A stretch of DNA of 64,000 bases from Tabrizicola aquatica (GTDB taxonomy: Bacteria > Pseudomonadota > Alphaproteobacteria > Rhodobacterales > Rhodobacteraceae). The translations under genes and the position numbers were made by a program. Positions 1 through 64,000 of this stretch are shown here, piece by piece (within the stretch, counting starts at the first letter, position 1; each line of letters starts with the position of its first letter). The stretch lies in the NCBI RefSeq assembly GCF_002900975.1, contig NZ_PJON01000001.1, forward strand, positions 868,001-932,000. The letters are read 5' to 3'. Below the pieces are notes generated by a model that made no database searches, was not told the DNA's origin, and saw only the letters and a program-made list of their open reading frames with translations.

Positions 1-1
1 T

Positions 2-397
2 AATCAGTCGGCCCAGATCATGGATGACGCGGAAATCTATTTCTCACTTTATGACCGCGATGGTGCGCGGATTGCGATCAGGCTGGAAAAAGGTGGCTGG
101 TCAGACGCACAGGACGACTACTTCACCCCGCTTGGCATGACCATCGGCCCCTACACGGCCAAGGATGGAGCGATCCTGACCGAGCGTGTTGCTCTTCCCG
201 CCGACGAGATCGACCGCGTCTACGTCTGTGCGACAATGCGGGGATCCTTCTGGATTGATCAGGTTCGTACAGAATATGTCCTGGAGCGGAATTTGGCGGG
301 CGGTCCCGGCAATTATGCTCAATCAGAGCACAAGAAATCCGTTCACTACCTGGGTGCGCCAAACTGTGTTGCACCAGAGTCCCTTGCGCGCGGTTGA
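2..397 (+). CDS. Uncharacterised protein, 5' end outside window
   Basis: The reading frame is open from the window edge. The first internal ATG is at 20 and has no convincing Shine-Dalgarno sequence, so the gene probably begins upstream and at least 131 residues are seen. The visible part is soluble and rather acidic, with alternating beta-type segments (EIYFSLYDRDG, RVYVCATMRGSFWIDQV) and no membrane segment. I do not recognise the family. It is followed by about 100 bp without a gene before the aldehyde dehydrogenase. Confidence 0.5.
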   Translation, partial: NQSAQIMDDAEIYFSLYDRDGARIAIRLEKGGWSDAQDDYFTPLGMTIGPYTAKDGAILTERVALPADEIDRVYVCATMRGSFWIDQVRTEYVLERNLAGGPGNYAQSEHKKSVHYLGAPNCVAPESLARG

Positions 398-496
398 CAC
401 GAACCGCGCGCTCGCCGCCGCGATGCCCTGCTTGCACCCGCTCAACTGACGCTGCGTCCCTCTATCGCGCCGTTGGTTCCCGGCTAATCTGTCGTC

Positions 497-1891
497 ATGA
501 CACCGACCGCCATTCAAGCCACCTTCGACACCATGCGCGCCGGCACTACCGCCCGCCGCGTCAGCTTTGGCCTGACCGAACGCCGCGCTGCGCTGGACCG
601 GCTGGCCGCCGCCGTCCGCGCGAATGAGGCTACCCTGGTCCAGGCCCTGAGCGATGACCTTGGCCGGCCGATGGCCGAGACGATCCTGATCGACTACCTT
701 CCCGTCCTGCAGGAAATCCGCCACGCCCGCCGCCATTTACGGTCCTGGATGCGGCCGCGCCGGGTGGCCCCGACGCTTGCCACCTTCGGCGCCTCGGCCC
801 GGATCCTACCCCAGCCGCGCGGGGTCTGTCTGATCATTGCGCCGTGGAACGTGCCCTTCGCGCTCTGCCTCTCGCCCCTCGTCTCGGCCCTTGCCGCCGG
901 GAACGCGGCGATCCTGAAACCGTCGGAGCTGACGCCGGCCACCAGCGCCCTCATCGCCCGGATGATCGCCGACACCTTCCCCCCCGACCTCGTCACCGTG
1001 GTCGAAGGCGACAAGGATGTGGCCCAGCACCTTCTCGCACTCCCCTTCGACCACATCTTCTTCACCGGCAGCCCTGCGGTCGGCAAGATCGTAATGGCCG
1101 CCGCCGCCCGGAACCTGACCTCGGTCACGCTGGAGCTTGGCGGCAAGTCCCCCACCATCATCGGCCCGGATGCCGAGCTGAAACAGGCCGCCGACTGGAT
1201 CACCTTCGGCAAATTCGTGAATGCCGGCCAGGTCTGCATCTCGCCCGACCACCTGTTTGTCCATGACAGCGTCAAGGACCGTTTCGTCACGCTCCTGCGT
1301 GCGCGCATTGCCCGCGCCTATGGCAAGGGTCCCGCCAGCCCGCACCTTGCGCGCATCGTCAGCGACCGCCACGCCGCCCGGCTGACCGACCTCCTCGCCG
1401 ACGCCCGCCAGAAGGGCGCGCAGGTCACCCTTGACCAGGGGGCCGACGGTCGCGCCATCGGCCCCGCGCTGATCGAGGCGATCACTCCCGAAATGCGCCT
1501 GGACCAGGAAGAAATCTTCGGCCCCCTCCTGCCGATCCTGCCCTACAGCGACCTTGGTCAGGTCATCGACCGGATCAACGCCCGCGACAAGCCGCTCGCG
1601 CTTTACATCTTCGACCGCGACCAGACCCGGATCGACCGCATCCTGACCGAGACGACCTCGGGCGGGGTCGGCATCAACCTGACCGTGGTGCATTACACTC
1701 AGTCGAACCTGCCCTTCGGCGGGGTCAATACCTCGGGCCTCGGGTCCAGCCACGGCCACCACGGCTTTCGCGCCTTCAGCCACGAGCGCGCGGTCCTCCG
1801 CAACCGCTTCCTCGCGCTCCCGATCCTGTTCGCCCCCTACGGTGCGCGGACCCTGCGGCTGATCGGCTTGATCAAGCGGATCCTGGGATGA
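497..1891 (+). CDS. Aldehyde dehydrogenase, class-3/coniferyl-aldehyde-like
   Basis: A 464-residue NAD(P)-dependent aldehyde dehydrogenase that oxidises aldehydes to acids. The glutamate motif ELGGKSP starts near residue 213, the catalytic cysteine lies in GQVCISPDH (about residue 247), and EEIFGPLLPI follows. The short length and hydrophobic C-terminal tail (from about residue 435, FLALPILFAPYG) are typical of the membrane-associated class-3 fatty or coniferyl aldehyde type. Its stop overlaps the start of the GMC oxidoreductase (ATGA, 1888-1891), so the pair are co-translated and would oxidise an alcohol to its acid in two steps. The natural substrate cannot be read from the sequence. Confidence 0.9.
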   Translation: MTPTAIQATFDTMRAGTTARRVSFGLTERRAALDRLAAAVRANEATLVQALSDDLGRPMAETILIDYLPVLQEIRHARRHLRSWMRPRRVAPTLATFGASARILPQPRGVCLIIAPWNVPFALCLSPLVSALAAGNAAILKPSELTPATSALIARMIADTFPPDLVTVVEGDKDVAQHLLALPFDHIFFTGSPAVGKIVMAAAARNLTSVTLELGGKSPTIIGPDAELKQAADWITFGKFVNAGQVCISPDHLFVHDSVKDRFVTLLRARIARAYGKGPASPHLARIVSDRHAARLTDLLADARQKGAQVTLDQGADGRAIGPALIEAITPEMRLDQEEIFGPLLPILPYSDLGQVIDRINARDKPLALYIFDRDQTRIDRILTETTSGGVGINLTVVHYTQSNLPFGGVNTSGLGSSHGHHGFRAFSHERAVLRNRFLALPILFAPYGARTLRLIGLIKRILG

Positions 1892-3447
1892 GCTTTCACT
1901 ACATCATCGTCGGTGCCGGGTCCGCGGGCTGCCTCCTCGCCAACCGCCTCTCGGCCAACCCGCAGACCCGCGTCGCCTTGGTCGAGGCCGGCCCCCCCGA
2001 CCACAACCCCCTGATCCACATGCCGCTTGGCCTTGCCCTTCTGGCCCGGAACCGCAGGATCAACTGGGGCTACACGACCGAACCCGAGGCGGAACTTAAC
2101 CACCGCCGCCTTTACTGGCCGCGCGGCCGCGTCCTTGGCGGCTCCTCCTCCATCAACGCGATGATCTACATGCGCGGCCACCCCCTGGACTACCGGGACT
2201 GGGCCGCCACGGCGGGGCCGGCCTGGGACTGGCCCGCCGTGCGCCAGACCTTCCTGGACCTGGAAGGCAACACCGCCCTTGGCCCGCCGCACCACGGCAC
2301 CACCGGCCCGCTTGCCGTCAGCGACCTGCGCCACGTCAACCCGCTGTCCCGCGCTTTCATCCAGGCCGGGACCGAGTGTCAGCACCCCACAACCCCCGAC
2401 TTCAACGCCGACACGACCGAAGGCGTCGGCCTTTACCAGGTCACCCAGAAGGACGGCCGCCGCTTCTCCTCGGCCCGCGCCTTCCTGGACCCCGTCCGCC
2501 ACCGTCCGAACCTGACCATCCTCACCGGCCAGCAGGTCCAGCGCGTCCTCTTCTCCGGCCGCACCGCCACCGGCATCCGCCTGGCCACCCGCGACCTTAC
2601 CCTCACTCAGGGCGGCGAGGTCATCCTGTCGGCCGGCGCCATCGGTTCGCCCCACCTCCTCATGCTCTCCGGCATCGGTCCCGGCGACCACCTGCAGGCC
2701 ATGGGCATCGCGCCCATCCACCACGCGCCCGAGGTCGGCGCCAACCTTGCCGACCACCTTGACATCACCGTCCAGGCCGCGACCGGCCCCCTGGCCATCG
2801 GCCTGGCCCCGCGCGTCCTGCCCCGCGCCCTTCGCGCCGCCTGGGCCTTCCGCAAGGGCCAGGGCGAGCTGACCTCCAACGTGGCCGAGGCCGGGGGCTT
2901 TGCGAAATCCGACCCCGACCGCGACCGGCCCAACCTGCAATTCCACTTCATCCCGGCTTTCATCCACGACCACGGCCGCAAGACCGCCTGGGGCTTCGGC
3001 CTGACGCTGCATGTCTGCGACCTTTACCCGCAAAGCCGGGGCACCATCCGCCTGGCCAGCCCCGACCCCGCCGCACCCCCCAGCATCGCCGCCAACTACC
3101 TGTCCCACCCCGACGACCTGCCCACGCTCCTTCAGGGCCTGCACCTTGCCCGCCAGATCACCCAGGCGCCTGCGCTGGCCCGCCATATCCGGCACGAGAC
3201 GCGGCCCGGCACCGCCACGGACCTTGTCGCCGACATCCGCCAGCGGGCCGAGACGATCTACCACCCGGTCGGCACCTGCCGCATGGGGACCGACCCCGCC
3301 GCCCCCGCCGACCCGCAGGGCCGCATCCGGGGCACGACCGGCCTACGCGTCGTCGATGCCTCGCTCATGCCCCGGATCATCGGCGGCAACACCAACGCCC
3401 CCACGATGATGATCGCCGAAACCATCGCCCGAACGATCTGCGCCTGA
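1888..3447 (+). CDS. GMC-family FAD-dependent alcohol dehydrogenase
   Basis: A 519-residue GMC oxidoreductase (choline dehydrogenase/AlkJ type). The N-terminal FAD dinucleotide fold reads YIIVGAGSAGCLLANRL. GMC signature 1 is at GRVLGGSSSINAMIYMRG. The C-terminal active-site segment is YHPVGTCRMG (about residue 458), followed by NTNAPTMMIAE. It oxidises a primary alcohol and passes electrons to the quinone pool or another acceptor. The 4-bp overlap with the upstream aldehyde dehydrogenase indicates a two-enzyme alcohol-to-acid unit resembling the AlkJ/AlkH pair. There is no signal peptide. Substrate unknown. Confidence 0.9.
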   Translation: MSFHYIIVGAGSAGCLLANRLSANPQTRVALVEAGPPDHNPLIHMPLGLALLARNRRINWGYTTEPEAELNHRRLYWPRGRVLGGSSSINAMIYMRGHPLDYRDWAATAGPAWDWPAVRQTFLDLEGNTALGPPHHGTTGPLAVSDLRHVNPLSRAFIQAGTECQHPTTPDFNADTTEGVGLYQVTQKDGRRFSSARAFLDPVRHRPNLTILTGQQVQRVLFSGRTATGIRLATRDLTLTQGGEVILSAGAIGSPHLLMLSGIGPGDHLQAMGIAPIHHAPEVGANLADHLDITVQAATGPLAIGLAPRVLPRALRAAWAFRKGQGELTSNVAEAGGFAKSDPDRDRPNLQFHFIPAFIHDHGRKTAWGFGLTLHVCDLYPQSRGTIRLASPDPAAPPSIAANYLSHPDDLPTLLQGLHLARQITQAPALARHIRHETRPGTATDLVADIRQRAETIYHPVGTCRMGTDPAAPADPQGRIRGTTGLRVVDASLMPRIIGGNTNAPTMMIAETIARTICA

Positions 3448-3469
3448 CCCGCGACTGATCCGGGGGCGA

Positions 3470-3498
3470 TTGTCACACAGCTTTTACATTCCTGTTGA
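3470..3498 (+). promoter_or_regulatory. Pho box upstream of pstS
   Basis: Three 7-bp units, TTGTCAC (3470), CTTTTAC (3481) and CTGTTGA (3492), repeat at an exact 11-bp period with 4-bp spacers. This is the architecture of PhoB-binding Pho boxes (consensus near CTGTCAT). It lies just after the GMC gene and about 75 bp upstream of the pstS start. It implies induction of the pst genes under phosphate limitation. Confidence 0.75.
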
Positions 3499-3573
3499 AC
3501 AAGCGTCATGCGACGGGGCTAGTCCGGTCCCCGCGCAGCCAAAGACGGCCGCACGAATTTGCAGGAGTGCATC

Positions 3574-4611
3574 ATGAAATCCTTCCACCTGACCGCCTCG
3601 GTCCTGGCCTTCGCCGCCGCCTCGGCGCTGCCGGCCATGGCCCGCGACCAGATCCAGATCACCGGCTCGTCCACCGTCCTGCCCTATGCCACCATCGTCG
3701 CCGAAGCCTTCGGCGAAAACTTCGAATTCCCGACCCCGGTCGTGGAAGGCGGCGGCTCGGGTGCCGGCCGCAAGAAGCTGTGCGAAGGCGTGGGCGAAAC
3801 CACCGTCGACATCGCCAACTCCTCCAGCCGCATCTCGCAGTCCGACATCGACCTCTGCGCCCAGAACGGCGTGAACGAGATCATGGAAGTCCGCTTCGGC
3901 TATGACGGCATCGTGTTCGCGTCCGACGTGAACGGCCCCGAATTCGCCCTGACCCCGACCGACCTGTACAACGCCGTCGCCGAAACCGTCCTGAAGGACG
4001 GCGCGCTGGTCGCCAACCCCCACGCCCAGTGGGCCGAGTTCAACAGCGCCCTGCCCGCTCAGGACATCTTGGTTCTCTCGCCCGGCACCAAGCACGGCAC
4101 CCGTGAAGTGTTTGACCAGAAGGTCATCATCCAGGGCTGCGAAGACTCGGGCGCCATGGCCGCCTTCACCGCCTCGGGGATGGACGAGGACGCGACCGAA
4201 GCCGCCTGCATGAAGCTGCGCACCGATGGCCGCAACGTCGACATCGACGGCGACTACACCGAGACGCTGGCCCGCCTGGACACCAACAAGAACGCCATCG
4301 GCGTGTTCGGCCTGTCCTTCTACCAGAACAACACCGACAAGCTGCGCGTCGCCACCATGGGCGGCGTGGTTCCCTCGGCTGAGTCGGTCGCCTCGGGCGA
4401 ATACCCGGTGTCGCGCCCGCTCTACTTCTACGTCAAGAAGGCCCACATCGGCGTGATCCCCGGCCTGAAGGAATATATCGAGTTCTTCGTCAGCGACGAC
4501 ATGGCCGGCCCGGATGGCCCGCTGGCGGAATACGGCCTGGTCTCCGACCCGGAACTGGCCGCGACGCAGGAAGCCGTTGCCGCCGAAACCCCGATGGGTC
4601 CGCTGCAATAA
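3574..4611 (+). CDS. pstS: Phosphate ABC transporter, substrate-binding protein PstS
   Basis: A 345-residue periplasmic phosphate-binding protein. The start is set at ATG 3574 because AGGAG at 3563-3567 is correctly spaced for it; an in-frame TTG at 3559 lies upstream of that site and is rejected. Residues 1-23 form a signal peptide ending AMA. The phosphate-binding segments are ITGSSTVLPY and EGGGSGAGRKKLCEG. It lies downstream of a Pho box and upstream of pstC and pstA, separated from pstC by a strong hairpin that probably sets the excess of PstS over permease. Confidence 0.95.
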   Translation: MKSFHLTASVLAFAAASALPAMARDQIQITGSSTVLPYATIVAEAFGENFEFPTPVVEGGGSGAGRKKLCEGVGETTVDIANSSSRISQSDIDLCAQNGVNEIMEVRFGYDGIVFASDVNGPEFALTPTDLYNAVAETVLKDGALVANPHAQWAEFNSALPAQDILVLSPGTKHGTREVFDQKVIIQGCEDSGAMAAFTASGMDEDATEAACMKLRTDGRNVDIDGDYTETLARLDTNKNAIGVFGLSFYQNNTDKLRVATMGGVVPSAESVASGEYPVSRPLYFYVKKAHIGVIPGLKEYIEFFVSDDMAGPDGPLAEYGLVSDPELAATQEAVAAETPMGPLQ

Positions 4612-4618
4612 GACCCTT

Positions 4619-4650
4619 GGGCGGGGCCTTCGGGCCCCGCCCTTCCCTTT
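4619..4650 (+). terminator. Hairpin between pstS and pstC (attenuator)
   Basis: A perfect 10-bp GC stem, GGGCGGGGCC at 4619-4628 and GGCCCCGCCC at 4633-4642, is closed by a TTCG tetraloop and followed by TTCCCTTT. It starts 7 bp after the pstS stop. The tail is a weak U-tract, so partial termination or 3'-end stabilisation of pstS mRNA is more likely than a full stop. Confidence 0.75.
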
Positions 4651-4672
4651 CGCGCGAACGGAAAGCCCCGCG

Positions 4673-6127
4673 ATGTCCGTCCTGATGACCCTTGCCGCCG
4701 TCGCGGTCCTGGCCCTTGCCAGCTTCGTCCTGTCGCGCCAGCGCGCGCTGGCCAGTGCCGGGGGCAATCCCCGGCTTATGCATTCGCTGCCCGGCTATTA
4801 CGGCTGGAACGGCGCGATTTCGGTGCTGGCCCCGGCCCTTGCCGCGCTGCTGGTCTGGCTTCTCGCCCAGCCCATGGTGATCGAGGCGCGGATCTCTGCC
4901 GCCCTGCCGGTCGGGATGGTCGCCGACCCCGCCGCCCGGGAACTTGCCATGGCCGACATCCGCCGCGTGGCCGATGGGCTGGATACCGCCGTCGCTGCTG
5001 GGGCCCTCTCGTTGGACCAGGCTGCGGCGCTGACGGCCGCCGACGCCCGCGCCACGCTGGGCGAGGTGGGTGTGGCGCTGGGGGCCGAGGTCTCGGATGC
5101 CACGCTGTCGGCAGCACGGGACTATCGCGCCACTTCCGCCTGGGGCGCGGCGCTACGCACCATTCTGGTGCTTGCGGTCGCGGTCGCGGGCCTTATCTGG
5201 GCGGTCAGTCGCAGCCACAAGGATTTCCGCGCCCGCAACAGCGTCGAGCGGGTGGTGCTTGGCCTTTTGATCGCCGCCTCGTCCATCGCGGTGCTGACCA
5301 CTGTCGGCATCATCTGGTCGATGGTGTCGGAAACCTTCGACTTCTTCTCGAAATACCCCGCGAAGGACTTCTTCTTCAGCCTGACCTGGTCGCCCAACTT
5401 CCGCGGCGGGTCCGAGCTTGGCATCCTGCCGCTGATCTGGGGCACGCTTTACATCACCGTCATCTCGATGCTGGTCGCCGTGCCCATCGGCCTGTTCGCC
5501 GCGATCTACCTGGCGGAATACGCATCGCGCCGCACCCGCGCCTGGGTGAAACCGCTGATCGAGATTATCGCCGGCATCCCCACCGTCGTCTTTGGCATCT
5601 TCGCCCTGGTCACCGTCGGCCCCGCCCTGCGCGATTGGTTTGCGGAACCCCTGGGCCTTGGCAACTCCGGCTCCTCGGTGATGACCGCAGGGATCGTGAT
5701 CGGCATCCTGAACATCCCCTTCATCTCGTCCCTGTCCGACGACATCATCAACGCCGTGCCGCAATCCCTGCGCGACGGCAGCTATGGCCTTGGCGCCACC
5801 CGGTCCGAGACGGTGAAGCAGGTGATCCTGCCTGCCGCCCTGCCCGGCATCGTCGGCGCGATCCTGATGGCCGCCTCCCGCGCCATCGGCGAGACGATGA
5901 TCGTCGTCATGGGCGCCGGTGCCGCCGCCAAGCTTAGCCTGAACCCGTTCGAGGCGATGACCACGATGACCGTCAAGATCGTCGGCCAGCTCACCGGCGA
6001 CACCGACTTCGCCTCGCCCGAGACGCTGGTCGCCTTCGCGCTTGGCATGACGCTCTTCGTCATCACCCTTTGCCTGAACATCTTCGCCCTGTGGATCGTC
6101 CGCAAATATCGCGAGCAGTACGAATGA
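4673..6127 (+). CDS. pstC: Phosphate ABC transporter permease PstC (extended form)
   Basis: A 484-residue inner-membrane permease. The start is ATG 4673; the longer frame that runs back into pstS is a shadow. The first ~200 residues are an extension with transmembrane segments and a periplasmic alanine-rich region, as in the long alphaproteobacterial PstC. The core permease follows, with the EAA-type loop around NAVPQSLRDGSYGLGATRSE and several hydrophobic helices. Its stop overlaps pstA (ATGA at 6124-6127). With PstA it forms the membrane channel for high-affinity phosphate uptake. Confidence 0.93.
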   Translation: MSVLMTLAAVAVLALASFVLSRQRALASAGGNPRLMHSLPGYYGWNGAISVLAPALAALLVWLLAQPMVIEARISAALPVGMVADPAARELAMADIRRVADGLDTAVAAGALSLDQAAALTAADARATLGEVGVALGAEVSDATLSAARDYRATSAWGAALRTILVLAVAVAGLIWAVSRSHKDFRARNSVERVVLGLLIAASSIAVLTTVGIIWSMVSETFDFFSKYPAKDFFFSLTWSPNFRGGSELGILPLIWGTLYITVISMLVAVPIGLFAAIYLAEYASRRTRAWVKPLIEIIAGIPTVVFGIFALVTVGPALRDWFAEPLGLGNSGSSVMTAGIVIGILNIPFISSLSDDIINAVPQSLRDGSYGLGATRSETVKQVILPAALPGIVGAILMAASRAIGETMIVVMGAGAAAKLSLNPFEAMTTMTVKIVGQLTGDTDFASPETLVAFALGMTLFVITLCLNIFALWIVRKYREQYE

Positions 6128-7479
6128 CCGACCTTTCCGCCGCCGCCCCCGCCCTGCCCGCACCGCGCCAGAAACCCTCGCTTCTGGCCCCCTCCGCCCG
6201 CATGCGCCGCCGCAATGCCGCCGAGGCGCGCTTTCGCCTCTATGGCCTGGCCGCCATCGCCTTGGCGCTGGCGACGCTGGCGATCATGCTTTTCACCATC
6301 CTGCGTGACGGTGTGTCGTCCTTCACCCAGGCCAGCCTCTCCTTCCCGGTCGAGCTGTCGGCCGAAACCCTGGACCCCAAGGGCAACCGCAACCCCGCCG
6401 AATTGTCCAAGGTCACCACCATCGGCTACGGCAAGGTCCTCACCGCCGCCCTTCTGGCCGAGGTCGAGCGTCGCGGCATCGCCACCGACCTGTCCGACAA
6501 GGACATCAGCGCGCTCATCTCCAAGGACGCGCCCGGCACATTGCGCGCCCAGGTCCTGGCCGACCCCACGCTGATCGGCACCACCATCGACGCCACCGTT
6601 TTCGCCGCCGGCCGCATCGACGGCTTCCTCAAGGGCCGCGTGACACTGGAATCGGCCGAGCGTGACAGCAACATCAGCCCGGAACAGCTGCGCCTTGCCC
6701 AGCAACTGGTGGACGCCGGGATGCTGACCTCGGCCTTCAACTGGTCCTTCCTGACCAACCCCGACGCCTCCGACCAACGCCCCGAGGCGGCGGGCCTGGG
6801 CGTGGCCATCCTCGGCTCGCTTTACATGATGGTCCTGGTCCTGATCCTCTGCGTCCCCGTCGGCATCGCCGCCAGCATCTATCTTGAGGAATTCGCCCCC
6901 AAGAACCGCTGGACCGATGCGATCGAGGTCAACATCTCCAACCTCGCCGCCGTGCCCTCGATCGTGTTCGGCATCCTGGGCCTGGCGATCTTCATCAACT
7001 TCGCCGGCCTGCCGCAATCGTCCTCGGTCGTCGGCGCGCTGGTCCTGTCGCTGATGACTCTGCCCACGATCATCATCGCCACCCGCGCCGCGATCCGGGC
7101 GGTGCCACCCTCGATCCGTGACGCCGCCCTTGGCGTCGGCGCCTCCAAGATGCAGACCGTGTTCCACCACGTCCTGCCGCTGGCGATGCCCGGCATCCTG
7201 ACCGGCACGATCCTGGGCCTTGCCTCGGCGCTGGGGGAAACCGCGCCGCTCCTCCTGATCGGCATGGTCGCCTTCGTCGACAACTACCCCTCCCTGCCGC
7301 CCGAAGGCATCCTTGACCCCGCCACCGCCCTGCCGGTGCAGGTCTATTCCTGGGCCAGCCGCTCGGACCCGGCCTTCATCGAACGCTCGAACGGCGCGAT
7401 CATCGTGCTTCTGGTGTTCCTTGTGGTGATGAACGTCGCCGCGATCCTGCTGCGCCGCCGCTTCGAACGCCGCTGGTGA
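6124..7479 (+). CDS. pstA: Phosphate ABC transporter permease PstA (extended form)
   Basis: A 451-residue permease that starts within the ATGA overlap with pstC. An N-terminal cytoplasmic region and first helix (about residues 40-60) precede a periplasmic domain containing AQVLADPTLIGTTIDATVF. The permease core starts near residue 225, with the EAA-type loop VPPSIRDAALGVGASKMQ. The operon ends here: pstB (ATPase) and phoU, which normally follow, are not in this window. The next gene is an unrelated C-N hydrolase 52 bp downstream. The ATPase must be encoded elsewhere. Confidence 0.93.
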   Translation: MTDLSAAAPALPAPRQKPSLLAPSARMRRRNAAEARFRLYGLAAIALALATLAIMLFTILRDGVSSFTQASLSFPVELSAETLDPKGNRNPAELSKVTTIGYGKVLTAALLAEVERRGIATDLSDKDISALISKDAPGTLRAQVLADPTLIGTTIDATVFAAGRIDGFLKGRVTLESAERDSNISPEQLRLAQQLVDAGMLTSAFNWSFLTNPDASDQRPEAAGLGVAILGSLYMMVLVLILCVPVGIAASIYLEEFAPKNRWTDAIEVNISNLAAVPSIVFGILGLAIFINFAGLPQSSSVVGALVLSLMTLPTIIIATRAAIRAVPPSIRDAALGVGASKMQTVFHHVLPLAMPGILTGTILGLASALGETAPLLLIGMVAFVDNYPSLPPEGILDPATALPVQVYSWASRSDPAFIERSNGAIIVLLVFLVVMNVAAILLRRRFERRW

Positions 7480-7531
7480 CCCCGCCCCGCGTCCGGGCTA
7501 GACTGGCCCGGAACCGCGGACAGGAGCCGTC

Positions 7532-8287
7532 ATGCGCCTCGCCCTCTGGCAGGGACATTCTCCCGCAGCCGACCTTGACCTGGCCTGCGCCCAGGCCGAA
7601 GCCGCCCTTGCCGCCGCCGGTGCCCTGGGCGCCACCGCCCTGGTCCTGCCCGAGCTTTGGTTGCCCGGCTACAACCGACCCGACCTGCCCGCCCATGCGC
7701 TGACCCGCGACAGCGCCCCCCTGCGCCGCCTGGCCGCCGCCGCCCGCACCCACCGCACCGCCCTGATCCTTGGCTACGCAGAACGCGACGGCGACCGCCT
7801 TTTCAATTCCGCCGCCTGCTTCGGACCGGACGGCGCTCTCCTTGCCAACTATCGCAAGGTCCAGCTTTACGGCCCGCGCGAAGCCGCCCTTTTCACCCCC
7901 GGCGACCGGCTGGAGACCTTTGCGCTGAACGGCGAAACCGCTGCAATCCTGATATGTTACGACATAGAGTTCGCACCGCATGTGAAGTCTCTCGCCGACC
8001 GGGGCGTCACCGTGATCCTGGTCCCGACCGCCAACATGCAGCCCTTCACCCATGTCGCCCGCCACACCGTCCCCGCCATGGCGGCCAACCACGGGGTTGC
8101 CATCGTTTATACCAACTATTGCGGGACCGAGGGCGACCTGACCTATACCGGACAGTCGCTCATCGCCGGCCCGCATGGCGAGGTGTTGGCCCAGGCCGGT
8201 GACACCCCCGCCCTCCTCATCGCCGACCTGCCGCCCCGCGATCCTGCCCGGATTTCCACCCAAGCGGCCGATCTTCGCCACCTCTGA
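7532..8287 (+). CDS. Carbon-nitrogen hydrolase (nitrilase superfamily amidase)
   Basis: A 251-residue nitrilase-superfamily enzyme that hydrolyses an amide or related C-N bond. The catalytic triad is visible: Glu in LVLPELWLPGY, Lys in NYRKVQLYG and Cys in ILICYDIEFAPHVKSL. An AGGAG sits just upstream of ATG 7532. The length is normal for amidase branches (about 250-290). The RidA and DUF1028 genes follow after 86 bp, so this may be a small operon for a nitrogen compound. The substrate is not determinable. Confidence 0.88.
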   Translation: MRLALWQGHSPAADLDLACAQAEAALAAAGALGATALVLPELWLPGYNRPDLPAHALTRDSAPLRRLAAAARTHRTALILGYAERDGDRLFNSAACFGPDGALLANYRKVQLYGPREAALFTPGDRLETFALNGETAAILICYDIEFAPHVKSLADRGVTVILVPTANMQPFTHVARHTVPAMAANHGVAIVYTNYCGTEGDLTYTGQSLIAGPHGEVLAQAGDTPALLIADLPPRDPARISTQAADLRHL

Positions 8288-8373
8288 CCGAAATCGCCGG
8301 GTCCATGTCGTAACCAAGCTTCCCCGAAACCCTGGATTGGGGCAGGCTTGATCAAACCGATGCCGAGGCCCCG

Positions 8374-8796
8374 ATGACCCATTTCCGCCACCGCAAGTTC
8401 AACACCCGCGACACCTATCCCGAACAGAAGCTGGACAATGACCTGGCCCAGGCCGTCGTCGCCCGGGGCCGGATCGTGTTTCTGCGCGGCCAGTGCCCGC
8501 AGGATCTGGAGACGGCCAAGGACATTGGCAGCCATGACCCGGTCGAACAGACCCACAAGGTGATGCAGAACATCCGCCAACTGCTTGAAGAGGTTGGCGG
8601 AAACATGACCCACCTGTGCAAGGTCGTGGTCTACCTGACCGATGTCCGCCACCGTGAGGCGGTTTATCGGACCATGGGCGAATATATCAAGGGCGTGCAT
8701 CCGGTCTCGACCGGGGTGGTGGTGACCGCGCTCGCCCGCCCCTCCTGGCTGGTGGAAATCGACGGGACCGCCGTGATCCCGGATGACGGGCCATGA
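8374..8796 (+). CDS. RidA/YjgF/YER057c family protein
   Basis: A 140-residue RidA-like protein. The C-terminal part carries the family pattern: NMTHLCKVVVYLTD, then HPVSTGVVVTALARPSWLVEID. RidA proteins hydrolyse reactive enamine/imine intermediates, and some subfamilies are catabolic hydrolases. This copy is slightly longer than housekeeping RidA (about 128 residues) and lies in a putative catabolic operon, so a pathway-specific role is likely (inference). Its last codons overlap the next gene (ATGA, 8793-8796). Confidence 0.88.
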   Translation: MTHFRHRKFNTRDTYPEQKLDNDLAQAVVARGRIVFLRGQCPQDLETAKDIGSHDPVEQTHKVMQNIRQLLEEVGGNMTHLCKVVVYLTDVRHREAVYRTMGEYIKGVHPVSTGVVVTALARPSWLVEIDGTAVIPDDGP

Positions 8797-9464
8797 CCTT
8801 CTCGCTTGTCGCCCGCTGCGCTGCGACTGGCCAGTTCGGGATGGCCATCTCGTCGTCTTCGCCCGCCGTTGCCGCGCGCTGCGTGCATCTGCGGCCGGGC
8901 GTTGGGGCCGTGGCCAGCCAGAACGTCACCGACCCGGCGCTGGGGCCGCTGGTGCTGGACCGGCTGGAAACTGGCCTGACCGCGATGCAGGCGCTGGCCT
9001 CGGTGACCGAGCGGCAGGCGCATATCGACTATCGCCAGCTTCTGGTGGTGGACACGCAAGGCCGGACCGCGGTGCATTCCGGCCGCCAGGTCCTTGGCCT
9101 CTGGGGCGAGGCGCAGGGTCTGGCCTGCGCGGCGGGCGGCAACCTTCTGGCCGATCCGCATGTTCCCGCCGCGATGGTCGCCGCGTTCGAGGCCGCGTCC
9201 GGGCCTTTGGGCGAGCGGCTGATGCAGGCATTGGAGGCCGGGCTTGCCGCCGGGGGCGAGGCTGGCCCGGTCCATTCCGCAGGGCTGAAGGTGGTGGACC
9301 GGCTGGCCTGGCCGATCATCGACCTGCGCATCGACTGGGCCGATCACCCCGTGGCCATGCTGCGCAGCGCCTGGGCGGTCTATGCGCCACAGATGCCGGC
9401 CTATATCCAGCGCGCGCTTGATCCGACACAGGCGCCCTCCTACGGCGTGCCGGGCGATGAATAG
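8793..9464 (+). CDS. DUF1028 family protein (Ntn-hydrolase-like)
   Basis: A 223-residue protein beginning MTFSLVARCAATGQFGMAIS, with SQNVTDPALG further on, the hallmark of DUF1028. The family is related to Ntn hydrolases and its function is not established. It is translationally coupled to the RidA gene by a 4-bp overlap. The last ~30 codons and the downstream flank have been duplicated in tandem just after the stop. Confidence 0.85.
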   Translation: MTFSLVARCAATGQFGMAISSSSPAVAARCVHLRPGVGAVASQNVTDPALGPLVLDRLETGLTAMQALASVTERQAHIDYRQLLVVDTQGRTAVHSGRQVLGLWGEAQGLACAAGGNLLADPHVPAAMVAAFEAASGPLGERLMQALEAGLAAGGEAGPVHSAGLKVVDRLAWPIIDLRIDWADHPVAMLRSAWAVYAPQMPAYIQRALDPTQAPSYGVPGDE

Positions 9465-9722
9465 GCCGATGGCGCGGATCAAGAAACCCCTAATGCCCAC
9501 GCGCAAGGTGTTGATATTTTTCGATTCTCAGGATTTGTTCGCACCGCGCGGCGCCTGGGCGGGCTATGCGCCGGAGATGCCGGTCGATATCCGGGTGCGC
9601 TTGATCCGATACAGGCGCCCTCCTACGGCGTGCCGGGCGATGAACGGGCCGATGGCGCGGGTTAAGAAACCCCTAACGACCACGAGCAAGCCGTTGTTAT
9701 TTCTCGATTCTCAGGATTTGTC
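9367..9722. repeat. Diverged ~183-bp tandem duplication of the DUF1028 3' end
   Basis: Copy 1 (9367-9540) includes the last codons and stop of the DUF1028 gene and about 75 bp of flank. Copy 2 (9551-9722) repeats the same order: GCGCCTGGGCG at 9367 and 9551, AAGAAACCCCTAA at 9481 and 9664, TCGATTCTCAGGATTTG at 9521 and 9704. The offset is 184 then 183 bp, from a 1-base indel that also destroys the coding frame in copy 2. Copy 2 is therefore a decaying pseudo-3' end. It fills most of the gene-free interval 9465-9758; I see no other gene there. Confidence 0.9.
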
Positions 9723-9733
9723 CACCGTGGACA
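9719..9733. promoter_or_regulatory. 15-bp dyad TGTCCAC-C-GTGGACA
   Basis: A perfect 7+7 inverted repeat around a single central base, 25 bp before the monooxygenase ATG. The one-base centre cannot form an RNA hairpin loop, so a DNA-level binding site for a dimeric protein is the simplest reading (inference). The same dyad, differing only at the central base, occurs 1 bp after the crtC stop (35800-35814). It is not a TGT-N12-ACA site. Confidence 0.5.
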
Positions 9734-9758
9734 CCCAAACCCGCAGGCCCGCCCGACC

Positions 9759-10973
9759 ATGACCGAAACCACCCACACCCTTGTCATCGGCGGCGGTCAG
9801 GCCGGGGTCGCGACCTCGGCCCACCTGCAGAAACAGGGCATCCCCCACCTCGTCCTGGAACGCGCTCGCATCGCCGAAAGGTGGCGGTCCGAGCGGTGGG
9901 ACAGCCTGGTCGCGAACGGCCCCGCCTGGCACGACCGCTTCCCCGAGGCCGAGTTCCAGGGGCTCTCCCCCGACGCCTTCGCCCCGAAAGACGCCGTCGC
10001 CGCCTACTTCGAAACCTTCGTCCGAACCCGCGACCTGCCGATCCGGACAGGGGTGGAGGTCACGCGGCTGGAACGGACCGAGGCAGGCTTCCGCGCCACC
10101 ACCCCCAAGGGCGTGATCGCGGCGCGGAACGTCGTCGTTGCCACCGGCCCGTTCCAGACCCCGGTGATCCCGACCGTCGTCACCGACCCCGCCATCACCC
10201 AGCTTCACTCCAGCAGCTACCGCAACCCCGCCCAACTGCCCGAAGGTGCCGTGCTGGTTGTCGGCGCCGGCTCATCCGGCGCGCAGATCGCCGAGGAACT
10301 GGCCCGCGCCGGCCACCGCGTCCACCTGTCCATCGGCCCCCACGACCGCCCACCCCGCCGCTATCGGGGGCAGGATTTTGTCTGGTGGCTGGGCAAACTG
10401 GGCAAGTGGGACGTGAAAACCCCGTCGCCGGGGACCGAACACGTCACCATCGCCGTCTCGGGCGCGTATGGCGGGCAGACGATGGACTTCCGCCGCCTTG
10501 CCGCGCTGGGGGTGACGCTCTTGGGTCGGGCGGGAAGCTACCGGGACGGCCGCCTTCACTTTGCCGACGACCTTGCCCGCAACATCGAGGCCGGGGATCG
10601 CAACTACCTCTCGGTCCTGGACGAGGCCGACGCCTATGCCGCGGCCCAGGGACTGGACCTGCCCGCAGAGCCGGAGGCGCGGCAGTTCCTGCCCCTTCCT
10701 CCGTCCGTGACCCAGCCGATCCTGTCGCTGGACCTGGCAGCGGAGGGCATCTCCACCATCCTCTGGGCCACCGGCTTCCGCCTGGATTTCGGCTGGATCG
10801 ACCTTGACATCTTCCGCGACGATGGCCGCCCCCGCCATCAGGACGGGGTCAGCGAGGTGCCGGGCCTCTACTTCGTCGGCCTGCCGTGGCTGTCCTGCCG
10901 GGGCTCGGCCTTCATCTGGGGTGCCTGGCGCGATGCGGAACGGCTGGCCGCCCACATCGCGGGCCGAGGTTAG
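9759..10973 (+). CDS. Flavin-dependent monooxygenase-like NAD(P)/FAD oxidoreductase
   Basis: A 404-residue two-dinucleotide-fold flavoprotein. The FAD site is TLVIGGGQAGVATSAHL (about residues 7-23). The NAD(P) site is VLVVGAGSSGAQIAEELARAG (about residue 166). A TQLHSSSYRNP segment between them matches the flavin-monooxygenase fingerprint region, and ATGFRLDF lies near the C-terminus. It resembles CzcO/YUCCA-type monooxygenases and probably inserts one oxygen atom into a small hydrophobic substrate. The gene ends tail-to-tail with the following minus-strand dehydrogenase, overlapping it by 4 bp. Confidence 0.82.
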   Translation: MTETTHTLVIGGGQAGVATSAHLQKQGIPHLVLERARIAERWRSERWDSLVANGPAWHDRFPEAEFQGLSPDAFAPKDAVAAYFETFVRTRDLPIRTGVEVTRLERTEAGFRATTPKGVIAARNVVVATGPFQTPVIPTVVTDPAITQLHSSSYRNPAQLPEGAVLVVGAGSSGAQIAEELARAGHRVHLSIGPHDRPPRRYRGQDFVWWLGKLGKWDVKTPSPGTEHVTIAVSGAYGGQTMDFRRLAALGVTLLGRAGSYRDGRLHFADDLARNIEAGDRNYLSVLDEADAYAAAQGLDLPAEPEARQFLPLPPSVTQPILSLDLAAEGISTILWATGFRLDFGWIDLDIFRDDGRPRHQDGVSEVPGLYFVGLPWLSCRGSAFIWGAWRDAERLAAHIAGRG

Positions 10974-12481
10974 CGCAGGTCCTCGGGCAAAAGGTCCAGC
11001 GGCAGGTTCTGGAAGCTGACCGGACGCAGGAAGCGGCGGATCGACATCGTGCCGACGCTGGTCGCGCCAAAGTTGGTCGAGGCCGGGTAAGGCCCGCCGT
11101 GGACCATCGCGTCGCTGACCTCCACCCCGGTCGGGTAGCCGTTGACGATCACCCGGCCCGCCTTCCGCTCCAGGATCGGCAGCAGCTTGCGGGCGGTGGG
11201 CTTGTCGGCCTCGTCCAGATGCAGGGTCGTGGTCAACTGGCCCTGCAGGCTGCGGGCGATGGCCAGCATCTCGTCCTCACCCGTGACGGTCACGATCAGG
11301 CCGAGGGGACCGAACACCTCTTCCGCCAGGGCATGGTTGGCCAGCCAGTCGGCGGCGGTGATCTGGAAAAGCTGCGGCAGGGCGTTGCGGCGGTCGCAGA
11401 CCTGCGTGAGCAGGCTTTGCACCCCCGGCGCACCCGCCATCTGTTCGGTGCCGCGGGAATAGGCCCCGGCGATCCCTTCGGTCAGCATGACCTGCGAGCC
11501 GACGGCGCGCAGGGCGTCCAGCGTTGCCTGGGCCAGCGCGTCGGCCTGGTCCTGGCGCACCACGGCGATGCCGGGATTGGTGCAGAACTGGCCCGCCCCC
11601 AGCGTCAGGGAGCCCGACCAGCCCTTGGCAATCGCCTCGCCCCGCGCGGCCATGGCGGCCGGGAGCAGGAACATCGGGTTGACGCTGCCCAACTCACCGA
11701 AGAACGGGATCGGCTCGGGGCGTTGGGCGCAGAGGTCGAACAGCGCGCGACCACCGGCAAGGCTGCCGGTGAAGCCCACCGCCTTGATCAGCGGATGCTG
11801 CACCACGGCCGCGCCAACCTTGCGGTCGCCGCCCTGGATCAGGCTGAACACGCCGGGATGCAGGTCCAGCGCCTTGATGGCCGCAAGGACGGCCTCGGCC
11901 ACGATCTCGGCGGTGCCGGGATGGGCGGAGTGGCCCTTGACCACGACCGGGCAGCCGGCGGCCAAGGCGGCGGCGGTGTCGCCCCCGGCGGTCGAGAAGG
12001 CCAAGGGGAAGTTCGAGGCGCCAAACACCGCGACCGGGCCGACCGGGCGCTGGATCAGGCGGATTTCCGGGCGGGGGGCCGGCTGGCGGTCGGGCAGCGC
12101 CGGATCGGTGCGGCGGTCAAGGTAGTCGCCCTTGCGGATGTGGCTTGCGAAAAGCCGCAGTTGCATGGTGGTGCGGCCGCGCTCACCCTCCAGCCGGGCG
12201 GTGGGCAGGCCGGTTTCTTGCGTGCCGATCAGTGTGATGTCGGCCCCGCGCGCCTCGATCTCGTCGGCGATGCGGTCCAGGAAGGCGGCGCGGGTCTCGC
12301 GGCTGGTATAGGCGTAGGTCCAGAACGCCTCTTCGGCGGCGCGGGCAGCCTGGTCGACCAGCGCGGGCGTGCCGACCGAGAACTGGTGCACCGGGCCGGA
12401 CGCCGGCTCGGACGGAAAGGTGTCGGGGGTGTTCACCCAGGTTCCGGCGATCAGATGCGCGCCATGCGGGGTCCAGGTCAT
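10970..12481 (-). CDS. Aldehyde dehydrogenase, 2-ketoglutarate-semialdehyde type
   Basis: A 503-residue NADP-type aldehyde dehydrogenase. Motifs are FGASNFPLAFSTAGGDTAAA, the glutamate motif ELGSVNPMFLLP, and the catalytic cysteine in GAGQFCTNPGIAVV. These are characteristic of alpha-ketoglutaric-semialdehyde dehydrogenases, which feed pentose, uronate or hydroxyproline breakdown into 2-oxoglutarate. ATG 12481 is preferred over an upstream in-frame ATG at 12523 because AAAGGAC lies about 7 nt before it. The aminotransferase gene ends 72 bp upstream on the same strand. Confidence 0.85.
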   Translation of the reverse strand: MTWTPHGAHLIAGTWVNTPDTFPSEPASGPVHQFSVGTPALVDQAARAAEEAFWTYAYTSRETRAAFLDRIADEIEARGADITLIGTQETGLPTARLEGERGRTTMQLRLFASHIRKGDYLDRRTDPALPDRQPAPRPEIRLIQRPVGPVAVFGASNFPLAFSTAGGDTAAALAAGCPVVVKGHSAHPGTAEIVAEAVLAAIKALDLHPGVFSLIQGGDRKVGAAVVQHPLIKAVGFTGSLAGGRALFDLCAQRPEPIPFFGELGSVNPMFLLPAAMAARGEAIAKGWSGSLTLGAGQFCTNPGIAVVRQDQADALAQATLDALRAVGSQVMLTEGIAGAYSRGTEQMAGAPGVQSLLTQVCDRRNALPQLFQITAADWLANHALAEEVFGPLGLIVTVTGEDEMLAIARSLQGQLTTTLHLDEADKPTARKLLPILERKAGRVIVNGYPTGVEVSDAMVHGGPYPASTNFGATSVGTMSIRRFLRPVSFQNLPLDLLPEDLR

Positions 12482-12553
12482 GTTCGGTCCTTTTCGTTCC
12501 GGCGGGCCGATCTTCACATCCAAGGTGAAGACTTCAGCGCACCGCTTTGCTTT

Positions 12554-13756
12554 TCATACGTTTCTTGCGATGACCTGAGCCGCTGCGGCCAGCGCACCGT
12601 CACCATGCGGGATGTCCAGTGCGGTCAGCCCCGCCTCCATCACCGCAAGGGCACCCAGGGTCATGTGGGCGTTCACATGGCCCATATGAGCGACGCGCAG
12701 GAAGCCATGATAGGCCGGGTCGGTCGAGGGCGCCATGCCAAGCCCGATGCCAAGCGTGACGCCGGCCTTCTTTTCGCACCAGTCGCGCAGGCGGGTGGCG
12801 TGCGGCGCGCCGAAACGGGCGGCGGTGACCGACCAGCCGCGATCGCCGGGGTTCGCCACGTTCATCCCGATCTGAGGGTTGCCCTGGCCCCAGGCGTCGA
12901 AGGCGGCCCACACCGCGCTGGCCAGGGTGTGGTGCCGCTTCCAGACCTGGGGCATCCCCTCTTCGCGCAGCATGTCCAGGGCCTCGCGCAGGCCGTAAAG
13001 GTGGCTGGTGGGCGCGGTGCCGTCCCACATCTGCCAGAACTCCTCGGGCTCGGCCCGCGGGCCCCAGGCCCAGTAGGGCGTCGCCAGGTCCGAGGGACCG
13101 CACCGCTGGCGGGCGGCTTCCGAGAACCAGACGAAGGCCAGACCGGGTGGCGTCATCAGCCCCTTCTGGCAGGCCGCGACCATCACGTCGACGCCCCAGT
13201 CGTCCATGCGAAACTCGTCACAGCCCAGCGAGGCGATGCAGTCCACCGCCAGCAGCGCCGGGTGGCCGGCCGCATCCATCGAGGCTCGCAGGGCCGGGAT
13301 GTCGGTCTTGATCGAACTGGCGGTATCGACATGCGTGGTCAGGACCGCCTTGATCCTGTGGCCGCTGTCGGCGCGCAGAGCTTCTTCGACCCGGGTGAAA
13401 TCGACCGGCGCGGATTTGCCGAAGTCCAGGACCTCGACCACGATCCCCATGGCGCGGGCGGAATTGGCCCAAGACAGGCCGAACTGACCCACCGCCAGCA
13501 CCAGCGCCTTGTCGCCGCGGTTGAACAGGTTGGCATTCGCCGCCTCCCATCCCGCATGGCCGTTGCCGATATACATCGCCACATGCCCGGTGGTCCCGGC
13601 GACCATGCGCAGGTCGGGCCACAGGCTGGCGACCATCTCGATCAGGGGGCCTTCATAGATGTTGGGCGAGCCCTGGTGCATCGCGCGCAGCACCCGGTCA
13701 GGGATGACCGAGGGGCCGGGAATGGCCAGATAGGGGCGGCCGTTGGCAAGGCTCAT
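12554..13756 (-). CDS. Serine-glyoxylate aminotransferase-like PLP enzyme
   Basis: A 400-residue class-V aminotransferase. The N-terminal region reads RPYLAIPGPSVIPDRVLRAM. The substrate and PLP region has AGTTGHVAMYIGN, the conserved Asp in LLAVDCIASLG and the PLP-lysine in VAACQKGLMTPPGLAFVW. The family transfers an amino group from serine or alanine to glyoxylate. ATG 13756 is chosen because GGAGAG precedes it at 4-5 nt; the frame extends further upstream without a better site. It is divergent from the ABC exporter. Confidence 0.85.
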   Translation of the reverse strand: MSLANGRPYLAIPGPSVIPDRVLRAMHQGSPNIYEGPLIEMVASLWPDLRMVAGTTGHVAMYIGNGHAGWEAANANLFNRGDKALVLAVGQFGLSWANSARAMGIVVEVLDFGKSAPVDFTRVEEALRADSGHRIKAVLTTHVDTASSIKTDIPALRASMDAAGHPALLAVDCIASLGCDEFRMDDWGVDVMVAACQKGLMTPPGLAFVWFSEAARQRCGPSDLATPYWAWGPRAEPEEFWQMWDGTAPTSHLYGLREALDMLREEGMPQVWKRHHTLASAVWAAFDAWGQGNPQIGMNVANPGDRGWSVTAARFGAPHATRLRDWCEKKAGVTLGIGLGMAPSTDPAYHGFLRVAHMGHVNAHMTLGALAVMEAGLTALDIPHGDGALAAAAQVIARNV

Positions 13757-13880
13757 GCGTCTCTCCATCGCTTCACCGCCATGGCTAGGCCGGGGCGCGC
13801 CCAGCGTCAACCGGCGCAGCTTGAGAGCGGGGCGCTTTCCCGGTAAACCCCGGCCTGACTGTCCGAAAGGCCCCCAGCCC

Positions 13881-15632
13881 GTGCCGACCGACCGCGCCTA
13901 TACTTCCCGTTCCCTGTTCGCCCGGTTCTGGCGCGGCTATCTGCGTCCGCATCTGGGGTTGATGGGGCTGGCCTTCTTGATGATGGTGATCGAGGGGTCC
14001 ACGCTGGGTCTGCTCAGCTACATGATCGAGCCGCTGTTCGACCAGGTCTTCACTCCCGGCGGCAGCGGGGCGCTGCTGTGGGTGGGCGGGGCGATCCTGG
14101 CACTGTTCGTGCTGCGCGCCGCGACCTCACTTCTGGGGCGCTGGCTTCTGGCGCAGGTGAACCAGACCAGTGCGGGCGAGATGCAGGTGGACCTGCTTGG
14201 CCATCTGCTGACGCTGGATGCGGGGTTCTTTGCCGCGAACTCGCCCGGCAAGCTGATCGAGCGGGTGCAGGGCGACACCATGGCCGTGCAAGGTGCGGCC
14301 ACCATGCTGGTGGGTGGCATCGGCCGCGACGTGGTGGCGCTGGTCGGGTTGTTCACCGTGGCGATCATGATCGACCCGCTGTGGACCCTGGCCGCGCTGG
14401 TCGGCGCGCCGCTGCTGATCCTGCCCGCGATCGTGCTGCGCCGCTACCTGCGCCGCAAGGCGATGCACACGCGCGAGCAGGCCGGCCTGCGCGCCACCCG
14501 GCTGGACGAGATCTTTCACGGCATCCAGGCGGTCAAGCTGAACCGGATGGAGGGCTACCAGACCTCGCGCTTCCAGCGGATCGTGCAGACCATCGTCCGG
14601 GCCGAGGTCAAGACCGTGGTCGGTCGCACCGCCATGCCGGCTCTGGTCGACGTGATCACCGGCCTTGGCTTTTTCGCCGTCCTCATGCTGGGTGGCAGCG
14701 AAGTTGCGGCGGGCGAGCGGACGACGGGCGAGTTCATGTCCTTTTTCACCGCCATGGCGCTGACCTTTCAGCCGATCCGCCGGCTGGGCGATCTTGCCGG
14801 CCAGTGGCAGGTGGCAGAGGCAAGCCTTGAGCGGATTTTCGAGCTTTTCGACACCCTGCCCTCGGGCAGCCGTCCGGCCGTCAGCCGCGCCTGCCCGGCC
14901 CCTGGCGCCCCGGAGATCCGGTTCGAGGCGGTCAGTTTCACCTATCCCGACCGTCCGGTCCTGAAGGCGCTGACCTTCACGGCCGAGGCCGGAAAGGTCA
15001 CCGCCCTGGTCGGACCCTCGGGCGCGGGGAAGTCCACCGTCTTTCAACTGATCAGCGCGCTGATCGAGCCGCAGGATGGCCGCATTCTGATCGGCGGTGT
15101 CGATGTGCAGGACCTCAGCCTGTCGGACCAGCGGGCATTGCTGGCCTCGGTCACCCAGGACGCGGCGCTGTTTGACGAGACCCTGCGCGAGAACCTGCTT
15201 CTGGGTCGCGCCGATGTCCCGCAGGCCCGCCTGACCGCCGCCCTGACCGATGCCGAGGTTGCCGGGTTTGCCGCGACCCTGCCCCAGGGGTTGGAGACGC
15301 CGGCGGGACCGCGCGGCTCGCTGCTGTCGGGCGGCCAGCGCCAGCGGATCGCAATCGCGCGTGCGCTGCTGGCCGAGGCCCCGGTGCTGCTGCTGGACGA
15401 GGCGACCTCGGCGCTGGATACCCGGACCGAGGCCGCCGTTTCGGCCGCACTGGCCCGGGCGCAGGCGGGGCGGACCACGCTGGTGATCGCGCATCGGCTC
15501 TCGACGGTGAAGGGCGCGGACAAGATCCTGGTCCTGGATCAGGGTCGCCTGATCGAGGAAGGCACCCATGACAGCCTGATGGCCAAGGGCGGGGCCTATG
15601 CGCAGCTGCACCGGGCGCAATTGCGCGACTGA
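13881..15632 (+). CDS. ABC exporter, fused permease-ATPase (MsbA type)
   Basis: About 583 residues from GTG 13881 (GAAAGG lies 10 nt upstream; there is no ATG in a sensible position). The N-terminal half has six predicted membrane helices, beginning LMGLAFLMMVIEGSTLGLL. The C-terminal ATPase has Walker A VGPSGAGKST, signature LLSGGQRQRIAIARAL, Walker B VLLLDEATSALD and an H-loop at VIAHRLSTV. It is a homodimeric half-transporter of the MsbA lipid/drug exporter class. Nothing nearby indicates the substrate. Start confidence is moderate. Confidence 0.88.
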   Translation: MPTDRAYTSRSLFARFWRGYLRPHLGLMGLAFLMMVIEGSTLGLLSYMIEPLFDQVFTPGGSGALLWVGGAILALFVLRAATSLLGRWLLAQVNQTSAGEMQVDLLGHLLTLDAGFFAANSPGKLIERVQGDTMAVQGAATMLVGGIGRDVVALVGLFTVAIMIDPLWTLAALVGAPLLILPAIVLRRYLRRKAMHTREQAGLRATRLDEIFHGIQAVKLNRMEGYQTSRFQRIVQTIVRAEVKTVVGRTAMPALVDVITGLGFFAVLMLGGSEVAAGERTTGEFMSFFTAMALTFQPIRRLGDLAGQWQVAEASLERIFELFDTLPSGSRPAVSRACPAPGAPEIRFEAVSFTYPDRPVLKALTFTAEAGKVTALVGPSGAGKSTVFQLISALIEPQDGRILIGGVDVQDLSLSDQRALLASVTQDAALFDETLRENLLLGRADVPQARLTAALTDAEVAGFAATLPQGLETPAGPRGSLLSGGQRQRIAIARALLAEAPVLLLDEATSALDTRTEAAVSAALARAQAGRTTLVIAHRLSTVKGADKILVLDQGRLIEEGTHDSLMAKGGAYAQLHRAQLRD

Positions 15633-15671
15633 CCCTTTCCCCTTGGCATCGGCCTGCCTATCTTGCCACAC

Positions 15672-16484
15672 ATGATAGATCCGCTTCTGGGCGAAGCCGC
15701 CCCCGACCGCACCGTCTGGACCTTGACCGGCAAGGATGCCCTTGGTTTCCTGCAGGGCCTTGTGTCGAACGACCTGCGCCCGCTGGAACAGGGGCCCGGC
15801 CTGATCTGGGCGGCGCTGCTGACCCCGCAGGGCAAGTATCTGGCGGACTTCTTCGTGGCGCGCCTTGGCGACGGCCTGCTGCATCTGGACATCGCGACAC
15901 CTTTGGCCGCCGACACGCTGCGGCGGCTGACGCTGTACCGGCTGCGCGCCGATGTGCAGATCGCGCCCACGTCGCTGCATGTCCTGCGCGGCCTTGGTCC
16001 CGCACCGACCGGCGCCCTGCCCGACCCGCGCCACCCGGCGCTTGGCTGGCGGGCCTTCAGCGCCACGCCGGGCCAGGCGCCCCGCATCGACTGGGACGCG
16101 ATCCGTGTCGAGCATGAGATCCCGGAAAGCGGGGTCGAGCTGATCCCCGACGACAGCTATATCCTGGAACACGGGTTCGAGCGGCTGCATGGCGTGGACT
16201 TCCGCAAGGGCTGCTATGTCGGGCAGGAAGTCACCGCCCGGATGAAGCACAAGACCGAGCTGCGGAAGGGCCTGGTTCGCGTCAAGGTTGAGGGCACCGC
16301 GCCGGTCGGGACCGAGATTCTGGCGGCGGGCAAGCCAGCCGGGCGCCTATTCACCCAATCGAGCGGCCGGGGGCTTGCCTACCTGCGCTTCGACCGCGCC
16401 GAGGCCGAGCTTCGGGCGGGCCAGGCACAGGTGCGCCCCGATCAAGCGCCCGGGGCCGAGAGAAAATCTTTACCAAAAGGTTGA
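15672..16484 (+). CDS. ygfZ: Folate-binding YgfZ/GcvT-like protein
   Basis: A 270-residue protein of the COG0354 (YgfZ/IBA57) family, which uses folate to help maturation or repair of Fe-S enzymes. The family motif is clear at GVDFRKGCYVGQEVTARMKH, with the conserved cysteine in KGCYVGQE. The N-terminus has the GcvT-like TGKDALGFLQGLVSNDL. ATG 15672 is used, with an alternative TTG 9 bases earlier; no strong ribosome-binding site is visible for either. Confidence 0.88.
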   Translation: MIDPLLGEAAPDRTVWTLTGKDALGFLQGLVSNDLRPLEQGPGLIWAALLTPQGKYLADFFVARLGDGLLHLDIATPLAADTLRRLTLYRLRADVQIAPTSLHVLRGLGPAPTGALPDPRHPALGWRAFSATPGQAPRIDWDAIRVEHEIPESGVELIPDDSYILEHGFERLHGVDFRKGCYVGQEVTARMKHKTELRKGLVRVKVEGTAPVGTEILAAGKPAGRLFTQSSGRGLAYLRFDRAEAELRAGQAQVRPDQAPGAERKSLPKG

Positions 16485-16512
16485 AATATCCAGCGCGCTT
16501 ACCAAATCTCGG

Positions 16513-16581
16513 CGTTAACCCCCAGGGTTAACGACTAAATGATGAGGGAAGGGTTCCAAAGCTATGCGCTGAACGCATAGC
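16513..16581. promoter_or_regulatory. Two perfect inverted repeats before a conserved small gene
   Basis: CGTTAACCC (16513-16521) and GGGTTAACG (16525-16533) form a 9-bp dyad with a 3-nt centre. GCTATGCG (16561-16568) and CGCATAGC (16574-16581) form an 8-bp dyad with a 5-nt centre. Both fall in the AT-richer gap between ygfZ and the 108-residue gene, 92-160 bp before its start. The second could serve as a ygfZ terminator stem but has no U-tract. Operator function is an inference. Confidence 0.45.
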
Positions 16582-16673
16582 AGTTATTCCAAACCGGAAA
16601 CCCCGAATCGCTGTTAAATCGTTACAACCCCGGGACGCTGAGGAAATACAAGAGCAAGAAAAAAGGAAAGCCG

Positions 16674-17000
16674 ATGCTCGATACAATCGACAGCACCGCC
16701 TTCAACTTCGAGCAAGGTCAGCGCGCGCGCAAGCTTTTCGCGGCGGTTGTGCTTGCTGCGCTGGATGATGCCATCGCGGATGACAAGAAATACGGCAACG
16801 GGCCGGACCAGATCGCCCGCTGGGCGCGGTCGCGCGACGGGCGTGAGGTGCTGTCCTGCGCCGGGATCGACCCGAACGAGCGGGTGGTGAAGGGCCTGAT
16901 GGAATTCGTCGCCAAGGGCGTGCGGACCAGCGTCGCCCTGTCGCGCGAGGAATCCGAGCGTCGCCATGCCCTGGAAGCCGAACAGGCCGAAGCCGCCTGA
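16674..17000 (+). CDS. Conserved small protein of unknown function (DUF6280-like)
   Basis: 108 residues, soluble, with central ALDDAIADDKKYGNGPDQIA and a charged C-terminus. AAAGGAAA lies just before ATG 16674. I recognise this as a compact protein conserved in Rhodobacterales, probably the family called DUF6280, but the name is from memory and the function is unknown. It is preceded by two inverted repeats and followed by a hairpin terminator. Confidence 0.75.
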   Translation: MLDTIDSTAFNFEQGQRARKLFAAVVLAALDDAIADDKKYGNGPDQIARWARSRDGREVLSCAGIDPNERVVKGLMEFVAKGVRTSVALSREESERRHALEAEQAEAA

Positions 17001-17023
17001 TCCTTTCCCTGACCGGAAGGCCG

Positions 17024-17046
17024 AACGCGCCCCACCGGGGCGCGTT
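17024..17046 (+). terminator. Hairpin terminator between convergent genes
   Basis: AACGCGCCCC (17024-17033) and GGGGCGCGTT (17037-17046) form a perfect 10-bp stem with a 3-nt loop, followed by GTCGTTTG. It lies between the plus-strand 108-residue gene and the convergent minus-strand gene ending at 17071. It may serve both. Confidence 0.65.
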
Positions 17047-17070
17047 GTCGTTTGTGGATCGGGGTGGCGC

Positions 17071-17730
17071 CTAGTCCAGGGCGCGGGCGGCCAAGGCGCG
17101 ATTGACCTCGGCCCGGACCAGCTTGCGCACGTTGCGGGTGATGCGTTCGCCAAGGCTGCCCTGCAACTCTTGCCGGACCAGGTCGCGCACCAGGCTGTGC
17201 AGCTCTGCCTCGTCCATCACCCGGATCGACTCGTCCTCAAGCATCGCCGCGGACAACACGTCGGCCACGTCGATGTCGTCGTCCTCATGCTCGGCAGCCG
17301 AAGCGGCAGCGTCCACCGGCGCTGCAGCCCGCGGAAACGGGACCACGGGGGCGGCTTCGACGGGTTCCGGCGCTTCGAACCAGCCATCCTCGGCCTCGGG
17401 CCACATCCGGGCTTCGATAACCGGATCCTCGACCAGTTCCGCCTCTTCGGCGGTGAGCGCAAGCTCCGCCAGCGGGGCCTCGGGGGCGCCCCAAAGCGGC
17501 TCTTCCACCCATTCCGCCTCGGCGGCAGAAGCGTCCAGGTCGGCACGATCTGCGCCGGTCAGAATCAGGGGCTTAATGGCCTCCGCCTCGGGGACCACCC
17601 GCAGCGACGGGGTCAGCAACAGCTTGTCGGGCGCAGGTTTGGCGGCACGGGGGCGCTGGTCGGTCGACACCAGCCGCCGGACTGAGGAAACGACATCCTC
17701 GATCTCGTTCGAAGTCAGCGATCCTGGCAT
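17071..17730 (-). CDS. Acidic protein of unknown function with basic C-terminal helix
   Basis: 219 residues. A short N-terminal helix (MPGSLTSNEIEDVVSSVRRL) is followed by a long, low-complexity, Ala/Glu/Pro-rich acidic linker (about residues 60-150). A conserved-looking C-terminal helical region reads LVRDLVRQELQGSLGERI and then a basic RKLVRAEVNRALA. The layout (N-terminal helix, disordered acidic linker, C-terminal helical module) is reminiscent of polar scaffold proteins such as PopZ, but I see no clear homology and assign no function. It lies about 100 bp upstream of tolC on the same strand. Confidence 0.75.
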   Translation of the reverse strand: MPGSLTSNEIEDVVSSVRRLVSTDQRPRAAKPAPDKLLLTPSLRVVPEAEAIKPLILTGADRADLDASAAEAEWVEEPLWGAPEAPLAELALTAEEAELVEDPVIEARMWPEAEDGWFEAPEPVEAAPVVPFPRAAAPVDAAASAAEHEDDDIDVADVLSAAMLEDESIRVMDEAELHSLVRDLVRQELQGSLGERITRNVRKLVRAEVNRALAARALD

Positions 17731-17831
17731 TTTGGCCTTCCGTTCGACCCACTCGAACTCCCCGGCGGCAAGCCTACTCTGGCAAACCCCTGCCGGGCAA
17801 CAGTTTTCGCAGATCGAAGCGCGAGAGCCGC

Positions 17832-19208
17832 CTAGTCGCCGATCTTTTCCAGGATCCGGTCCAGCTTCTTGCCCTGCGCCGAGTGCGAGGGCGCGCGCTC
17901 GACCGATTTGTAATAGGCTTCGGGATCATAGGTAGGGATGCCCAGTTGCAGATGGTCCACGGTCAACAGGCCCATGGTCGCCAGCAGCTGATAGACCACG
18001 ACATAGCGCTGCGCCTCGGCTTGCAGGCGGGCGTTGCGGGCATCGAGCAGTTCCTGCTCGGCGTCCAGCACGTCCAGCGTAGTGCGCGCGCCCAGCTGTG
18101 CCTCTTCGCGCACGCCGTCGAACGCGGTCTGCGCGGCACGGATCTGGCGGTCGGATGCCTCGATCGAGGCATTGGAGACCAGAAGGCCCGCCCAGGCCAC
18201 GCCAACCGATTCCAGCACGTTGACCACCGTCTGCTGCAGTCCGGCCCGCGCCCGGTCGTCGCCCGAGATCGCCTGGCGCAGCAGCGCGGCCAGCCGGCCA
18301 CCGGCGTACAGGGTCTGGTTCATATTCAGCCCGAAGCTGACCGAATCCTGACCGTCGTTGTCCGTCTCCAGCGTGATGCCTGCGCCCAGCGTCGGCTTCA
18401 TCCCGGCGCGGGCCAGATCGACCTGCAGCCCGGCGATGGTCACCAGATGCTGCGACTGCCGGATCAGCGGATGGGTAGAACGGGCGACCGACTGCGCCTC
18501 TTCCAGGGTCCGCGGCAAAGCGGGTGCCTTGGGCAGCGGTGCAAGGTTTCCAGGATAGGCCCCGGTTGCGGCCTTGTAGGCTTCGCGCGCAACCATAAGA
18601 TCGCCCTCGGCCGCCGCCAGGGCCGACCGCGAGGCGGCAAGCCGCGCCTCGGCGATGGCGACATCGGTGCGGGTAACCTCGCCCACGTCGAACCGGTCCT
18701 GCGCGGCGCGCAGTTCCTGGGTGATGAGCCGCAGGTTCGACTGGCGCAACGCCACGACCTCTTGCGCCAGACGCACGTCGACATAGGCGCTGACGGCGGA
18801 AAGCAGGACCTCTTGCTCGACCTGAACCAGGGCCTGGCGGGTGGCAAGCACGCTTTCCCGCGCGATCGAGATCCCGAACTGGCGACGGCCAAAGTCCAGC
18901 AACAGCAGCTCGGCCGACAGCGACAACGAGGCGCTGGTGCCTTCAACGGTGGTGCGGCCGGCCGGGGTGGCGGCATCAGCCGTCCGACGCCAGCCCGCCG
19001 AAGCGGTGTACGAGATCACCGGCCGCAGCGCCGAGACGGCGACAGCCACATCCTCGTCCGCCGCGCGCAGGACGGCGCGGTTCTGGTCCAGCAGGTTGGA
19101 GTTGCGGTAGGCGGCAATCAGCGCGTCGGTCAGCGTCTCGGCCTGCAGCGTTGCGGGAAGGCCAAGCGCCGCGACCGCGACCACCATTGCACGAATCCAG
19201 GTCCGCAT
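17832..19208 (-). CDS. tolC: TolC-family outer-membrane efflux channel
   Basis: 458 residues from ATG 19208, beginning MRTWIRAMVVAVAALGLP with a signal peptide cleaved near LQA-ETL. Two homologous halves of long coiled-coil helices are visible, rich in Ala/Arg/Gln, with RFDVGEVTRTDVAIAEARL in the first and EEAQLGARTTLDVLDAEQ in the second. Both segments are TolC hallmarks. It forms the outer-membrane duct for type I secretion and RND or ABC efflux. No transporter gene is adjacent; the RND pump at 43-48 kb could use it. Confidence 0.92.
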   Translation of the reverse strand: MRTWIRAMVVAVAALGLPATLQAETLTDALIAAYRNSNLLDQNRAVLRAADEDVAVAVSALRPVISYTASAGWRRTADAATPAGRTTVEGTSASLSLSAELLLLDFGRRQFGISIARESVLATRQALVQVEQEVLLSAVSAYVDVRLAQEVVALRQSNLRLITQELRAAQDRFDVGEVTRTDVAIAEARLAASRSALAAAEGDLMVAREAYKAATGAYPGNLAPLPKAPALPRTLEEAQSVARSTHPLIRQSQHLVTIAGLQVDLARAGMKPTLGAGITLETDNDGQDSVSFGLNMNQTLYAGGRLAALLRQAISGDDRARAGLQQTVVNVLESVGVAWAGLLVSNASIEASDRQIRAAQTAFDGVREEAQLGARTTLDVLDAEQELLDARNARLQAEAQRYVVVYQLLATMGLLTVDHLQLGIPTYDPEAYYKSVERAPSHSAQGKKLDRILEKIGD

Positions 19209-19301
19209 GACTTCCGCCTTTCTTGCGAACGGCCCAGGCCGCCCGCTGTGTTGCATGATCACCGGACGGGCAGAGGCCCGCGCCGGAAGGCCGCCTTCGG
19301 C

Positions 19302-19955
19302 CTAGAGTACAAAGCCCCGCGCGCGGGTAAAGCCGTCCAGCACTGGGGCTGCCGCGTTGAACGCCGGGCGCCAGGACACCACGCCGTCGGCCATGATCCC
19401 GACCTTGGCCACGCCCAGCGGGCCGTCCATGAAGATCGCGCCAATCCGGCCGCCGTCCTTCAACTGTCCCAGGATCGCCTCGGGCACCTGCTCGACGCCG
19501 CCCTGGATGGTGATCACGTCATAGGGCGCATGGCGCGCGGCCCCCGTTTCCAGCGGCCCGGCGACCAGGATCGCATTGTCCACGCCCTGCTCGGACAACA
19601 GACGCTCGGCATCAGCGGCCATGGCATCGTCCGCTTCGACCGCGACCACCGTCTGCGCCAGCCGCGCCAGCACGGCGGCCGAGTAGCCAAGCCCGCAGCC
19701 CAGGTCCAGCACCATCTCGTCCGGCTGGATATCCAGCGCGTCCAGCAGCTTGGCCAGCGTCCGCGGCTCCAGCATCACGCGGCCGGGGATCAGGGGCAGG
19801 TTTTCGCCCATGTAGGCAGCTTCGCGGCGGTCCGAGGGAACATAGGTTTCACGCGGGACCGAGAGCATTGCGTCGATGATCGGGAATTTGGTCACGTCCG
19901 AGGGGCGGACCTGCGTATCCACCATCATCACGCGGCGGGTGGCGAATTCGCTCAT
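19302..19955 (-). CDS. Protein-L-isoaspartate O-methyltransferase family protein
   Basis: 217 residues from ATG 19955 (MSEFATRRVMMVDTQVRP). The N-terminal PCMT segment VPRETYVPSDRREAAYMGEN precedes the SAM-binding glycine motif VLDLGCGLGYSAAVLARL (about residue 80). The family methylates abnormal isoaspartyl residues for repair, although puf-linked members are not always active repair enzymes. It lies 94 bp upstream of tolC and downstream of the dxs-linked membrane gene on the same strand. Confidence 0.87.
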   Translation of the reverse strand: MSEFATRRVMMVDTQVRPSDVTKFPIIDAMLSVPRETYVPSDRREAAYMGENLPLIPGRVMLEPRTLAKLLDALDIQPDEMVLDLGCGLGYSAAVLARLAQTVVAVEADDAMAADAERLLSEQGVDNAILVAGPLETGAARHAPYDVITIQGGVEQVPEAILGQLKDGGRIGAIFMDGPLGVAKVGIMADGVVSWRPAFNAAAPVLDGFTRARGFVL

Positions 19956-20054
19956 TCTGAACTCATCGGTTTGGTTGTGTCCTTGGCCAGTCTTGCCACA
20001 GAAGCCCATGGCCCGCAACGGCATTTGCCGGGATTTCCGCGGCCTGCGTCAAGG

Positions 20055-21011
20055 CTACACGCTGGTTTCTGCACTGCGGCGGGAAAGGGCCTGCTCGCCC
20101 AGCTTGCGGAAGCGGTCGGACACCAGGCCCAGCCGGCCGCGCCATTCCGGCTGCGGGACCTGCCCCTCGATCACCTTGAAGTAGACCTGCAGCAGGCAGG
20201 CCAGCGCAAAGGGTTCGATCAGCGCGGCCTTTGCGGCCCAGGCGAAGGCCAGGGCAAAGACGATCATCCCGGCGCTGCCCTCGCCCGGCAGCAGCCAGAC
20301 CACGGCGGCGGCGGGGGCCAGCATGACCAGAAAGACCGCAGCGGACAACACCCAGGTGAACAGCGTCAGCCAGGCCGCGTTGACCAGCATGGGCCGGGCA
20401 TTCTGCGCGTAAAGGACCAGCCCGTCATGCGCCGCCTCCCAGGCATTGTCCGACCGGGTTCGGATGGCCTGGGCCAGGATCACCTCGTCCACCAGCCCGA
20501 CCGCCAGCCGCAGCCAGGCGCGCAGGACGGCGACCAGACGGCCCATGCCGGGCACAAAAGCCAGCGCCCCACCCATCAGCCCGGTGATGACGTTGATCAC
20601 CCCTTTCACCAACTGGTCCAGCGCGAAGAGGGCCGAGGCCTGGCCGAACCGGTCGGTCACGATCTGGCGCGCATAGGCGATCTGGCCCTGCCCGCCAGGA
20701 ATGGGCCTGCCGTCCAGCAATTCGACCATCACCGCAATATGGCCGGCCTTGACCAGGTACAGGACATAATCGCGCAGGAAGAAGATCACGGCGGCGGTCA
20801 GGCCAAAGCCCGCCGCCCCGCCCCAGAAGGTGCTGGTCGCCAGGAATTCGTCATCGCCGAACTGGCCGATCCCATAGCCAATGCTGGCGCCCGTGCCGGT
20901 CGTGAGGATCAGCCCGACCGCGATCCCGAAGTAGACCGCCATGCGCAAGACAAGGAACGGCGCGGTCCGTGCCATCAGCCCGAACGCCCGTGCAAGGCTG
21001 AACTCCCACAT
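20055..21011 (-). CDS. Polytopic membrane protein downstream of dxs
   Basis: 318 residues from ATG 21011 (MWEFSLARAFGLMARTAPFL). About six hydrophobic segments: near residues 18-42, 60-80, 130-165, 205-240 and 245-275. A tail of charged residues ends the protein. It resembles uncharacterised membrane proteins next to puf-linked dxs in Rhodobacter; I cannot assign a function. It starts 63 bp after the dxs stop, probably in the same transcript. Confidence 0.78.
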   Translation of the reverse strand: MWEFSLARAFGLMARTAPFLVLRMAVYFGIAVGLILTTGTGASIGYGIGQFGDDEFLATSTFWGGAAGFGLTAAVIFFLRDYVLYLVKAGHIAVMVELLDGRPIPGGQGQIAYARQIVTDRFGQASALFALDQLVKGVINVITGLMGGALAFVPGMGRLVAVLRAWLRLAVGLVDEVILAQAIRTRSDNAWEAAHDGLVLYAQNARPMLVNAAWLTLFTWVLSAAVFLVMLAPAAAVVWLLPGEGSAGMIVFALAFAWAAKAALIEPFALACLLQVYFKVIEGQVPQPEWRGRLGLVSDRFRKLGEQALSRRSAETSV

Positions 21012-21074
21012 CCGGCAACTCCCACCCGATTCCGCTGGAAAAGGGTGACCTTGCGGCAGGCGAAAAATCAAGCG

Positions 21075-23009
21075 TCAGTTAAGCCGGGGCCGTCGCAGAG
21101 GGACCACGCCCTGCCCCAGCACCTGGTGCAGTTCCCGCAACTGGGCCGCGATCTGGTTGGCGGTCAGGCCGGCCTCTTCGTACATCTCGCGCGGGCTGGC
21201 CTGGTCGATGAAGCGGTCGGGCAGCGCCAGGGTGCGGATGCGGCGGCCGCGATCCAGGCCTCCGGTCCGGGCCAGATGCTCCAGCACCTGGGCGCCGAAC
21301 CCACCGGACGCGCCTTGTTCCAGCGTCACCAGCGCGCCATGGTTGGCCAGAAGCCGGTCGATCAGCGCGCTATCCAGCGGCTTGGCAAAACGGGCGTCGG
21401 CGACGGTGACCTCGATCCCCTCACCCGCCAGCAGGTCGGCGGCGGCCAGAGCCTCGGCCAAGTGCGCGCCGAAGGACAAAAGCGCGACGCGGTCACCTTC
21501 CCGCACGATGCGGCCACGGCCAATCTCAAGCACCTCGCCACGGGCGGGCAGTTCAACGCCCACCCCCTCGCCGCGCGGATAGCGGAAGGCGATGGGACCC
21601 TGGTCATGCGCGGCCGCGGTGGCCAGCATGTGGACAAGTTCCGCCTCGTCGCCCGCGGCCATCACGGTCATGTGCGGCAGGGCGGCAAGGAAACCGATGT
21701 CGAAGGCCCCGGCATGCGTCGCGCCGTCCTGGCCCACCAGGCCCGCCCGGTCGATGGCAAAGCGCACCGGCAGGTTCTGCAGGGCCACGTCATGCACGAT
21801 CTGGTCATAGCCGCGCTGCAGGAAGCTGGAGTAGATCGCGCAGAACGGCCGCATCCCGCTGGCGGCAAGCCCGGCGGCGAAGGTGACGCCGTGCTGCTCG
21901 GCGATGCCCACGTCAAAGACCCGGGCGGGAAAGCGTTTCTGCATGATGTCCAGGCCGGTGCCCCCCGGCATGGCGGCGGTGATTGCCACGATCTTGGGGT
22001 CACGAGACGCCATCTCGGTCAGCTTTTCGCCAAAGACCTGGGTATAGCTGGGCGCGTTGGACTTGGACTTGACCTGCGCCCCGGTGGCGACGTCGAACTT
22101 GGCCACGCCGTGGTACTTGTCGTCCGCGCCCTCGGCCGGGGCATAGCCCTTGCCCTTGACCGTGACGCAATGGATCAGGACCGGCCCGGTTGCCCGCGCC
22201 TTGACGGCGCGCAGCGTGGCCAGAAGCTGGGGCATGTCGTGGCCGTCGATCGGGCCGATGTAGTCAAAGCCGAACTCCTCGAACAGCGTCCCGCCACCCG
22301 GCAGGCCGGTGACCAACGACCGCGCCCGACGCGCGCCGTCGCGGACCGGGCCGGGAAGGGCTGCCTCCAACCCCTCGGCGGCGGCCTTCAGCATGGCGAA
22401 GGGGCCCTTCTCGGCGATGGCGTTCAGATAGGTGGACATGGCACCAACCGGGGGCGCGATGGACATGTCGTTGTCGTTGAGGATGACGAACAGGCGTTCC
22501 TTGAGGTGGCCGGCGTGGTTCAGCGCCTCATAGGCCATGCCGGCGGTGATCGCCCCGTCGCCGATCACGGCCACGCAGTCGCCCACCGGCATCCCCATCT
22601 TGCGCCCCATGGTAAAGCCAAGCGCGGCCGAGATCGAGGTCGAGCTATGCGCCGCGCCAAAGGGGTCGTATTCGGATTCGGACCGCTTGGTGAAGCCCGA
22701 AAGCCCCCCCTTTTGCCGCAGGGTGCCCATTCGGTCGCGGCGGCCGGTCAGGATCTTGTGCGGATAGCACTGGTGGCCCACGTCCCAGATCAGCTTGTCC
22801 ATCGGCGTGTTGAACACCGCATGCAGCGCCACGGTCAGTTCGACAACCCCAAGCGAGGAGCCAAGATGCCCGCCCGTGCGGCTGACGCTCTCGACCGTGT
22901 CCTGGCGCAACTCATGCGCCAGAAGGCCAAGCTCGGCATCGGTCAGGCTTTTCAGGTCGGCAGGCCCGGCCACGCGATCCAGCGTTGGGGTTCGGCTTTC
23001 GGTGTCCAT
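21075..23009 (-). CDS. dxs: 1-deoxy-D-xylulose-5-phosphate synthase
   Basis: A 644-residue thiamine-diphosphate enzyme that condenses pyruvate and glyceraldehyde-3-phosphate to DXP, the entry to non-mevalonate isoprenoid synthesis. Visible features are [17 protein letters not shown], the ThDP motif [18 protein letters not shown], the glutamate-containing [14 protein letters not shown] and [13 protein letters not shown] in the transketolase C-half. AGGAGG lies 6 nt before ATG 23009. It directly follows the puf terminator. Placement next to puf and crt genes fits supply of precursors for carotenoid and bacteriochlorophyll side chains. Confidence 0.97.
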
Positions 23010-23024
23010 CAGCGCCTCCTAACG

Positions 23025-23058
23025 AAAAAAGTGCCGTGTGGTAGGTCCCACACGGCAC
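23025..23058 (-). terminator. puf operon terminator
   Basis: On the minus strand an 11-bp perfect stem, GTGCCGTGTGG / CCACACGGCAC, with a 6-nt loop is followed at once by six Ts (23025-23030). It lies about 110 bp after the pufX stop and only 15 bp before the dxs start. Most puf transcripts should stop here, so dxs is expressed by read-through or from its own promoter. Confidence 0.9.
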
Positions 23059-23170
23059 CAGGTCCCTGTCGCCAACAGGAAGGGAACCGGGCTGTGGTTG
23101 CGCCCCGGATCCGGGCTGGCATTCGCCCGGATGGCAGTGCAGGGGGCGATCATCGCCGCCCCCCGAAGTC

Positions 23171-23404
23171 TTAAGCCGTCGCCGGAAGCTCGACCACCAG
23201 GGCACTTGTGTCCCAGGTGTTCGGGTCGGGCGTCTCGCGGCTTTCGGCAGGCAGCCAGGTCCCGATGACCCAGATCGCCGTCAGCACCAGGCCGAAGCCC
23301 ACCACCACCAGCGCAGCCCACCCCGCCCCGCGCAGCATCTGCCCGGAGATCCAGGCGGTCAGCTGGCCGCGGCGCGACAGCGAGAAGTAGTTGTCGTCAG
23401 ACAT
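23171..23404 (-). CDS. pufX: PufX, intrinsic membrane protein of the RC-LH1 core
   Basis: 77 residues with one membrane helix. The core QMLRGAGWAALVVVGFGLVL carries the conserved GAGWA and small-residue spacing of PufX. PufX opens the LH1 ring for quinone exchange and organises RC-LH1 dimers in Rhodobacter. It lies last in puf, 10 bp after pufM. Its presence marks the lineage. The C-terminal tail, rich in Pro, Thr and Glu, is variable in this family. Confidence 0.93.
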   Translation of the reverse strand: MSDDNYFSLSRRGQLTAWISGQMLRGAGWAALVVVGFGLVLTAIWVIGTWLPAESRETPDPNTWDTSALVVELPATA

Positions 23405-23414
23405 GTCTCTCTCC

Positions 23415-24338
23415 TCAATTCAGCGGCGCGTAGCCGTGTTCCTGGGCCCAGACGTACCAGTTGTCCACGACCGTGCCCGTCAGCAGGATCCCGATGCCGC
23501 CCGTCAGGGTGACAAGGATCGCGAACCACCAGGCCCAACGGTGGATGCCTTCCATCGTGGCGTTGAAGCCCATGGTCCAGCGCCAGAACAAGGCGGCGCG
23601 TTCCGAGGCGGTGCCACGGTCGGCGATCTGTTCCAGTTCCCGGTCGCCGCCAAAGCGGCTGACGGCCAGGATCGTCGCCCCGTGCATCGCGAACAGCAGG
23701 GCCGACCCGTAAAGGAAGACGATGCTCAGCGCGTGGAACGGATTGTAGAACAGGTTGCCGTAGGTAAGGCTGAAGTTGTTCGTCCAGTCGAGGTGGCTGA
23801 AGATGCCGTAGGGCACGGCTTCCGACCAGGATCCCATCAGGATCGGCCGGATCAGGCCCAGCACCAGGAAGAGCCAGATCGCCGAGGCGAAGGCCCAGCA
23901 CACATGCTTGCCCATCCCCAGCGCCTGGGCCCGCAGATAGCTGCGCACCCACCAGGCCAGCACGCTGACCAACAGGAAAAACGAGGCGATCAGGAAGTAG
24001 CCGCCTTCCGCCATCGGCGGGAAGCGCAGGCCATAGGACGCATCCGGCGGATCCAGCGAGAACCAGAAGAGGTCGCGCAGGAACACGGCCGGGTTGTAGC
24101 CCGCCTGATCCCAGTACCACGCGCCCACCATGGTGAACCAGACGATCCCTGCAAAGAGCGAGATCACCCCCATGGTGCCCAGATAGACCGGGCCAAGCTG
24201 GGCGTTGCCGAACCAGCCTGCCAGGGTCGAGAAAGTCGCCCAGCGGGTCCGGTTGGCCAGGTCCACGCCCTCGACCATCCCCGATTCCGGGGCGCCGCGA
24301 ACCTGCACCTGGTTGAAGATGTTCTGATACTCAGCCAT
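23415..24338 (-). CDS. pufM: Photosynthetic reaction centre M subunit
   Basis: 307 residues, five membrane helices. Conserved pigment and iron ligands are visible: [20 protein letters not shown] (special-pair side), [20 protein letters not shown] (non-haem iron) and [12 protein letters not shown]. The length equals other PufM proteins without a cytochrome subunit. It overlaps pufL by 8 bp (24331-24338) and has GGAGG just before its ATG. With PufL and PuhA it forms the type-II reaction centre. Confidence 0.98.
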
Positions 24339-25179
24339 TGACGCCTCCCGGAATGTCGGCCCACCACGGCAGCTGCAGCCACCAGTCCCACCAGACGACC
24401 CACTGGTCGAACCAGATCGTGCCCGAGATCACGATGCAGACCGCGCTCCAGAACCCGGCATTCAGCGCCAGAAGCAGGCCCAGGCGGTGAATGCCCAAGG
24501 TGCCGACGGAATAGCCGATGAAGTCGCGGAAGAAGGTGTCCTCGTGGTCCGGCGTCCGCATTTCCTTGCCCTTTTCAGGGTTGGCCGCCGACAGGATCAG
24601 CGCGCCATGCAGGGCAAGCGCGAGCGCGTTGGTGAAGAAGAAGCTCACCGCGATCATATGCGCCGGGTTGTAGTGGAAGTTGCCGTATTGATAACCGGTG
24701 TTCGACACCCAATCGAGGTGCGTCCAGATCCCGTAGGGGAAGGCGTAACCCCAAGCCCCCATGAGAACCGGCCGGATCACGACCAGGGTCAGATAGGCGA
24801 AGATCGCGACGCCAAAGGCGAAGGGCACATGGTAGCCCATCCCCAACTTGCGACAGATCTCCACCTCGCGCAGCATCCAGCTGACGAAGGCGCAGGTCGC
24901 GCACATCGTGATCAGTTGCCACAGGCCCCCCTCCGCCAAGGGCGCGAAAGACAGCCCGTATGAGACTGCCGGTGGATCAATCGAGATCAGCCAGGGGTTC
25001 CACACCCCTTCCAGGGCGGTCCCGTAGAAGATCAGGATCGTGCCAAGGGCGGCAAAGAATACGGTCGTGACGCCGAAGAACCCGACGTAGAAGGGACCTA
25101 CCCAGAAGTCGAACAGGTTCCCGCCGACCAGCGTGCCGCCAGGCACGCGGTATTTTCGTTCGAAGCTGAGCACTGCCAT
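24331..25179 (-). CDS. pufL: Photosynthetic reaction centre L subunit
   Basis: 282 residues from ATG 25179 ([20 protein letters not shown]), the standard length. Ligand regions are [38 protein letters not shown] and [26 protein letters not shown] precedes the ATG. It is separated from pufA by a 125-bp spacer containing a strong RNA hairpin. It binds the special pair and the QB quinone together with PufM. Confidence 0.98.
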
Positions 25180-25256
25180 GCTTCTCTCTCCGCTATGTCC
25201 AGGGTGCGCATCGGGCGCGGGACACGGGTCCCCGGAATGTGACGTTCCCTCGTTTT

Positions 25257-25291
25257 GTTGCGGGCGGCGACGGTTGACCGCCGCCCGCAAC
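25257..25291 (-). promoter_or_regulatory. pufA-pufL intercistronic mRNA hairpin
   Basis: A perfect 13-bp GC-rich stem (25257-25269 with 25279-25291) and 9-nt loop lies 13 bp after the pufA stop. It has no U-tract on the transcribed strand, so it is a stabiliser or processing element rather than a terminator. In R. capsulatus, hairpins at this position protect the pufBA segment from decay and give more LH1 than reaction centre. The same role is inferred here. Confidence 0.85.
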
Positions 25292-25304
25292 TGGGGCCGC
25301 GGCC

Positions 25305-25493
25305 TTACTCGGTGGCCGGTGCGACACCCTGCGCGGCAAGCGCGCGGGCCCCGGCTTCTTCAAGCCAGTTGTAGCCCGGGGTGCTGAGCAGCACGAGGTG
25401 GATCATCGCCGCGAGCAGGAACAGGAACACGCCCTGCGCGACGAAGACACGACGGGGATCGAAGATCAGCCAGATCTTGTAAAACTTGGACAT
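25305..25493 (-). CDS. pufA: Light-harvesting 1 alpha polypeptide
   Basis: 62 residues, single membrane helix. The N-terminus is [20 protein letters not shown], and the bacteriochlorophyll-ligand histidine is in [17 protein letters not shown]. This is typical LH1 alpha. It begins 12 bp after pufB with GAGGAGA before the ATG. It pairs with PufB in the LH1 ring around the reaction centre. Confidence 0.97.
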
Positions 25494-25505
25494 TTTCTTC
25501 TCTCC

Positions 25506-25655
25506 TCAGAACCAAGGGCGCCAGATGAACACCAGGATATGAGCGACCACGGCAATGCCCGTGAAGAGCAAAAGCCCGCTCATATAGACGGAGTGCAGCT
25601 CTTGCGCCTGCTCGTCGGTAAGACCTGTGAAGCTCAGGTCGGTTCTATCAGCCAT
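25506..25655 (-). CDS. pufB: Light-harvesting 1 beta polypeptide
   Basis: 49 residues from ATG 25655 ([20 protein letters not shown]); the frame extends upstream but GGAGG at 6-7 nt fixes this start. The single helix carries the ligand histidine in [15 protein letters not shown], the canonical LH1 beta C-terminus. The 242 bp between pufQ and pufB contain no gene that I can support. Confidence 0.97.
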
Positions 25656-25897
25656 AGTATCCTCCGAAGGGGTTGACTGAGCCGCATACCCTGCGGCCGG
25701 GTTCACGGTTTGGCTGCATGCCTCCCCGAGTTTCTCCGCCCCCCCCATCGCCGGACGGCAGGGGGAACGGCGAATGCTGTGTCCGATGGCGCGGGCGCTC
25801 GCCCATCAGAGATATCGAGCCGCCAGGATTTTCCGGTCCCGGCGAAAGCTGCCTGGCCCACGGGGTTCCGCGGGAAAGGCAATGGGTGTTCCGGGCC

Positions 25898-26131
25898 TTA
25901 CGGCCGGAAGATCGCCGGGGTGATGGCCCCGGCTTCGCGCCAGGCGCGGGCCAGAGGCCCATGCACCGGCAAATGGCGGTCGCGCACCAGGCCAAAGGCC
26001 CAGGCAACGGTCGCAAAGGGGATCGCGACCAGGAAGATCAGCGCGAAATAGACGTAGAACTCGACCTTCGGGGTGCGGTGGGCGTGGCTTGCGCCCTGCC
26101 CCATCCCATGGCCTGCGGTATGGTCACTCAT
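25898..26131 (-). CDS. pufQ: PufQ, bacteriochlorophyll synthesis accessory protein
   Basis: 77 residues from ATG 26131, with GGGAGG 5 nt upstream. A polar, His-rich N-terminus precedes one membrane helix ([20 protein letters not shown]) and a basic tail ending [15 protein letters not shown], the pattern of Rhodobacter PufQ. PufQ raises flux into bacteriochlorophyll synthesis, possibly as a pigment-intermediate carrier. Its start overlaps the bchZ stop by 8 bp, linking bch and puf transcription into a superoperon. Confidence 0.92.
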
Positions 26132-27608
26132 GCGTGCCTCCCTTGATGTTCGCCGTGGGGCTGCGCCCGTCGCGCAGTCCGGCCACGTATTCCAGCACAA
26201 CCCGCTCGGCCCCATGGTCGAGCGCGGCTTTCTCGGCCGCATCGCGCAGGGTGCGCGCAGCGGAAATCCTTGTCAGAACCGGGTGTTCGCTGACGATCCG
26301 GTCCAGTTCGGCCTGTGCATCCACGTCCCAGGGGAAATCGCGGCGCAGCGTCGTGGGGGTGGCGGCGGCGCTGTCCATCTCTGACCCCAGGGGCAGGATG
26401 TGGAAAAGCGCATCGAACAGGCCATTGCAGACCTCTTGCAGCAGGTAGACCGCCCCGGCATAGCCCATGAAGGGCGTGCCCGTGGCCCGGCGGATCGCAG
26501 CGCCAGGGAAACCGGCGGGGATGAACACGGGCTGCGGCCCATGGCCGGCCTTCAGCTCGGCCATGTACATCTTTTCGTTGATCGACCCCATGACGATCAG
26601 CGGGCGATGCTGTTTCAGGCTGGCGCGGACGCCTTCGTTGTTCGTCTTTTGCCCGGCCAGACGCGGCACGGCAAAGGCGCAAGGCAGGCCAAGGTCGCCT
26701 TCCAGATAGTTCCGGATGCCGCGGGTATAGGTCTCGTTCGACACGACCGCGAAACTGGCCGTGGCAAAGAAATCCTGCGTGACCGACCGCCAAAGATCCC
26801 AAAGGGGCTTCAGCGTCGAATGCTTTTCCCGGGTGATGAAGGGCTCTGGGTCCAGGCCCAGCATCTCGCCCAGGGTCCGCAGGAAGAGGGTCGTCGATTC
26901 CAGCCCGATCGGGGCTTGCAGATAGGGCTTGCCCAGGCATTCGGCCAAACCGCGGCCGAATTCGCGGTACATCACGATATTCGCGTCAGCGTTCACCAGG
27001 TTCCGCATCTCGGCCAGGTGCGCGCCAAGCGGCATCACCATGTTGACCTCGGCCCCGATCCCTTCGACCAGGCGGCGGATCTCGTGCAGGTCCGACGCCA
27101 TGTTGAAGGTGCCGTACATCGGCCCCAGGATATTGACGCGCGGCTTCGCGCCGTCAGGACGTGCCGTCTCGGGCGGCATCCGGCCCTTGGTCATCCCGAA
27201 CTCGGTGAAGATCCAGGTCATCGCGCGATCGGCGCATTGCCACTGGTCCTCGTCGATGGTGCGCGGCAGGAAACGCTGGATGTTGGTCCCGGCCGGGGTC
27301 ACGCCCCCGCCGATCATCTCGGCAATCGACCCGGTGACCACCACCGCCGGCAGCGCCGGATCAAGCGTCTTCCAGGCCCGCGCCATCGAGGTCTCGGTGC
27401 CCGAGGACATCTCGTCCTCGCCCAGGCCGGTGACGACAATCGGCAACTCATGCGGCGGCAGCGCATCGGTGTAATGCAGCACCGATGTCACAGGCAGGTT
27501 CTCACACCCGACCGGGCCGTCGATGACGACCTGCAGGCCCTTGACCGCACAGAAGGCATAGATCGCCCCCCAGTAGCCGCCCGCCCGATCATGATCCTGC
27601 ACCAGCAT
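26124..27608 (-). CDS. bchZ: Chlorophyllide a reductase subunit Z
   Basis: 494 residues, nitrogenase-MoFe-like. [19 protein letters not shown] contains a cluster-ligand cysteine. [33 protein letters not shown] and [19 protein letters not shown] are BchZ-specific. With BchY it forms the catalytic component that reduces the C7-C8 bond of the chlorin B ring. Its ATG overlaps the bchY TGA by one base (TGATG). Confidence 0.97.
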
Positions 27609-29131
27609 CAGATCATCTCCTCGGCCTTGGCAGCTTTGGCGGCCTTGTCGAGTTTCTTCTGATGGATCGCCCGGAAATCCGGCCGCAGATTGGGAGAACC
27701 TTCCCAGATGCCGGCGGTATCACCTTCGCCGACCCCTTCGAAGAAGGCCTTCATGCCCTCCATCCGGGTCTTGCCAGCGATGGCGGCGTTCACGACCTGG
27801 GCCAGGGACCCTGCCCCCGCCGGTCCCATAAGGGGCCGGGCAGAGATGAGGTTCGTGAAGTAAAGCGATGGGATTCCTTGCGCTTTCGCTGCCTGCACGA
27901 CCGGAGTGGTCCCGACGGCCAGGTCAGGCTTGAAGCCCTCCATCGCCGCAAGGTCATCCTCCAGGCTGGCCCGGAACTTGACCGCGACGCCCTTGGCCTC
28001 CAGCCAGTCCCGATCCGCCGCCGACCATTCGTTGCGCGCGCAGGCGGTGCCGACATAAGGCACATCCGCGCCACTTTCGATCAGCAGGCGGGCGACGAGG
28101 AGTTCCGAGCCTTCGTAGCCGCTCAGCGTGATCCGGCCCTTGATCGGGGTTGCCGCAAGCGCCGCCTGGATCGCAGGCCCGAAAGCATTCTGTGCCGCAG
28201 CGACCTTTTCGCCAGCAATTCCATAGGCTTCGCCGATAGCCTTCAACCAGCCCATCGTGCCATCATAGCCCACGGGCGCAGAGCCCACGACCGACCGGCC
28301 TGCCGCCTGAAACTCACGGATCGCGGCGGTGTAGAAGGGATGGATCGCTGCGACCACGCCGCAATCCAGTGCCGCATAAAGCTCCCGCCACTCGCGGCAC
28401 GGGACCACGGGACCGGCAGCCAGACCCATTGGCGCCAGCATCGCGCCGATCATCATCGGGTCGGCCGGGAACATCTCACCCAGAAGGGCGACCGTCGGAC
28501 GGTCGGACCGGCCCCGCTCGGGCGCCTGGACCGGGCCAGCCATGATTTCTTCGCGAGCATAGCGCAGCATCGCGCCGGCCAGCACGTCCTTGGCCTCGGC
28601 ATGGGTCGGCACGCCAAAGCCCGGCACGTCGATCCCGACGATGCGAACACCGTTGATCTCGCTGGGCAGCAACTTCAACGGAACACCGGAAGCCGTTGGA
28701 ACGCAAAGGTTTGTCACCACGACCGCATCATAGCGGTCGGGGTCTGCAAGCTCATGCACCGCATCGCGGATGTCCTCGAAGAGCTTGCCGGTCACCAGCG
28801 TCTCCGAGTTGAAGGGAACATAACCGACTGACCGGCGGGCACCGTAGAAATGGGAAACAAAGGTCAGGCCATAGACGCAGCAGGCGCTACCTGACAGCAC
28901 CGTCGCCACGCGCCGCATCCGCAGGCCGACGCGCAGGCTGCCGAAGGCCGGGCACATCGACTGCGGCTTGTCATGCGGGCCTTGCGGATAGTCGCGGGCA
29001 AAACCGTCAAGCAGCTCCGAGTTCCCCGCCGCCCGCGCCGCGGCCTGCATCTCGGTCCCGGCATGACAGCCAAGGCCGTCAGCGGGAAGCCCCGCTTCCG
29101 TCGCCTTGATCTGATGCCGAAGATCGCTCAT
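27608..29131 (-). CDS. bchY: Chlorophyllide a reductase subunit Y
   Basis: 507 residues. Conserved [38 protein letters not shown] and [19 protein letters not shown] supply Fe-S ligand cysteines, and [15 protein letters not shown] follows. The partner is BchZ; the ATPase is BchX. The ATG (29131) overlaps the stop of a 35-residue ORF that fills the gap to bchX. A lysine/alanine-rich C-terminus ([16 protein letters not shown]) is normal for the family. Confidence 0.97.
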
Positions 29132-29235
29132 TCTGCTTTAGCCTTGTCTTGCATGCCGTTGGCTTGCATGGATTTCTTCTTACCAAGAACGGCCAGGGCG
29201 CGGTCGAAGTCGTGCAGGCGATCCAGGTCAAGCAT
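29128..29235 (-). CDS. Possible 35-residue small protein between bchX and bchY
   Basis: The frame starts at ATG 29235 inside the last codons of bchX (8-nt overlap) and ends at a TGA overlapping the bchY ATG (ATGA), so it exactly fills the 96-bp gap. The N-terminus [20 protein letters not shown] could form an amphipathic helix, followed by a polar Gln/Lys-rich tail. No Shine-Dalgarno separate from bchX sequence is evident; translation would be by coupling. I know of no described homologue. It may be a real microprotein or only a coupling leader. Confidence 0.45.
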   Translation of the reverse strand: MLDLDRLHDFDRALAVLGKKKSMQANGMQDKAKAE

Positions 29236-30229
29236 TGTCGTAGACCACTTCCAGAGAGGGCTTCACGGCCGCGTTCTTGCCGCGCATGTCCGCGTCCGAG
29301 GCCGGCGTCAGGACGAAATCCGCGCCCGTCGTCTCGGCGCTGAACAGGCTTAGCAGGCCGTCCTGCGACAGGGGTTTCGGGCGCACCGGGGGGGCAATTG
29401 CCACCGCCTCGCCAAGGCTGGCGAAAAGCGGGCCCCACTCGCTGTCATAGCTGCCAACGATCTGATAATTCGCCGATTTCTTGCGCAGATCGTCGTTCTG
29501 GGGGATCGCGGCAAGGACCGGAATTCCCGCCACCTCGGCAAAGGCCGCAGCCTCGCCGGTGCCGTCGTCCTTGTTGATCACCAGCCCCGCGATGCCGACA
29601 TTGCCGCCCAGCTTGCGGAAGTATTCCACCGCCGAGCAGACGTTGTTCGCCACATACAGTGACTGCAGGTCGTTCGAGGCGACCAGGATCACCTTCTGCG
29701 CCATGTCGCGGGCGATCGGCAGGCCGAACCCGCCACAGACCACGTCGCCCAGAAAATCCAGCAGCACATAGTCAAAGTCCCAGTCATGGAACCCAAGCTT
29801 TTCAAGCAGTTCAAAGCCGTGGATGATCCCGCGCCCACCGCAGCCGCGGCCAACTTCCGGCCCGCCCAGTTCCATCGCGAAGACACCGCCACGCTTGAAG
29901 CAGACGTCACCGATCTTGACCTCTTCCCCGGCCAGCTTCTTGCGGGTCGAGGTTTCGATGATCGTCGGGCAGGCCTTGCCGCCGAAGAGAAGCGAGGTCG
30001 TGTCGGATTTCGGGTCGCAGCCGATCAGCAGCACGCGCTTGCCCATCTCGGCCATCATGTGGCTCAGGTTGGCCAGCGTGAAGGATTTGCCGATCCCGCC
30101 CTTGCCGTAGATCGCGATGATCTGTGTCTTTTTCGACGGCGGGTCCTGCGGGATCTCCAGCGTCGGCTCTTCATGCGCCTCGTCGCGGAGGCGGGTCGCG
30201 AAGTCCTTCAGATTCGGAACGTCGTTCAT
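29228..30229 (-). CDS. bchX: Chlorophyllide a reductase iron protein BchX
   Basis: 333 residues, NifH-like. The P-loop is [20 protein letters not shown], followed by [15 protein letters not shown]. Cluster-ligand cysteines lie in [13 protein letters not shown] and [14 protein letters not shown]. It is the ATP-dependent electron donor to BchYZ. The start overlaps the bchC stop (ATGA at 30226-30229). Confidence 0.97.
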
Positions 30230-31170
30230 GCCTGACCTTTCCAGTCGAGGATCATTTTCAGACAGCCCGCATCGGTGAAGGCCGTCTCATAGGCCGCGCC
30301 AGCCTCGGCCGCGGGGCGGGTGTGGGTAATCAGGCCGGCCAGTGACAGCGCGCCACTTTCGATCAGCGCGCGGGTGGCGGTCAGGTCGTCCGGCTGCCAT
30401 TCGCTGGCGATGCGGAGGCGTGCTTCCTTCATGAAGGCGGGCGGGAAGGCGAAGGCGACAGGCTCGGTATAAAAGCCGGCCAGAACGATCTCGCCGCCCT
30501 TGGCCAGGCGCATGATCAGCTGGTCGAGCAGGCCCTTGGCGCCGGATGCATCATAAATCGCGCGATAGTCGCGGCGCGGATCATCCTCGGGGGCGATCAC
30601 GCTGTATCCCTCGGCGCCGTCGCGACGCGTGGGGTCAATCTCCCAGACTGTCGGGGGCTTGCCGCCCGCAGCGACGGTCAGGCGGGCCAGAAGGCGGCCC
30701 AGGGTGCCGTGGCCGACGATCAGGTCTGGCAACGCGGTATTGAATCCAGCCAGCGCATGACGGGCGGTTGCGGCCAGCGCCAGAAGCGCACCCTCGGCCG
30801 CCATGCCGGCGTCGATCCGCGCCACCCGTGCAGCCTTGGTCACCAGATGGCGTGAGGCCCCGCCGAAAAGGCCGCGAACATTGCCGGCAAAGCAGTTTGC
30901 GCCGGGGACAAAAACGGTCTCGCCGACGCGGAAGCCGCTGTCCGGCCCCGCCTCGACCACTTCGCCCGCGGCCTCATAGCCGGGGACCAGCGGATAGCCC
31001 ATGCCCGGAAAGGGTGGCATCGTGCCAGACCAGAACAGCTTTTCGGTGCCGGTGGAAATGCCCGAGTGATCGACGCGGACCACCAGGTCCTCGGCCCCCG
31101 GGGCGATCAGGTCCAGGGCCTCAAGCCCCAGGTTCCGCGCCCCATGAAGGATAACCGCCGTCGTCTGCAC
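30226..31170 (-). CDS. bchC: Bacteriochlorophyllide a dehydrogenase (3-hydroxyethyl oxidation)
   Basis: 314 residues, MDR-like fold. The N-terminal segment [20 protein letters not shown] and the nucleotide-binding region [19 protein letters not shown] are typical of BchC. It oxidises the C3 hydroxyethyl group to acetyl, the last ring modification before bacteriochlorophyllide a. The start is GTG 31170 with GGGGGATAAG upstream. It is the first gene of the bchCXYZ-puf superoperon and lies behind two PpsR-type sites. Confidence 0.95.
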
Positions 31171-31224
31171 GTCTTATCCCCCTGGGAGTACCGCTACGAC
31201 CGCCTGGCCGCTCGTCGCCCTTGA

Positions 31225-31268
31225 TGTAAGTTTAAGCTTACAATCGGTGGTGTCAATTTAATTAGACA
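31225..31268. promoter_or_regulatory. Tandem PpsR/CrtJ-type sites before bchC
   Basis: TGTAAGTTTAAGCTTACA (31225-31242, a perfect palindrome) and TGTCAATTTAATTAGACA (31251-31268) both fit TGT-N12-ACA, with an 8-bp spacer. This arrangement is the established target of the aerobic/high-light repressor PpsR (CrtJ) in front of bchC. The second site includes the crtF stop codon. Repression of the bch-puf superoperon under oxygen is the expected outcome. Confidence 0.92.
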
Positions 31269-32379
31269 CTTTTCCGTGCGGAATCTCGTCCCGGCGCCCG
31301 ACAAGCACCGAAGTGACGAAGGGGCGCAGGGTTTTCGCCCCGGAATTGACCCGGAATCCGGCCGTCTGCATCAGCGCCACGATCTCGGTGGCCGATCGGG
31401 TGCGGCCGGTCTGCATCGCCAGGGTGTAAACTGCAAAGTACACATCCGTCGCAGGATCGGGCTGCGTCCCGCCGGACATGGGTTCCGAGACGATCAGCCG
31501 ACCGCCAGGTGGCAGGGCAGCGTGACAGGCGGAAAGCAGTCCCGCAACCGTCGCGTCAGCGTGGTCATACAGCACCCGGACCAGGCTGATCGCATCGGCG
31601 CCCCGGGGCAGCGGGTCCTGGCGAAAGCTGCCGGGCACCACCGCGACCTGCGGCGGCACACGGGCACCGGCGACCACCACGGGCAGATCGAACAGCGTCA
31701 GGCGCAGCGCGGGATGGGCCATGGCAACGGCCGAGAGGAAGGCCCCGGTCCCGCCACCCACGTCGATCAGATGGCTGACGCCGCGCAAGGACACCAGGCG
31801 CAAGGTATCCTCGGCCACCAGGGCCTGGCTTTCGGCCATCAGACGCGAATAGCGCGCGGCCGTAGCCGCATCGCCGCCGCCAAAGACATAGGGCCAGAAC
31901 CCCGCCAGTTCCGGCTGGGTTTCGCCCCGGAAAAACGCAACCGGATCAACCAGATCGCGGTAAAGCACCGGATGGTGGCGCACCATCCCCTCCAGCCCCG
32001 GCACCGCCAGGAAGGCCGCGCCGCGCGTGGTCAACTGCCATTGGCCGCGCCGCTGCTTCATCAGCCTCAGCCCGGCCCCGGCCTGCGCCAGGATCTGCAT
32101 CCGGTCCCCCGGCACCCCGGCCATCCGCGCCAGCGTGGCGGTATCCGCCGCCCCTTCGGCCAGCCTGTGCAGCACCCGCAACTCGACCAGCGCCAGCAGC
32201 GCCTGCGAGCGGACAAAGCCCGAGACGACCTCGAACAGCGCCGCCCCCTCGGCCTGCGCGATCTGGCGCAGACCCGGCACCCGCGCGCACAGCCGGTGGA
32301 ACCAGCCCTGCCCCGCCAGCCGCGCGGCCCAGCCGGGGCCTGTGCCCACGGGCGCGCCCGGCATGTCCGTCTCGGTCAT
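31258..32379 (-). CDS. crtF: Demethylspheroidene O-methyltransferase
   Basis: 373 residues, class-I SAM methyltransferase. The SAM motif is [17 protein letters not shown] (about residue 210), followed by [12 protein letters not shown]. The catalytic region is [13 protein letters not shown]. The N-terminal dimerisation helices include [17 protein letters not shown]. It methylates the 1-hydroxyl of demethylspheroidene in the spheroidene branch. It overlaps crtE by 4 bp, and its stop codon is embedded in a PpsR-type site. Confidence 0.95.
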
Positions 32380-33269
32380 TTCGCGGCCGCGACCTGCGCG
32401 GCCAGGTCTACCGGCGTGAGACGCTCGGCATAGGCGCGGACCAGGCGGGCCAACTGCGCCTCGCCCGGACAGGCCGGGATCGAGGCGATGGCCCCGCCCA
32501 GGATATCCTTCAGATGCCGGACCGCGCCCGCGACGCCCATCACGGCCACCGCATTCGGGCGTCCGTTCACAGCGTCCTGCCCGGCAGGCTTGCCCGTCAC
32601 TTCGGCCGGCAACAGCGCGTCCTTCAGGTCATCCGCGACCTGGAACGCCTCGCCAATCCGGGCGCCAAGTTCTTCCCAAGGCTCCGGCTCTTGACCCGCC
32701 GCCACGGCACCCATTTGCGTTGCCGCGATGAACAATGCACCCGTTTTGGCACGATGATAGGCGCGCAGGTTGACAACCGGCTCGCTTTCCCAGCCCTGCC
32801 CGGCGCAGATCCCGCCCGGCATCCCGCCCCGCTGCGCCAGGATTCGGACCTGGCGCATGGCCCGGTCCGGCGCTTCGGCAGCGTTGCGGGCCAGCATCTC
32901 GAAGGCCAGCAGGATCAGACTGTCCCCCGCCAGGATCGCCACCGGCTCGCCAAAGGCGCGGTGGACCGAAGGCCGCCCGCGCCGGGTGTCGGCATTGTCA
33001 AAGGCGGGCAGGTCGTCATGGACCAGGCTTGCGCAATGGATCAACTCCAGCGCGGCGGCCGAGGCACTGGCAAGCCCCGGGCGGTCATCGCCACAGGCCA
33101 TTGCCACCGACAAAAGAATCGTCGGCCGGATCCGCGCGCCGCCCGACATCACTGCCAGATCCAGCGCCGAGGACAGCCGCAACGGCACCTGGTCGACGGG
33201 CAGATGCAAGCCCTGCCCTACCTGCATCGCCTCGGTCAGCGCAGCCTCGATTCGGGTGGAAAGCTCCAT
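32376..33269 (-). CDS. crtE: Geranylgeranyl diphosphate synthase
   Basis: 297 residues, trans-prenyltransferase. The first aspartate-rich motif is [15 protein letters not shown] (about residue 84), the second is FQVADDLKD, and [18 protein letters not shown] precedes them. It makes the C20 precursor for carotenoids and for the phytyl/geranylgeranyl tail. It is transcribed with crtF away from crtD, from a shared regulatory region. Confidence 0.95.
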
Positions 33270-33326
33270 CTCATACCTCGCGGGATCGGTCCGACCCGGG
33301 GGCAGTCTGGCACCGGCAACGCAAAG

Positions 33327-33368
33327 TGTAAACTGAAACTTACATATAGCTGACGATCCAGGTTGACA
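33327..33368. promoter_or_regulatory. PpsR/CrtJ-type site pair between crtE and crtD
   Basis: TGTAAACTGAAACTTACA (33327-33344) is a full TGT-N12-ACA match. TGACGATCCAGGTTGACA (33351-33368) is a degenerate second copy that keeps the gACA half but has TGA in place of TGT, with a 6-bp spacer. They lie in the 127-bp divergent region and can control both crtEF and crtDC. The second site is less certain. Confidence 0.75.
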
Positions 33369-33396
33369 TATCCCCCGCCAAGGCCAGACTGGCCCG

Positions 33397-34962
33397 ATGC
33401 AGATGGACAGCGCAGAGGTGGTGGTGATCGGGGCCGGGATGGGTGGCCTTGCGGCAGCGATTCAGCTGGCGGCCGGCGGCGCGCGCGTCACCGTGGTCGA
33501 GGCGCAGGCCTATCCCGGCGGCAAGATGCGGGCCCTTGCCTCGGCGGCCGGGCCGGTCGATGCCGGCCCGACGGTGCTGACCCTGCGCGCGGTGTTCGAT
33601 GACCTTTTTGCCCTTGCTGGCGAAAGGCTTGACGACCACCTGACCCTTCTGCCGCAACCCATCCTTGCCCGGCACTGGTGGCCCGATGGCAGCCGGCTGG
33701 ACCTGACCGGGACGCGCGAAACCGATGCCCACGCCATCGCCGATTTCGCCTCACCGGCCGAGGCGCGGGCCTTTCGCCGCTTCGACGCCTTGGCCCAGGG
33801 CCTTTATGACGCTTTCGACGCCCCGGTCATGCGCGCGCCGCAGCCACAATTCCTGCCCATCCTGCGCGCCGTGGCCGGGCGCCCGGCATTGTGGCCGGCG
33901 CTGCTGCCGGGCCGCACGCTTGCTGGCCTTCTCCGCCATCAGTTCCGCGACCCGCGCCTGGTCCAGCTCTTCGCGCGCTATGCGACCTATGTCGGGGGGC
34001 GGCCCGACCACTCGCCAGCGGTGCTGGCGCTGATCTGGCGGGCCGAGGCGGCGGGCGTCTGGGCCGTACAGGGCGGGATGCACCGCCTGGCCGAGGCGCT
34101 GGCCGCACTGGCCGGGCGGCTGGGGGTGCGGCTGCGCTATGGCGCGCGGGCGCGGCGGATCGTCCGGCAGGGCGGCCGGGTCAGCGGCGTGCAACTGGAC
34201 AGCGGCGAGACCCTGCCCTGCGCCGCCTGCATCCACGCCGGCGACCCCGCTGCCCTGACCGGCGGCCTGATGGGCGAGGGGCTGGAGTCAGCACTCCCCG
34301 CCACCGCCACGACCCCGCGCAGCCTGTCGGCCTGGGTCTGGTCCTTCGCCGCCACCCCGCAGGGACCGCTGGCCGCCGACCTGATCCACCACAACGTCTT
34401 TTTCCCCCAGGACACCGCGCAGGAATTCGGCCCGATCGGTGCCGGGAACATGCCCGAGACGCCGACGCTTTACCTCTGCGCCGAGGACCGCGCCGGGGGC
34501 GTGCCGCCGACGGGGCCCGAGCGGTTCGAGATCATCGTCAACGCGCCTGCGGGCCGTGCCGACCAGCCAGAGGACTTTGCCCGATGCATGACGCGCACCT
34601 TCCAGACCCTGCGCCGGATGGGGCTGAGTTTCAGCCCCGAACCGGATCGCGCGGGCCTGACCACGCCGGCGATGCTGGAGCGGCTGTTTCCGGGCTCGGG
34701 CGGGGCGATCTACGGCCGCAGCCCGGAGGGGAGCTTCGCAGCCTTCGCCCGGCCCCCGGCCAGGACCAGGATGCCGGGGCTGTACCTGGCGGGCGGGGGG
34801 GCGCATCCGGGGGCTGGGGTGCCGATGGCGGCGCTCTCCGGCCAGCACGCGGCCCAGGCGGTGGTCGCGGACCTGACTTCTCGATCCGGGTGGACCCGGA
34901 CGGCTATGCCTGGTGGTACCTCGACGCGGTCGCCGACGACGGGGTCCGCGCGCTTTCGGTGA
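33397..34962 (+). CDS. crtD: Hydroxyneurosporene (methoxyneurosporene) desaturase
   Basis: 521 residues, CrtI-type flavoprotein. The N-terminal FAD fold is VVVIGAGMGGLAAAIQLAAG and the family motif is AYPGGKMRALASAAG. The C-terminal signature is GLYLAGGGAHPGAGVPMAAL. It introduces the 3,4 double bond in the spheroidene pathway. A second ATG lies at 33403. The C-terminus after AVVADL runs about 30 residues (Ser/Thr/Arg-rich) into the crtC reading region and looks unlike the usual ending, so a lost stop or a sequencing indel near 34870 is possible. Confidence 0.92.
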   Translation: MQMDSAEVVVIGAGMGGLAAAIQLAAGGARVTVVEAQAYPGGKMRALASAAGPVDAGPTVLTLRAVFDDLFALAGERLDDHLTLLPQPILARHWWPDGSRLDLTGTRETDAHAIADFASPAEARAFRRFDALAQGLYDAFDAPVMRAPQPQFLPILRAVAGRPALWPALLPGRTLAGLLRHQFRDPRLVQLFARYATYVGGRPDHSPAVLALIWRAEAAGVWAVQGGMHRLAEALAALAGRLGVRLRYGARARRIVRQGGRVSGVQLDSGETLPCAACIHAGDPAALTGGLMGEGLESALPATATTPRSLSAWVWSFAATPQGPLAADLIHHNVFFPQDTAQEFGPIGAGNMPETPTLYLCAEDRAGGVPPTGPERFEIIVNAPAGRADQPEDFARCMTRTFQTLRRMGLSFSPEPDRAGLTTPAMLERLFPGSGGAIYGRSPEGSFAAFARPPARTRMPGLYLAGGGAHPGAGVPMAALSGQHAAQAVVADLTSRSGWTRTAMPGGTSTRSPTTGSARFR

Positions 34963-35798
34963 TCGGGTTCATCGGCTCGGTCTTCTCGCCCTGGTATGCC
35001 TGGTCGGGGCGGAAAGAGCCGCAGAACCACGTCTGCCTGAACGTCGCCACCTACGGGCCGGGGGGCAGGTTCACGATGACCGACCGGGGCCGGGGCGCGC
35101 TGCGGCAGGCGCCGGACCGGCTGCAGATCGGGCCGTCCTCGATGACCTGGACCGGCCGCGAGCTGGTGGTGGAGATCGACGAGATCTCGGGCCCGCCGAT
35201 CATCAGCCGGGTGCAGGGAACGATCACCCTGACCCCCGCCGCGCTGACCGGGGTCGAGGCGCGGCTGACCCCGGACGGAACCCACAGCTGGCGCCCCTTC
35301 GCCCCCATCGCGCGGGTCAAGGTCGACCTCTCGCAGGGTCACCGCTGGGAGGGGCACGGCTATTGGGACGCGAATTTCGGCACCGCCGCGGTGGAGCGGG
35401 ACTTCCGGTTCTGGACCTGGGGGCGCTTTCCGCTGGCCGACCGGACCGTCTGCTTCTACGACGCCACCCGCGCCGACGGGTCGGTCCTGGCCCTGGGGGT
35501 CGAGGTTGACCGGCAGGGCGAGGTCCGCGAAATCGACCCGCCCCCCCTCACCCGATTTCCGCGCAGCCGCTGGGGGGTCCGGCGCGAGACGCGGGGGGAT
35601 CCGGGCTGCCAGCCGAGGCAGAAGATGAGCCTCCTGGACGCCCCCTTCTATTCCCGCGCCCTGGTCGAGACCCGGATCGGCGGCGAGACCAGCCTGGGGG
35701 TCCACGAGGCGCTGGATCTGACCCGCTATGCCCGGCCCTGGCTGAAACCGATGATCGCCTTCCGGGTGCCGCGGCGGGCGGGGTGGAGTTTCGGCTGA
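34890..35798 (+). CDS. crtC: Hydroxyneurosporene synthase (acyclic carotenoid 1,2-hydratase)
   Basis: About 302 residues. It is recognised from DPDGYAWWYLDAVADDG and IGFIGSVFSPWYAWSGR near the N-terminus and from FNFGTA-type and RDFRFWTWGRFPLADRTVCF segments. It adds water to the C1-C2 bond of neurosporene or lycopene. No ATG exists at the expected position. GTG 34890 is the only start codon near the conserved N-terminus, and homology seems to begin a few codons before it (PDFSIRV). It overlaps the crtD frame by 73 bp. The usual followers tspO, crtB, crtI and crtA are absent; tRNA genes come next. Confidence 0.88.
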   Translation: MDPDGYAWWYLDAVADDGVRALSVIGFIGSVFSPWYAWSGRKEPQNHVCLNVATYGPGGRFTMTDRGRGALRQAPDRLQIGPSSMTWTGRELVVEIDEISGPPIISRVQGTITLTPAALTGVEARLTPDGTHSWRPFAPIARVKVDLSQGHRWEGHGYWDANFGTAAVERDFRFWTWGRFPLADRTVCFYDATRADGSVLALGVEVDRQGEVREIDPPPLTRFPRSRWGVRRETRGDPGCQPRQKMSLLDAPFYSRALVETRIGGETSLGVHEALDLTRYARPWLKPMIAFRVPRRAGWSFG

Positions 35799-35799
35799 C

Positions 35800-35814
35800 T
35801 GTCCACGGTGGACA
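35800..35814. promoter_or_regulatory. 15-bp dyad TGTCCAC-G-GTGGACA
   Basis: A perfect 7+7 inverted repeat with one central base, 1 bp after the crtC stop. It is the same dyad as at 9719-9733 apart from the centre. Its position after a gene, facing tRNA genes on the other strand, gives no obvious controlled promoter. The remaining sequence to 35951 shows nothing I can name. Confidence 0.45.
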
Positions 35815-35951
35815 TTTCGGAAGAGTGTAATGTTGCCAATGCCTTGGCGAAAGCTGTTTACCCTTTCTTAACCCGTCCCCGTCGCCGCGTCGGAAGAACG
35901 GGCCCGCGAAGGCACGGTTTGGGCGGGCCGCAAGACATGGGTGCGGGGGAC

Positions 35952-36027
35952 TGGTGGGCGGTGAGGGACTCGAACCCCCGACATTCTCGGTGTAAACGAG
36001 ACGCTCTACCAACTGAGCTAACCGCCC
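35952..36027 (-). tRNA. tRNA-Val (anticodon UAC)
   Basis: A full cloverleaf reads on the minus strand. The acceptor is GGGCGGT paired with ACCGCCC, followed by A and an encoded CCA. The anticodon stem TCTCG/CGAGA encloses the loop TTTACAC (anticodon TAC), and the T-arm is GGGGGTTCGAGTCCC. 76 nt including CCA. Confidence 0.97.
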
Positions 36028-36140
36028 CTGCCCGACCCCTAACCTGTTCCGGGCGGGCAATGCAAGAGCGGGCATCGCAGGACATGGGCAGGGACTTGAA
36101 CATCTGGTCGCTGCGCCGCGGAGGTGCGTCCAGGTGGGGC

Positions 36141-36184
36141 CAAATTCCTTCGAAGGAATTTGCAAAAGTCTTTCAAGACTTTTG
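36141..36184. repeat. Dual-palindrome intergenic repeat, copy 1
   Basis: Hairpin A is a 22-bp perfect palindrome (36141-36162; half CAAATTCCTTC). Hairpin B has arms CAAAAGTCTT / AAGACTTTTG (36163-36184) with a 2-nt loop. Flanks are GGGGC on the left and GGTCC on the right. The same two-hairpin module, with related arms and flanks, recurs at 47762-47810 and 57652-57697. Between the two tRNA-Val genes it could stop transcription in either direction. Confidence 0.8.
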
Positions 36185-36214
36185 GTCCAGGTGACCAAGG
36201 CAGCGCCAAAAGCA

Positions 36215-36244
36215 CGAAAGCGCGCCACGAGGGGCGCGCTTTCG
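36215..36244 (-). terminator. Terminator of the HU-like/tRNA-Val unit
   Basis: On the minus strand CGAAAGCGCGCC and GGCGCGCTTTCG form a 12-bp perfect stem with a 6-nt loop, followed by TGCTTTTGG. It begins 7 bp after the 3' end of tRNA-Val(CAC). Confidence 0.75.
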
Positions 36245-36251
36245 GCTATGA

Positions 36252-36326
36252 TGGTGGGCGATAACGGATTTGAACCGCTGACATCTTCGATGTGAACGAA
36301 GCGCTCTACCGCTGAGCTAATCGCCC
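36252..36326 (-). tRNA. tRNA-Val (anticodon CAC)
   Basis: A cloverleaf reads on the minus strand. The acceptor is GGGCGAT/ATCGCCC followed by A and an encoded CCA. The anticodon stem CTTCG/CGAAG encloses the loop TTCACAT (anticodon CAC), and the T-arm is GCGGTTCAAATCCG. 75 nt. It lies 13 bp after the HU-like gene and is probably co-transcribed with it. Confidence 0.96.
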
Positions 36327-36339
36327 GATGCGGAGGCTT

Positions 36340-36771
36340 TTAGTCGTCCTCTCCGTCGTCTGCAAGGGCCAATCCGGCGGCCTTTGCACTATCGCCCAGC
36401 CGCAGCTTGAGGGTCAGCGCCGGGCCCTTGTTCTTGACCACCCGCAGCTTGCCCAGCGGCGGCAGCGCCAGCGACCGGCCCGCCGCCAGCGCCTCGCCCA
36501 GGGCAAGGAGCGTCGCCTCGACTGCGGCCTTGACCTCGGGCTTCTTGCCGCCGGTGGTGCCGGCGACACGGTCGATCAGCTCTTTCAGCTTGAGGATCTC
36601 GGTGGCGGCCGGCGTCGCGACCGGGGCCTTGGGGGCCGGCTTTTCGACCACTTTCAGCGCCGGTTTCGCGGCCTTCACAGGTTTCGCCTTGGCGGCCTTG
36701 GCCTTTGCCGGGGCAGCCGTGTCGGGGGTGGTTGCGGTCGGAGCGTCGGGGGATTTCGGAGTGCGTGCCAT
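36340..36771 (-). CDS. HU-like DNA-binding protein with Ala/Lys/Pro-rich tail
   Basis: 143 residues from ATG 36771; a longer upstream frame is not coding. Residues 1-55 are an Ala/Lys/Pro-rich, histone-H1-like, basic segment (APAKAKAAKAKPVKAAKPAL). Residues about 59-143 fit the HU/IHF fold: LKLKELIDRVAGTTGGKKPE, then GRSLALPPLGKLRVVKNKGP. The C-terminus is acidic (DDGEDD). It probably compacts the nucleoid. The order lon, HU gene, tRNA-Val is common in alphaproteobacteria; here a small opposite-strand gene interrupts it. Confidence 0.82.
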   Translation of the reverse strand: MARTPKSPDAPTATTPDTAAPAKAKAAKAKPVKAAKPALKVVEKPAPKAPVATPAATEILKLKELIDRVAGTTGGKKPEVKAAVEATLLALGEALAAGRSLALPPLGKLRVVKNKGPALTLKLRLGDSAKAAGLALADDGEDD

Positions 36772-36926
36772 GCTGCTTTCCAAGGTGATTTGGCGCGACC
36801 TTAGTCGGGGTTCCTGCGCGGAACCAGACGATTTCGACCGTTGGCGTCGGTTTCCACCTCGCCCGGTGTGCGGAGGGCGGTATCCTGTTTCTCGTGCTGC
36901 AACTGGCGGCAGAAAGGGAACCAAGG

Positions 36927-37361
36927 ATGCGCAAGATACTGCTTCTGTCCACCGCATTGACGCTGGGCACGCTGGGACCGGCACTGGCCGGGGGGCCGGT
37001 GGTGATGGAGGAGGAAACCGAAGTGGTGGCCGAACGGCCGGCCTCGTCCGCTGGGCTGGTGATTCCGCTGCTTCTGCTGGCGGTAGTGGCACTGGCGGCC
37101 TCGGGCGGAAACGACGAGCCGACGAAGGAAGAGCCGCTGCCGATCAGCGACCGCCGGTTGAAGCATGACATCCGCCGGGTGGGGACCACCCAGCTGGGCC
37201 TGGGGGTCTATCACTACCGCTACAACGGGATGGACGGGCTGTGGGAAGGCGTGATGGCCGACGAGGTGGCCGTGCTGCACCCCGGGGCGATCCGGCCGAT
37301 GCTGGGCTATCGGACGGTGGATTACCGCAAACTGGGGCTGGAGTTAAAGCGGGTCGCCTGA
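36927..37361 (+). CDS. Small secreted/anchored protein with peptidase S74-like domain
   Basis: 144 residues from ATG 36927. The signal peptide (1-21, ending ALA) is followed by an acidic stretch, one hydrophobic helix (about 42-58, GLVIPLLLLAVVALAA) and a C-terminal domain. That domain begins SDRRLKHDIRRVG (residue 74) and continues LGVYHYRYNG and a WEGVMADEV segment. This matches the intramolecular chaperone/self-cleaving domain (peptidase S74) of phage tail spikes, including the Ser-Lys spacing (S74, K79). The domain here is short, and self-cleavage is unproven. It is divergent from the HU-like gene and convergent with lon. Confidence 0.72.
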   Translation: MRKILLLSTALTLGTLGPALAGGPVVMEEETEVVAERPASSAGLVIPLLLLAVVALAASGGNDEPTKEEPLPISDRRLKHDIRRVGTTQLGLGVYHYRYNGMDGLWEGVMADEVAVLHPGAIRPMLGYRTVDYRKLGLELKRVA

Positions 37362-37363
37362 CC

Positions 37364-37394
37364 GAAAAACGGCGCGCCCGGTGGGGCGCGCCGT
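37364..37394 (-). terminator. lon terminator (bidirectional)
   Basis: An 11-bp perfect stem (37369-37379 with 37384-37394, ACGGCGCGCCC arms) with a 4-nt loop lies between the convergent S74-like gene and lon. On the minus strand it is followed by TTTTTCGG, a fair U-tract for lon; on the plus strand the tail CCTGTCTTAG is weaker. Confidence 0.8.
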
Positions 37395-37400
37395 CCTGTC

Positions 37401-39806
37401 TTAGTGCGCGGTCTGCGCCGGCTGCTGGGCCTGGGCGGCCCTGGCGGCGGCGGCGGCCTCTTCCGCCGCTTCGTCCCATTCCACCGGTTCCGGCTGGCGC
37501 ACCAGCGCCTGGGCCAGAACTTCGCGGACATGGGTCACGGGGATGATCTGCAACCCTTCCTTCACGTTCGCCGGAATTTCCGCCAGGTCCTTGGCGTTCT
37601 CTTCCGGGATGAAGACGGTCTTGATCCCCCCGCGCAGGGCGGCGAGCAGCTTCTCTTTCAGCCCGCCGATCGGCATGGCATTGCCGCGCAAGCTGACCTC
37701 GCCGGTCATGGCGATGTCCTTCTTGACCGGGATGCCGGTCAGGACCGAGACGATCGAGGTGACCATCGCCAGGCCGGCCGAAGGGCCGTCCTTGGGCGTC
37801 GCGCCGTCCGGGACGTGGACGTGGATGTCCATCGTCTCGAACTTGGGCGGCTTCACCCCGATCTTCGGGCTGATCGAGCGGACATAGGACGCCGCCGCGT
37901 CGATCGATTCCTTCATCACGTCGCCCAGTTTCCCGGTCGTCTTCATCCGGCCCTTGCCCGGCAGCTTCAGCGCCTCGATCTGCAGAAGATCGCCGCCGAC
38001 GCTGGTCCAGGCCAGACCCGTCACCACGCCGACCTGATCTTCCTTCTCGGCCAGGCCATAGCGGTGGCGCTGGACGCCCAGGTATTCCTCGACCTTGGCG
38101 GGATCGACTTCGACGCGCTTGGTCTTGCCCTTCAGGATGTCGGTCACGGCCTTCCGGGCCAGCTTGGCGATCTCACGCTCCAGGTTCCGCACGCCCGCCT
38201 CGCGGGTGTAGTAGCGGATGACATGGTTCAGCGCGTCGTCGCTGACGCTGAATTCGCCCTTCTTGAGGCCGTTCGCGGCGATCTGCTTGGGCAGAAGGTG
38301 GCCCTTCGCAATCTCGCGCTTTTCATCCTCGGTATAACCGGCCAGCGGGATGATCTCCATCCGGTCCATCAAGGGGCCCGGCATGTTGTAAGAGTTCGCC
38401 GTGGTGATGAACATCACGTTCGAGAGGTCGTATTCCACCTCGAGGTAATGGTCGATGAAGGTGTTGTTCTGTTCGGGGTCCAGCACCTCAAGCAGCGCGG
38501 AGGCCGGGTCGCCGCGGAAGTCCTGGCCCATCTTGTCGATTTCATCCAGAAGGATCAGCGGGTTGGTGGTCTTGGCCTTTTTCAGGGACTGGATGATCTT
38601 GCCGGGCATGGAGCCGATATAGGTCCGCCGGTGACCCCGGATTTCGGATTCATCCCGCACGCCGCCAAGGCTGATGCGGATGAACTCACGCCCCGTGGCT
38701 TTCGCCACGCTGCGGCCAAGCGAGGTCTTGCCGACACCCGGAGGGCCGACGAGGCAGAGGATCGGGCCTTTCAGCTTGGTCGAGCGGGCCTGCACCGCCA
38801 GGTATTCGACGATGCGTTCCTTGACCTTTTCCAGACCGAAGTGGTCGGTATCCAGCACCTTCTGCGCCGCACCCAGATCCTTCTTGACGCGGGACTTCAC
38901 GCCCCACGGCACGCCCAGAAGCCAGTCGAGGTAGTTGCGCACCACGGTCGCTTCCGCCGACATCGGCGACATCGACTTGAGCTTCTTCAGCTCGGCCTCG
39001 GCCTTCTCGCGGGCTTCCTTGGACAGCTCGGTCTTGCGGATCCGCTCTTCCAGTTCGGCGACCTCGTTCTGGCCGTCCTCGCCGTCGCCAAGTTCCTTCT
39101 GAATGGCCTTCATCTGCTCGTTCAGATAGTACTCGCGCTGGGTTTTCTCCATCTGGGTTTTCACCCGGGATTTGATCTTTTTCTCCACCTGCAGGACCGA
39201 AAGTTCGCCCTGCATGTGGCCATAGACCTTCTCCAGCCGCTCGGCGATGTCGAGGGTTTCCAGGATCGCCTGCTTCTGTGCCACGTCAATGCCCAGGTGG
39301 CCGGCGACCAGGTCGGCCAGGCGGGCCGGTTCGCGGGTATCCGAGACGGCGGCAAGCGCCTCTTCGGGGATGTTCTTCTTCACCTTGGCATAGCGGTCGA
39401 ATTCTTCGCCCACGGCACGAACCAGCGCCTCGACCGAGGTCTGGTCGCCGGGGGTTTCGGGCAGGCGTTCGGCCGTCGCCTCGAAATAGGCGGGATTTTC
39501 GACAAAGCCGGTGATCTTGACGCGGGCCTTGCCTTCGACCAGCACTTTCACGGTGCCATCGGGAAGTTTCAACAGTTGCAGCACGTTGGCCAGCACGCCG
39601 GTGCGGAAGATGCCGTCGGCATCCGGGTCGTCGGCGGTGGGGTCCTTCTGCGAGGACAGAAGGATCTGCTTGTCGTCCTGCATCACCTCTTCCAGCGCGC
39701 GGACCGACTTTTCGCGTCCGACGAACAGGGGCACGATCATGTGCGGAAAGACCACGATGTCGCGCAGCGGCAGGACCGGGTAGCTGGTGGAAAGGGGTTC
39801 GGTCAT
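37401..39806 (-). CDS. lon: ATP-dependent protease La (Lon)
   Basis: An 801-residue LonA. The N-terminal substrate domain starts [20 protein letters not shown]. The AAA+ module has Walker [16 protein letters not shown] (near residue 352) and Walker [11 protein letters not shown]. The protease domain has the catalytic serine in [14 protein letters not shown] (near residue 676) and its lysine in [13 protein letters not shown]. It degrades misfolded and regulatory proteins in the cytoplasm. A heat-shock-type promoter lies upstream. Confidence 0.98.
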
Positions 39807-39886
39807 CTTGTGTCCTTCATTCGCGGCAACGCGGCTGGGTCCCGACCATCGGCAACCCGGCCCGCTCCGCCTGTCAGATGTGGTAA

Positions 39887-39914
39887 CGTGTGGTCGCCCG
39901 GCGAAAGTTTCAAG
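39887..39914 (-). promoter_or_regulatory. Heat-shock (RpoH-type) promoter of lon
   Basis: On the minus strand CTTGAAA (39908-39914) is followed after 13 nt by ACCACACG (39887-39894). The first element is a perfect sigma-32 -35 box and the second a plausible, imperfect -10. It lies about 80 bp before the lon ATG, in agreement with heat induction of lon in related bacteria. Confidence 0.6.
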
Positions 39915-40021
39915 TTCTGGTCTGGTTGGGCAGAATGAACCTCTGTGCGCGCCGCCGCAAGGTGCGAATCCGCCGCGCCCCGCGGGGGCGGTGCCAGGCG
40001 ATCAGCTGGGCCGCGCGGCGG

Positions 40022-41122
40022 TTAATGAAGCGCGCGGGTCTGCGCGCTGCCCTGCCGGGCAAGGGTCGGGGTGGTCTGGACGAGCGACTCCAGCAGGACA
40101 CGCGCCTCGAGTGATCTAAGCGTGGGAAGCGCATCGGGGCGGGTCAGAATCGCATCGGCCCCCAACGCATCCAGTGTCGCCATCAGCGCGGTCTGTGCGC
40201 CGCCCGCCATCTGTTCGATCATGCGCCGCGCGGGCTGGAAGCTTTCGCTGGGCAGGCCGTTGCTGAGCAGGATTTCATGCTCTTCGAACAAAAGGTGAAA
40301 ATAGGTCACGCCGGCATCATCCTCGACCACCTGGGCCAGCGTGCCGACGAGATGCTTCGCCACCACAAGGACGCGCGGCTGGCCGAACATCAGTTCGCAG
40401 GCCGCGCCGTCGATCACGATCCGGTGCTGCGGCGAGAGGTCAAGGTCGCGGTCGGGCATCCCGCGCCGGATGGCATGGGCCGGGATTCGGATCGGGCGAA
40501 GCGCGGGGTCGGCCGCAAGTTGCGCTGCGCTGTAGTGCGAGCAACCGACCCAGACGAGTTGCACGGCACGGCCGTCCTCGGTCAGAACCATGTCGCCGGG
40601 GCGCAAGGTCTCGACCGCGCGGGGGCCGGACGGGGTGGCAATCGCGCTTCCGGCGCGAAAGCAGACTGGATCGGGCGGCGGGGTTTCATCCACAGCCAAG
40701 AGTGTAAGCGAGCCGCCGCCCCAGCCGTTGGACATAAGCGTGAGGGTGCCCGAACCGTCGGCCACGAAGAAGTATTGCGGGTCGTTCGCGTTCAGTATCC
40801 CGTCGCCATTGACGTCGATCTTGATCAGGATGACGGTCTTGCCCTCAAGCGGATCCGGCACCTTCCCCGAAACGGGAAGCGTTCCCACCAGCAGCACCGA
40901 GAAGTTCGCCGGGGTGCCATCGTTCAGGATGACCTGCGTGTCGGGATCGAAGTTCGGAAAGCTGTCGGCGTCGCCATCGTCGGGCTCCTGCTCCAGGAAC
41001 AGGTCGCCCGAGGGGCCGCTGACGAACTGCAGCGAGACCACCTGGCCGGGGTCCAGGTTCAGCGCGTCGTTGGCGGCATTGTTCTTGTCGCGCATCGCAT
41101 AGAAGATGTCCGAGATCGCCAT
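40022..41122 (-). CDS. Hint-domain (hedgehog/intein-type) protein
   Basis: 366 residues from ATG 41122 (MAISDIFYAMRDKNNAANDA). The first ~150 residues form a beta-rich N-terminal module with a calcium-loop-like DVNGDGILNAND (about 103-114). A Hint domain then begins at Cys154: CFRAGSAIATPSGPRAVETL, LRPGDMVLTEDG, LDLSPQHRIVIDG and a YFHLLFEEHEILLSNGLPSE segment. Hint domains can self-cleave at the N-terminal cysteine. Such proteins are numerous in Rhodobacterales, often secreted by type I systems. No signal peptide or secretion genes are adjacent. Function unknown. Confidence 0.82.
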   Translation of the reverse strand: MAISDIFYAMRDKNNAANDALNLDPGQVVSLQFVSGPSGDLFLEQEPDDGDADSFPNFDPDTQVILNDGTPANFSVLLVGTLPVSGKVPDPLEGKTVILIKIDVNGDGILNANDPQYFFVADGSGTLTLMSNGWGGGSLTLLAVDETPPPDPVCFRAGSAIATPSGPRAVETLRPGDMVLTEDGRAVQLVWVGCSHYSAAQLAADPALRPIRIPAHAIRRGMPDRDLDLSPQHRIVIDGAACELMFGQPRVLVVAKHLVGTLAQVVEDDAGVTYFHLLFEEHEILLSNGLPSESFQPARRMIEQMAGGAQTALMATLDALGADAILTRPDALPTLRSLEARVLLESLVQTTPTLARQGSAQTRALH

Positions 41123-41281
41123 GCCAGCCCCAATTCTTAACAACTGGTTAATCTGACGGGAGTTGGACGGGATAGGTCAAGGCTTGGCAGGGCCATGTCC
41201 CATTGAAACACGATTTTTGCATGGGTTTTGTGCGCCCAGGTCACAGAACCACCGGCCTGACGACAGCAAACGGCGCGCGGA

Positions 41282-42415
<1,134 letters not shown>

Positions 42416-42508
42416 GCGCTGCCCCCCTTGCCTGCCGCGTCTCTGAGCTAATTCGACGCAAAAGCCAAGCGCCCGCCCCCTGACAAGCCCCACCGCGCAT
42501 CATTCTGC

Positions 42509-42555
42509 TTGACCTTTGCGGAAGGCTCTCTATCTGAGTGAATGAACGTTCATTC
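42509..42555 (+). promoter_or_regulatory. Promoter and TetR-type operator of the efflux operon
   Basis: TTGACC (42509-42514) and TATCTG (42531-42536) with a 16-bp spacer make a sigma-70-type promoter. Immediately downstream, GAATGAACGTTCATTC (42540-42555) is a perfect 16-bp palindrome of the kind bound by TetR/AcrR repressors. It lies 15 bp before the tetR ATG. Autoregulation of the tetR-RND operon is the natural inference. Confidence 0.8.
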
Positions 42556-42570
42556 CCATCATGGTTGCCA

Positions 42571-43194
42571 ATGCCCGCCACGCCCGCCCCTGTCCCTGCC
42601 CCTGTCCCTGCCGCCGAAGAGCGCAGCCATGAAATCCTGGCTTCGATCCGGCAGGCTTTCGCCGAAAAGGGGTTTGACGGCGCCTCGATGCAGGATCTGG
42701 CCCGCGCGGCCGGGATGAGTGTCGGCAACTTCTACCGCTATTTCCCGTCGAAGATGGCCATCGTCCAGGCGATGTGCGGCTATGACCTGGCCGAGATCCA
42801 GGCCGAGTTTGCCGAGATCGAGAAGGCCGAGGAGCCGATGGCCGCGCTGCGCGCCCGGATCCTGGCGCATTTCGACGAAGAGCAGCTGAAGGACGGCCAG
42901 CTTTGGGCCGAGATCACCGCTGCTGCGATCCGCAAGCCCGAGATCGGCGAGGCGGCGCGGCAGATGGAAGAGACGATCGTCACGCTGCTGACGACAATTT
43001 TCGCCCGTGTCACCGGCCGCCCCGAGGCCGAGGCGCGGGCGCGATACGAAGGCCAGTGTCTGATGCTGGTCATGCTGGTGAAGGCCATGGCGATGCGCAC
43101 CGCGCAATGCGGCCCCGCCGGCCCCGCGCTTGAAGCCCAGGTCCATGCGGTGATCGACCGCATCCTGGCCGATATTTCCACCGACAAGGCATAA
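42571..43194 (+). CDS. TetR-family repressor of adjacent RND efflux genes
   Basis: 207 residues from ATG 42571. A GTG at 42538 is in frame but lies upstream of the operator, so it is not used. A proline-rich N-terminal tail precedes the helix-turn-helix, GFDGASMQDLARAAGMSVGN followed by FYRYFPSK, the TetR signature. The C-terminal ligand domain is helical. It starts 11 bp before the adaptor gene and sits behind a palindromic operator, so it probably represses itself and the pump until a ligand binds. Confidence 0.9.
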   Translation: MPATPAPVPAPVPAAEERSHEILASIRQAFAEKGFDGASMQDLARAAGMSVGNFYRYFPSKMAIVQAMCGYDLAEIQAEFAEIEKAEEPMAALRARILAHFDEEQLKDGQLWAEITAAAIRKPEIGEAARQMEETIVTLLTTIFARVTGRPEAEARARYEGQCLMLVMLVKAMAMRTAQCGPAGPALEAQVHAVIDRILADISTDKA

Positions 43195-43205
43195 GGCTGA
43201 ACCCG

Positions 43206-44402
43206 ATGCGCCCGACCACTCCGATCCTGTTCCTTGCCGCCGCCCTTGGGCTGGCCCCCGCCCTGCCCGCCCTGGCCCAGGAGGCCGCCGCCGCGGCGAC
43301 CGAGGCCCCCGCTGCAGCCCCCTTGCCGGCGATCACCGTCACCGACGTGGTGCCGCAGCCCCTGGCCGAGCGGATCATCGCCTCGGGCCTGGTGGCCGCG
43401 GTCGAGGAGGTGCAGGTCGCGCCCTTGATCGAGGGCCAGCCGCTGGAAGAACTGCGCGTCGACATCGGCGATATGGTGACCGAGGGCCAGGTGCTGGCGG
43501 TCCTGTCGAAATCGACGCTGGAATTGCAGCGGGCCGAGGCGGTCGCCTCGCTGGCCGCAGCGCAGTCCGGTATCGCCCAGGGCGAGGCGCAGTTGATCGA
43601 GGCCGAATCCGCCTCGGCCGAGGCGCAGCGGGTCGCCGAACGCACCGCGAAGCTGCGCGAACAGGGCACCGCGCCCCAGGCGCAGGCGGATACGGCCAAT
43701 GCCAATGCCACCTCGGCCGCGGCGCGGGTCTCGGTCGCGCGGCAGGGGCTGGAATCGGCGCGGGCGCAATTGGCGCTGGCCGAAGCCCGGCTGGAGAATG
43801 TCGAGCTGCAACTGAGCCGGACCGAAGTGAAGGCCCCGGTCGCGGGCGAGATCGTGGCCCGCAACGCCAAGATCGGCGCGATTGCCACGGGGGCCGGGCA
43901 ACCGATGTTCGTCATCGTGCGCGACGCCGCCCTGGAACTGCGCGCCGATGTGGCCGAGGCGGATATCCTGCGCCTTGCCCCCGGCCAGAAGGCGCAGCTG
44001 CGCGGCGTCGGCATGACCGAACCCCTCGCCGGCACGGTGCGTCTGGTGGAGCCGACCATCGACGCGACCAGCCGCCTGGGCCGGGCCCGGATCGCGGTGG
44101 ACGGCGCGCAAGGCGGCCTGCGCCCCGGCATGTTCGTCGAGGCCGAGATCCTGGTGGCCGAGCGCGAGGGGCTGGCGGTGCCGGTCACGGCGCTTGGCTC
44201 TTCGCCCGAGGGGGCGACGGTGATGCGGGTCACGGACGGCGTGGTCGAGCGGGTGCTGGTCACGACCGGCATCCGCGACAACGGGCTGGTCGAGGTGACG
44301 TCGGGGCTGAACCCGGGTGACCAGGTGGTGACGAAGGCCGGTGCCTTTGTCCGCGCAGGCGACCGGATCAATCCGGTCCCCGCCATCGGCAACACGAACT
44401 GA
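43206..44402 (+). CDS. RND efflux periplasmic adaptor (membrane fusion protein)
   Basis: 398 residues. The signal peptide ends at ALA-QEA. The lipoyl half-motifs are EELRVDIGDMVTEGQVLAVL and RTEVKAPVAGEIVARNAKIG, flanking a coiled-coil hairpin rich in Ala/Glu/Gln (about residues 105-195). The beta-barrel and membrane-proximal domain follow (SRLGRARIAVDG, LRPGMFVEAEI). It links the inner-membrane RND pump to an outer-membrane TolC; a tolC gene is at 17.8 kb. 10 bp separate it from the pump gene. Confidence 0.92.
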   Translation: MRPTTPILFLAAALGLAPALPALAQEAAAAATEAPAAAPLPAITVTDVVPQPLAERIIASGLVAAVEEVQVAPLIEGQPLEELRVDIGDMVTEGQVLAVLSKSTLELQRAEAVASLAAAQSGIAQGEAQLIEAESASAEAQRVAERTAKLREQGTAPQAQADTANANATSAAARVSVARQGLESARAQLALAEARLENVELQLSRTEVKAPVAGEIVARNAKIGAIATGAGQPMFVIVRDAALELRADVAEADILRLAPGQKAQLRGVGMTEPLAGTVRLVEPTIDATSRLGRARIAVDGAQGGLRPGMFVEAEILVAEREGLAVPVTALGSSPEGATVMRVTDGVVERVLVTTGIRDNGLVEVTSGLNPGDQVVTKAGAFVRAGDRINPVPAIGNTN

Positions 44403-44412
44403 GGGTCGCGCG

Positions 44413-47400
44413 ATGAACTTCTCTGCCTGGTCGATCCGCAATCCGGTTGCCCCGCTTCTGGCCTTCTTCCTGCTGATGGTGCTGGGCTGGCAAAGCTTCA
44501 ACAGCCTGCCGATCACCCGCTTTCCCAATATCGACGTGCCCCTTGTGGCGGTCAGCGTCGCCCAGTCGGGCGCCGCGCCGGCCGAGATGGAAACCCAGAT
44601 CACCAAAGAGATCGAGGATGCCGTTGCCGGTCTGACCGGGGCCAAGCGCGTTACTTCGACCGTGACCGACGGGCTGTCGACCACGGTCGTGGAATTCCGC
44701 ATGGAAATCCCCACCGACAAGGCGGTGCAGGATGTGAAGGACGCCGTCGACCAGATCCGCGGCGACCTGCCGGGCGGGATCGAGGCCCCCATCGTCAGCC
44801 GCATCGACGTGGAAGGCCAGGCGATCATGACCTTCACGGTCACCGCTCCGAACCGCACGATGGAGGAGTTGAGCTGGTTCGTCGACGACACCGTGACCCG
44901 TGCCTTGCAGGGCCGGCCCGGCATCGGCCGCGTCACCCGCATTGGCGGGGCCGACCGCGAGATCCGGGTGGAACTCGACCCGGTGCGGATGGACAGCTAT
45001 GGCGTGACGGCCCAGGCCGTCAGCGCGCAGATCGCGGCGACGAATACCAACCTGGGTGCCGGCAAGGTGAACCTGGGCGAAGGCGAGCAGGTGATCCGCA
45101 CGCTGGGCGACAGCGGCACGGTGGACAGCCTGGCGCAGACGACCATCGCGCTGCCCTCGGGCCGGTTCGTGAAGCTGACCGACCTGGGTCGGGTGGTGGA
45201 CAGCTATGAAGAGCTGAAAAGCTTTGCCCGCTTCGACGGCGAAGCGACGGTGGCCTTCCTGGTCTTCCGCTCCAAGGGCGCGTCCGAGGTCAGCGTGGCC
45301 GAAACGACGAACACGGTTGTCGACCAGTTGCGGGCCGAGAACCCGGATGTGACCATCAGCATGGTCGATGACTCGGTGTTCTACACCTACGGTAACTATG
45401 AGGCGGCGATCCACACGCTGCTGGAAGGCGCGCTGCTGGCGGTCCTTGTGGTGCTGGCCTTCCTGCGCAACTGGCGCGCGACGCTGATCGCGGCGGTGGC
45501 GCTGCCGCTGTCGGCCGTGCCGACCTTCTGGCTGATGGACATGCTGGGCTTTTCGCTGAACCTGGTCAGCTTCCTGGCGCTGACGCTGGCAACCGGCATC
45601 CTGGTCGACGACGCCATCGTGGAAATCGAAAACATCGCCCGGCACATCCGCATGGGCAAGACCCCGTTCCGCGCGGCCATCGAGGCGGCGGACGAGATCG
45701 GCCTGGCCGTGATCGCGACCACCTTCACCATCGTCGCGGTCTTTGTGCCGGTCAGCTTCATGCCCGGGATTCCCGGCCAGTATTTCCGGCAGTTCGGCCT
45801 GACGGTGGCGATTGCGGTCCTGTTCTCGCTTCTGGTCGCGCGACTGATCACGCCGATGATGGCGGCCTATCTGATGCGCACCAAGGACGCGGTCGGCCAT
45901 GACGAAGGCCACGGCGACGGCCTGATCATGCGCGGCTACCTGCGGATGGTGCATGCCACGACCAAGGTCCGGCGGTCCTCCACGCGGCCCTGGCTGGCGT
46001 TGCCGACCTATTACGTCACCCTGGTCGTGGCGATTGGTGTGGTGATCTTGTCGGTAATTGCCATGCTGCAGGTGCCGGGCAGCCTGTTCCCGCCCGAGGA
46101 TGAAAGCCGGATCGTGGTTTCGGTCGAACTGCCGCCGGGGTCCACCCTTGACGACACGGCCGCCACCACCGACCGGATGCGCGACGCCGTGCTGGAGATC
46201 GAAGGCGTGAAATCGGTGCTGGTGATCGGCGGCTCGACCCCCCTGGGCGACCGCGACATCCGGCGGGCGACCTTCACCATCATCCTGGACCGGCTGGACA
46301 ACGGGCTGGGGCGCAAGCTGTCGGACCTGGCACAGCGGATTCCGCTGGTCGGGCCGATCCTGCCCGAGGCGCCGTTGCAGGGCCGCATCCGCCCGCAGGC
46401 CGAGATCGAGACCGAGGTGTTCAACGCGCTGCGGGAGGTGCCGGACCTGCGGGCCTACAAGGCGGCGGCGATGGGTGGGGGCGCGCGGCCCTTCAGCTTT
46501 GACATCCTCTCGGATGACGAGCAGGACCTGGACGAGGCGATCCGCAAGATCGACGAGGCGCTGCGGCTGGAACCAATGTTCCTGAACGCCTCGACCGAGG
46601 CGTCGCTGCCCCGGCCGGAAATCCAGATCACCCCCAAGGCGGATGAGGCCGCCCGGCTGGGCGTCACCGTGCAGCAGATCGCCTCCGTGGTGCGGGTGGC
46701 GACCATCGGCGACATCTCGGCCGCGCTTGGCAAGCTGTCGATCGACAACCGGCAAGTCCCGATCCGGGTGCAGCTGGACGAAGCCAGCCGCGACAACCTG
46801 GCCCGGATCTCGGCGCTGAAACTGATGACGGCGGTGGGCCCGGTACCCCTGTCAGCGGTGGCGACGGTCGAGGTGGCCGAGGGCCCTTCGGTCGTCAAGC
46901 GGCTGAACCGGCTGCGGGTGGCGACGGTGGGGGCAGATATCGCGCCGGGCTTCGTGCTGGACCAGGCCACCGCCCGGTTCCAGGAGCTGCTGCCGACGCT
47001 GAACTTGCCGGCATCGGTGCAAGTCTCGCCCTCGGGCGATGCCGAGGTGCAGGCGGAACTGGTCGGCAGCTTCGTCAATGCGATGGTCTTGGGCGTCCTT
47101 CTGATGATGTTCGTGCTGATCCTGCTGTTCCATTCGGTGGTGCAGCCGGTGACGATCATCTTCTCGCTCTTGCTGTCCGTGGGTGGCGTGGCGGCGGCGC
47201 TGATCCTGACGCAAAATCCGCTGTCCATGCCGGTGCTGATCGGCATCCTGATGCTGATGGGGATCGTGGCGAAGAACGCGATCCTGCTGATCGACTTCGC
47301 CATCGAGATGCGGGTGCGCGGCATGAACCGCATCGAGGCGGTGATCGAGGCCGGGCACAAGCGGGCGCGGCCGATCGTGATGACCTCGATCGCGATGTCG

Positions 47401-47739
47401 GCGGGGATGCTGCCCTCGGCGCTGGGGGTGGGCGAAGGCGGGGCCTTCCGCGCGCCGATGGCGATCGCGGTGATGGGCGGGATCATCGTCTCGACCGTGT
47501 TGAGCCTGGTCGTCGTGCCGTCGATGTATCTGGTGATGGACGATCTGTCGCGGCTCTTCTCCTGGGTCCTGGGCCGCTTCATCGGCCGCAAGGAAGTCGA
47601 GCCGGAAAGCCCCGAGGCGCATGTGCTGGCCGAGCGGATCGAGCAGGGCCGCGAGGAGTTGGCGCTGGTGCAGGGCCGGCTGATGGCGCTGGAGGCCAAG
47701 CTGACCGGCGGCCAGGCGCGGCCGCACGCGGCAGAATAG
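44413..47739 (+). CDS. RND-type multidrug efflux permease (AcrB/MexF family)
   Basis: 1108 residues from ATG 44413 (MNFSAWSIRNPVAPLLAFFL). Twelve membrane helices in two repeats. Proton-relay aspartates are in GILVDDAIVEIENIARHI. The conserved N-terminal LPITRFPNIDVPLVAVSV and the late GIVAKNAILLIDFAIEMR are typical. A coiled-coil-like C-terminal tail (about 1065-1100) is somewhat long. It exports hydrophobic compounds using the proton gradient. The operon ends at the two-hairpin repeat at 47.76 kb. Confidence 0.94.
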   Translation: MNFSAWSIRNPVAPLLAFFLLMVLGWQSFNSLPITRFPNIDVPLVAVSVAQSGAAPAEMETQITKEIEDAVAGLTGAKRVTSTVTDGLSTTVVEFRMEIPTDKAVQDVKDAVDQIRGDLPGGIEAPIVSRIDVEGQAIMTFTVTAPNRTMEELSWFVDDTVTRALQGRPGIGRVTRIGGADREIRVELDPVRMDSYGVTAQAVSAQIAATNTNLGAGKVNLGEGEQVIRTLGDSGTVDSLAQTTIALPSGRFVKLTDLGRVVDSYEELKSFARFDGEATVAFLVFRSKGASEVSVAETTNTVVDQLRAENPDVTISMVDDSVFYTYGNYEAAIHTLLEGALLAVLVVLAFLRNWRATLIAAVALPLSAVPTFWLMDMLGFSLNLVSFLALTLATGILVDDAIVEIENIARHIRMGKTPFRAAIEAADEIGLAVIATTFTIVAVFVPVSFMPGIPGQYFRQFGLTVAIAVLFSLLVARLITPMMAAYLMRTKDAVGHDEGHGDGLIMRGYLRMVHATTKVRRSSTRPWLALPTYYVTLVVAIGVVILSVIAMLQVPGSLFPPEDESRIVVSVELPPGSTLDDTAATTDRMRDAVLEIEGVKSVLVIGGSTPLGDRDIRRATFTIILDRLDNGLGRKLSDLAQRIPLVGPILPEAPLQGRIRPQAEIETEVFNALREVPDLRAYKAAAMGGGARPFSFDILSDDEQDLDEAIRKIDEALRLEPMFLNASTEASLPRPEIQITPKADEAARLGVTVQQIASVVRVATIGDISAALGKLSIDNRQVPIRVQLDEASRDNLARISALKLMTAVGPVPLSAVATVEVAEGPSVVKRLNRLRVATVGADIAPGFVLDQATARFQELLPTLNLPASVQVSPSGDAEVQAELVGSFVNAMVLGVLLMMFVLILLFHSVVQPVTIIFSLLLSVGGVAAALILTQNPLSMPVLIGILMLMGIVAKNAILLIDFAIEMRVRGMNRIEAVIEAGHKRARPIVMTSIAMSAGMLPSALGVGEGGAFRAPMAIAVMGGIIVSTVLSLVVVPSMYLVMDDLSRLFSWVLGRFIGRKEVEPESPEAHVLAERIEQGREELALVQGRLMALEAKLTGGQARPHAAE

Positions 47740-47761
47740 GGCGGGACGGTCGGGCCGGGGC

Positions 47762-47810
47762 CAAATTCCTTAAGTAAGGAATTTGTCAAAATCCTTGCTT
47801 AAGGATTTTG
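47762..47810. repeat. Dual-palindrome intergenic repeat, copy 2
   Basis: Hairpin A has arms CAAATTCCTTA / TAAGGAATTTG (47762-47785). Hairpin B has arms CAAAATCCTT / AAGGATTTTG (47787-47810) with a 4-nt loop. Flanks are GGGGC on the left and GGTCCC on the right, as in the other copies. It separates the convergent RND and hyuB genes and contains the hyuB stop codon (47799-47801). Bidirectional terminator is the likely role. Confidence 0.82.
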
Positions 47811-49496
47811 GGTCCCGGTCGCGCCCTTCGGCCATAGGCGCGCCGCCTCCTCTGCCGTATAGCGACCAAGGCGCACATCTTCGGCCACCAGCGCGGGGTC
47901 GCGGGCAGCGGGCGGGCCATAGCCCCCGCCGCCCGGCGTGCGGACGCGGACCCGGTCGCCCGGTTCCAGAGCGATGTCCTGGGCCTTGGACAGATGTTCC
48001 GGCACCAGCGTCACCCCGCCCCGGATCACCTCGACCCGGTTCAGCGCGCCATCCTGGCCGCCAAGGGCGCCTTGCGGCCCGGTGCGGCCGTGGTCCATGA
48101 CGAAACTGGCCCGGGCCTGACCACGCAGCAGTTCGATCTCGTAATCCAGCCCGAAGCCGCCGCGGTGCTGCCCTGCCCCGCCCGAGCCTTCGTGCAGCGC
48201 GTAGCGACGGAAGAGGACGGGATAGGTCTGCTCCATGATCTCGACCGGGGGGGCCTTGGAAATGCCGATGGTAGAGCAGCCGTTGGCGATGCCGTCGCCG
48301 CCGGCAAAGCCGCCATAGCCGCCGCCGGAAATCTGGTACATCACATAGTCGCGCCCCTTTTCGGGGTCATGCCCGCCCAGCCCGAAGTTGCCGCTGGTGC
48401 CTGCGGGCGCGGCAGTCACCCGGTCCGGGATCGCCTGGACCAGTGCGGCAAACACCGCCTCGGCAATCCGCTGGCTGACCTCGGCCGCGCAGCCCGAAAC
48501 GGGGCGCGGGTATTGCGCGTCAAGGAAGGTGCCTGCGATGCCGGTCACGGTCAGCGGCTCGAACGCGCCGGCGCTGATCGGGACGTCAGGGAAGATGTGG
48601 CGCATCGCAAGGTAGACCGCCGACAGCGTCGTCGCGCGGACCGAGTTCATCGGGCCCATGCAGGGCGGCGAGGAGCCGGCGAAGTCGAAGGTCAGGCCGT
48701 CGCCCTTTGTCACGGTCAGGGCAATGGTCAGGGGCTGGTTCACCACGCCGTCGCTGTCGATGCTGGCCGTGGCGCGATAGGTGCCGTCGGGGATCAGGTC
48801 GATCATCGCGCGCATCTGTTTCGCTGCAAGCTGGCGCATCTGCGCAATCGCCTCGGTCACGGTGGCGTCGCCATAGCGGTCCAGAAGCGCCCCCAGCCGG
48901 TCCGCCCCGACCAGCAGGGCCGAGGCCTGGGCCTTCACATCCCCGATCCGCTGTTCCGACACCCGGATGTTCGAGCAGATGATCTGGTAGATTTCCTGGT
49001 CCAGAACCCCCGCCTTGAACAGCTTGACCGGCGGGATGCGCAGCCCTTCCTGTTCTGCGCTGATCGCGCTGGCCGAAAAGCCGCCGGGCACCGCGCCGCC
49101 GGTGTCGGGCCAATGGCCGGTGTTGGAGAGCCAGCAGAAGATCGCGCCATTCCGCCAGACCGGCATGGCAAAGCGCACATCCATCAGATGCGTGCCGCCC
49201 AGGTAGGGGTCGTTGACGATGTAGATGTCGCCGGGCGCGGGCGCGGCGGTAATGCCTTCCGCAATGCGTTCCAGGATCGTGCGGGTCGAGAACTGCATGA
49301 CGCCGACAAAGACCGGCAGACCTTTCGATCCTTGCGCGATCAGGCTGCCGTCGGCGGCCGAATAGATCCCATCGGATCGGTCGTCGGCCTCGGCGATCAC
49401 CGGGCTGAAGGCGGCACGCGAGAAGGTCAGGTCCATCTCGTCGCAGACCTGCTGCAAGCCGGCCTGGATGACGGCAAGGGTGACGGGGTCGATCAT
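47799..49496 (-). CDS. hyuB: Hydantoinase B/oxoprolinase-family subunit
   Basis: 565 residues of the HyuB family. Recognisable segments are PVTLAVIQAGLQQVCDEMDL, DIYIVNDPYLGGTHLMDVRF and the C-terminal GAGQHRGGFGLDYEIELLRG and GYGPPAA. With HyuA it forms ATP-dependent enzymes that open hydantoins, oxoproline or related cyclic amides. The true substrate is unknown; the neighbouring Mo-hydroxylase and reductase genes suggest a lactam derived from an N-heterocycle. The stop lies inside a hairpin repeat. Confidence 0.9.
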   Translation of the reverse strand: MIDPVTLAVIQAGLQQVCDEMDLTFSRAAFSPVIAEADDRSDGIYSAADGSLIAQGSKGLPVFVGVMQFSTRTILERIAEGITAAPAPGDIYIVNDPYLGGTHLMDVRFAMPVWRNGAIFCWLSNTGHWPDTGGAVPGGFSASAISAEQEGLRIPPVKLFKAGVLDQEIYQIICSNIRVSEQRIGDVKAQASALLVGADRLGALLDRYGDATVTEAIAQMRQLAAKQMRAMIDLIPDGTYRATASIDSDGVVNQPLTIALTVTKGDGLTFDFAGSSPPCMGPMNSVRATTLSAVYLAMRHIFPDVPISAGAFEPLTVTGIAGTFLDAQYPRPVSGCAAEVSQRIAEAVFAALVQAIPDRVTAAPAGTSGNFGLGGHDPEKGRDYVMYQISGGGYGGFAGGDGIANGCSTIGISKAPPVEIMEQTYPVLFRRYALHEGSGGAGQHRGGFGLDYEIELLRGQARASFVMDHGRTGPQGALGGQDGALNRVEVIRGGVTLVPEHLSKAQDIALEPGDRVRVRTPGGGGYGPPAARDPALVAEDVRLGRYTAEEAARLWPKGATGTQNP

Positions 49497-49591
49497 GCTG
49501 CCTCTCCGGGACCGCTCATCGCGGCGCTGGCGCTTGCTCTTCGCTGCGGCCCTGCGAGGAGCGACCGAAGGGACGCGAGGAGCCGTGTCAT
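49493..49591 (-). CDS. Possible 32-residue ORF bridging hyuA and hyuB
   Basis: ATG 49591 overlaps the hyuA stop (ATGA), and the ORF's TGA overlaps the hyuB ATG (ATGA), so it spans the 91-bp gap exactly. It would encode MTRLLASLRSLLAGP and an Ala/Ser/Gly-rich remainder. The low-complexity composition and arginine-rich reading suggest a translated GC-rich intergenic sequence. A coupling leader is more likely than a functional protein. Confidence 0.25.
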   Translation of the reverse strand: MTRLLASLRSLLAGPQRRASASAAMSGPGEAA

Positions 49592-51606
49592 GCGCCGACC
49601 TCTACGATCAGGTTGCCGTCTCCGTCCTGGGCCACGCGGGCGCCGGGGTCGATGACGATGGTGGAGTCCATCTGTTCGATGACGGCGGGGCCTTGCAGGG
49701 TGGCCTCGGCCGGCAGGTGGTCGCGCCAGTAGACCGGCGTATCGTGCCAGCCGTCGAACCAGACCCGGCGGATGGCGCTGGGGTCCGCGCTGGCTTTGCG
49801 GCCTGCGGGGTCGATCAGACGCGACAGGTCCAGGGCCGGCCGCTCACCAATCACCGAGCAGTTCAAGTTCACCAGGTTCGCCCGGATCGTCGGCAGGTCG
49901 ACGCGGAAGCGGGCGTGATAGGCGGCCTCGAACCGGCGCTGAAGGTCCTCGCGGCTGGGGGTGGGCGACGGCAAGGGGACGCGCAGAAGATGGGTCTGGC
50001 CGACGAACTGCATTTCGGCGGAATATTCGGCGCGGGTGGTGGTGAGGGCGATCTTCTCCAGCCCGATCAGGCGGCGGCCCTCGGCCTCTTGCTGGGCAAG
50101 GACCTGGTGGACCTCGGCCATGTCCACCGCGTCAAGCGGGCGGTTCAGGGTGCGGACGAAGTCGTGGCGCAGGTCGGCCACGACGCAGCCAAGCGCATTG
50201 GTGATGCCGGGGCGGGCGGGGATCAGGACCTTGGGGACGTTCAACTCACGCGCAAGGGCCACGGCATGCAGGGGTCCGGCCCCGCCAAAGGCAAAGAGCG
50301 CAAAGTCGCGCGGGTCGGCGCCCATCGAGATCGAGACCATGCGGATCGCGCCGGCCATATGGGTGTTGGCGATGCGGATCACCGCCTCGGCCGCCTGTTC
50401 CACCGACAGGCCGAGGGGGGCCGCGATCTGGTCCTGCATCGTCTGATGCGCGGCGGCGGCGGCCTGGCCGAAGCGACTGGCGGGGAGGCGACCGAGGATC
50501 AGGTTCGCATCCGAGATCGTGACCCTGGTGCCCCCGCGTCCATAGCAGATCGGGCCGGGGGTGGAGCCGGCGCTTTCCGGCCCGACCCGCAGCATCCCGC
50601 CCGCGTCGATCCGGGCGATGGAGCCGCCGCCCGCGCCAACGGTGCGCACGTCCACCATCGGGACATGGATCGGCATGGCATATTCGACCTCGATCTCGTT
50701 CGAGACCGGGGCCACGCCACCCCGGATCATCGCCACGTCCGTGCTGGTGCCGCCCATGTCATAGGTCAGAAGGTTCGGCATCCCCGCCCGCCGCCCGGTG
50801 GCCACGGCGGCCATCACGCCCGAGGCCGGGCCGGACATCACGGTCTTGACCGCCTCGCGCGCGACGTCCTTGGCCGCCACCATGCCGCCGTTGCCGTTCA
50901 TCACCAGAAGGTCGCGGGCATAGCCCTTGGCCGCCAGTTGCGCGGCCAGCCGGGCGACGTAGCGTTCCAGCAGTGGCTGGACCGAGGCGTTGACGGCCGC
51001 CGTCACCCCCCGCTCATACTCCCGCGATTCCGACAGAAGGGCATGGCCCAGGGTGATGTAGTCGTTGGGCCAGAGTTCGCGCGCCACTTCGGCCGCGCGC
51101 AATTCGTGCGCGGGGTTGGCATAGGCGTGCAGGAAGTGGATCACCAGCGCCTCACAGCCCTGGTCGCGCAGTTGGATGACGGCGGCGCGCAGGGCGTCCT
51201 CGTCCAGGGGCGTCAGGACGCGGCCGCGGGCGTCCATGCGCTCGGGCACCTCCAGGCGCAGGTCGCGGGGGATGACGGGGGTGAAGGAGCCGTGCATCCC
51301 GTAAGCCTGCGGCCGGGTGCGGCGGCCAAGTTCCAGCACGTCGCGAAAGCCCATCGTGGTGACAAGGCCGGTCTTGGAGAGCTGGCGTTCCAGCACCGCG
51401 TTGGTCGTGGTGGTGGTGCCATGGACGATAAGGTCGATCTGCGACAGTTCCGCCCCCGCCGCGTCGAAGGCGGCCAGCACGCCGCCGGCCTGGTTCGGCA
51501 GCGTGGTCGGCACCTTGGCCAGCCGCACCGCGCCGGTGGCCGGATCGAAGATCGCAAGGTCGGTAAAGGTGCCGCCCACGTCGACACCGGCGACAAGGCC
51601 CGTCAT
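49588..51606 (-). CDS. hyuA: Hydantoinase A/oxoprolinase-family subunit
   Basis: 672 residues from ATG 51606, with AGGGTGG upstream; GTG 51615 is an alternative. The N-terminal ATPase domain has VAGVDVGGTFTDLAIFD. The central part has TYDMGGTSTDVAMIRGG and GPICYGRGGTRVTISDANL, and GAGGGSIARIDAGG follows. These are typical of the actin-fold, ATP-binding HyuA family. It phosphorylates and opens a cyclic amide together with HyuB. Confidence 0.92.
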   Translation of the reverse strand: MTGLVAGVDVGGTFTDLAIFDPATGAVRLAKVPTTLPNQAGGVLAAFDAAGAELSQIDLIVHGTTTTTNAVLERQLSKTGLVTTMGFRDVLELGRRTRPQAYGMHGSFTPVIPRDLRLEVPERMDARGRVLTPLDEDALRAAVIQLRDQGCEALVIHFLHAYANPAHELRAAEVARELWPNDYITLGHALLSESREYERGVTAAVNASVQPLLERYVARLAAQLAAKGYARDLLVMNGNGGMVAAKDVAREAVKTVMSGPASGVMAAVATGRRAGMPNLLTYDMGGTSTDVAMIRGGVAPVSNEIEVEYAMPIHVPMVDVRTVGAGGGSIARIDAGGMLRVGPESAGSTPGPICYGRGGTRVTISDANLILGRLPASRFGQAAAAAHQTMQDQIAAPLGLSVEQAAEAVIRIANTHMAGAIRMVSISMGADPRDFALFAFGGAGPLHAVALARELNVPKVLIPARPGITNALGCVVADLRHDFVRTLNRPLDAVDMAEVHQVLAQQEAEGRRLIGLEKIALTTTRAEYSAEMQFVGQTHLLRVPLPSPTPSREDLQRRFEAAYHARFRVDLPTIRANLVNLNCSVIGERPALDLSRLIDPAGRKASADPSAIRRVWFDGWHDTPVYWRDHLPAEATLQGPAVIEQMDSTIVIDPGARVAQDGDGNLIVEVGA

Positions 51607-51668
51607 GCCCGCCACCCTGTCCCACGTCGAAGGATTCCGGCCGCCCGATGGTCAGCGCAAGGCGTCAT

Positions 51669-52367
51669 TCATACCCCCACATAGGTTCGGAACAGCGGGT
51701 CGCTGGCGGTCAGGCCCGCCACATCCCGTCCCGCTTCGATCCGGCCCGCGACCATGAAGGCCACGCGGTCGGCCAGTTTCAGCACCGCATCCACCCGTTG
51801 TTCCACCAGCACCACGGCCACGCCCTGCCCTTTCAGCGTCACCACCGCCTCCTGGATCAGTGCGATGATCGAGGGTTGCAGCCCCTCGGTCGGCTCGTCC
51901 AGAAGCAGCACCCTGGGGTCAAGGCAAAGCGCGCGGGCGATGGCAAGCATCTGCTGCTCGCCGCCCGAAAGCGTGCCCGAGACCTGCCCCAGCCGGTCGC
52001 GCAGCCGGGGAAACAGGGTCAGCACCTGCTCCAGCCGGGCGGGGTCGTTGCGGCGGACAAGGCCGCCGACGGCCAGGTTTTCCGCCACGGTCAGGGGACC
52101 GAACAAGCGGCGGCCCTGGGGCACATAGGCCAGGCCGCGCTTTGGCACCTCATGCGCGGGCAGGCCGTGCAGGGGCTGGCCGTCCAGCGTCACGGTCCCG
52201 GCGCTGGCAGAAACCAGGCCCATCAGCGCCTTGAGGAAGGTGGACTTGCCCACCCCGTTGCGGCCCATCAGGCAGGTGATCCGGCCCGGCTCGGCCCGGA
52301 AATCGACGCCGCGCAGCACGGTGACCGGGCCGTAGCCTGCGGTCAGGCCCTGAACCTCAAGCGCCAA
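51669..52367 (-). CDS. livF: Branched-chain-type ABC importer ATPase (LivF-like)
   Basis: 232 residues. Walker A is CLMGRNGVGKSTFLKALMG, the signature is GTLSGGEQQMLAIARALCLD and Walker B is LLLDEPTEGL. The LivF-specific AYVPQGRRLFGPLTVAENL is present. It forms the ATPase pair with LivG. It overlaps livG by 11 bp. The LIV family carries amino acids but also urea, short amides and aromatic acids, and here it probably serves the catabolic cluster. Confidence 0.92.
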   Translation of the reverse strand: MALEVQGLTAGYGPVTVLRGVDFRAEPGRITCLMGRNGVGKSTFLKALMGLVSASAGTVTLDGQPLHGLPAHEVPKRGLAYVPQGRRLFGPLTVAENLAVGGLVRRNDPARLEQVLTLFPRLRDRLGQVSGTLSGGEQQMLAIARALCLDPRVLLLDEPTEGLQPSIIALIQEAVVTLKGQGVAVVLVEQRVDAVLKLADRVAFMVAGRIEAGRDVAGLTASDPLFRTYVGV

Positions 52368-53061
52368 GGTAGGCCTCCTGCACGGCAGGATTGGCGCGGA
52401 CCTCGGCGGGCGTGCCGGTTGCCAGGACCCGGCCGAAGGTCAGGACGGTGATCCGGGTGGCAAGGTCCATCACCACCTCCATGTTGTGTTCGATCAGCAG
52501 GACAGTTGTCTGCGGCACCAGGCTGCGGACCAGGGTCTTGAACCCCTCGATCTCGCTGGCGGCAAGGCCCTGGGTCGGCTCGTCCAGGATCAGCAGCTTG
52601 GGGTTCAGCGCCAGGCCCATCGCCAGTTCCAGCAGGCGCTGGTGGCCGTAGGACAGCGTCTGCGCCTCTTGCTCCTCCAGCCCTTGCAGTCCGACACGGG
52701 CCAGCGCGGCGCGGGTGCGGGCGGCCAACTCGGCGGACCCCTGGGACTGCACCGCGAGCGCCACGTTGTCGAACACGGTCAGCCGCGGGAAGATCGAGGT
52801 GATCTGGAAGGTATAAGCAATCCCCTTGCGCACGCGGGCATGGGCGGGAAGCCGGGTGATGTCCTCGCCACCCAGAAGGATGGTCCCGGACTGGGCCGGC
52901 AGGCGCCCGGACAGAAGGCTGACAAAGGTCGTCTTGCCGGCCCCGTTCGGACCGATCAGGCCATGGATTTCGCCCGGTTGCAGGGCGAAATCCACCCCGT
53001 CCACCGCCCGCAAGCCGCCGAAGTGCCGGGTCAGGCCGCGCGTCTCGATCAGGACAGCCAT
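52357..53061 (-). CDS. livG: Branched-chain-type ABC importer ATPase (LivG-like)
   Basis: 234 residues from ATG 53061, with AAGGTGG 6 nt upstream. Walker A is LIGPNGAGKTTFVSLLSG. LSYGHQRLLELAMGLALNPK replaces the usual LSGGQ, as is normal for some LivG-type ATPases. Walker B is LLILDEPTQGLA. IAYTFQITSIFPRLTVFDNV is LivG-like. It overlaps the end of livM by 13 bp. Confidence 0.9.
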   Translation of the reverse strand: MAVLIETRGLTRHFGGLRAVDGVDFALQPGEIHGLIGPNGAGKTTFVSLLSGRLPAQSGTILLGGEDITRLPAHARVRKGIAYTFQITSIFPRLTVFDNVALAVQSQGSAELAARTRAALARVGLQGLEEQEAQTLSYGHQRLLELAMGLALNPKLLILDEPTQGLAASEIEGFKTLVRSLVPQTTVLLIEHNMEVVMDLATRITVLTFGRVLATGTPAEVRANPAVQEAYLGA

Positions 53062-53996
53062 CTGGCCCACCTTTCCCGGATCGTCCCAAGGATGCCTTTC
53101 GGCGCGAACAGGACCAGCACCACAAGCGCCGCGCCGACGATGAACTGGTGCGCGGTGGTGATGCCGGTCGCGGCCTCGATCAGGGCGAACATCAGCAGCG
53201 CGCCAAGGAAGGGGCCAAGCGTGGTGCCCGCGCCGCCCAGAAGGACGTAAAGCATCGGCAGGATCGAATACTGGATCGTGGCGAAACTGGCCCCGACATA
53301 GCCGAACAGGATCGCATAGGCCGCCCCCGCCGCCCCGGCATAAAGGCCCGAGATCGTCAGCGCCGCCAGTTTGACGGTGAAGGGGTTCATCCCCAGCATC
53401 CGGCTGCGCTCCTCATTCTCGCGCATCGCGACCATGGTCCGGCCGAAGGGTGAGCGGACAAGGGCCAGGCTGGCACAAAGGCCGATGGCAAAGATCGTCA
53501 GCGCCGCAAGAAAGCGGGGGGTGTCGGTGGACAGATCAAAGCCCATGAGCGTGCGGCTGGCGGCGGCGACGGCAAACCCGTCGTCCCCGCCGGTAATCGG
53601 GGCGAAGTAAAGCAGTGTCAGGAAGCCGGCCTGGGCGAACATCAGCGTCACGATCATGAAGCTGACCCCCGCCGTCCGCAGGGCGAGCAGGCCAAGGGCC
53701 GCAGCGACGAGGCCCCCGCCTGCGATCCCGGCGATGAAGGCGGGGCCGGCGGTCCAGCCCCAAAGCTGGGCCGGAAGTCCCGCCGCATACATCCCGGCGG
53801 CAAGCAGCAGCGCATGGCCCAGGCTGAGAAGGCCAGTGTAGCCGAAGGCCAGGTTGTAGCCCATCGCAAAGACCGCCAGGACCATGATCCGCGCAAGGTT
53901 GGTGGCGTGGTAGGGCGAGAGCAGGAACTGCGCCGCGAACAGGGCGGCGATGAGGGTAAGATGAAGCACCCAGACCTTCACGCCCCCACCTGTCAT
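53049..53996 (-). CDS. livM: Branched-chain-type ABC importer permease (LivM-like)
   Basis: 315 residues with about ten hydrophobic segments. Conserved AMGYNLAFGYTGLLSLGHAL near the N-terminus and RENEERSRMLGMNPFTVKLA in the cytoplasmic loop are diagnostic of LivM. Its ATG overlaps the livH stop (ATGA, 53993-53996). Confidence 0.92.
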   Translation of the reverse strand: MTGGGVKVWVLHLTLIAALFAAQFLLSPYHATNLARIMVLAVFAMGYNLAFGYTGLLSLGHALLLAAGMYAAGLPAQLWGWTAGPAFIAGIAGGGLVAAALGLLALRTAGVSFMIVTLMFAQAGFLTLLYFAPITGGDDGFAVAAASRTLMGFDLSTDTPRFLAALTIFAIGLCASLALVRSPFGRTMVAMRENEERSRMLGMNPFTVKLAALTISGLYAGAAGAAYAILFGYVGASFATIQYSILPMLYVLLGGAGTTLGPFLGALLMFALIEAATGITTAHQFIVGAALVVLVLFAPKGILGTIRERWARWLS

Positions 53997-54871
53997 GCCC
54001 TGGCTCCGAACAGGCCCTGCGGACGAAAGACCAGGACCATGGCGACCAGAAGCGTCGCCAGGATCTTGGCAAGGGTCGGCGTGAAGAACATGCTGATCAC
54101 GCCATCCGACAGGCCGATCACCAGCGCGGCGATCAGGGTTCCGCGCAATGACCCAAGGCCGCCGATGATGACGACAATGAAGGACAAAAGCAGGGGGTCA
54201 TGGCCCATCAGGTATTGGGCCTGCTGGATCGGGACGATCAACACTCCGGCCAATGCGGCCAGCCCCGCGCCAAGCGCGAAGGTGCCCATGTAGACCCGGT
54301 CCACGTTGACCCCGAAGGCCTGGGCGGTGGACCGGTCCACCTGCGTCGCCCGCATGATGAGGCCCGCCCTGGTGCGGGTCATGAACAGCCACAGGCCAAG
54401 CAGCACCAGCTCGGCGGCAAGGACCACGAACAGCTTGTAGCCGGAATAGCCGAACCAGGGCAGCTGGATGCGCCACTCGAAGGGGGCGGTCACGGGATAG
54501 GCATTGGGGCCATAAAGCGACAGCGCCGCCTGCTGCAGGATGTAGAGAAGGCCGATGGTGGCGACGATGGTCGCCTCGGGGTCATAGTTCAGCCGCTTCA
54601 GGATGAGGCCATCGGCGGCAGCAGCCAGGGCTGCGACCAGAAGCGGCGCGATGAGGACGGCCGCCAGGAAGGCCAGCGCCGGGGGGCCGGGGATCATGGT
54701 GGTGACGGCCCAGGCCAGGACCGCGCCCAGCATGTAGAACTCGCCATGTGCCACGTTGACGACGCGCATGACACCGAACACCAGCGACAGGCCCGCCGCC
54801 GCCAGCGCAAGAACTGCGGCGGTCACCAGGCCCTCCATCAGGGCAAGAAGCAGGAAGGGTCCGAAGGCCAT
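53993..54871 (-). CDS. livH: Branched-chain-type ABC importer permease (LivH-like)
   Basis: 292 residues from ATG 54871 (MAFGPFLLLALMEGLVTAAV). Membrane segments throughout. VMRVVNVAHGEFYMLGAVLA and IMRATQVDRSTAQAFGVNVD are LivH hallmarks. It forms the channel with LivM. It lies 83 bp after the binding-protein gene. Confidence 0.92.
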   Translation of the reverse strand: MAFGPFLLLALMEGLVTAAVLALAAAGLSLVFGVMRVVNVAHGEFYMLGAVLAWAVTTMIPGPPALAFLAAVLIAPLLVAALAAAADGLILKRLNYDPEATIVATIGLLYILQQAALSLYGPNAYPVTAPFEWRIQLPWFGYSGYKLFVVLAAELVLLGLWLFMTRTRAGLIMRATQVDRSTAQAFGVNVDRVYMGTFALGAGLAALAGVLIVPIQQAQYLMGHDPLLLSFIVVIIGGLGSLRGTLIAALVIGLSDGVISMFFTPTLAKILATLLVAMVLVFRPQGLFGARA

Positions 54872-54954
54872 GCAGGTCCTGTGACTGGGTTGGATGGGTG
54901 CTGCGCCCACCCGATGCGGGGGAGTAGGGTGGGCGATCCGCCCACCCTGCGGTT

Positions 54955-56229
54955 TCAGAAGGACATGGTCGTATAGTCGACCGCGTCCTCGTAAAGCCCC
55001 TCGTCGATCGTCGTCGTATGGACCTTGACCAGCTTGCCGCCCTGGACCTGACTGATGTGCTGCGAGCCAAAGACCTGGTGCGTCTTGCCGTTGAAGCGCT
55101 TGGCCCCCTGCGGCCGTTCGATGCCATAGGGCAGATCGGTGATCGCCTCCATCGCCTCGACCAGCTTTTGCCGGTCGGCGGGGCCGGTGTAGCCCGACGC
55201 CTCCATCGCCTGCTTGATGAAGTAGAGCGTCTCCCAGGTCGAGAACATGTGGCTGTAGGTCGACACATCCGCCGCGTCGCTGACCGATGCGCCGTTGTCG
55301 TCCACCCCTACGGCGGCGCGATAGGCGGCCTCATGCTCACCGGCATCGGTGGCTTTCACGCGGGGATGGGCTTCCCAGAAGTGCGAGCCTTCCAGGAATT
55401 CCAGGCCCGGCGTGGCCGTATCGACGGCCTCAAGCGAGTCGATGAAGCCGAAGAGCGCGGGCTTGGCGCCGGTCCCGTAGAACTCGCCCAATTCCTTGAC
55501 GAAGGTCAGGACGGCGGGGCCGACCATGACGTGATAGATGACCTCGGTCTCGGCCGGGATCTGCGGGAAATAGCGGGTGAAGCTGGTTTCGGTCGGGGGC
55601 ACGGCGATCTGGGCGATGACCTCGCCGCCCTGAGCCTGGATCGCGGCGGTGAAGAAGTCGCGGTGGTCGTGGCCGAAGGCATAGTCCGGAAAGACCATCG
55701 TGACCTTCTTGCCAAGGTTCTGGCTGACCCAGGGCGCCATCGTGGAAATCTGCGCACGGACATCGGTGATGCCGGGCTGCAGCGTCCAGCGGTTCAGCGC
55801 CCCGCTTGCGACGTGGTAGCCCTCGGAGCAGACGAGGTAGGGCACTTTCAACTCACCCGCCCTCGGCGCGGACCCCATGACGACATGGGAAAAGAGCGTT
55901 CCCATCACCAGGTCGCAGCCATCGGACTGGGTCAGCTTGTCCACCACCTCGGACCCGCGCTTGGGGTCGGTCGCGTCGTCCTCGAACAGGATCTCGACCG
56001 GACGGCCGGCGATGCCGCCGGCGTCATTGATCGCCTTCAGCGCGGCTTGCGCGGTGCGTTCGTACCAGCGGCCGTAGGCCGCGCCGATGCCGGTGCGGTG
56101 CAACTGGAAGCCGATCTTGATGGGCGCGGCCTGCGCCGCGACATAGCCCGGCAGGGCGGCGGTCAGTAGGCCCGCGCCCCCGGCCATCAGCAGGCCGCGG
56201 CGGGTGGGATGCAGCAAGGTGTTCGTCAT
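54955..56229 (-). CDS. ABC importer substrate-binding protein (LivJ/amide-urea type)
   Basis: 424 residues from ATG 56229. The N-terminus MTNTLLHPTRRGLLMAGGAG has twin arginines and a hydrophobic core, indicating a Tat or Sec signal. The mature protein is a type-I periplasmic fold: IKIGFQLHRTGIGAAYGRWY, then FEDDATDPKRGSEVVDKL. The length and AYGRWYERTAQAALKAINDA are closer to amide/urea or aromatic-acid binders than to strict LivJ. The upstream extension of its frame to 56991 is a shadow. It supplies substrate to LivHMGF. Confidence 0.9.
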   Translation of the reverse strand: MTNTLLHPTRRGLLMAGGAGLLTAALPGYVAAQAAPIKIGFQLHRTGIGAAYGRWYERTAQAALKAINDAGGIAGRPVEILFEDDATDPKRGSEVVDKLTQSDGCDLVMGTLFSHVVMGSAPRAGELKVPYLVCSEGYHVASGALNRWTLQPGITDVRAQISTMAPWVSQNLGKKVTMVFPDYAFGHDHRDFFTAAIQAQGGEVIAQIAVPPTETSFTRYFPQIPAETEVIYHVMVGPAVLTFVKELGEFYGTGAKPALFGFIDSLEAVDTATPGLEFLEGSHFWEAHPRVKATDAGEHEAAYRAAVGVDDNGASVSDAADVSTYSHMFSTWETLYFIKQAMEASGYTGPADRQKLVEAMEAITDLPYGIERPQGAKRFNGKTHQVFGSQHISQVQGGKLVKVHTTTIDEGLYEDAVDYTTMSF

Positions 56230-56309
56230 GTCCGTCTCTCCACTGTTGCGGCCTCTCAGCGGGCCCTTGATGTCATTGGCGGGCCAAGGCCCGGATTTGT
56301 CCAGCCTTT

Positions 56310-57710
56310 TCAGCCAGACCTGGCAGTCGACAGCAGCCACAGGCCAAGCACGGTATAACCCACCATCAGCACGGTCATCGGCAGATGCGCCACCGGCCGC
56401 GCGCCCTGCCCCGCAAGTTTCAGCCCCAGAAGCACAGCCAGAAGATGCGCGCCAAGGATGGCGACGAATTGCAGGCCGTAGATCACAGGCATGACCCGGG
56501 TATCGGTCAGGAAGCCGAACGAGACATAGAAGGGCGGCAGGCCCAGCCAGCTGTCCCCGGTCAGGAACGGATCGTTCAGCGCGGCCAGGGTATATTGCCC
56601 GGCGGTCAGCAACATCACCAGATAATGCGCCGCGTGATAGCCCGCCGCGATGGCCAGGAACGACAGCATCACCGGCCCGGTGGCAAAGCCGCCGCCGACC
56701 TTGCGGCCCAGCGTGATCGCGCCCAGGATCAGCGCCAGCGTCAGCACCCAGATCGCCAAAAGGCCCCCGGTGTTCTGCCACATCACCGCGCTGCGCCCCG
56801 TCGGCTCTAACGGGTTCTCGCCGATCAGCCCCTGCCACCAGAAGGTCTCGGCCAGACCGTCGAAGGTCAGCGCGGCCAGGGCAAGGCTGACAAAGACCAC
56901 GGCCGAAGGGGTCAGGGGCGGCATTGCAAGCACCTGCGTGCCGGGCCAGCCGCGCATCAGGCGGGAGCGCGCGCCCGCAGTTTCGTGCCAAAGCGGCGAG
57001 ACCTTGGCGATGAAGCCGAACAGGACGGTCAGGAACTCACCCTGGTCCAGCCAATCCTCGCCCTCGGCCACCGCCAGCAGGAAGATGACGGCCCAATAGG
57101 CCAGCGCGACCTGGGCCAGGACGGCGGGGTCGTCGGGGTAAAGCGAGACCATCTGGAACCAGACGAAACCGGCATAGCCCGCGACCGCCGGCCAATGGCC
57201 AAGGCGGGCAAGGCCGACGCTGCCGGAGCGGCCCAGAAGCGTGCGGGCGATGCGCACGGGGCCGGTCCAAGGGTTGAGCGGCCGCCAAAGGTTGCCCAGC
57301 AGCATCGAGCCAAGCGGGACAGCGATCCAGACACCAGTCCAGAACACCAGCGTCATCAGGTTATGCATCGGGTCACGCTCGCCAAAGAGGCCGACAAGGA
57401 CCAGGGCGAGGAAAGCCATAAACGACAGGTAAGAGGTAAGCCCCACCGGCAGCAGCACCCGCCGCTCCCACACAAGGCGCGGGGCCATGACCGGCAGCCG
57501 GTGGGCGACGGCGCCCATGACTGCGGTCAGCGCCACCGTCAGCGCGGCGGCGGTGATGTAGTGGCCCGTCGGCAGCGTCAGGATGACCGAGGGCGGCAAG
57601 GCGCAGGCAATGGCAAGGCCGGGCGTCAGCAGGACGGCCAGACCGCCCGCCCCCAAAGTTTTCGAAAACTTTGGGCAAAATCCTTCAGAGGATTTTGGGT
57701 CGCGCGTCAC
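56310..57710 (-). CDS. Polytopic membrane protein of unknown function
   Basis: About 466 residues if translation starts at GTG 57710, which overlaps the DUF1185 stop (GTGA) and has GGGGAGG upstream. A TTG at 57656 is an alternative. About ten to twelve hydrophobic helices follow, with a conserved-looking loop LLGNLWRPLNPWTGPVRIAR. With the GTG start, residues 3-22 (RDPKSSEGFCPKFSKTLGAG) are simply the translation of a two-hairpin repeat. It sits between the DUF1185 and binding-protein genes, so a membrane role in the same pathway is possible. I do not recognise the family with confidence; it may be related to the large membrane proteins sometimes labelled fenitrothion hydrolase. Confidence 0.7.
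   Translation of the reverse strand: MTRDPKSSEGFCPKFSKTLGAGGLAVLLTPGLAIACALPPSVILTLPTGHYITAAALTVALTAVMGAVAHRLPVMAPRLVWERRVLLPVGLTSYLSFMAFLALVLVGLFGERDPMHNLMTLVFWTGVWIAVPLGSMLLGNLWRPLNPWTGPVRIARTLLGRSGSVGLARLGHWPAVAGYAGFVWFQMVSLYPDDPAVLAQVALAYWAVIFLLAVAEGEDWLDQGEFLTVLFGFIAKVSPLWHETAGARSRLMRGWPGTQVLAMPPLTPSAVVFVSLALAALTFDGLAETFWWQGLIGENPLEPTGRSAVMWQNTGGLLAIWVLTLALILGAITLGRKVGGGFATGPVMLSFLAIAAGYHAAHYLVMLLTAGQYTLAALNDPFLTGDSWLGLPPFYVSFGFLTDTRVMPVIYGLQFVAILGAHLLAVLLGLKLAGQGARPVAHLPMTVLMVGYTVLGLWLLSTARSG
57652..57697. repeat. Dual-palindrome intergenic repeat, copy 3
   Basis: Hairpin A is a 24-bp perfect palindrome (57652-57675; half CCCAAAGTTTTC). Hairpin B has arms CAAAATCCT / AGGATTTTG (57676-57697) with a 4-nt loop. 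GGGTC lies on the right as in the other copies. Unlike copies 1 and 2 it lies between two same-strand genes, just after the DUF1185 stop, and falls inside the start region of the membrane-protein frame. Confidence 0.82.
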
Positions 57711-58294
57711 CTTAGCCCGTCCTCCCCCTTGACCTGGTGGACTTCCAGCCCGCCCATCCGGCTGTGGACCCTGCCGCCGCGCGCCATGCCAAGCGCGAAC
57801 AGGACCTCGGTCGCGCGGGGCCCATCGGCGCAGGCCAGCGTGATCGCATCGAAGCGCGAGCGGACATAGGCCGCGTTCAGGTGGCCCAAGGGCAGGTCCA
57901 GCGTCGCGCCCATGCCGCCGACCTTCATCACCGAGGGCACGATGGCCCGGCATTCCCCCAGCCGTTCCCGCATCCCATAGCCGCCCGCGACATGCCAAAG
58001 CGCGCCGTGTTCGCTTTCCCCGCCCTCGCCCACGATGGCACCCTTGCCATAGGCGTCGATCCCCTCGCGCCCGCCAAGGGCGGCGACAAGGCGGTCGGTC
58101 AGGTCCAGGGCGAGCGGTTTAAGATCCTCCATCGCCGCTTGCAGGTCGGCCTCATAGCGGCCGGCAAAGGGATTCTGGCAGATCGCATAGATCGCGCCCC
58201 GGACCGGGGGGGGCTGGACCAGGGGGCCGCCCTCATGCCGGATCTCCTCAAGCTGCACCACGATCTTACGCACTGTAAAATCAGCCACTTGCAT
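57707..58294 (-). CDS. DUF1185 'amino acid synthesis' family protein
   Basis: 195 residues. Start VRKIVVQLEEIRHEGGPLVQ and later GKGAIVGEGGESEHGALWHV and VPSVMKVGGMGATLDLPLGH mark DUF1185. The family name is historical and no enzyme activity is established; structures belong to a chorismate-mutase-like fold group that includes RidA-type and cyclic-amide-hydrolase-like domains (from memory). Its start overlaps the UPF0280 gene by 14 bp, so it is translationally coupled into the cluster. Confidence 0.88.
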   Translation of the reverse strand: MQVADFTVRKIVVQLEEIRHEGGPLVQPPPVRGAIYAICQNPFAGRYEADLQAAMEDLKPLALDLTDRLVAALGGREGIDAYGKGAIVGEGGESEHGALWHVAGGYGMRERLGECRAIVPSVMKVGGMGATLDLPLGHLNAAYVRSRFDAITLACADGPRATEVLFALGMARGGRVHSRMGGLEVHQVKGEDGLR

Positions 58295-59135
58295 CCCCCT
58301 GTTCCAGCGCCAGAACGCCTGTCACCCGACGCTCACCTTGCAGGAAAAGCGCCGCACCTTCAATCAATCCACGCGCGCAGAAACCCTGGGCCGCGCGCAG
58401 GCCCGTCTCCAGCGCCCGCGCCCGGTCGGCGTCGGTCAGGGGGGGCACCGCCACCGTGACCAGCCGGTCGCCAAGGTCGCTGTCGCACTGCACCGCGCAG
58501 GCCGGGCGGCGCTGGATGCCGGAATGGTCCAGGTCCACCGCATTCGCGATCATCGTTGCCGCCGCATCCGCCATCGCCGCGCTCCGTGCCACGACCGTCA
58601 CCGCATCCGCGATGCCAAGCGAGAAGCTGCGCCCGCGCCAGCCCGAGGTCGCGATGCCCCGCACCGGGTCTGCGGCGCGGACCGTCACCAGGTCCACCCC
58701 GCCCGAGGCGGCCAGGGCGCAGGTCAACTCCTCGCCCTGCGCCAGCCAAAGCGCGATGTCGCCGCCGTTGTTGGCATAGGCGCGGCTGATGCCGGGGCCG
58801 GACAGGGCGGCCAGCACCTCTTCGGCCACCGCACCGGCGACGGCGGCCATCGGGGTGATGAAGGCGGGGCGGAAGGGAGCGACGGCTTCGGCCATGCGGC
58901 GGGCGATGGGGCCGTTCACCCTGGCCCCAGGCAGACGAAGGGCGGGAAGTTCGGCGACCAGTTCTTCCAGCACGGTCGAGAACCGGGCCGCGGCGCGGGC
59001 ATGGGCAGCGCGGATGGCCAGGGGCACGCCGAAAGCCTCGGCGATAATGTCGATGGGGCCGTGCTGCAGATGCAGCCGCCCGCCCGGCAGCAGGGCCGCG
59101 ACGGCACCGCTGGGCTGGGGGGCGGTCAGGGCCAT
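58281..59135 (-). CDS. UPF0280 (ApbE-like) family protein
   Basis: 284 residues from ATG 59135. Diagnostic segments are RVNGPIARRMAEAVAPFRPA, FITPMAAVAGAVAEEVLAAL, ISRAYANNGGDIALWLAQGE, SGWRGRSFSLGIADAVTVVA and AAATMIANAVDLDH. UPF0280 proteins are related to ApbE flavin transferases. The gene overlaps the upstream reductase gene by 10 bp and the downstream DUF1185 gene by 14 bp. A role in attaching flavin to the neighbouring reductase is a reasonable but untested idea. Confidence 0.87.
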   Translation of the reverse strand: MALTAPQPSGAVAALLPGGRLHLQHGPIDIIAEAFGVPLAIRAAHARAAARFSTVLEELVAELPALRLPGARVNGPIARRMAEAVAPFRPAFITPMAAVAGAVAEEVLAALSGPGISRAYANNGGDIALWLAQGEELTCALAASGGVDLVTVRAADPVRGIATSGWRGRSFSLGIADAVTVVARSAAMADAAATMIANAVDLDHSGIQRRPACAVQCDSDLGDRLVTVAVPPLTDADRARALETGLRAAQGFCARGLIEGAALFLQGERRVTGVLALEQGDASG

Positions 59136-60556
59136 GGCGCGACCCGTGCTGCGGTGGGGTATTCCCCGCCTTCGGCCATGGACTGGTCCAGCGTCCGGAT
59201 GCTGTCGGCATGGCCGCCCATCGCCAGATAGTCGGCGCGCGGCAGGGTGAACTCCAGCGGGGCGACAAGGGCCGGAGTGGGAACATAGCCGAAAGCGCCC
59301 TTCGGCAGGCGGGTGACGTCGACCATGAAGGTGATCCCGCCACCCGGCCAGACGAAGGTCTCGGCCCCGCCGCTGGTCAGCCGCGTGACGCCCCCCTGCA
59401 CTGACTGCGTCAGGCGCACCGGATTCTTCGCCACCCCCGCCCGCAGGCTGCCGCCCGCGCCGCCGACGAACAGCACCGTGCAAAGCGAAGGTTCGCAATT
59501 CTCGTCAATAAGTTCGACGGATTTCTTCAGGCTTTCTGGCAAGTCCTGCGGCACCGGGCGCAGGGCATCGTCCAGGACGTAATAGGCATATTGCTCACCC
59601 GTGGTGGACACCATCAACAGCCGCAACCCCGGCCGCGCGCCCTTCTTCGGGTTCCAGTCGCCCAGGATCTCCAGCGGGTCGGTCAGCCGCGTGCCGCCCC
59701 AGCCTTGCCCGGGTTCCGAGACCTTGAAATAGCGCCCGGGGGTGGAGCGGTGGCCCTTGATCCGGATGCCCGAGGGTGGCCAGCCGATCACCTTGCCGGC
59801 CTGATGTTCGCTGACGACGCCGGTGATGTGGTCATCGACCACCACCACCTCGTCCACCAGGCCCTGCCACTGGACGGCAAACATGCCGATGGTGGCCGAG
59901 CCGCAGCCGACGCGCATCCGCCTTTCGCGCACCCCGTCCACGATGGGCGCCTGCCCGGCCTGCACCACAAGGGTCGAGCCGCCGTCGATCGCCAGTTCCA
60001 CCGCCTCGCCGTTGCACAAGGCCAGCATCGCGGCGCAGGTGACGCGCCCCTCGGCCTTGGTGCCGCCGGTCAGGTGGTGGACACCGCCAAGGCTGAGCAT
60101 CTGCGACCCGTATTCAGCGGTCGTCACATGGCCGATGGGTTCGCCCTGGACGCGCACCACGGCGCCTTCGGGGCCAAGGAACCGGTCGGTGTCGATCTTC
60201 ACCTTGACCCCGCAGTAGGAGAAGATCGCCTCGGTCACCACCGTGACCATGTCGGCGCCCTGAACCTGCGAGGCGACGATGAAGGGCGCGGGCTTGTAGT
60301 CCGGGTAGGTCGTGCCCGAACCGATGCCGGTGACGAAGGCATCGGCCGGGACCGGCGTGCCGTCCCAGTCGCGGGCGGCGAAGGGGACGATGCGGCCCCC
60401 GGCCTCGACGCTGTGCGAGAGCATGACCACAGGATCGGTCCGCACGATCCGACCGGCCTCATTGGCATAGCGGTCGCAGGCGCCGGTCTGGCCGGGGGCG
60501 ATGTAGCACATCACCGGGCAGGCATCGCAGCGGATCTTTTCCGGGGTGTCGGTCAT
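59126..60556 (-). CDS. hnr: 6-hydroxynicotinate reductase homologue
   Basis: 476 residues from ATG 60556 (MTDTPEKIRCDACPVMCYIA). The N-terminal cysteines in CDACPVMCYIAPGQTGACDR are ferredoxin-like Fe-S ligands. Later segments ADMVTVVTEAIFSYCGVKVK, VGCGSATIGMFAVQWQG and ETFVWPGGGITFMVDVTRLP match 6-hydroxynicotinate reductases as I know them from Eubacterium nicotinate fermentation, where the enzyme reduces the pyridone ring. In this aerobic or phototrophic host the substrate may be another hydroxylated heterocycle. It is tightly coupled to the UPF0280 gene. Confidence 0.85.
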   Translation of the reverse strand: MTDTPEKIRCDACPVMCYIAPGQTGACDRYANEAGRIVRTDPVVMLSHSVEAGGRIVPFAARDWDGTPVPADAFVTGIGSGTTYPDYKPAPFIVASQVQGADMVTVVTEAIFSYCGVKVKIDTDRFLGPEGAVVRVQGEPIGHVTTAEYGSQMLSLGGVHHLTGGTKAEGRVTCAAMLALCNGEAVELAIDGGSTLVVQAGQAPIVDGVRERRMRVGCGSATIGMFAVQWQGLVDEVVVVDDHITGVVSEHQAGKVIGWPPSGIRIKGHRSTPGRYFKVSEPGQGWGGTRLTDPLEILGDWNPKKGARPGLRLLMVSTTGEQYAYYVLDDALRPVPQDLPESLKKSVELIDENCEPSLCTVLFVGGAGGSLRAGVAKNPVRLTQSVQGGVTRLTSGGAETFVWPGGGITFMVDVTRLPKGAFGYVPTPALVAPLEFTLPRADYLAMGGHADSIRTLDQSMAEGGEYPTAARVAPWP

Positions 60557-60633
60557 GGGTGGCACCCGCCGGGGGCCAGCCCCCGGACCCCCGGGATATC
60601 TATCGACAGAAAATGGCCGGGGCGCAGAGTCAT
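60553..60633 (-). other. 26-codon ORF bridging the Mo-hydroxylase and hnr genes
   Basis: ATG 60633 overlaps the hydroxylase stop (ATGA) and the ORF's TGA overlaps the hnr ATG (ATGA). The middle contains a GC-rich potential hairpin (GGGGGC and GCCCCC arms near 60575-60590). The predicted peptide is Gly/Pro-rich and looks like translated intergenic repeat. I do not call it a protein gene; a coupling or hairpin element is more likely. Confidence 0.2.
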
Positions 60634-63296
60634 GCCTGCCCCCGCGTGCTGGCCAGGACCCGGTGCGGCAGCGCGGGGACGCGGGTGATCTCGGCCCCGG
60701 TCGCATGGCGGATCGCGTTCAGGATCGCCGGCGCGGTGGGGATCAGGACGTGTTCGCCCAGGCCCTTGGCGCCGAAGGGGCCTTCGGGGTCGGGAACCTC
60801 GATCAACAGGCTTTCGATCGGGGGCACGTCGCTGGTGGTGGGGATCAGGTAGTCGTGCAGGTTCTCGGTCCGGCCGGGCAGGTATTCCTCCATCAGCGCG
60901 AGGCCAATGCCCTGGGCAATGCCGCCCTCGATCTGGCCGCGGGCGAGCATCGGGTTGATCGCGCGGCCCACGTCATGCGCGGCGGTGATCTTCAGGAGTT
61001 TGACCGTGCCAAGGGCCGCGTCCACCAGAAGCTCCACCATCTGGGCGCCGTAGCCATAAAGCGCATAGGGCGCGCCCTGGCCATCGGCGTCGAGGGGCGA
61101 GGTCGGGGGGTCATAGGTCGCCTCGGCGGCAAGGGCGTGGCCCTGGGCATTGGTGGGCAGGCGGGCAAGGTCGATCCGGGCGGTCGTGCCACGGTCGCGG
61201 ACGATGAGTGTGGGGCCGTCCAGCGCCAGCGTGGCGCCCTGCCCCGCATTGGCGTGGCGCAGGATTTCGGCGCGCAGGGCCTCGGCCGCGGCCTTGGCGG
61301 CGCGGCCGGTCACGAAGGTCTGCCGGCTGGCTGAGGTCTTGCCGGCGTCCGGGGTCAGCGCGGTGTCGGGGCCGATCAGGCGGAAGGCGGCAAGCGGCAG
61401 ACCCAGCGCCTCGGCCGCGATCTGGGCGATGACGGTGTTCGAGCCCTGGCCGATGTCGGTCGCGCCCTGATGCAGGACCACTTCACCTTCGGGCGAAACA
61501 CCGATGCGGATGGTCGAGGGGTTCGGCAGCGCCGTGTTGCCGCAGCCGTACCAGCACGAGGCGATGCCGACGCCCCGGCCCTTTTGGCCCCGCGCGTCGG
61601 CAAGGGCGCGGGTCCAGTGCGGGTGCAAGGCGGTCAGGCAGTCGTGGATGCCCACCGCGCGCAGGGTCTGGCCGGTGGCCGAGGCGTCGCCGTCGCGCAG
61701 CGCGTTGATCAGCCGGAACTCCAGCCGGTCGATGCCCGCCTTGTCGGCCAGCCGGTCGTACAGCGTTTCCTGCCACAGCGCGCCTTGCGGCACGCCAAAG
61801 CCACGGAACGCGCCCGAAACCGGCCCGTGGGTATGGATCGCCCGCGCCCGGGCAGTGATCGCAGGCGTCAGGTACGGCCCCGAAACATGCACCGGCACCC
61901 GGTTCGCCACGGTCGGGCCCCAGCTGGAATAGGCGCCGGTGTTGAAGCGGCCCTCGAACTCCACCCCCGTGATCCGGCCTTGCGCGTCACAGCCGATCCG
62001 GCCCCGCATCTCGGCCGGGTGGCGCTTGGTGGTCGAGGTCATGCTGTCCTGGCGGCTGTAGACCATGCGGCAGGGGCGGCCGGTCTTGAGGGTGACCAGG
62101 CCGATCAGCGGTTGCAGCGAGATATCCAGCTTGGAGCCAAACCCCCCGCCCACGGCGGAAGGGATGATGCGGACCCGGTCCAGCGGCAGCCCCAGGATCG
62201 CGGCGGTATCCTCGCGGTCCATGGCCGGGGCCTGGGTGCAGGCGCGGATCACCAGGGTCTCGCCTTCTGCCCAGGCGCTGCCGGCTTCGGGTTCGATATA
62301 GGCGTGTTCGACGAAGGCGGTGGTCATCTCGCCTTCGACGACATGGGCGCTGGCGGCAAGGGCGGCGGCGGCATCGCCCTTTTGCACCCGGCCTTCGATC
62401 AGGCGGTTGCCGGGGCGGGTCGGGTGGATGAGGTCGCCCACCTCGGCCTCGGCCGGGGTGGTGAGGGCGGGAAGCGGGGTCCAGGTGATCGGAAAGCCGG
62501 TCAGGTCGGGGTCGGTGCCCGGCTCGAACGCCACAAGGGCCGCGCATTCGCCCCGGAACCGGGCGGGCGAGGCGGCGATGGCGGGCTGGTCGGCGAAGGG
62601 GGGGATCACCGAAAACGCGTTGCGTCCGGGGATGTCGGCGGCGGTCAGGATCGTAACCACGCCGGGACGGGCGCGGAACGGGCCAAGGTCACCGATCTGG
62701 AACGCGGCATGGGGATGGGGCGAGCGGACGGCCTTGACCACCAGCGCGCCGACCGGCCATTCGTCCGCGCCGAAACTGTCGCCCGCCACCTTGGCCGCGC
62801 CGTCCAGCCGCAGGACGCTGGCCCCCACCCCGTCTGTCGGCGCAGCGGGCAACGGCCCACCGGCCGCGACCACGGCGGCGATGATGCTGCGATAGCCGGT
62901 GCAGCGGCACAAGACGCCCCCAAGCGCCTGTTCCACCTCCTCGGCCGTGGGCTGGGCGGTGCGGGCCAGAAGCTCGGCTGCGGTCAAAAGCATGCCGGGC
63001 GTGCAGATCCCGCATTGCGCGGCACCATGGGCGTGGAAACTGGCGCAGAGGCGGGAAAGCTCGGCGGTCTCGCCCTCGATGGTCGTGACGGCGCGGCCTT
63101 CGACCCGTGCGACGGGCGTCAGGCAGGCGCAGACCGCCGCCCCGTCCAGAAGCACCGTGCAGGCACCGCAATCACCGGCGTCGCAGCCAACCTTGGTGCC
63201 GACCATGCCCAGCCGTTCGCGCAGCGTCTCGGACAGGCGTTCGGTCGGGGGGGCGTCGGTGCCGACGGGGGCGCCGTTCAGGGTAAAGGCGATCAT
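60630..63296 (-). CDS. Molybdenum hydroxylase, fused 2Fe-2S and Mo-cofactor subunits
   Basis: 888 residues. Residues 1-150 are the two [2Fe-2S] domains: VGCDAGDCGACTVLLDG and CGICTPGMLLTAAEL with GGVLCRCTGYRSI. From about 160 the molybdopterin part follows: VGGGFGSKLDISLQPLIGLV, GPVSGAFRGFGVPQGALWQE, and the catalytic glutamate region FGAKGLGEHVLIPTAPAILN. This is the xanthine dehydrogenase/nicotinate hydroxylase family in a fused small-large arrangement. It hydroxylates N-heteroaromatic rings next to nitrogen, using water. It overlaps the FAD-subunit gene by 4 bp. Confidence 0.93.
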   Translation of the reverse strand: MIAFTLNGAPVGTDAPPTERLSETLRERLGMVGTKVGCDAGDCGACTVLLDGAAVCACLTPVARVEGRAVTTIEGETAELSRLCASFHAHGAAQCGICTPGMLLTAAELLARTAQPTAEEVEQALGGVLCRCTGYRSIIAAVVAAGGPLPAAPTDGVGASVLRLDGAAKVAGDSFGADEWPVGALVVKAVRSPHPHAAFQIGDLGPFRARPGVVTILTAADIPGRNAFSVIPPFADQPAIAASPARFRGECAALVAFEPGTDPDLTGFPITWTPLPALTTPAEAEVGDLIHPTRPGNRLIEGRVQKGDAAAALAASAHVVEGEMTTAFVEHAYIEPEAGSAWAEGETLVIRACTQAPAMDREDTAAILGLPLDRVRIIPSAVGGGFGSKLDISLQPLIGLVTLKTGRPCRMVYSRQDSMTSTTKRHPAEMRGRIGCDAQGRITGVEFEGRFNTGAYSSWGPTVANRVPVHVSGPYLTPAITARARAIHTHGPVSGAFRGFGVPQGALWQETLYDRLADKAGIDRLEFRLINALRDGDASATGQTLRAVGIHDCLTALHPHWTRALADARGQKGRGVGIASCWYGCGNTALPNPSTIRIGVSPEGEVVLHQGATDIGQGSNTVIAQIAAEALGLPLAAFRLIGPDTALTPDAGKTSASRQTFVTGRAAKAAAEALRAEILRHANAGQGATLALDGPTLIVRDRGTTARIDLARLPTNAQGHALAAEATYDPPTSPLDADGQGAPYALYGYGAQMVELLVDAALGTVKLLKITAAHDVGRAINPMLARGQIEGGIAQGIGLALMEEYLPGRTENLHDYLIPTTSDVPPIESLLIEVPDPEGPFGAKGLGEHVLIPTAPAILNAIRHATGAEITRVPALPHRVLASTRGQA

Positions 63297-64000
63297 GCCA
63301 GGGCCTCGCTGACCGCGCGGCGGACCAGTTCGGCGGCGGCCTGGCGCCGATAGGTGGCGGTGGCGCGCACGTCGTCGATGGGGGCAAGGGCAGCGGCGAC
63401 CGATTCGGCGGGGATGCGGTCGGCGGCACCGTCCCGGGGGCCGACAAGCGCGGCCTCGACCCGCGGCAGGCGCTGCGCGACAGGGGAGCAGGCCCCGACC
63501 GCCACGGCGGCGTGGGTGATGCGGTCGCCGTCCATGTCCAGACGCGCGGCGACCATGGCGATCGAGATTACCAGATGCGCCCGCGTGCCCAGCTTGACAA
63601 AGGCCGACCGGCCCGAAAGCGCCGCTTGCGGGATCAGGATTGCGGTCAGCACCTCATCCGGGCCAAGCGCAGTGCGGCGGGGGCCAAGAAGGAAGCGGTC
63701 CAGCAACAGGGTCCGGGTTCCGGCGGGCGAGGCGATCTCCACACTTGCGTCCAGCGCCAGGAGCGGCGGCACACCGTCCGCGGCGGGTGAGGCGTTGCAC
63801 AGGTTGCCGCCAATCGTGCCCGCGTTCTGCACCTGACGCCCGCCGACCTGCAGCGCGGCCTGCTGCAGGGCACGGGCCGCAGGGGGCAGGTCGGCCGTGG
63901 CAATCGCGGTCCAGCTGGTCGCCGCGCCGATCCGCAGCCCCTGCCCCTGCCCGGCGCGAATGCCCGCAAGTTCGTCCAGCCCACCCAGATCCAGCACGTC
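63293..64000 (-). CDS. Molybdenum hydroxylase FAD-binding (medium) subunit, partial
   Basis: The 5' end lies beyond the window; 235 residues are seen of an expected 270-290. The FAD-binding signature AGTIGGNLCNASPAADGVPP follows VGGRQVQNAGT, and the C-terminal CO-dehydrogenase-flavoprotein domain includes SAFVKLGTRAHLVISIAMVA. It accepts electrons from the 2Fe-2S/Mo protein encoded directly downstream (ATGA overlap). Codon phase is intact to the window edge. Confidence 0.92.
   Translation of the reverse strand, partial: DVLDLGGLDELAGIRAGQGQGLRIGAATSWTAIATADLPPAARALQQAALQVGGRQVQNAGTIGGNLCNASPAADGVPPLLALDASVEIASPAGTRTLLLDRFLLGPRRTALGPDEVLTAILIPQAALSGRSAFVKLGTRAHLVISIAMVAARLDMDGDRITHAAVAVGACSPVAQRLPRVEAALVGPRDGAADRIPAESVAAALAPIDDVRATATYRRQAAAELVRRAVSEALA

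Follow-up and report, generated by a model that had tools for sequence, protein, structure and literature searches.

A HyuAB-type hydrolase as the likely replacement of enamidase in a probable nicotinate cluster of an alphaproteobacterium, with UPF0280 as a candidate flavinylation factor

Which N-heterocycle is degraded by a gene cluster joining a molybdenum hydroxylase to a homologue of 6-hydroxynicotinate reductase (Hnr), and which enzyme opens the reduced ring where the enamidase of the classical route is missing? The question is raised by the window, a 64,000-nucleotide stretch of Tabrizicola aquatica DNA (contig NZ_PJON01000001.1, positions 868,001 to 932,000). The initial annotation proposed an undescribed system in which import, hydroxylation and reduction of the ring are followed by its ATP-dependent opening by the hydantoinase-type proteins HyuA and HyuB, and left the substrate open.

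All the gene families named in that proposal were found in one minus-strand run that extends, according to the open reading frame list and profile searches, from 47799 to 64225, slightly past the window edge, and their grouping is far beyond chance (Table 1). Overlaps of 4-14 bases link Hnr to UPF0280, UPF0280 to DUF1185 and the two hydroxylase genes to each other, and the hydroxylase genes adjoin Hnr. Of the 20 NCBIfam models listed for the Mo/Fe-S subunit, none scores it at or above its cut-off. The membrane protein encoded upstream of the importer genes has no match in Pfam or NCBIfam and adjoins the substrate-binding protein even where the importer position relative to Hnr differs. In the T. 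aquatica genome PF01968, a HyuA-type family, is matched four times, once within the cluster, and there is no enamidase match at E values up to 1e-60. The statement that there is no pathway-specific regulator holds for the window only: just beyond its edge lies a divergent gene for a MarR protein, with about 85 bases between its start and the likely start of the FAD subunit.

Table 1. Genes of the cluster and its divergent regulator, in window coordinates
Feature	Coordinates	Strand	Evidence and remarks
FAD subunit of Mo hydroxylase	63293..64000, continuing to about 64141-64225 beyond the window	-	FAD_binding_5 1.3e-40, CO_deh_flav_C 2.2e-14
Fused [2Fe-2S]/molybdopterin subunit, probable nicotinate 6-hydroxylase	60630..63296	-	MoCoBD_1, MoCoBD_2, Fer2, Fer2_2
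Hnr, 6-hydroxynicotinate reductase homologue	59126..60556	-	82.7% identity to a plasmid protein annotated as 6-hydroxynicotinate reductase (annotation, not activity)
UPF0280, ApbE/FmnB-like predicted fold	58281..59135	-	NF003322 362.6 bits, cut-off 290
DUF1185 (AA_synth)	57707..58294	-	PF06684 8.7e-62
Membrane protein without family assignment	56310..57575	-	Accompanies importer
ABC importer substrate-binding protein	54955..56229	-	Peripla_BP_6 3.1e-51
LivH-type permease	53993..54910	-	UrtB/LivH models, below cut-off
LivM-type permease	53049..53996	-	UrtC/LivM models, below cut-off
LivG-type ATPase	52357..53070	-	ORF and synteny; Fuscovulum relative annotated as ABC ATP-binding protein
LivF-type ATPase	51669..52367	-	ORF and synteny; Fuscovulum relative annotated as ABC ATP-binding protein
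HyuA, ATP-binding subunit of proposed lactamase	49588..51615	-	Caprolactamase alpha model 491.4 bits, cut-off 1000
HyuB, metal-dependent ring-opening subunit of proposed lactamase	47799..49496	-	Caprolactamase beta model 315 bits, cut-off 1000
MarR regulator	L006:4228-4644, window-equivalent 64227-64643	divergent	Outside window; start codons by reading

The initial annotation had staked its proposal on these genes keeping company outside this strain. Their co-occurrence is widespread, as judged from 80 loci around Hnr relatives and 67 loci from genomes of the class Alphaproteobacteria, loci cut by contig ends included. In the first set, UPF0280 is present in 78 loci (directly downstream of Hnr in 77), the Mo subunit in 77, the FAD subunit in 69, DUF1185 in 71, LivH and MarR in 56 each and HyuA in 31. 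The corresponding figures for the second set are 66 for UPF0280 (64 directly downstream of Hnr), 61 and 56 for the Mo and FAD subunits, 43 for DUF1185 and 21 for HyuA; in both sets any match of at least 100 bits was counted as a Mo or FAD subunit, and a few of these are paralogues. DUF1185, to which the available text of PMC2954203 ascribes a chorismate-mutase-like fold, was considered as an enamine hydrolase needed only alongside HyuAB. This idea was rejected because the gene accompanies enamidase in 15 of 15 loci, besides being present in 41 of the 52 HyuA loci.

The cluster as a whole cannot be called undescribed, since a similar one, composed of hydroxylase, Hnr and transporter genes together with two conserved unknown proteins, has been published as a nicotinate cluster of Azorhizobium and Bradyrhizobiaceae; the available text names Azorhizobium caulinodans, Bradyrhizobium, Rhodopseudomonas and strain SG-6C as hosts and describes growth of an Hnr-cluster strain on nicotinate with transient 6-hydroxynicotinate (PMC3511419). 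The part that looks new is the ring opener. Among the papers listed by a search of literature that includes few subscription journals, no earlier report joining a hydantoinase with nicotinate was found.

Context also narrows the substrate to nicotinate, as the likely one. Of the 147 Hnr loci, 34 have a nicotinamidase-like gene nearby. On a plasmid of Neorhizobium, nicAB, fpr, the importer, MarR, hnr, UPF0280, DUF1185, hyuA and hyuB occur together. The MarR protein matches the structure of BpsR (6pcp) at 6.4e-23, its best solved relative being 2nnn, whose entry describes it simply as a probable transcriptional regulator. BpsR binds 6-hydroxynicotinate through Tyr15, His23, Arg26 and His32, according to the available text of PMC6837509. 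Three of these four residues are kept in the MarR of the window genome, where His23 is replaced by Tyr; among 93 MarR matches in the loci the Tyr and the Arg are invariant, in enamidase and HyuA clusters alike, while His32 is kept in 75 and His23 in 16. When 23 stretches separating MarR from the FAD subunit gene were scanned for strict palindromes, most gave no hit, and the window gave none. The less stringent repeat TTTG-gap-CAAA, adopted once two hits had been seen, is present in 9 of 26 stretches, where shuffling yields a mean of 0.4; it is absent from the window, and therefore no operator is claimed.

The identity of the ring opener was approached through a survey of 385 Alphaproteobacteria genomes, 68 of which carry Hnr. 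Orthologues were defined by at least 60% identity for enamidase, whose query matches the Eubacterium barkeri enzyme 2vun at 3.3e-109, and at least 54% for HyuA; scoring was confined to the 3 or 4 candidates that ranked highest at a first look in each genome. Enamidase alone is present in 29 of the Hnr genomes, HyuA alone in 37, both in none and neither in two, whose assemblies are 70% and 86% complete; the HyuA cut-off was set after the data had been seen, and at 45% one genome has both whereas at 57% one more has neither. The Fisher tests of the survey ignore the relatedness of genomes; on a quick Hnr tree, the fewest changes between the enamidase and HyuA states number eight. Ten further Hnr genomes comprise two with enamidase, six with HyuA and two with both, and in these last two enamidase sits separately, without Hnr nearby. 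At the level of the 147 loci, enamidase lies inside the cluster in 15, HyuA in 52 and both in none. HyuA and enamidase are thus near-exclusive alternatives in Hnr genomes, which supports the proposal that HyuAB stands in place of enamidase and points to HyuAB as most likely opening 1,4,5,6-tetrahydro-6-oxonicotinate (THON) at the expense of ATP.

HyuA carries the motifs DVGGTFTD at 12, DMGGT at 286 and GSTPGP at 350, like those named for CapA, and has N-methylhydantoinase and 5-oxoprolinase as solved relatives; ATP motifs and metal residues, placed by reading, are present in the HyuA and HyuB homologues. A related ATP-dependent enzyme, OplAB, opens the six-membered lactam valerolactam (PMC11033972, in the text available).

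HyuAB might instead act at a downstream or side step, for instance on a lactam derived from a later intermediate, with an unrecognised hydrolase opening THON. Besides the two genomes carrying both openers, such a role would suit the 15 of 37 HyuA genomes that show no HyuA within the stretch of at most 20 kb around Hnr, some of these stretches being cut by contig ends. We consider it quite improbable, given the near-exclusive distribution, the repeated swaps with enamidase and the content of the listed groups of unmatched reading frames: no likely THON opener other than enamidase was recognised among them and no other likely lactam opener recurs in HyuA loci, and the hydrolases recognised there by reading are a nicotinamidase and an M20-type amidohydrolase (3 loci, one family). 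A change of substrate is a separate matter. HyuA at 54% identity or more also occurs in six Hnr-negative genomes, four of which belong to a single family that falls within the HyuA clade linked to Hnr, and in three of these four a different Mo hydroxylase lies beside HyuA; HyuAB identity alone therefore does not fix the substrate. The cluster could accordingly serve another N-heterocycle, for instance a different hydroxypyridine carboxylate or an N-methylated nicotinate such as trigonelline, entering through a demethylase; Hnr, UPF0280 and HyuAB would then have been retuned, and HyuAB would open the matching reduced lactam. The neighbouring genes are not constant, since 12 of 67 loci have a Rieske-type protein and 11 of 80 an OYE-type reductase, and the Tyr at the place of His23 departs from the BpsR pocket. 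Still, the constancy of the pocket Tyr and Arg in both cluster types and the nicotinamidase-like and nicAB neighbours make a substrate other than nicotinate unlikely, as does the nearly equal similarity to the window proteins that enamidase and HyuA clusters show in Hnr and, for most loci, in the Mo hydroxylase.

Hnr has no Pfam match over the cut-off, no NCBIfam match and no solved relative at E values up to 0.3, and its predicted model (pLDDT 70.5) has no structure match at E up to 0.001; Cys10, 13, 17, 27, 115 and 218 are invariant in all 148 sequences. The E. barkeri enzyme contains Fe-S clusters and, in work attributed to Alhapel in 2006, is said to carry a covalently bound flavin besides. 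Because of this flavin, UPF0280 may be considered as an Hnr flavinylation factor. UPF0280 and Hnr occur in exactly the same 68 of the 385 genomes, and the AlphaFold model of UPF0280 (pLDDT 92) matches 2o34 (1.9e-10), FmnB (4.9e-5) and ApbE (4.9e-4) in Foldseek. It is an even question whether UPF0280 is rather a chaperone, an electron-transfer partner or a second catalytic subunit of Hnr. Each of the 13 structures matched at E values of 0.001 or less is a UPF0280, flavin-transferase or flavin-trafficking structure, which, with the flavin ascribed to E. barkeri Hnr, argues for a transferase. On the other side, the resemblance to ApbE and FmnB is partial (0.36-0.42 among these matches, as TM-scores taken by query length), one UPF0280 structure comes from Desulfovibrio, and the ApbE target motif D-x-x-[ST]-G-A-[ST], as given in the available text of PMC12052999, is present in 0 of 148 Hnr sequences. 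ApbE is absent from the UPF0280 sequence matches. The Gly-Ser-Ala-Thr stretch of Hnr (residues 219-222) was dropped as a flavinylation site because its Thr is Ala in some relatives. The same literature gave no earlier report on UPF0280 and, among the papers listed, none on an ApbE-type protein with 6-hydroxynicotinate.

These elements support the order of chemistry proposed at the outset and can be assembled into a scheme. Nicotinate would enter through the Liv-type importer and the membrane protein, be converted into 6-hydroxynicotinate by the two-gene Mo hydroxylase and then into THON by Hnr. HyuA would phosphorylate the six-membered lactam and so activate it, and HyuB would hydrolyse it, yielding 2-(aminomethylene)glutarate, from which loss of ammonia would give 2-formylglutarate; HyuAB would thus take the place of enamidase, the metal-dependent enzyme of the classical route, without being related to it. 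The MarR protein would sense 6-hydroxynicotinate, and UPF0280 would act in the preparation of Hnr, the simplest way being to attach or deliver its flavin. The computations show the gene content, its conservation, the near-exclusive split between HyuA and enamidase, the matching distribution of Hnr and UPF0280 and the ApbE-like predicted fold; every reaction, the substrate and the UPF0280 role are what we infer, and we hold the scheme as a whole to be probable. A bolder version, in which HyuAB is a THON-specific ATP lactamase that displaced enamidase many times and UPF0280 a dedicated cytosolic ApbE-fold flavinylation enzyme with a new target motif, essential for the dearomatising Hnr, is offered tentatively, at somewhat less than even chances. 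If correct, these proposals would settle the opening of the reduced nicotinate ring for a large share of Hnr-bearing Alphaproteobacteria and reveal a vitamin pathway in which metal hydrolysis and ATP-driven lactam opening, chemistries with no relation to each other, have been swapped. They would also name genes now annotated as hydantoinases or unknown-function proteins; a flavinylating UPF0280 would provide a widespread family, so far uncharacterised, with a function, one that could be tested directly, as could that of its proposed covalent-flavin partner.

Among known systems, the published nicotinate cluster shares with that of the window the route via 6-hydroxynicotinate and THON (PMC3511419, in the text available). 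Locus L124 has enamidase as its opener and a NicB-type hydroxylase, whereas the window has HyuAB and a two-gene hydroxylase with a FAD subunit. The nicotinate fermentation of E. barkeri likewise begins with a Mo hydroxylase followed by the reductase; it proceeds through enamidase, in whose place the window genome has HyuAB, and continues with methyleneglutarate enzymes, none of which was identified by Pfam or NCBIfam among the genes of the run. UPF0280 resembles ApbE and FmnB in predicted fold and differs from them in having no obvious membrane anchor by eye and a proposed target devoid of the ApbE motif. The MarR regulator has three of the four ligand residues of BpsR, the 6-hydroxynicotinate-responsive regulator of Bordetella, and differs from it at His23. 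Finally, HyuAB has in common with CapAB, OplAB and N-methylhydantoinase the organisation of two-subunit ATP-dependent cyclic-amide hydrolases, and is set apart from CapAB by scores well short of both caprolactamase cut-offs and by its tie to Hnr.

The gene families first recognized in this region by the initial annotation, namely a molybdenum hydroxylase, a 6-hydroxynicotinate reductase (Hnr) homologue, UPF0280, DUF1185, a membrane protein, a Liv-type importer and HyuA/HyuB, are all present in a single gene run reaching the window end. Past this edge, the FAD subunit of the hydroxylase is followed by a MarR regulator gene, then by an adjoining TetR gene and a nearby OYE-type reductase. The latter has NCR as best solved relative (6qkg, 1e-64), has counterparts scoring at least 100 bits in 11 of the 80 named loci and could feed or extend the pathway. 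The membrane protein accompanies the binding protein of the importer and had zero matches in Pfam and NCBIfam scans. An efflux-type gene pair, recognized from ORF translations, converges with the cluster.

Coordinates of the cluster and adjoining features (window position = position in L006, the locus spanning the window edge, + 59999)
Feature	Window or window-equivalent	L006	Orientation
Efflux-type gene pair	43206-47739		plus, convergent with cluster
Gene run to window end	47799-64000		minus
Membrane protein	56310-57575		
FAD subunit, reach past window	64141-64225		minus
MarR gene	64227-64643	4228-4644	divergent from cluster
OYE-type reductase	65397-67421	5398-7422	

Conservation of the Hnr neighbourhood is strong. 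Hnr occurs in at least 593 stretches of genome contigs, on 26 plasmid records and in 68 of 385 genomes of a class-wide alphaproteobacterial sample, the window genome included. In the named loci, which are the best 80 of these stretches with flanks of up to 10 kb, the neighbours are UPF0280 (78), the Mo subunit (77), DUF1185 (71), the FAD subunit (69), LivH (56), MarR (56) and HyuA (31). For the Hnr loci taken from the remaining 67 Hnr-positive genomes of the class sample, a set that may overlap the first, the corresponding counts are 66, 61, 43, 56, 29, 37 and 21. Hnr is absent from all seven same-family genomes listed, and the cluster is thus accessory in that group.

HyuAB had been proposed to replace the enamidase that opens 1,4,5,6-tetrahydro-6-oxonicotinate (THON) in the classical route. 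Among unmatched reading frames, an amidohydrolase recurs in 15 of the 67 sampled loci and matches the Eubacterium barkeri enamidase (2vun) at 3.3e-109. When the same 385 genomes were queried with this enamidase and with HyuA, the 68 Hnr genomes divided into 29 with enamidase, 37 with HyuA, none with both and two with neither (G226 and G313, whose assemblies are incomplete). Identities range from 68 to 100% for enamidase (next matches at most 43%) and from 54 to 100% for HyuA, with cut-offs fixed after the hits had been seen; in 15 of the 37 HyuA genomes, HyuA lies outside the stretch fetched around Hnr. A Fisher test of the exclusion, uncorrected for relatedness, gives p = 3.4e-17, and at least eight changes of opener are required on a quick Hnr tree whose support is below 80 on 20 of 65 inner branches. 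Even a single family, f104, contains three enamidase genomes and one HyuA genome. In a phylum sample, Hnr was found in 15 of 200 genomes, of which 10 were new: two carry enamidase only, six HyuA only and two both, the enamidase of the last two residing at a separate site with DUF1185 and MarR matches and without Hnr. A Comamonadaceae plasmid (Betaproteobacteria) groups Hnr, UPF0280, two DUF1185, a NicB-type hydroxylase and a 68% identical enamidase.

HyuAB belongs to the ATP-dependent lactamases; its nearest NCBIfam model is caprolactamase, with scores far under the cut-offs of that model. In PMC8453981, where alternatives are also considered, the caprolactamase A subunit is proposed to phosphorylate and the B subunit to hydrolyse with the help of a metal; OplAB is described in PMC11033972 as opening the six-membered valerolactam. 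Since THON is also a six-membered lactam, it is chemically plausible that HyuAB opens it in place of enamidase. HyuA is also encountered in Hnr-negative genomes (six, as against one for enamidase). Four of these, from one family, encode HyuA of 58-60% identity nested within the Hnr-linked clade, and a different Mo hydroxylase adjoins in three of the four; the subfamily can therefore serve other pathways. The HyuA of the other two (G011 and G095) falls outside this clade. The four single-family loci (L184-L187), with HyuAB orthologues, no Hnr and, in three, the other hydroxylase, possibly encode a second heterocycle route skipping ring reduction.

UPF0280 and Hnr have an identical distribution over the 385 genomes: each of the 68 that carry one also carries the other. 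Two of the 80 named loci showed no UPF0280, namely L059, a locus cut by a contig end, and L074. When the genomes behind six named loci (L058, L059, L071, L074, L081 and L107) were searched, UPF0280 was recovered in all six, as a cut piece for L059 and beyond the 21 kb locus for L074. Its structural model (pLDDT 92) matches the solved UPF0280 2o34, then FmnB and ApbE, and all 13 matches at E ≤ 0.001 are of the UPF0280 and FmnB/ApbE kinds, with modest TM-scores. The E. barkeri Hnr reportedly contains covalently bound flavin and Fe-S clusters. Taken together, the shared genome set, the model and this flavin suggest that UPF0280 may be the flavinylation factor of Hnr; against this role count the lack of an ApbE motif in any of 148 Hnr sequences and of ApbE among the UPF0280 sequence matches. 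As expected for an Fe-S enzyme, Hnr cysteines 10, 13, 17, 27, 115 and 218 are conserved in all 148 sequences, Cys174 in 146 and Cys181 in 137 of them, and Cys354 in 146 of 146. Comparison of the Hnr model with solved structures gave no placement of its fold. Hnr is reported to be a ferredoxin-dependent reductase, and two kinds of neighbour would fit such an enzyme: ferredoxin-NADP reductase relatives, found in 21 of the 147 loci of both sets, and genes named by reading as 2-oxoacid:ferredoxin oxidoreductase, found in six of 67 (L138, L151, L172, L173, L178 and L180), the latter being a possible electron source in aerobes.

As to the substrate, MarR matches BpsR (6pcp) at 6.4e-23, second behind 2nnn. 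The BpsR ligands of 6-hydroxynicotinate given in PMC6837509 are Tyr15, His23, Arg26 and His32; the window genome carries Tyr, Tyr, Arg and His at these positions. A MarR match is present in 93 of 147 loci; all 93 keep the Tyr and the Arg, 75 keep His32 and 16 keep His23, and the pattern is alike between enamidase and HyuA loci. A nicotinamidase-like gene, named by reading, is present in 34 of 147 loci, with enamidase nearby in one and HyuA in 16. One stretch of a Neorhizobium plasmid bears annotated nicAB, fpr, importer, MarR, hnr, UPF0280, DUF1185, hyuA and hyuB. A Rieske-type oxygenase, also named by reading, lies near Hnr in 12 of 67 sampled loci (e.g. L162:12049-13257) and might remove the methyl group of N-methylnicotinate. 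The inverted repeat TTTG-gap-CAAA, a pattern picked after the fact, occurs in nine of 26 MarR-FAD gaps (e.g. L057, L091 and L056) against 0.4 expected and is absent from that of the window; it is a candidate MarR operator.

The core of this finding is not new. During growth of strain SG-6C on nicotinate, 6-hydroxynicotinate appears transiently, and the authors of that study consider the route to proceed via THON and glutarate (PMC3511419); in E. barkeri THON is opened by a bifunctional enamidase (PMC9304392).
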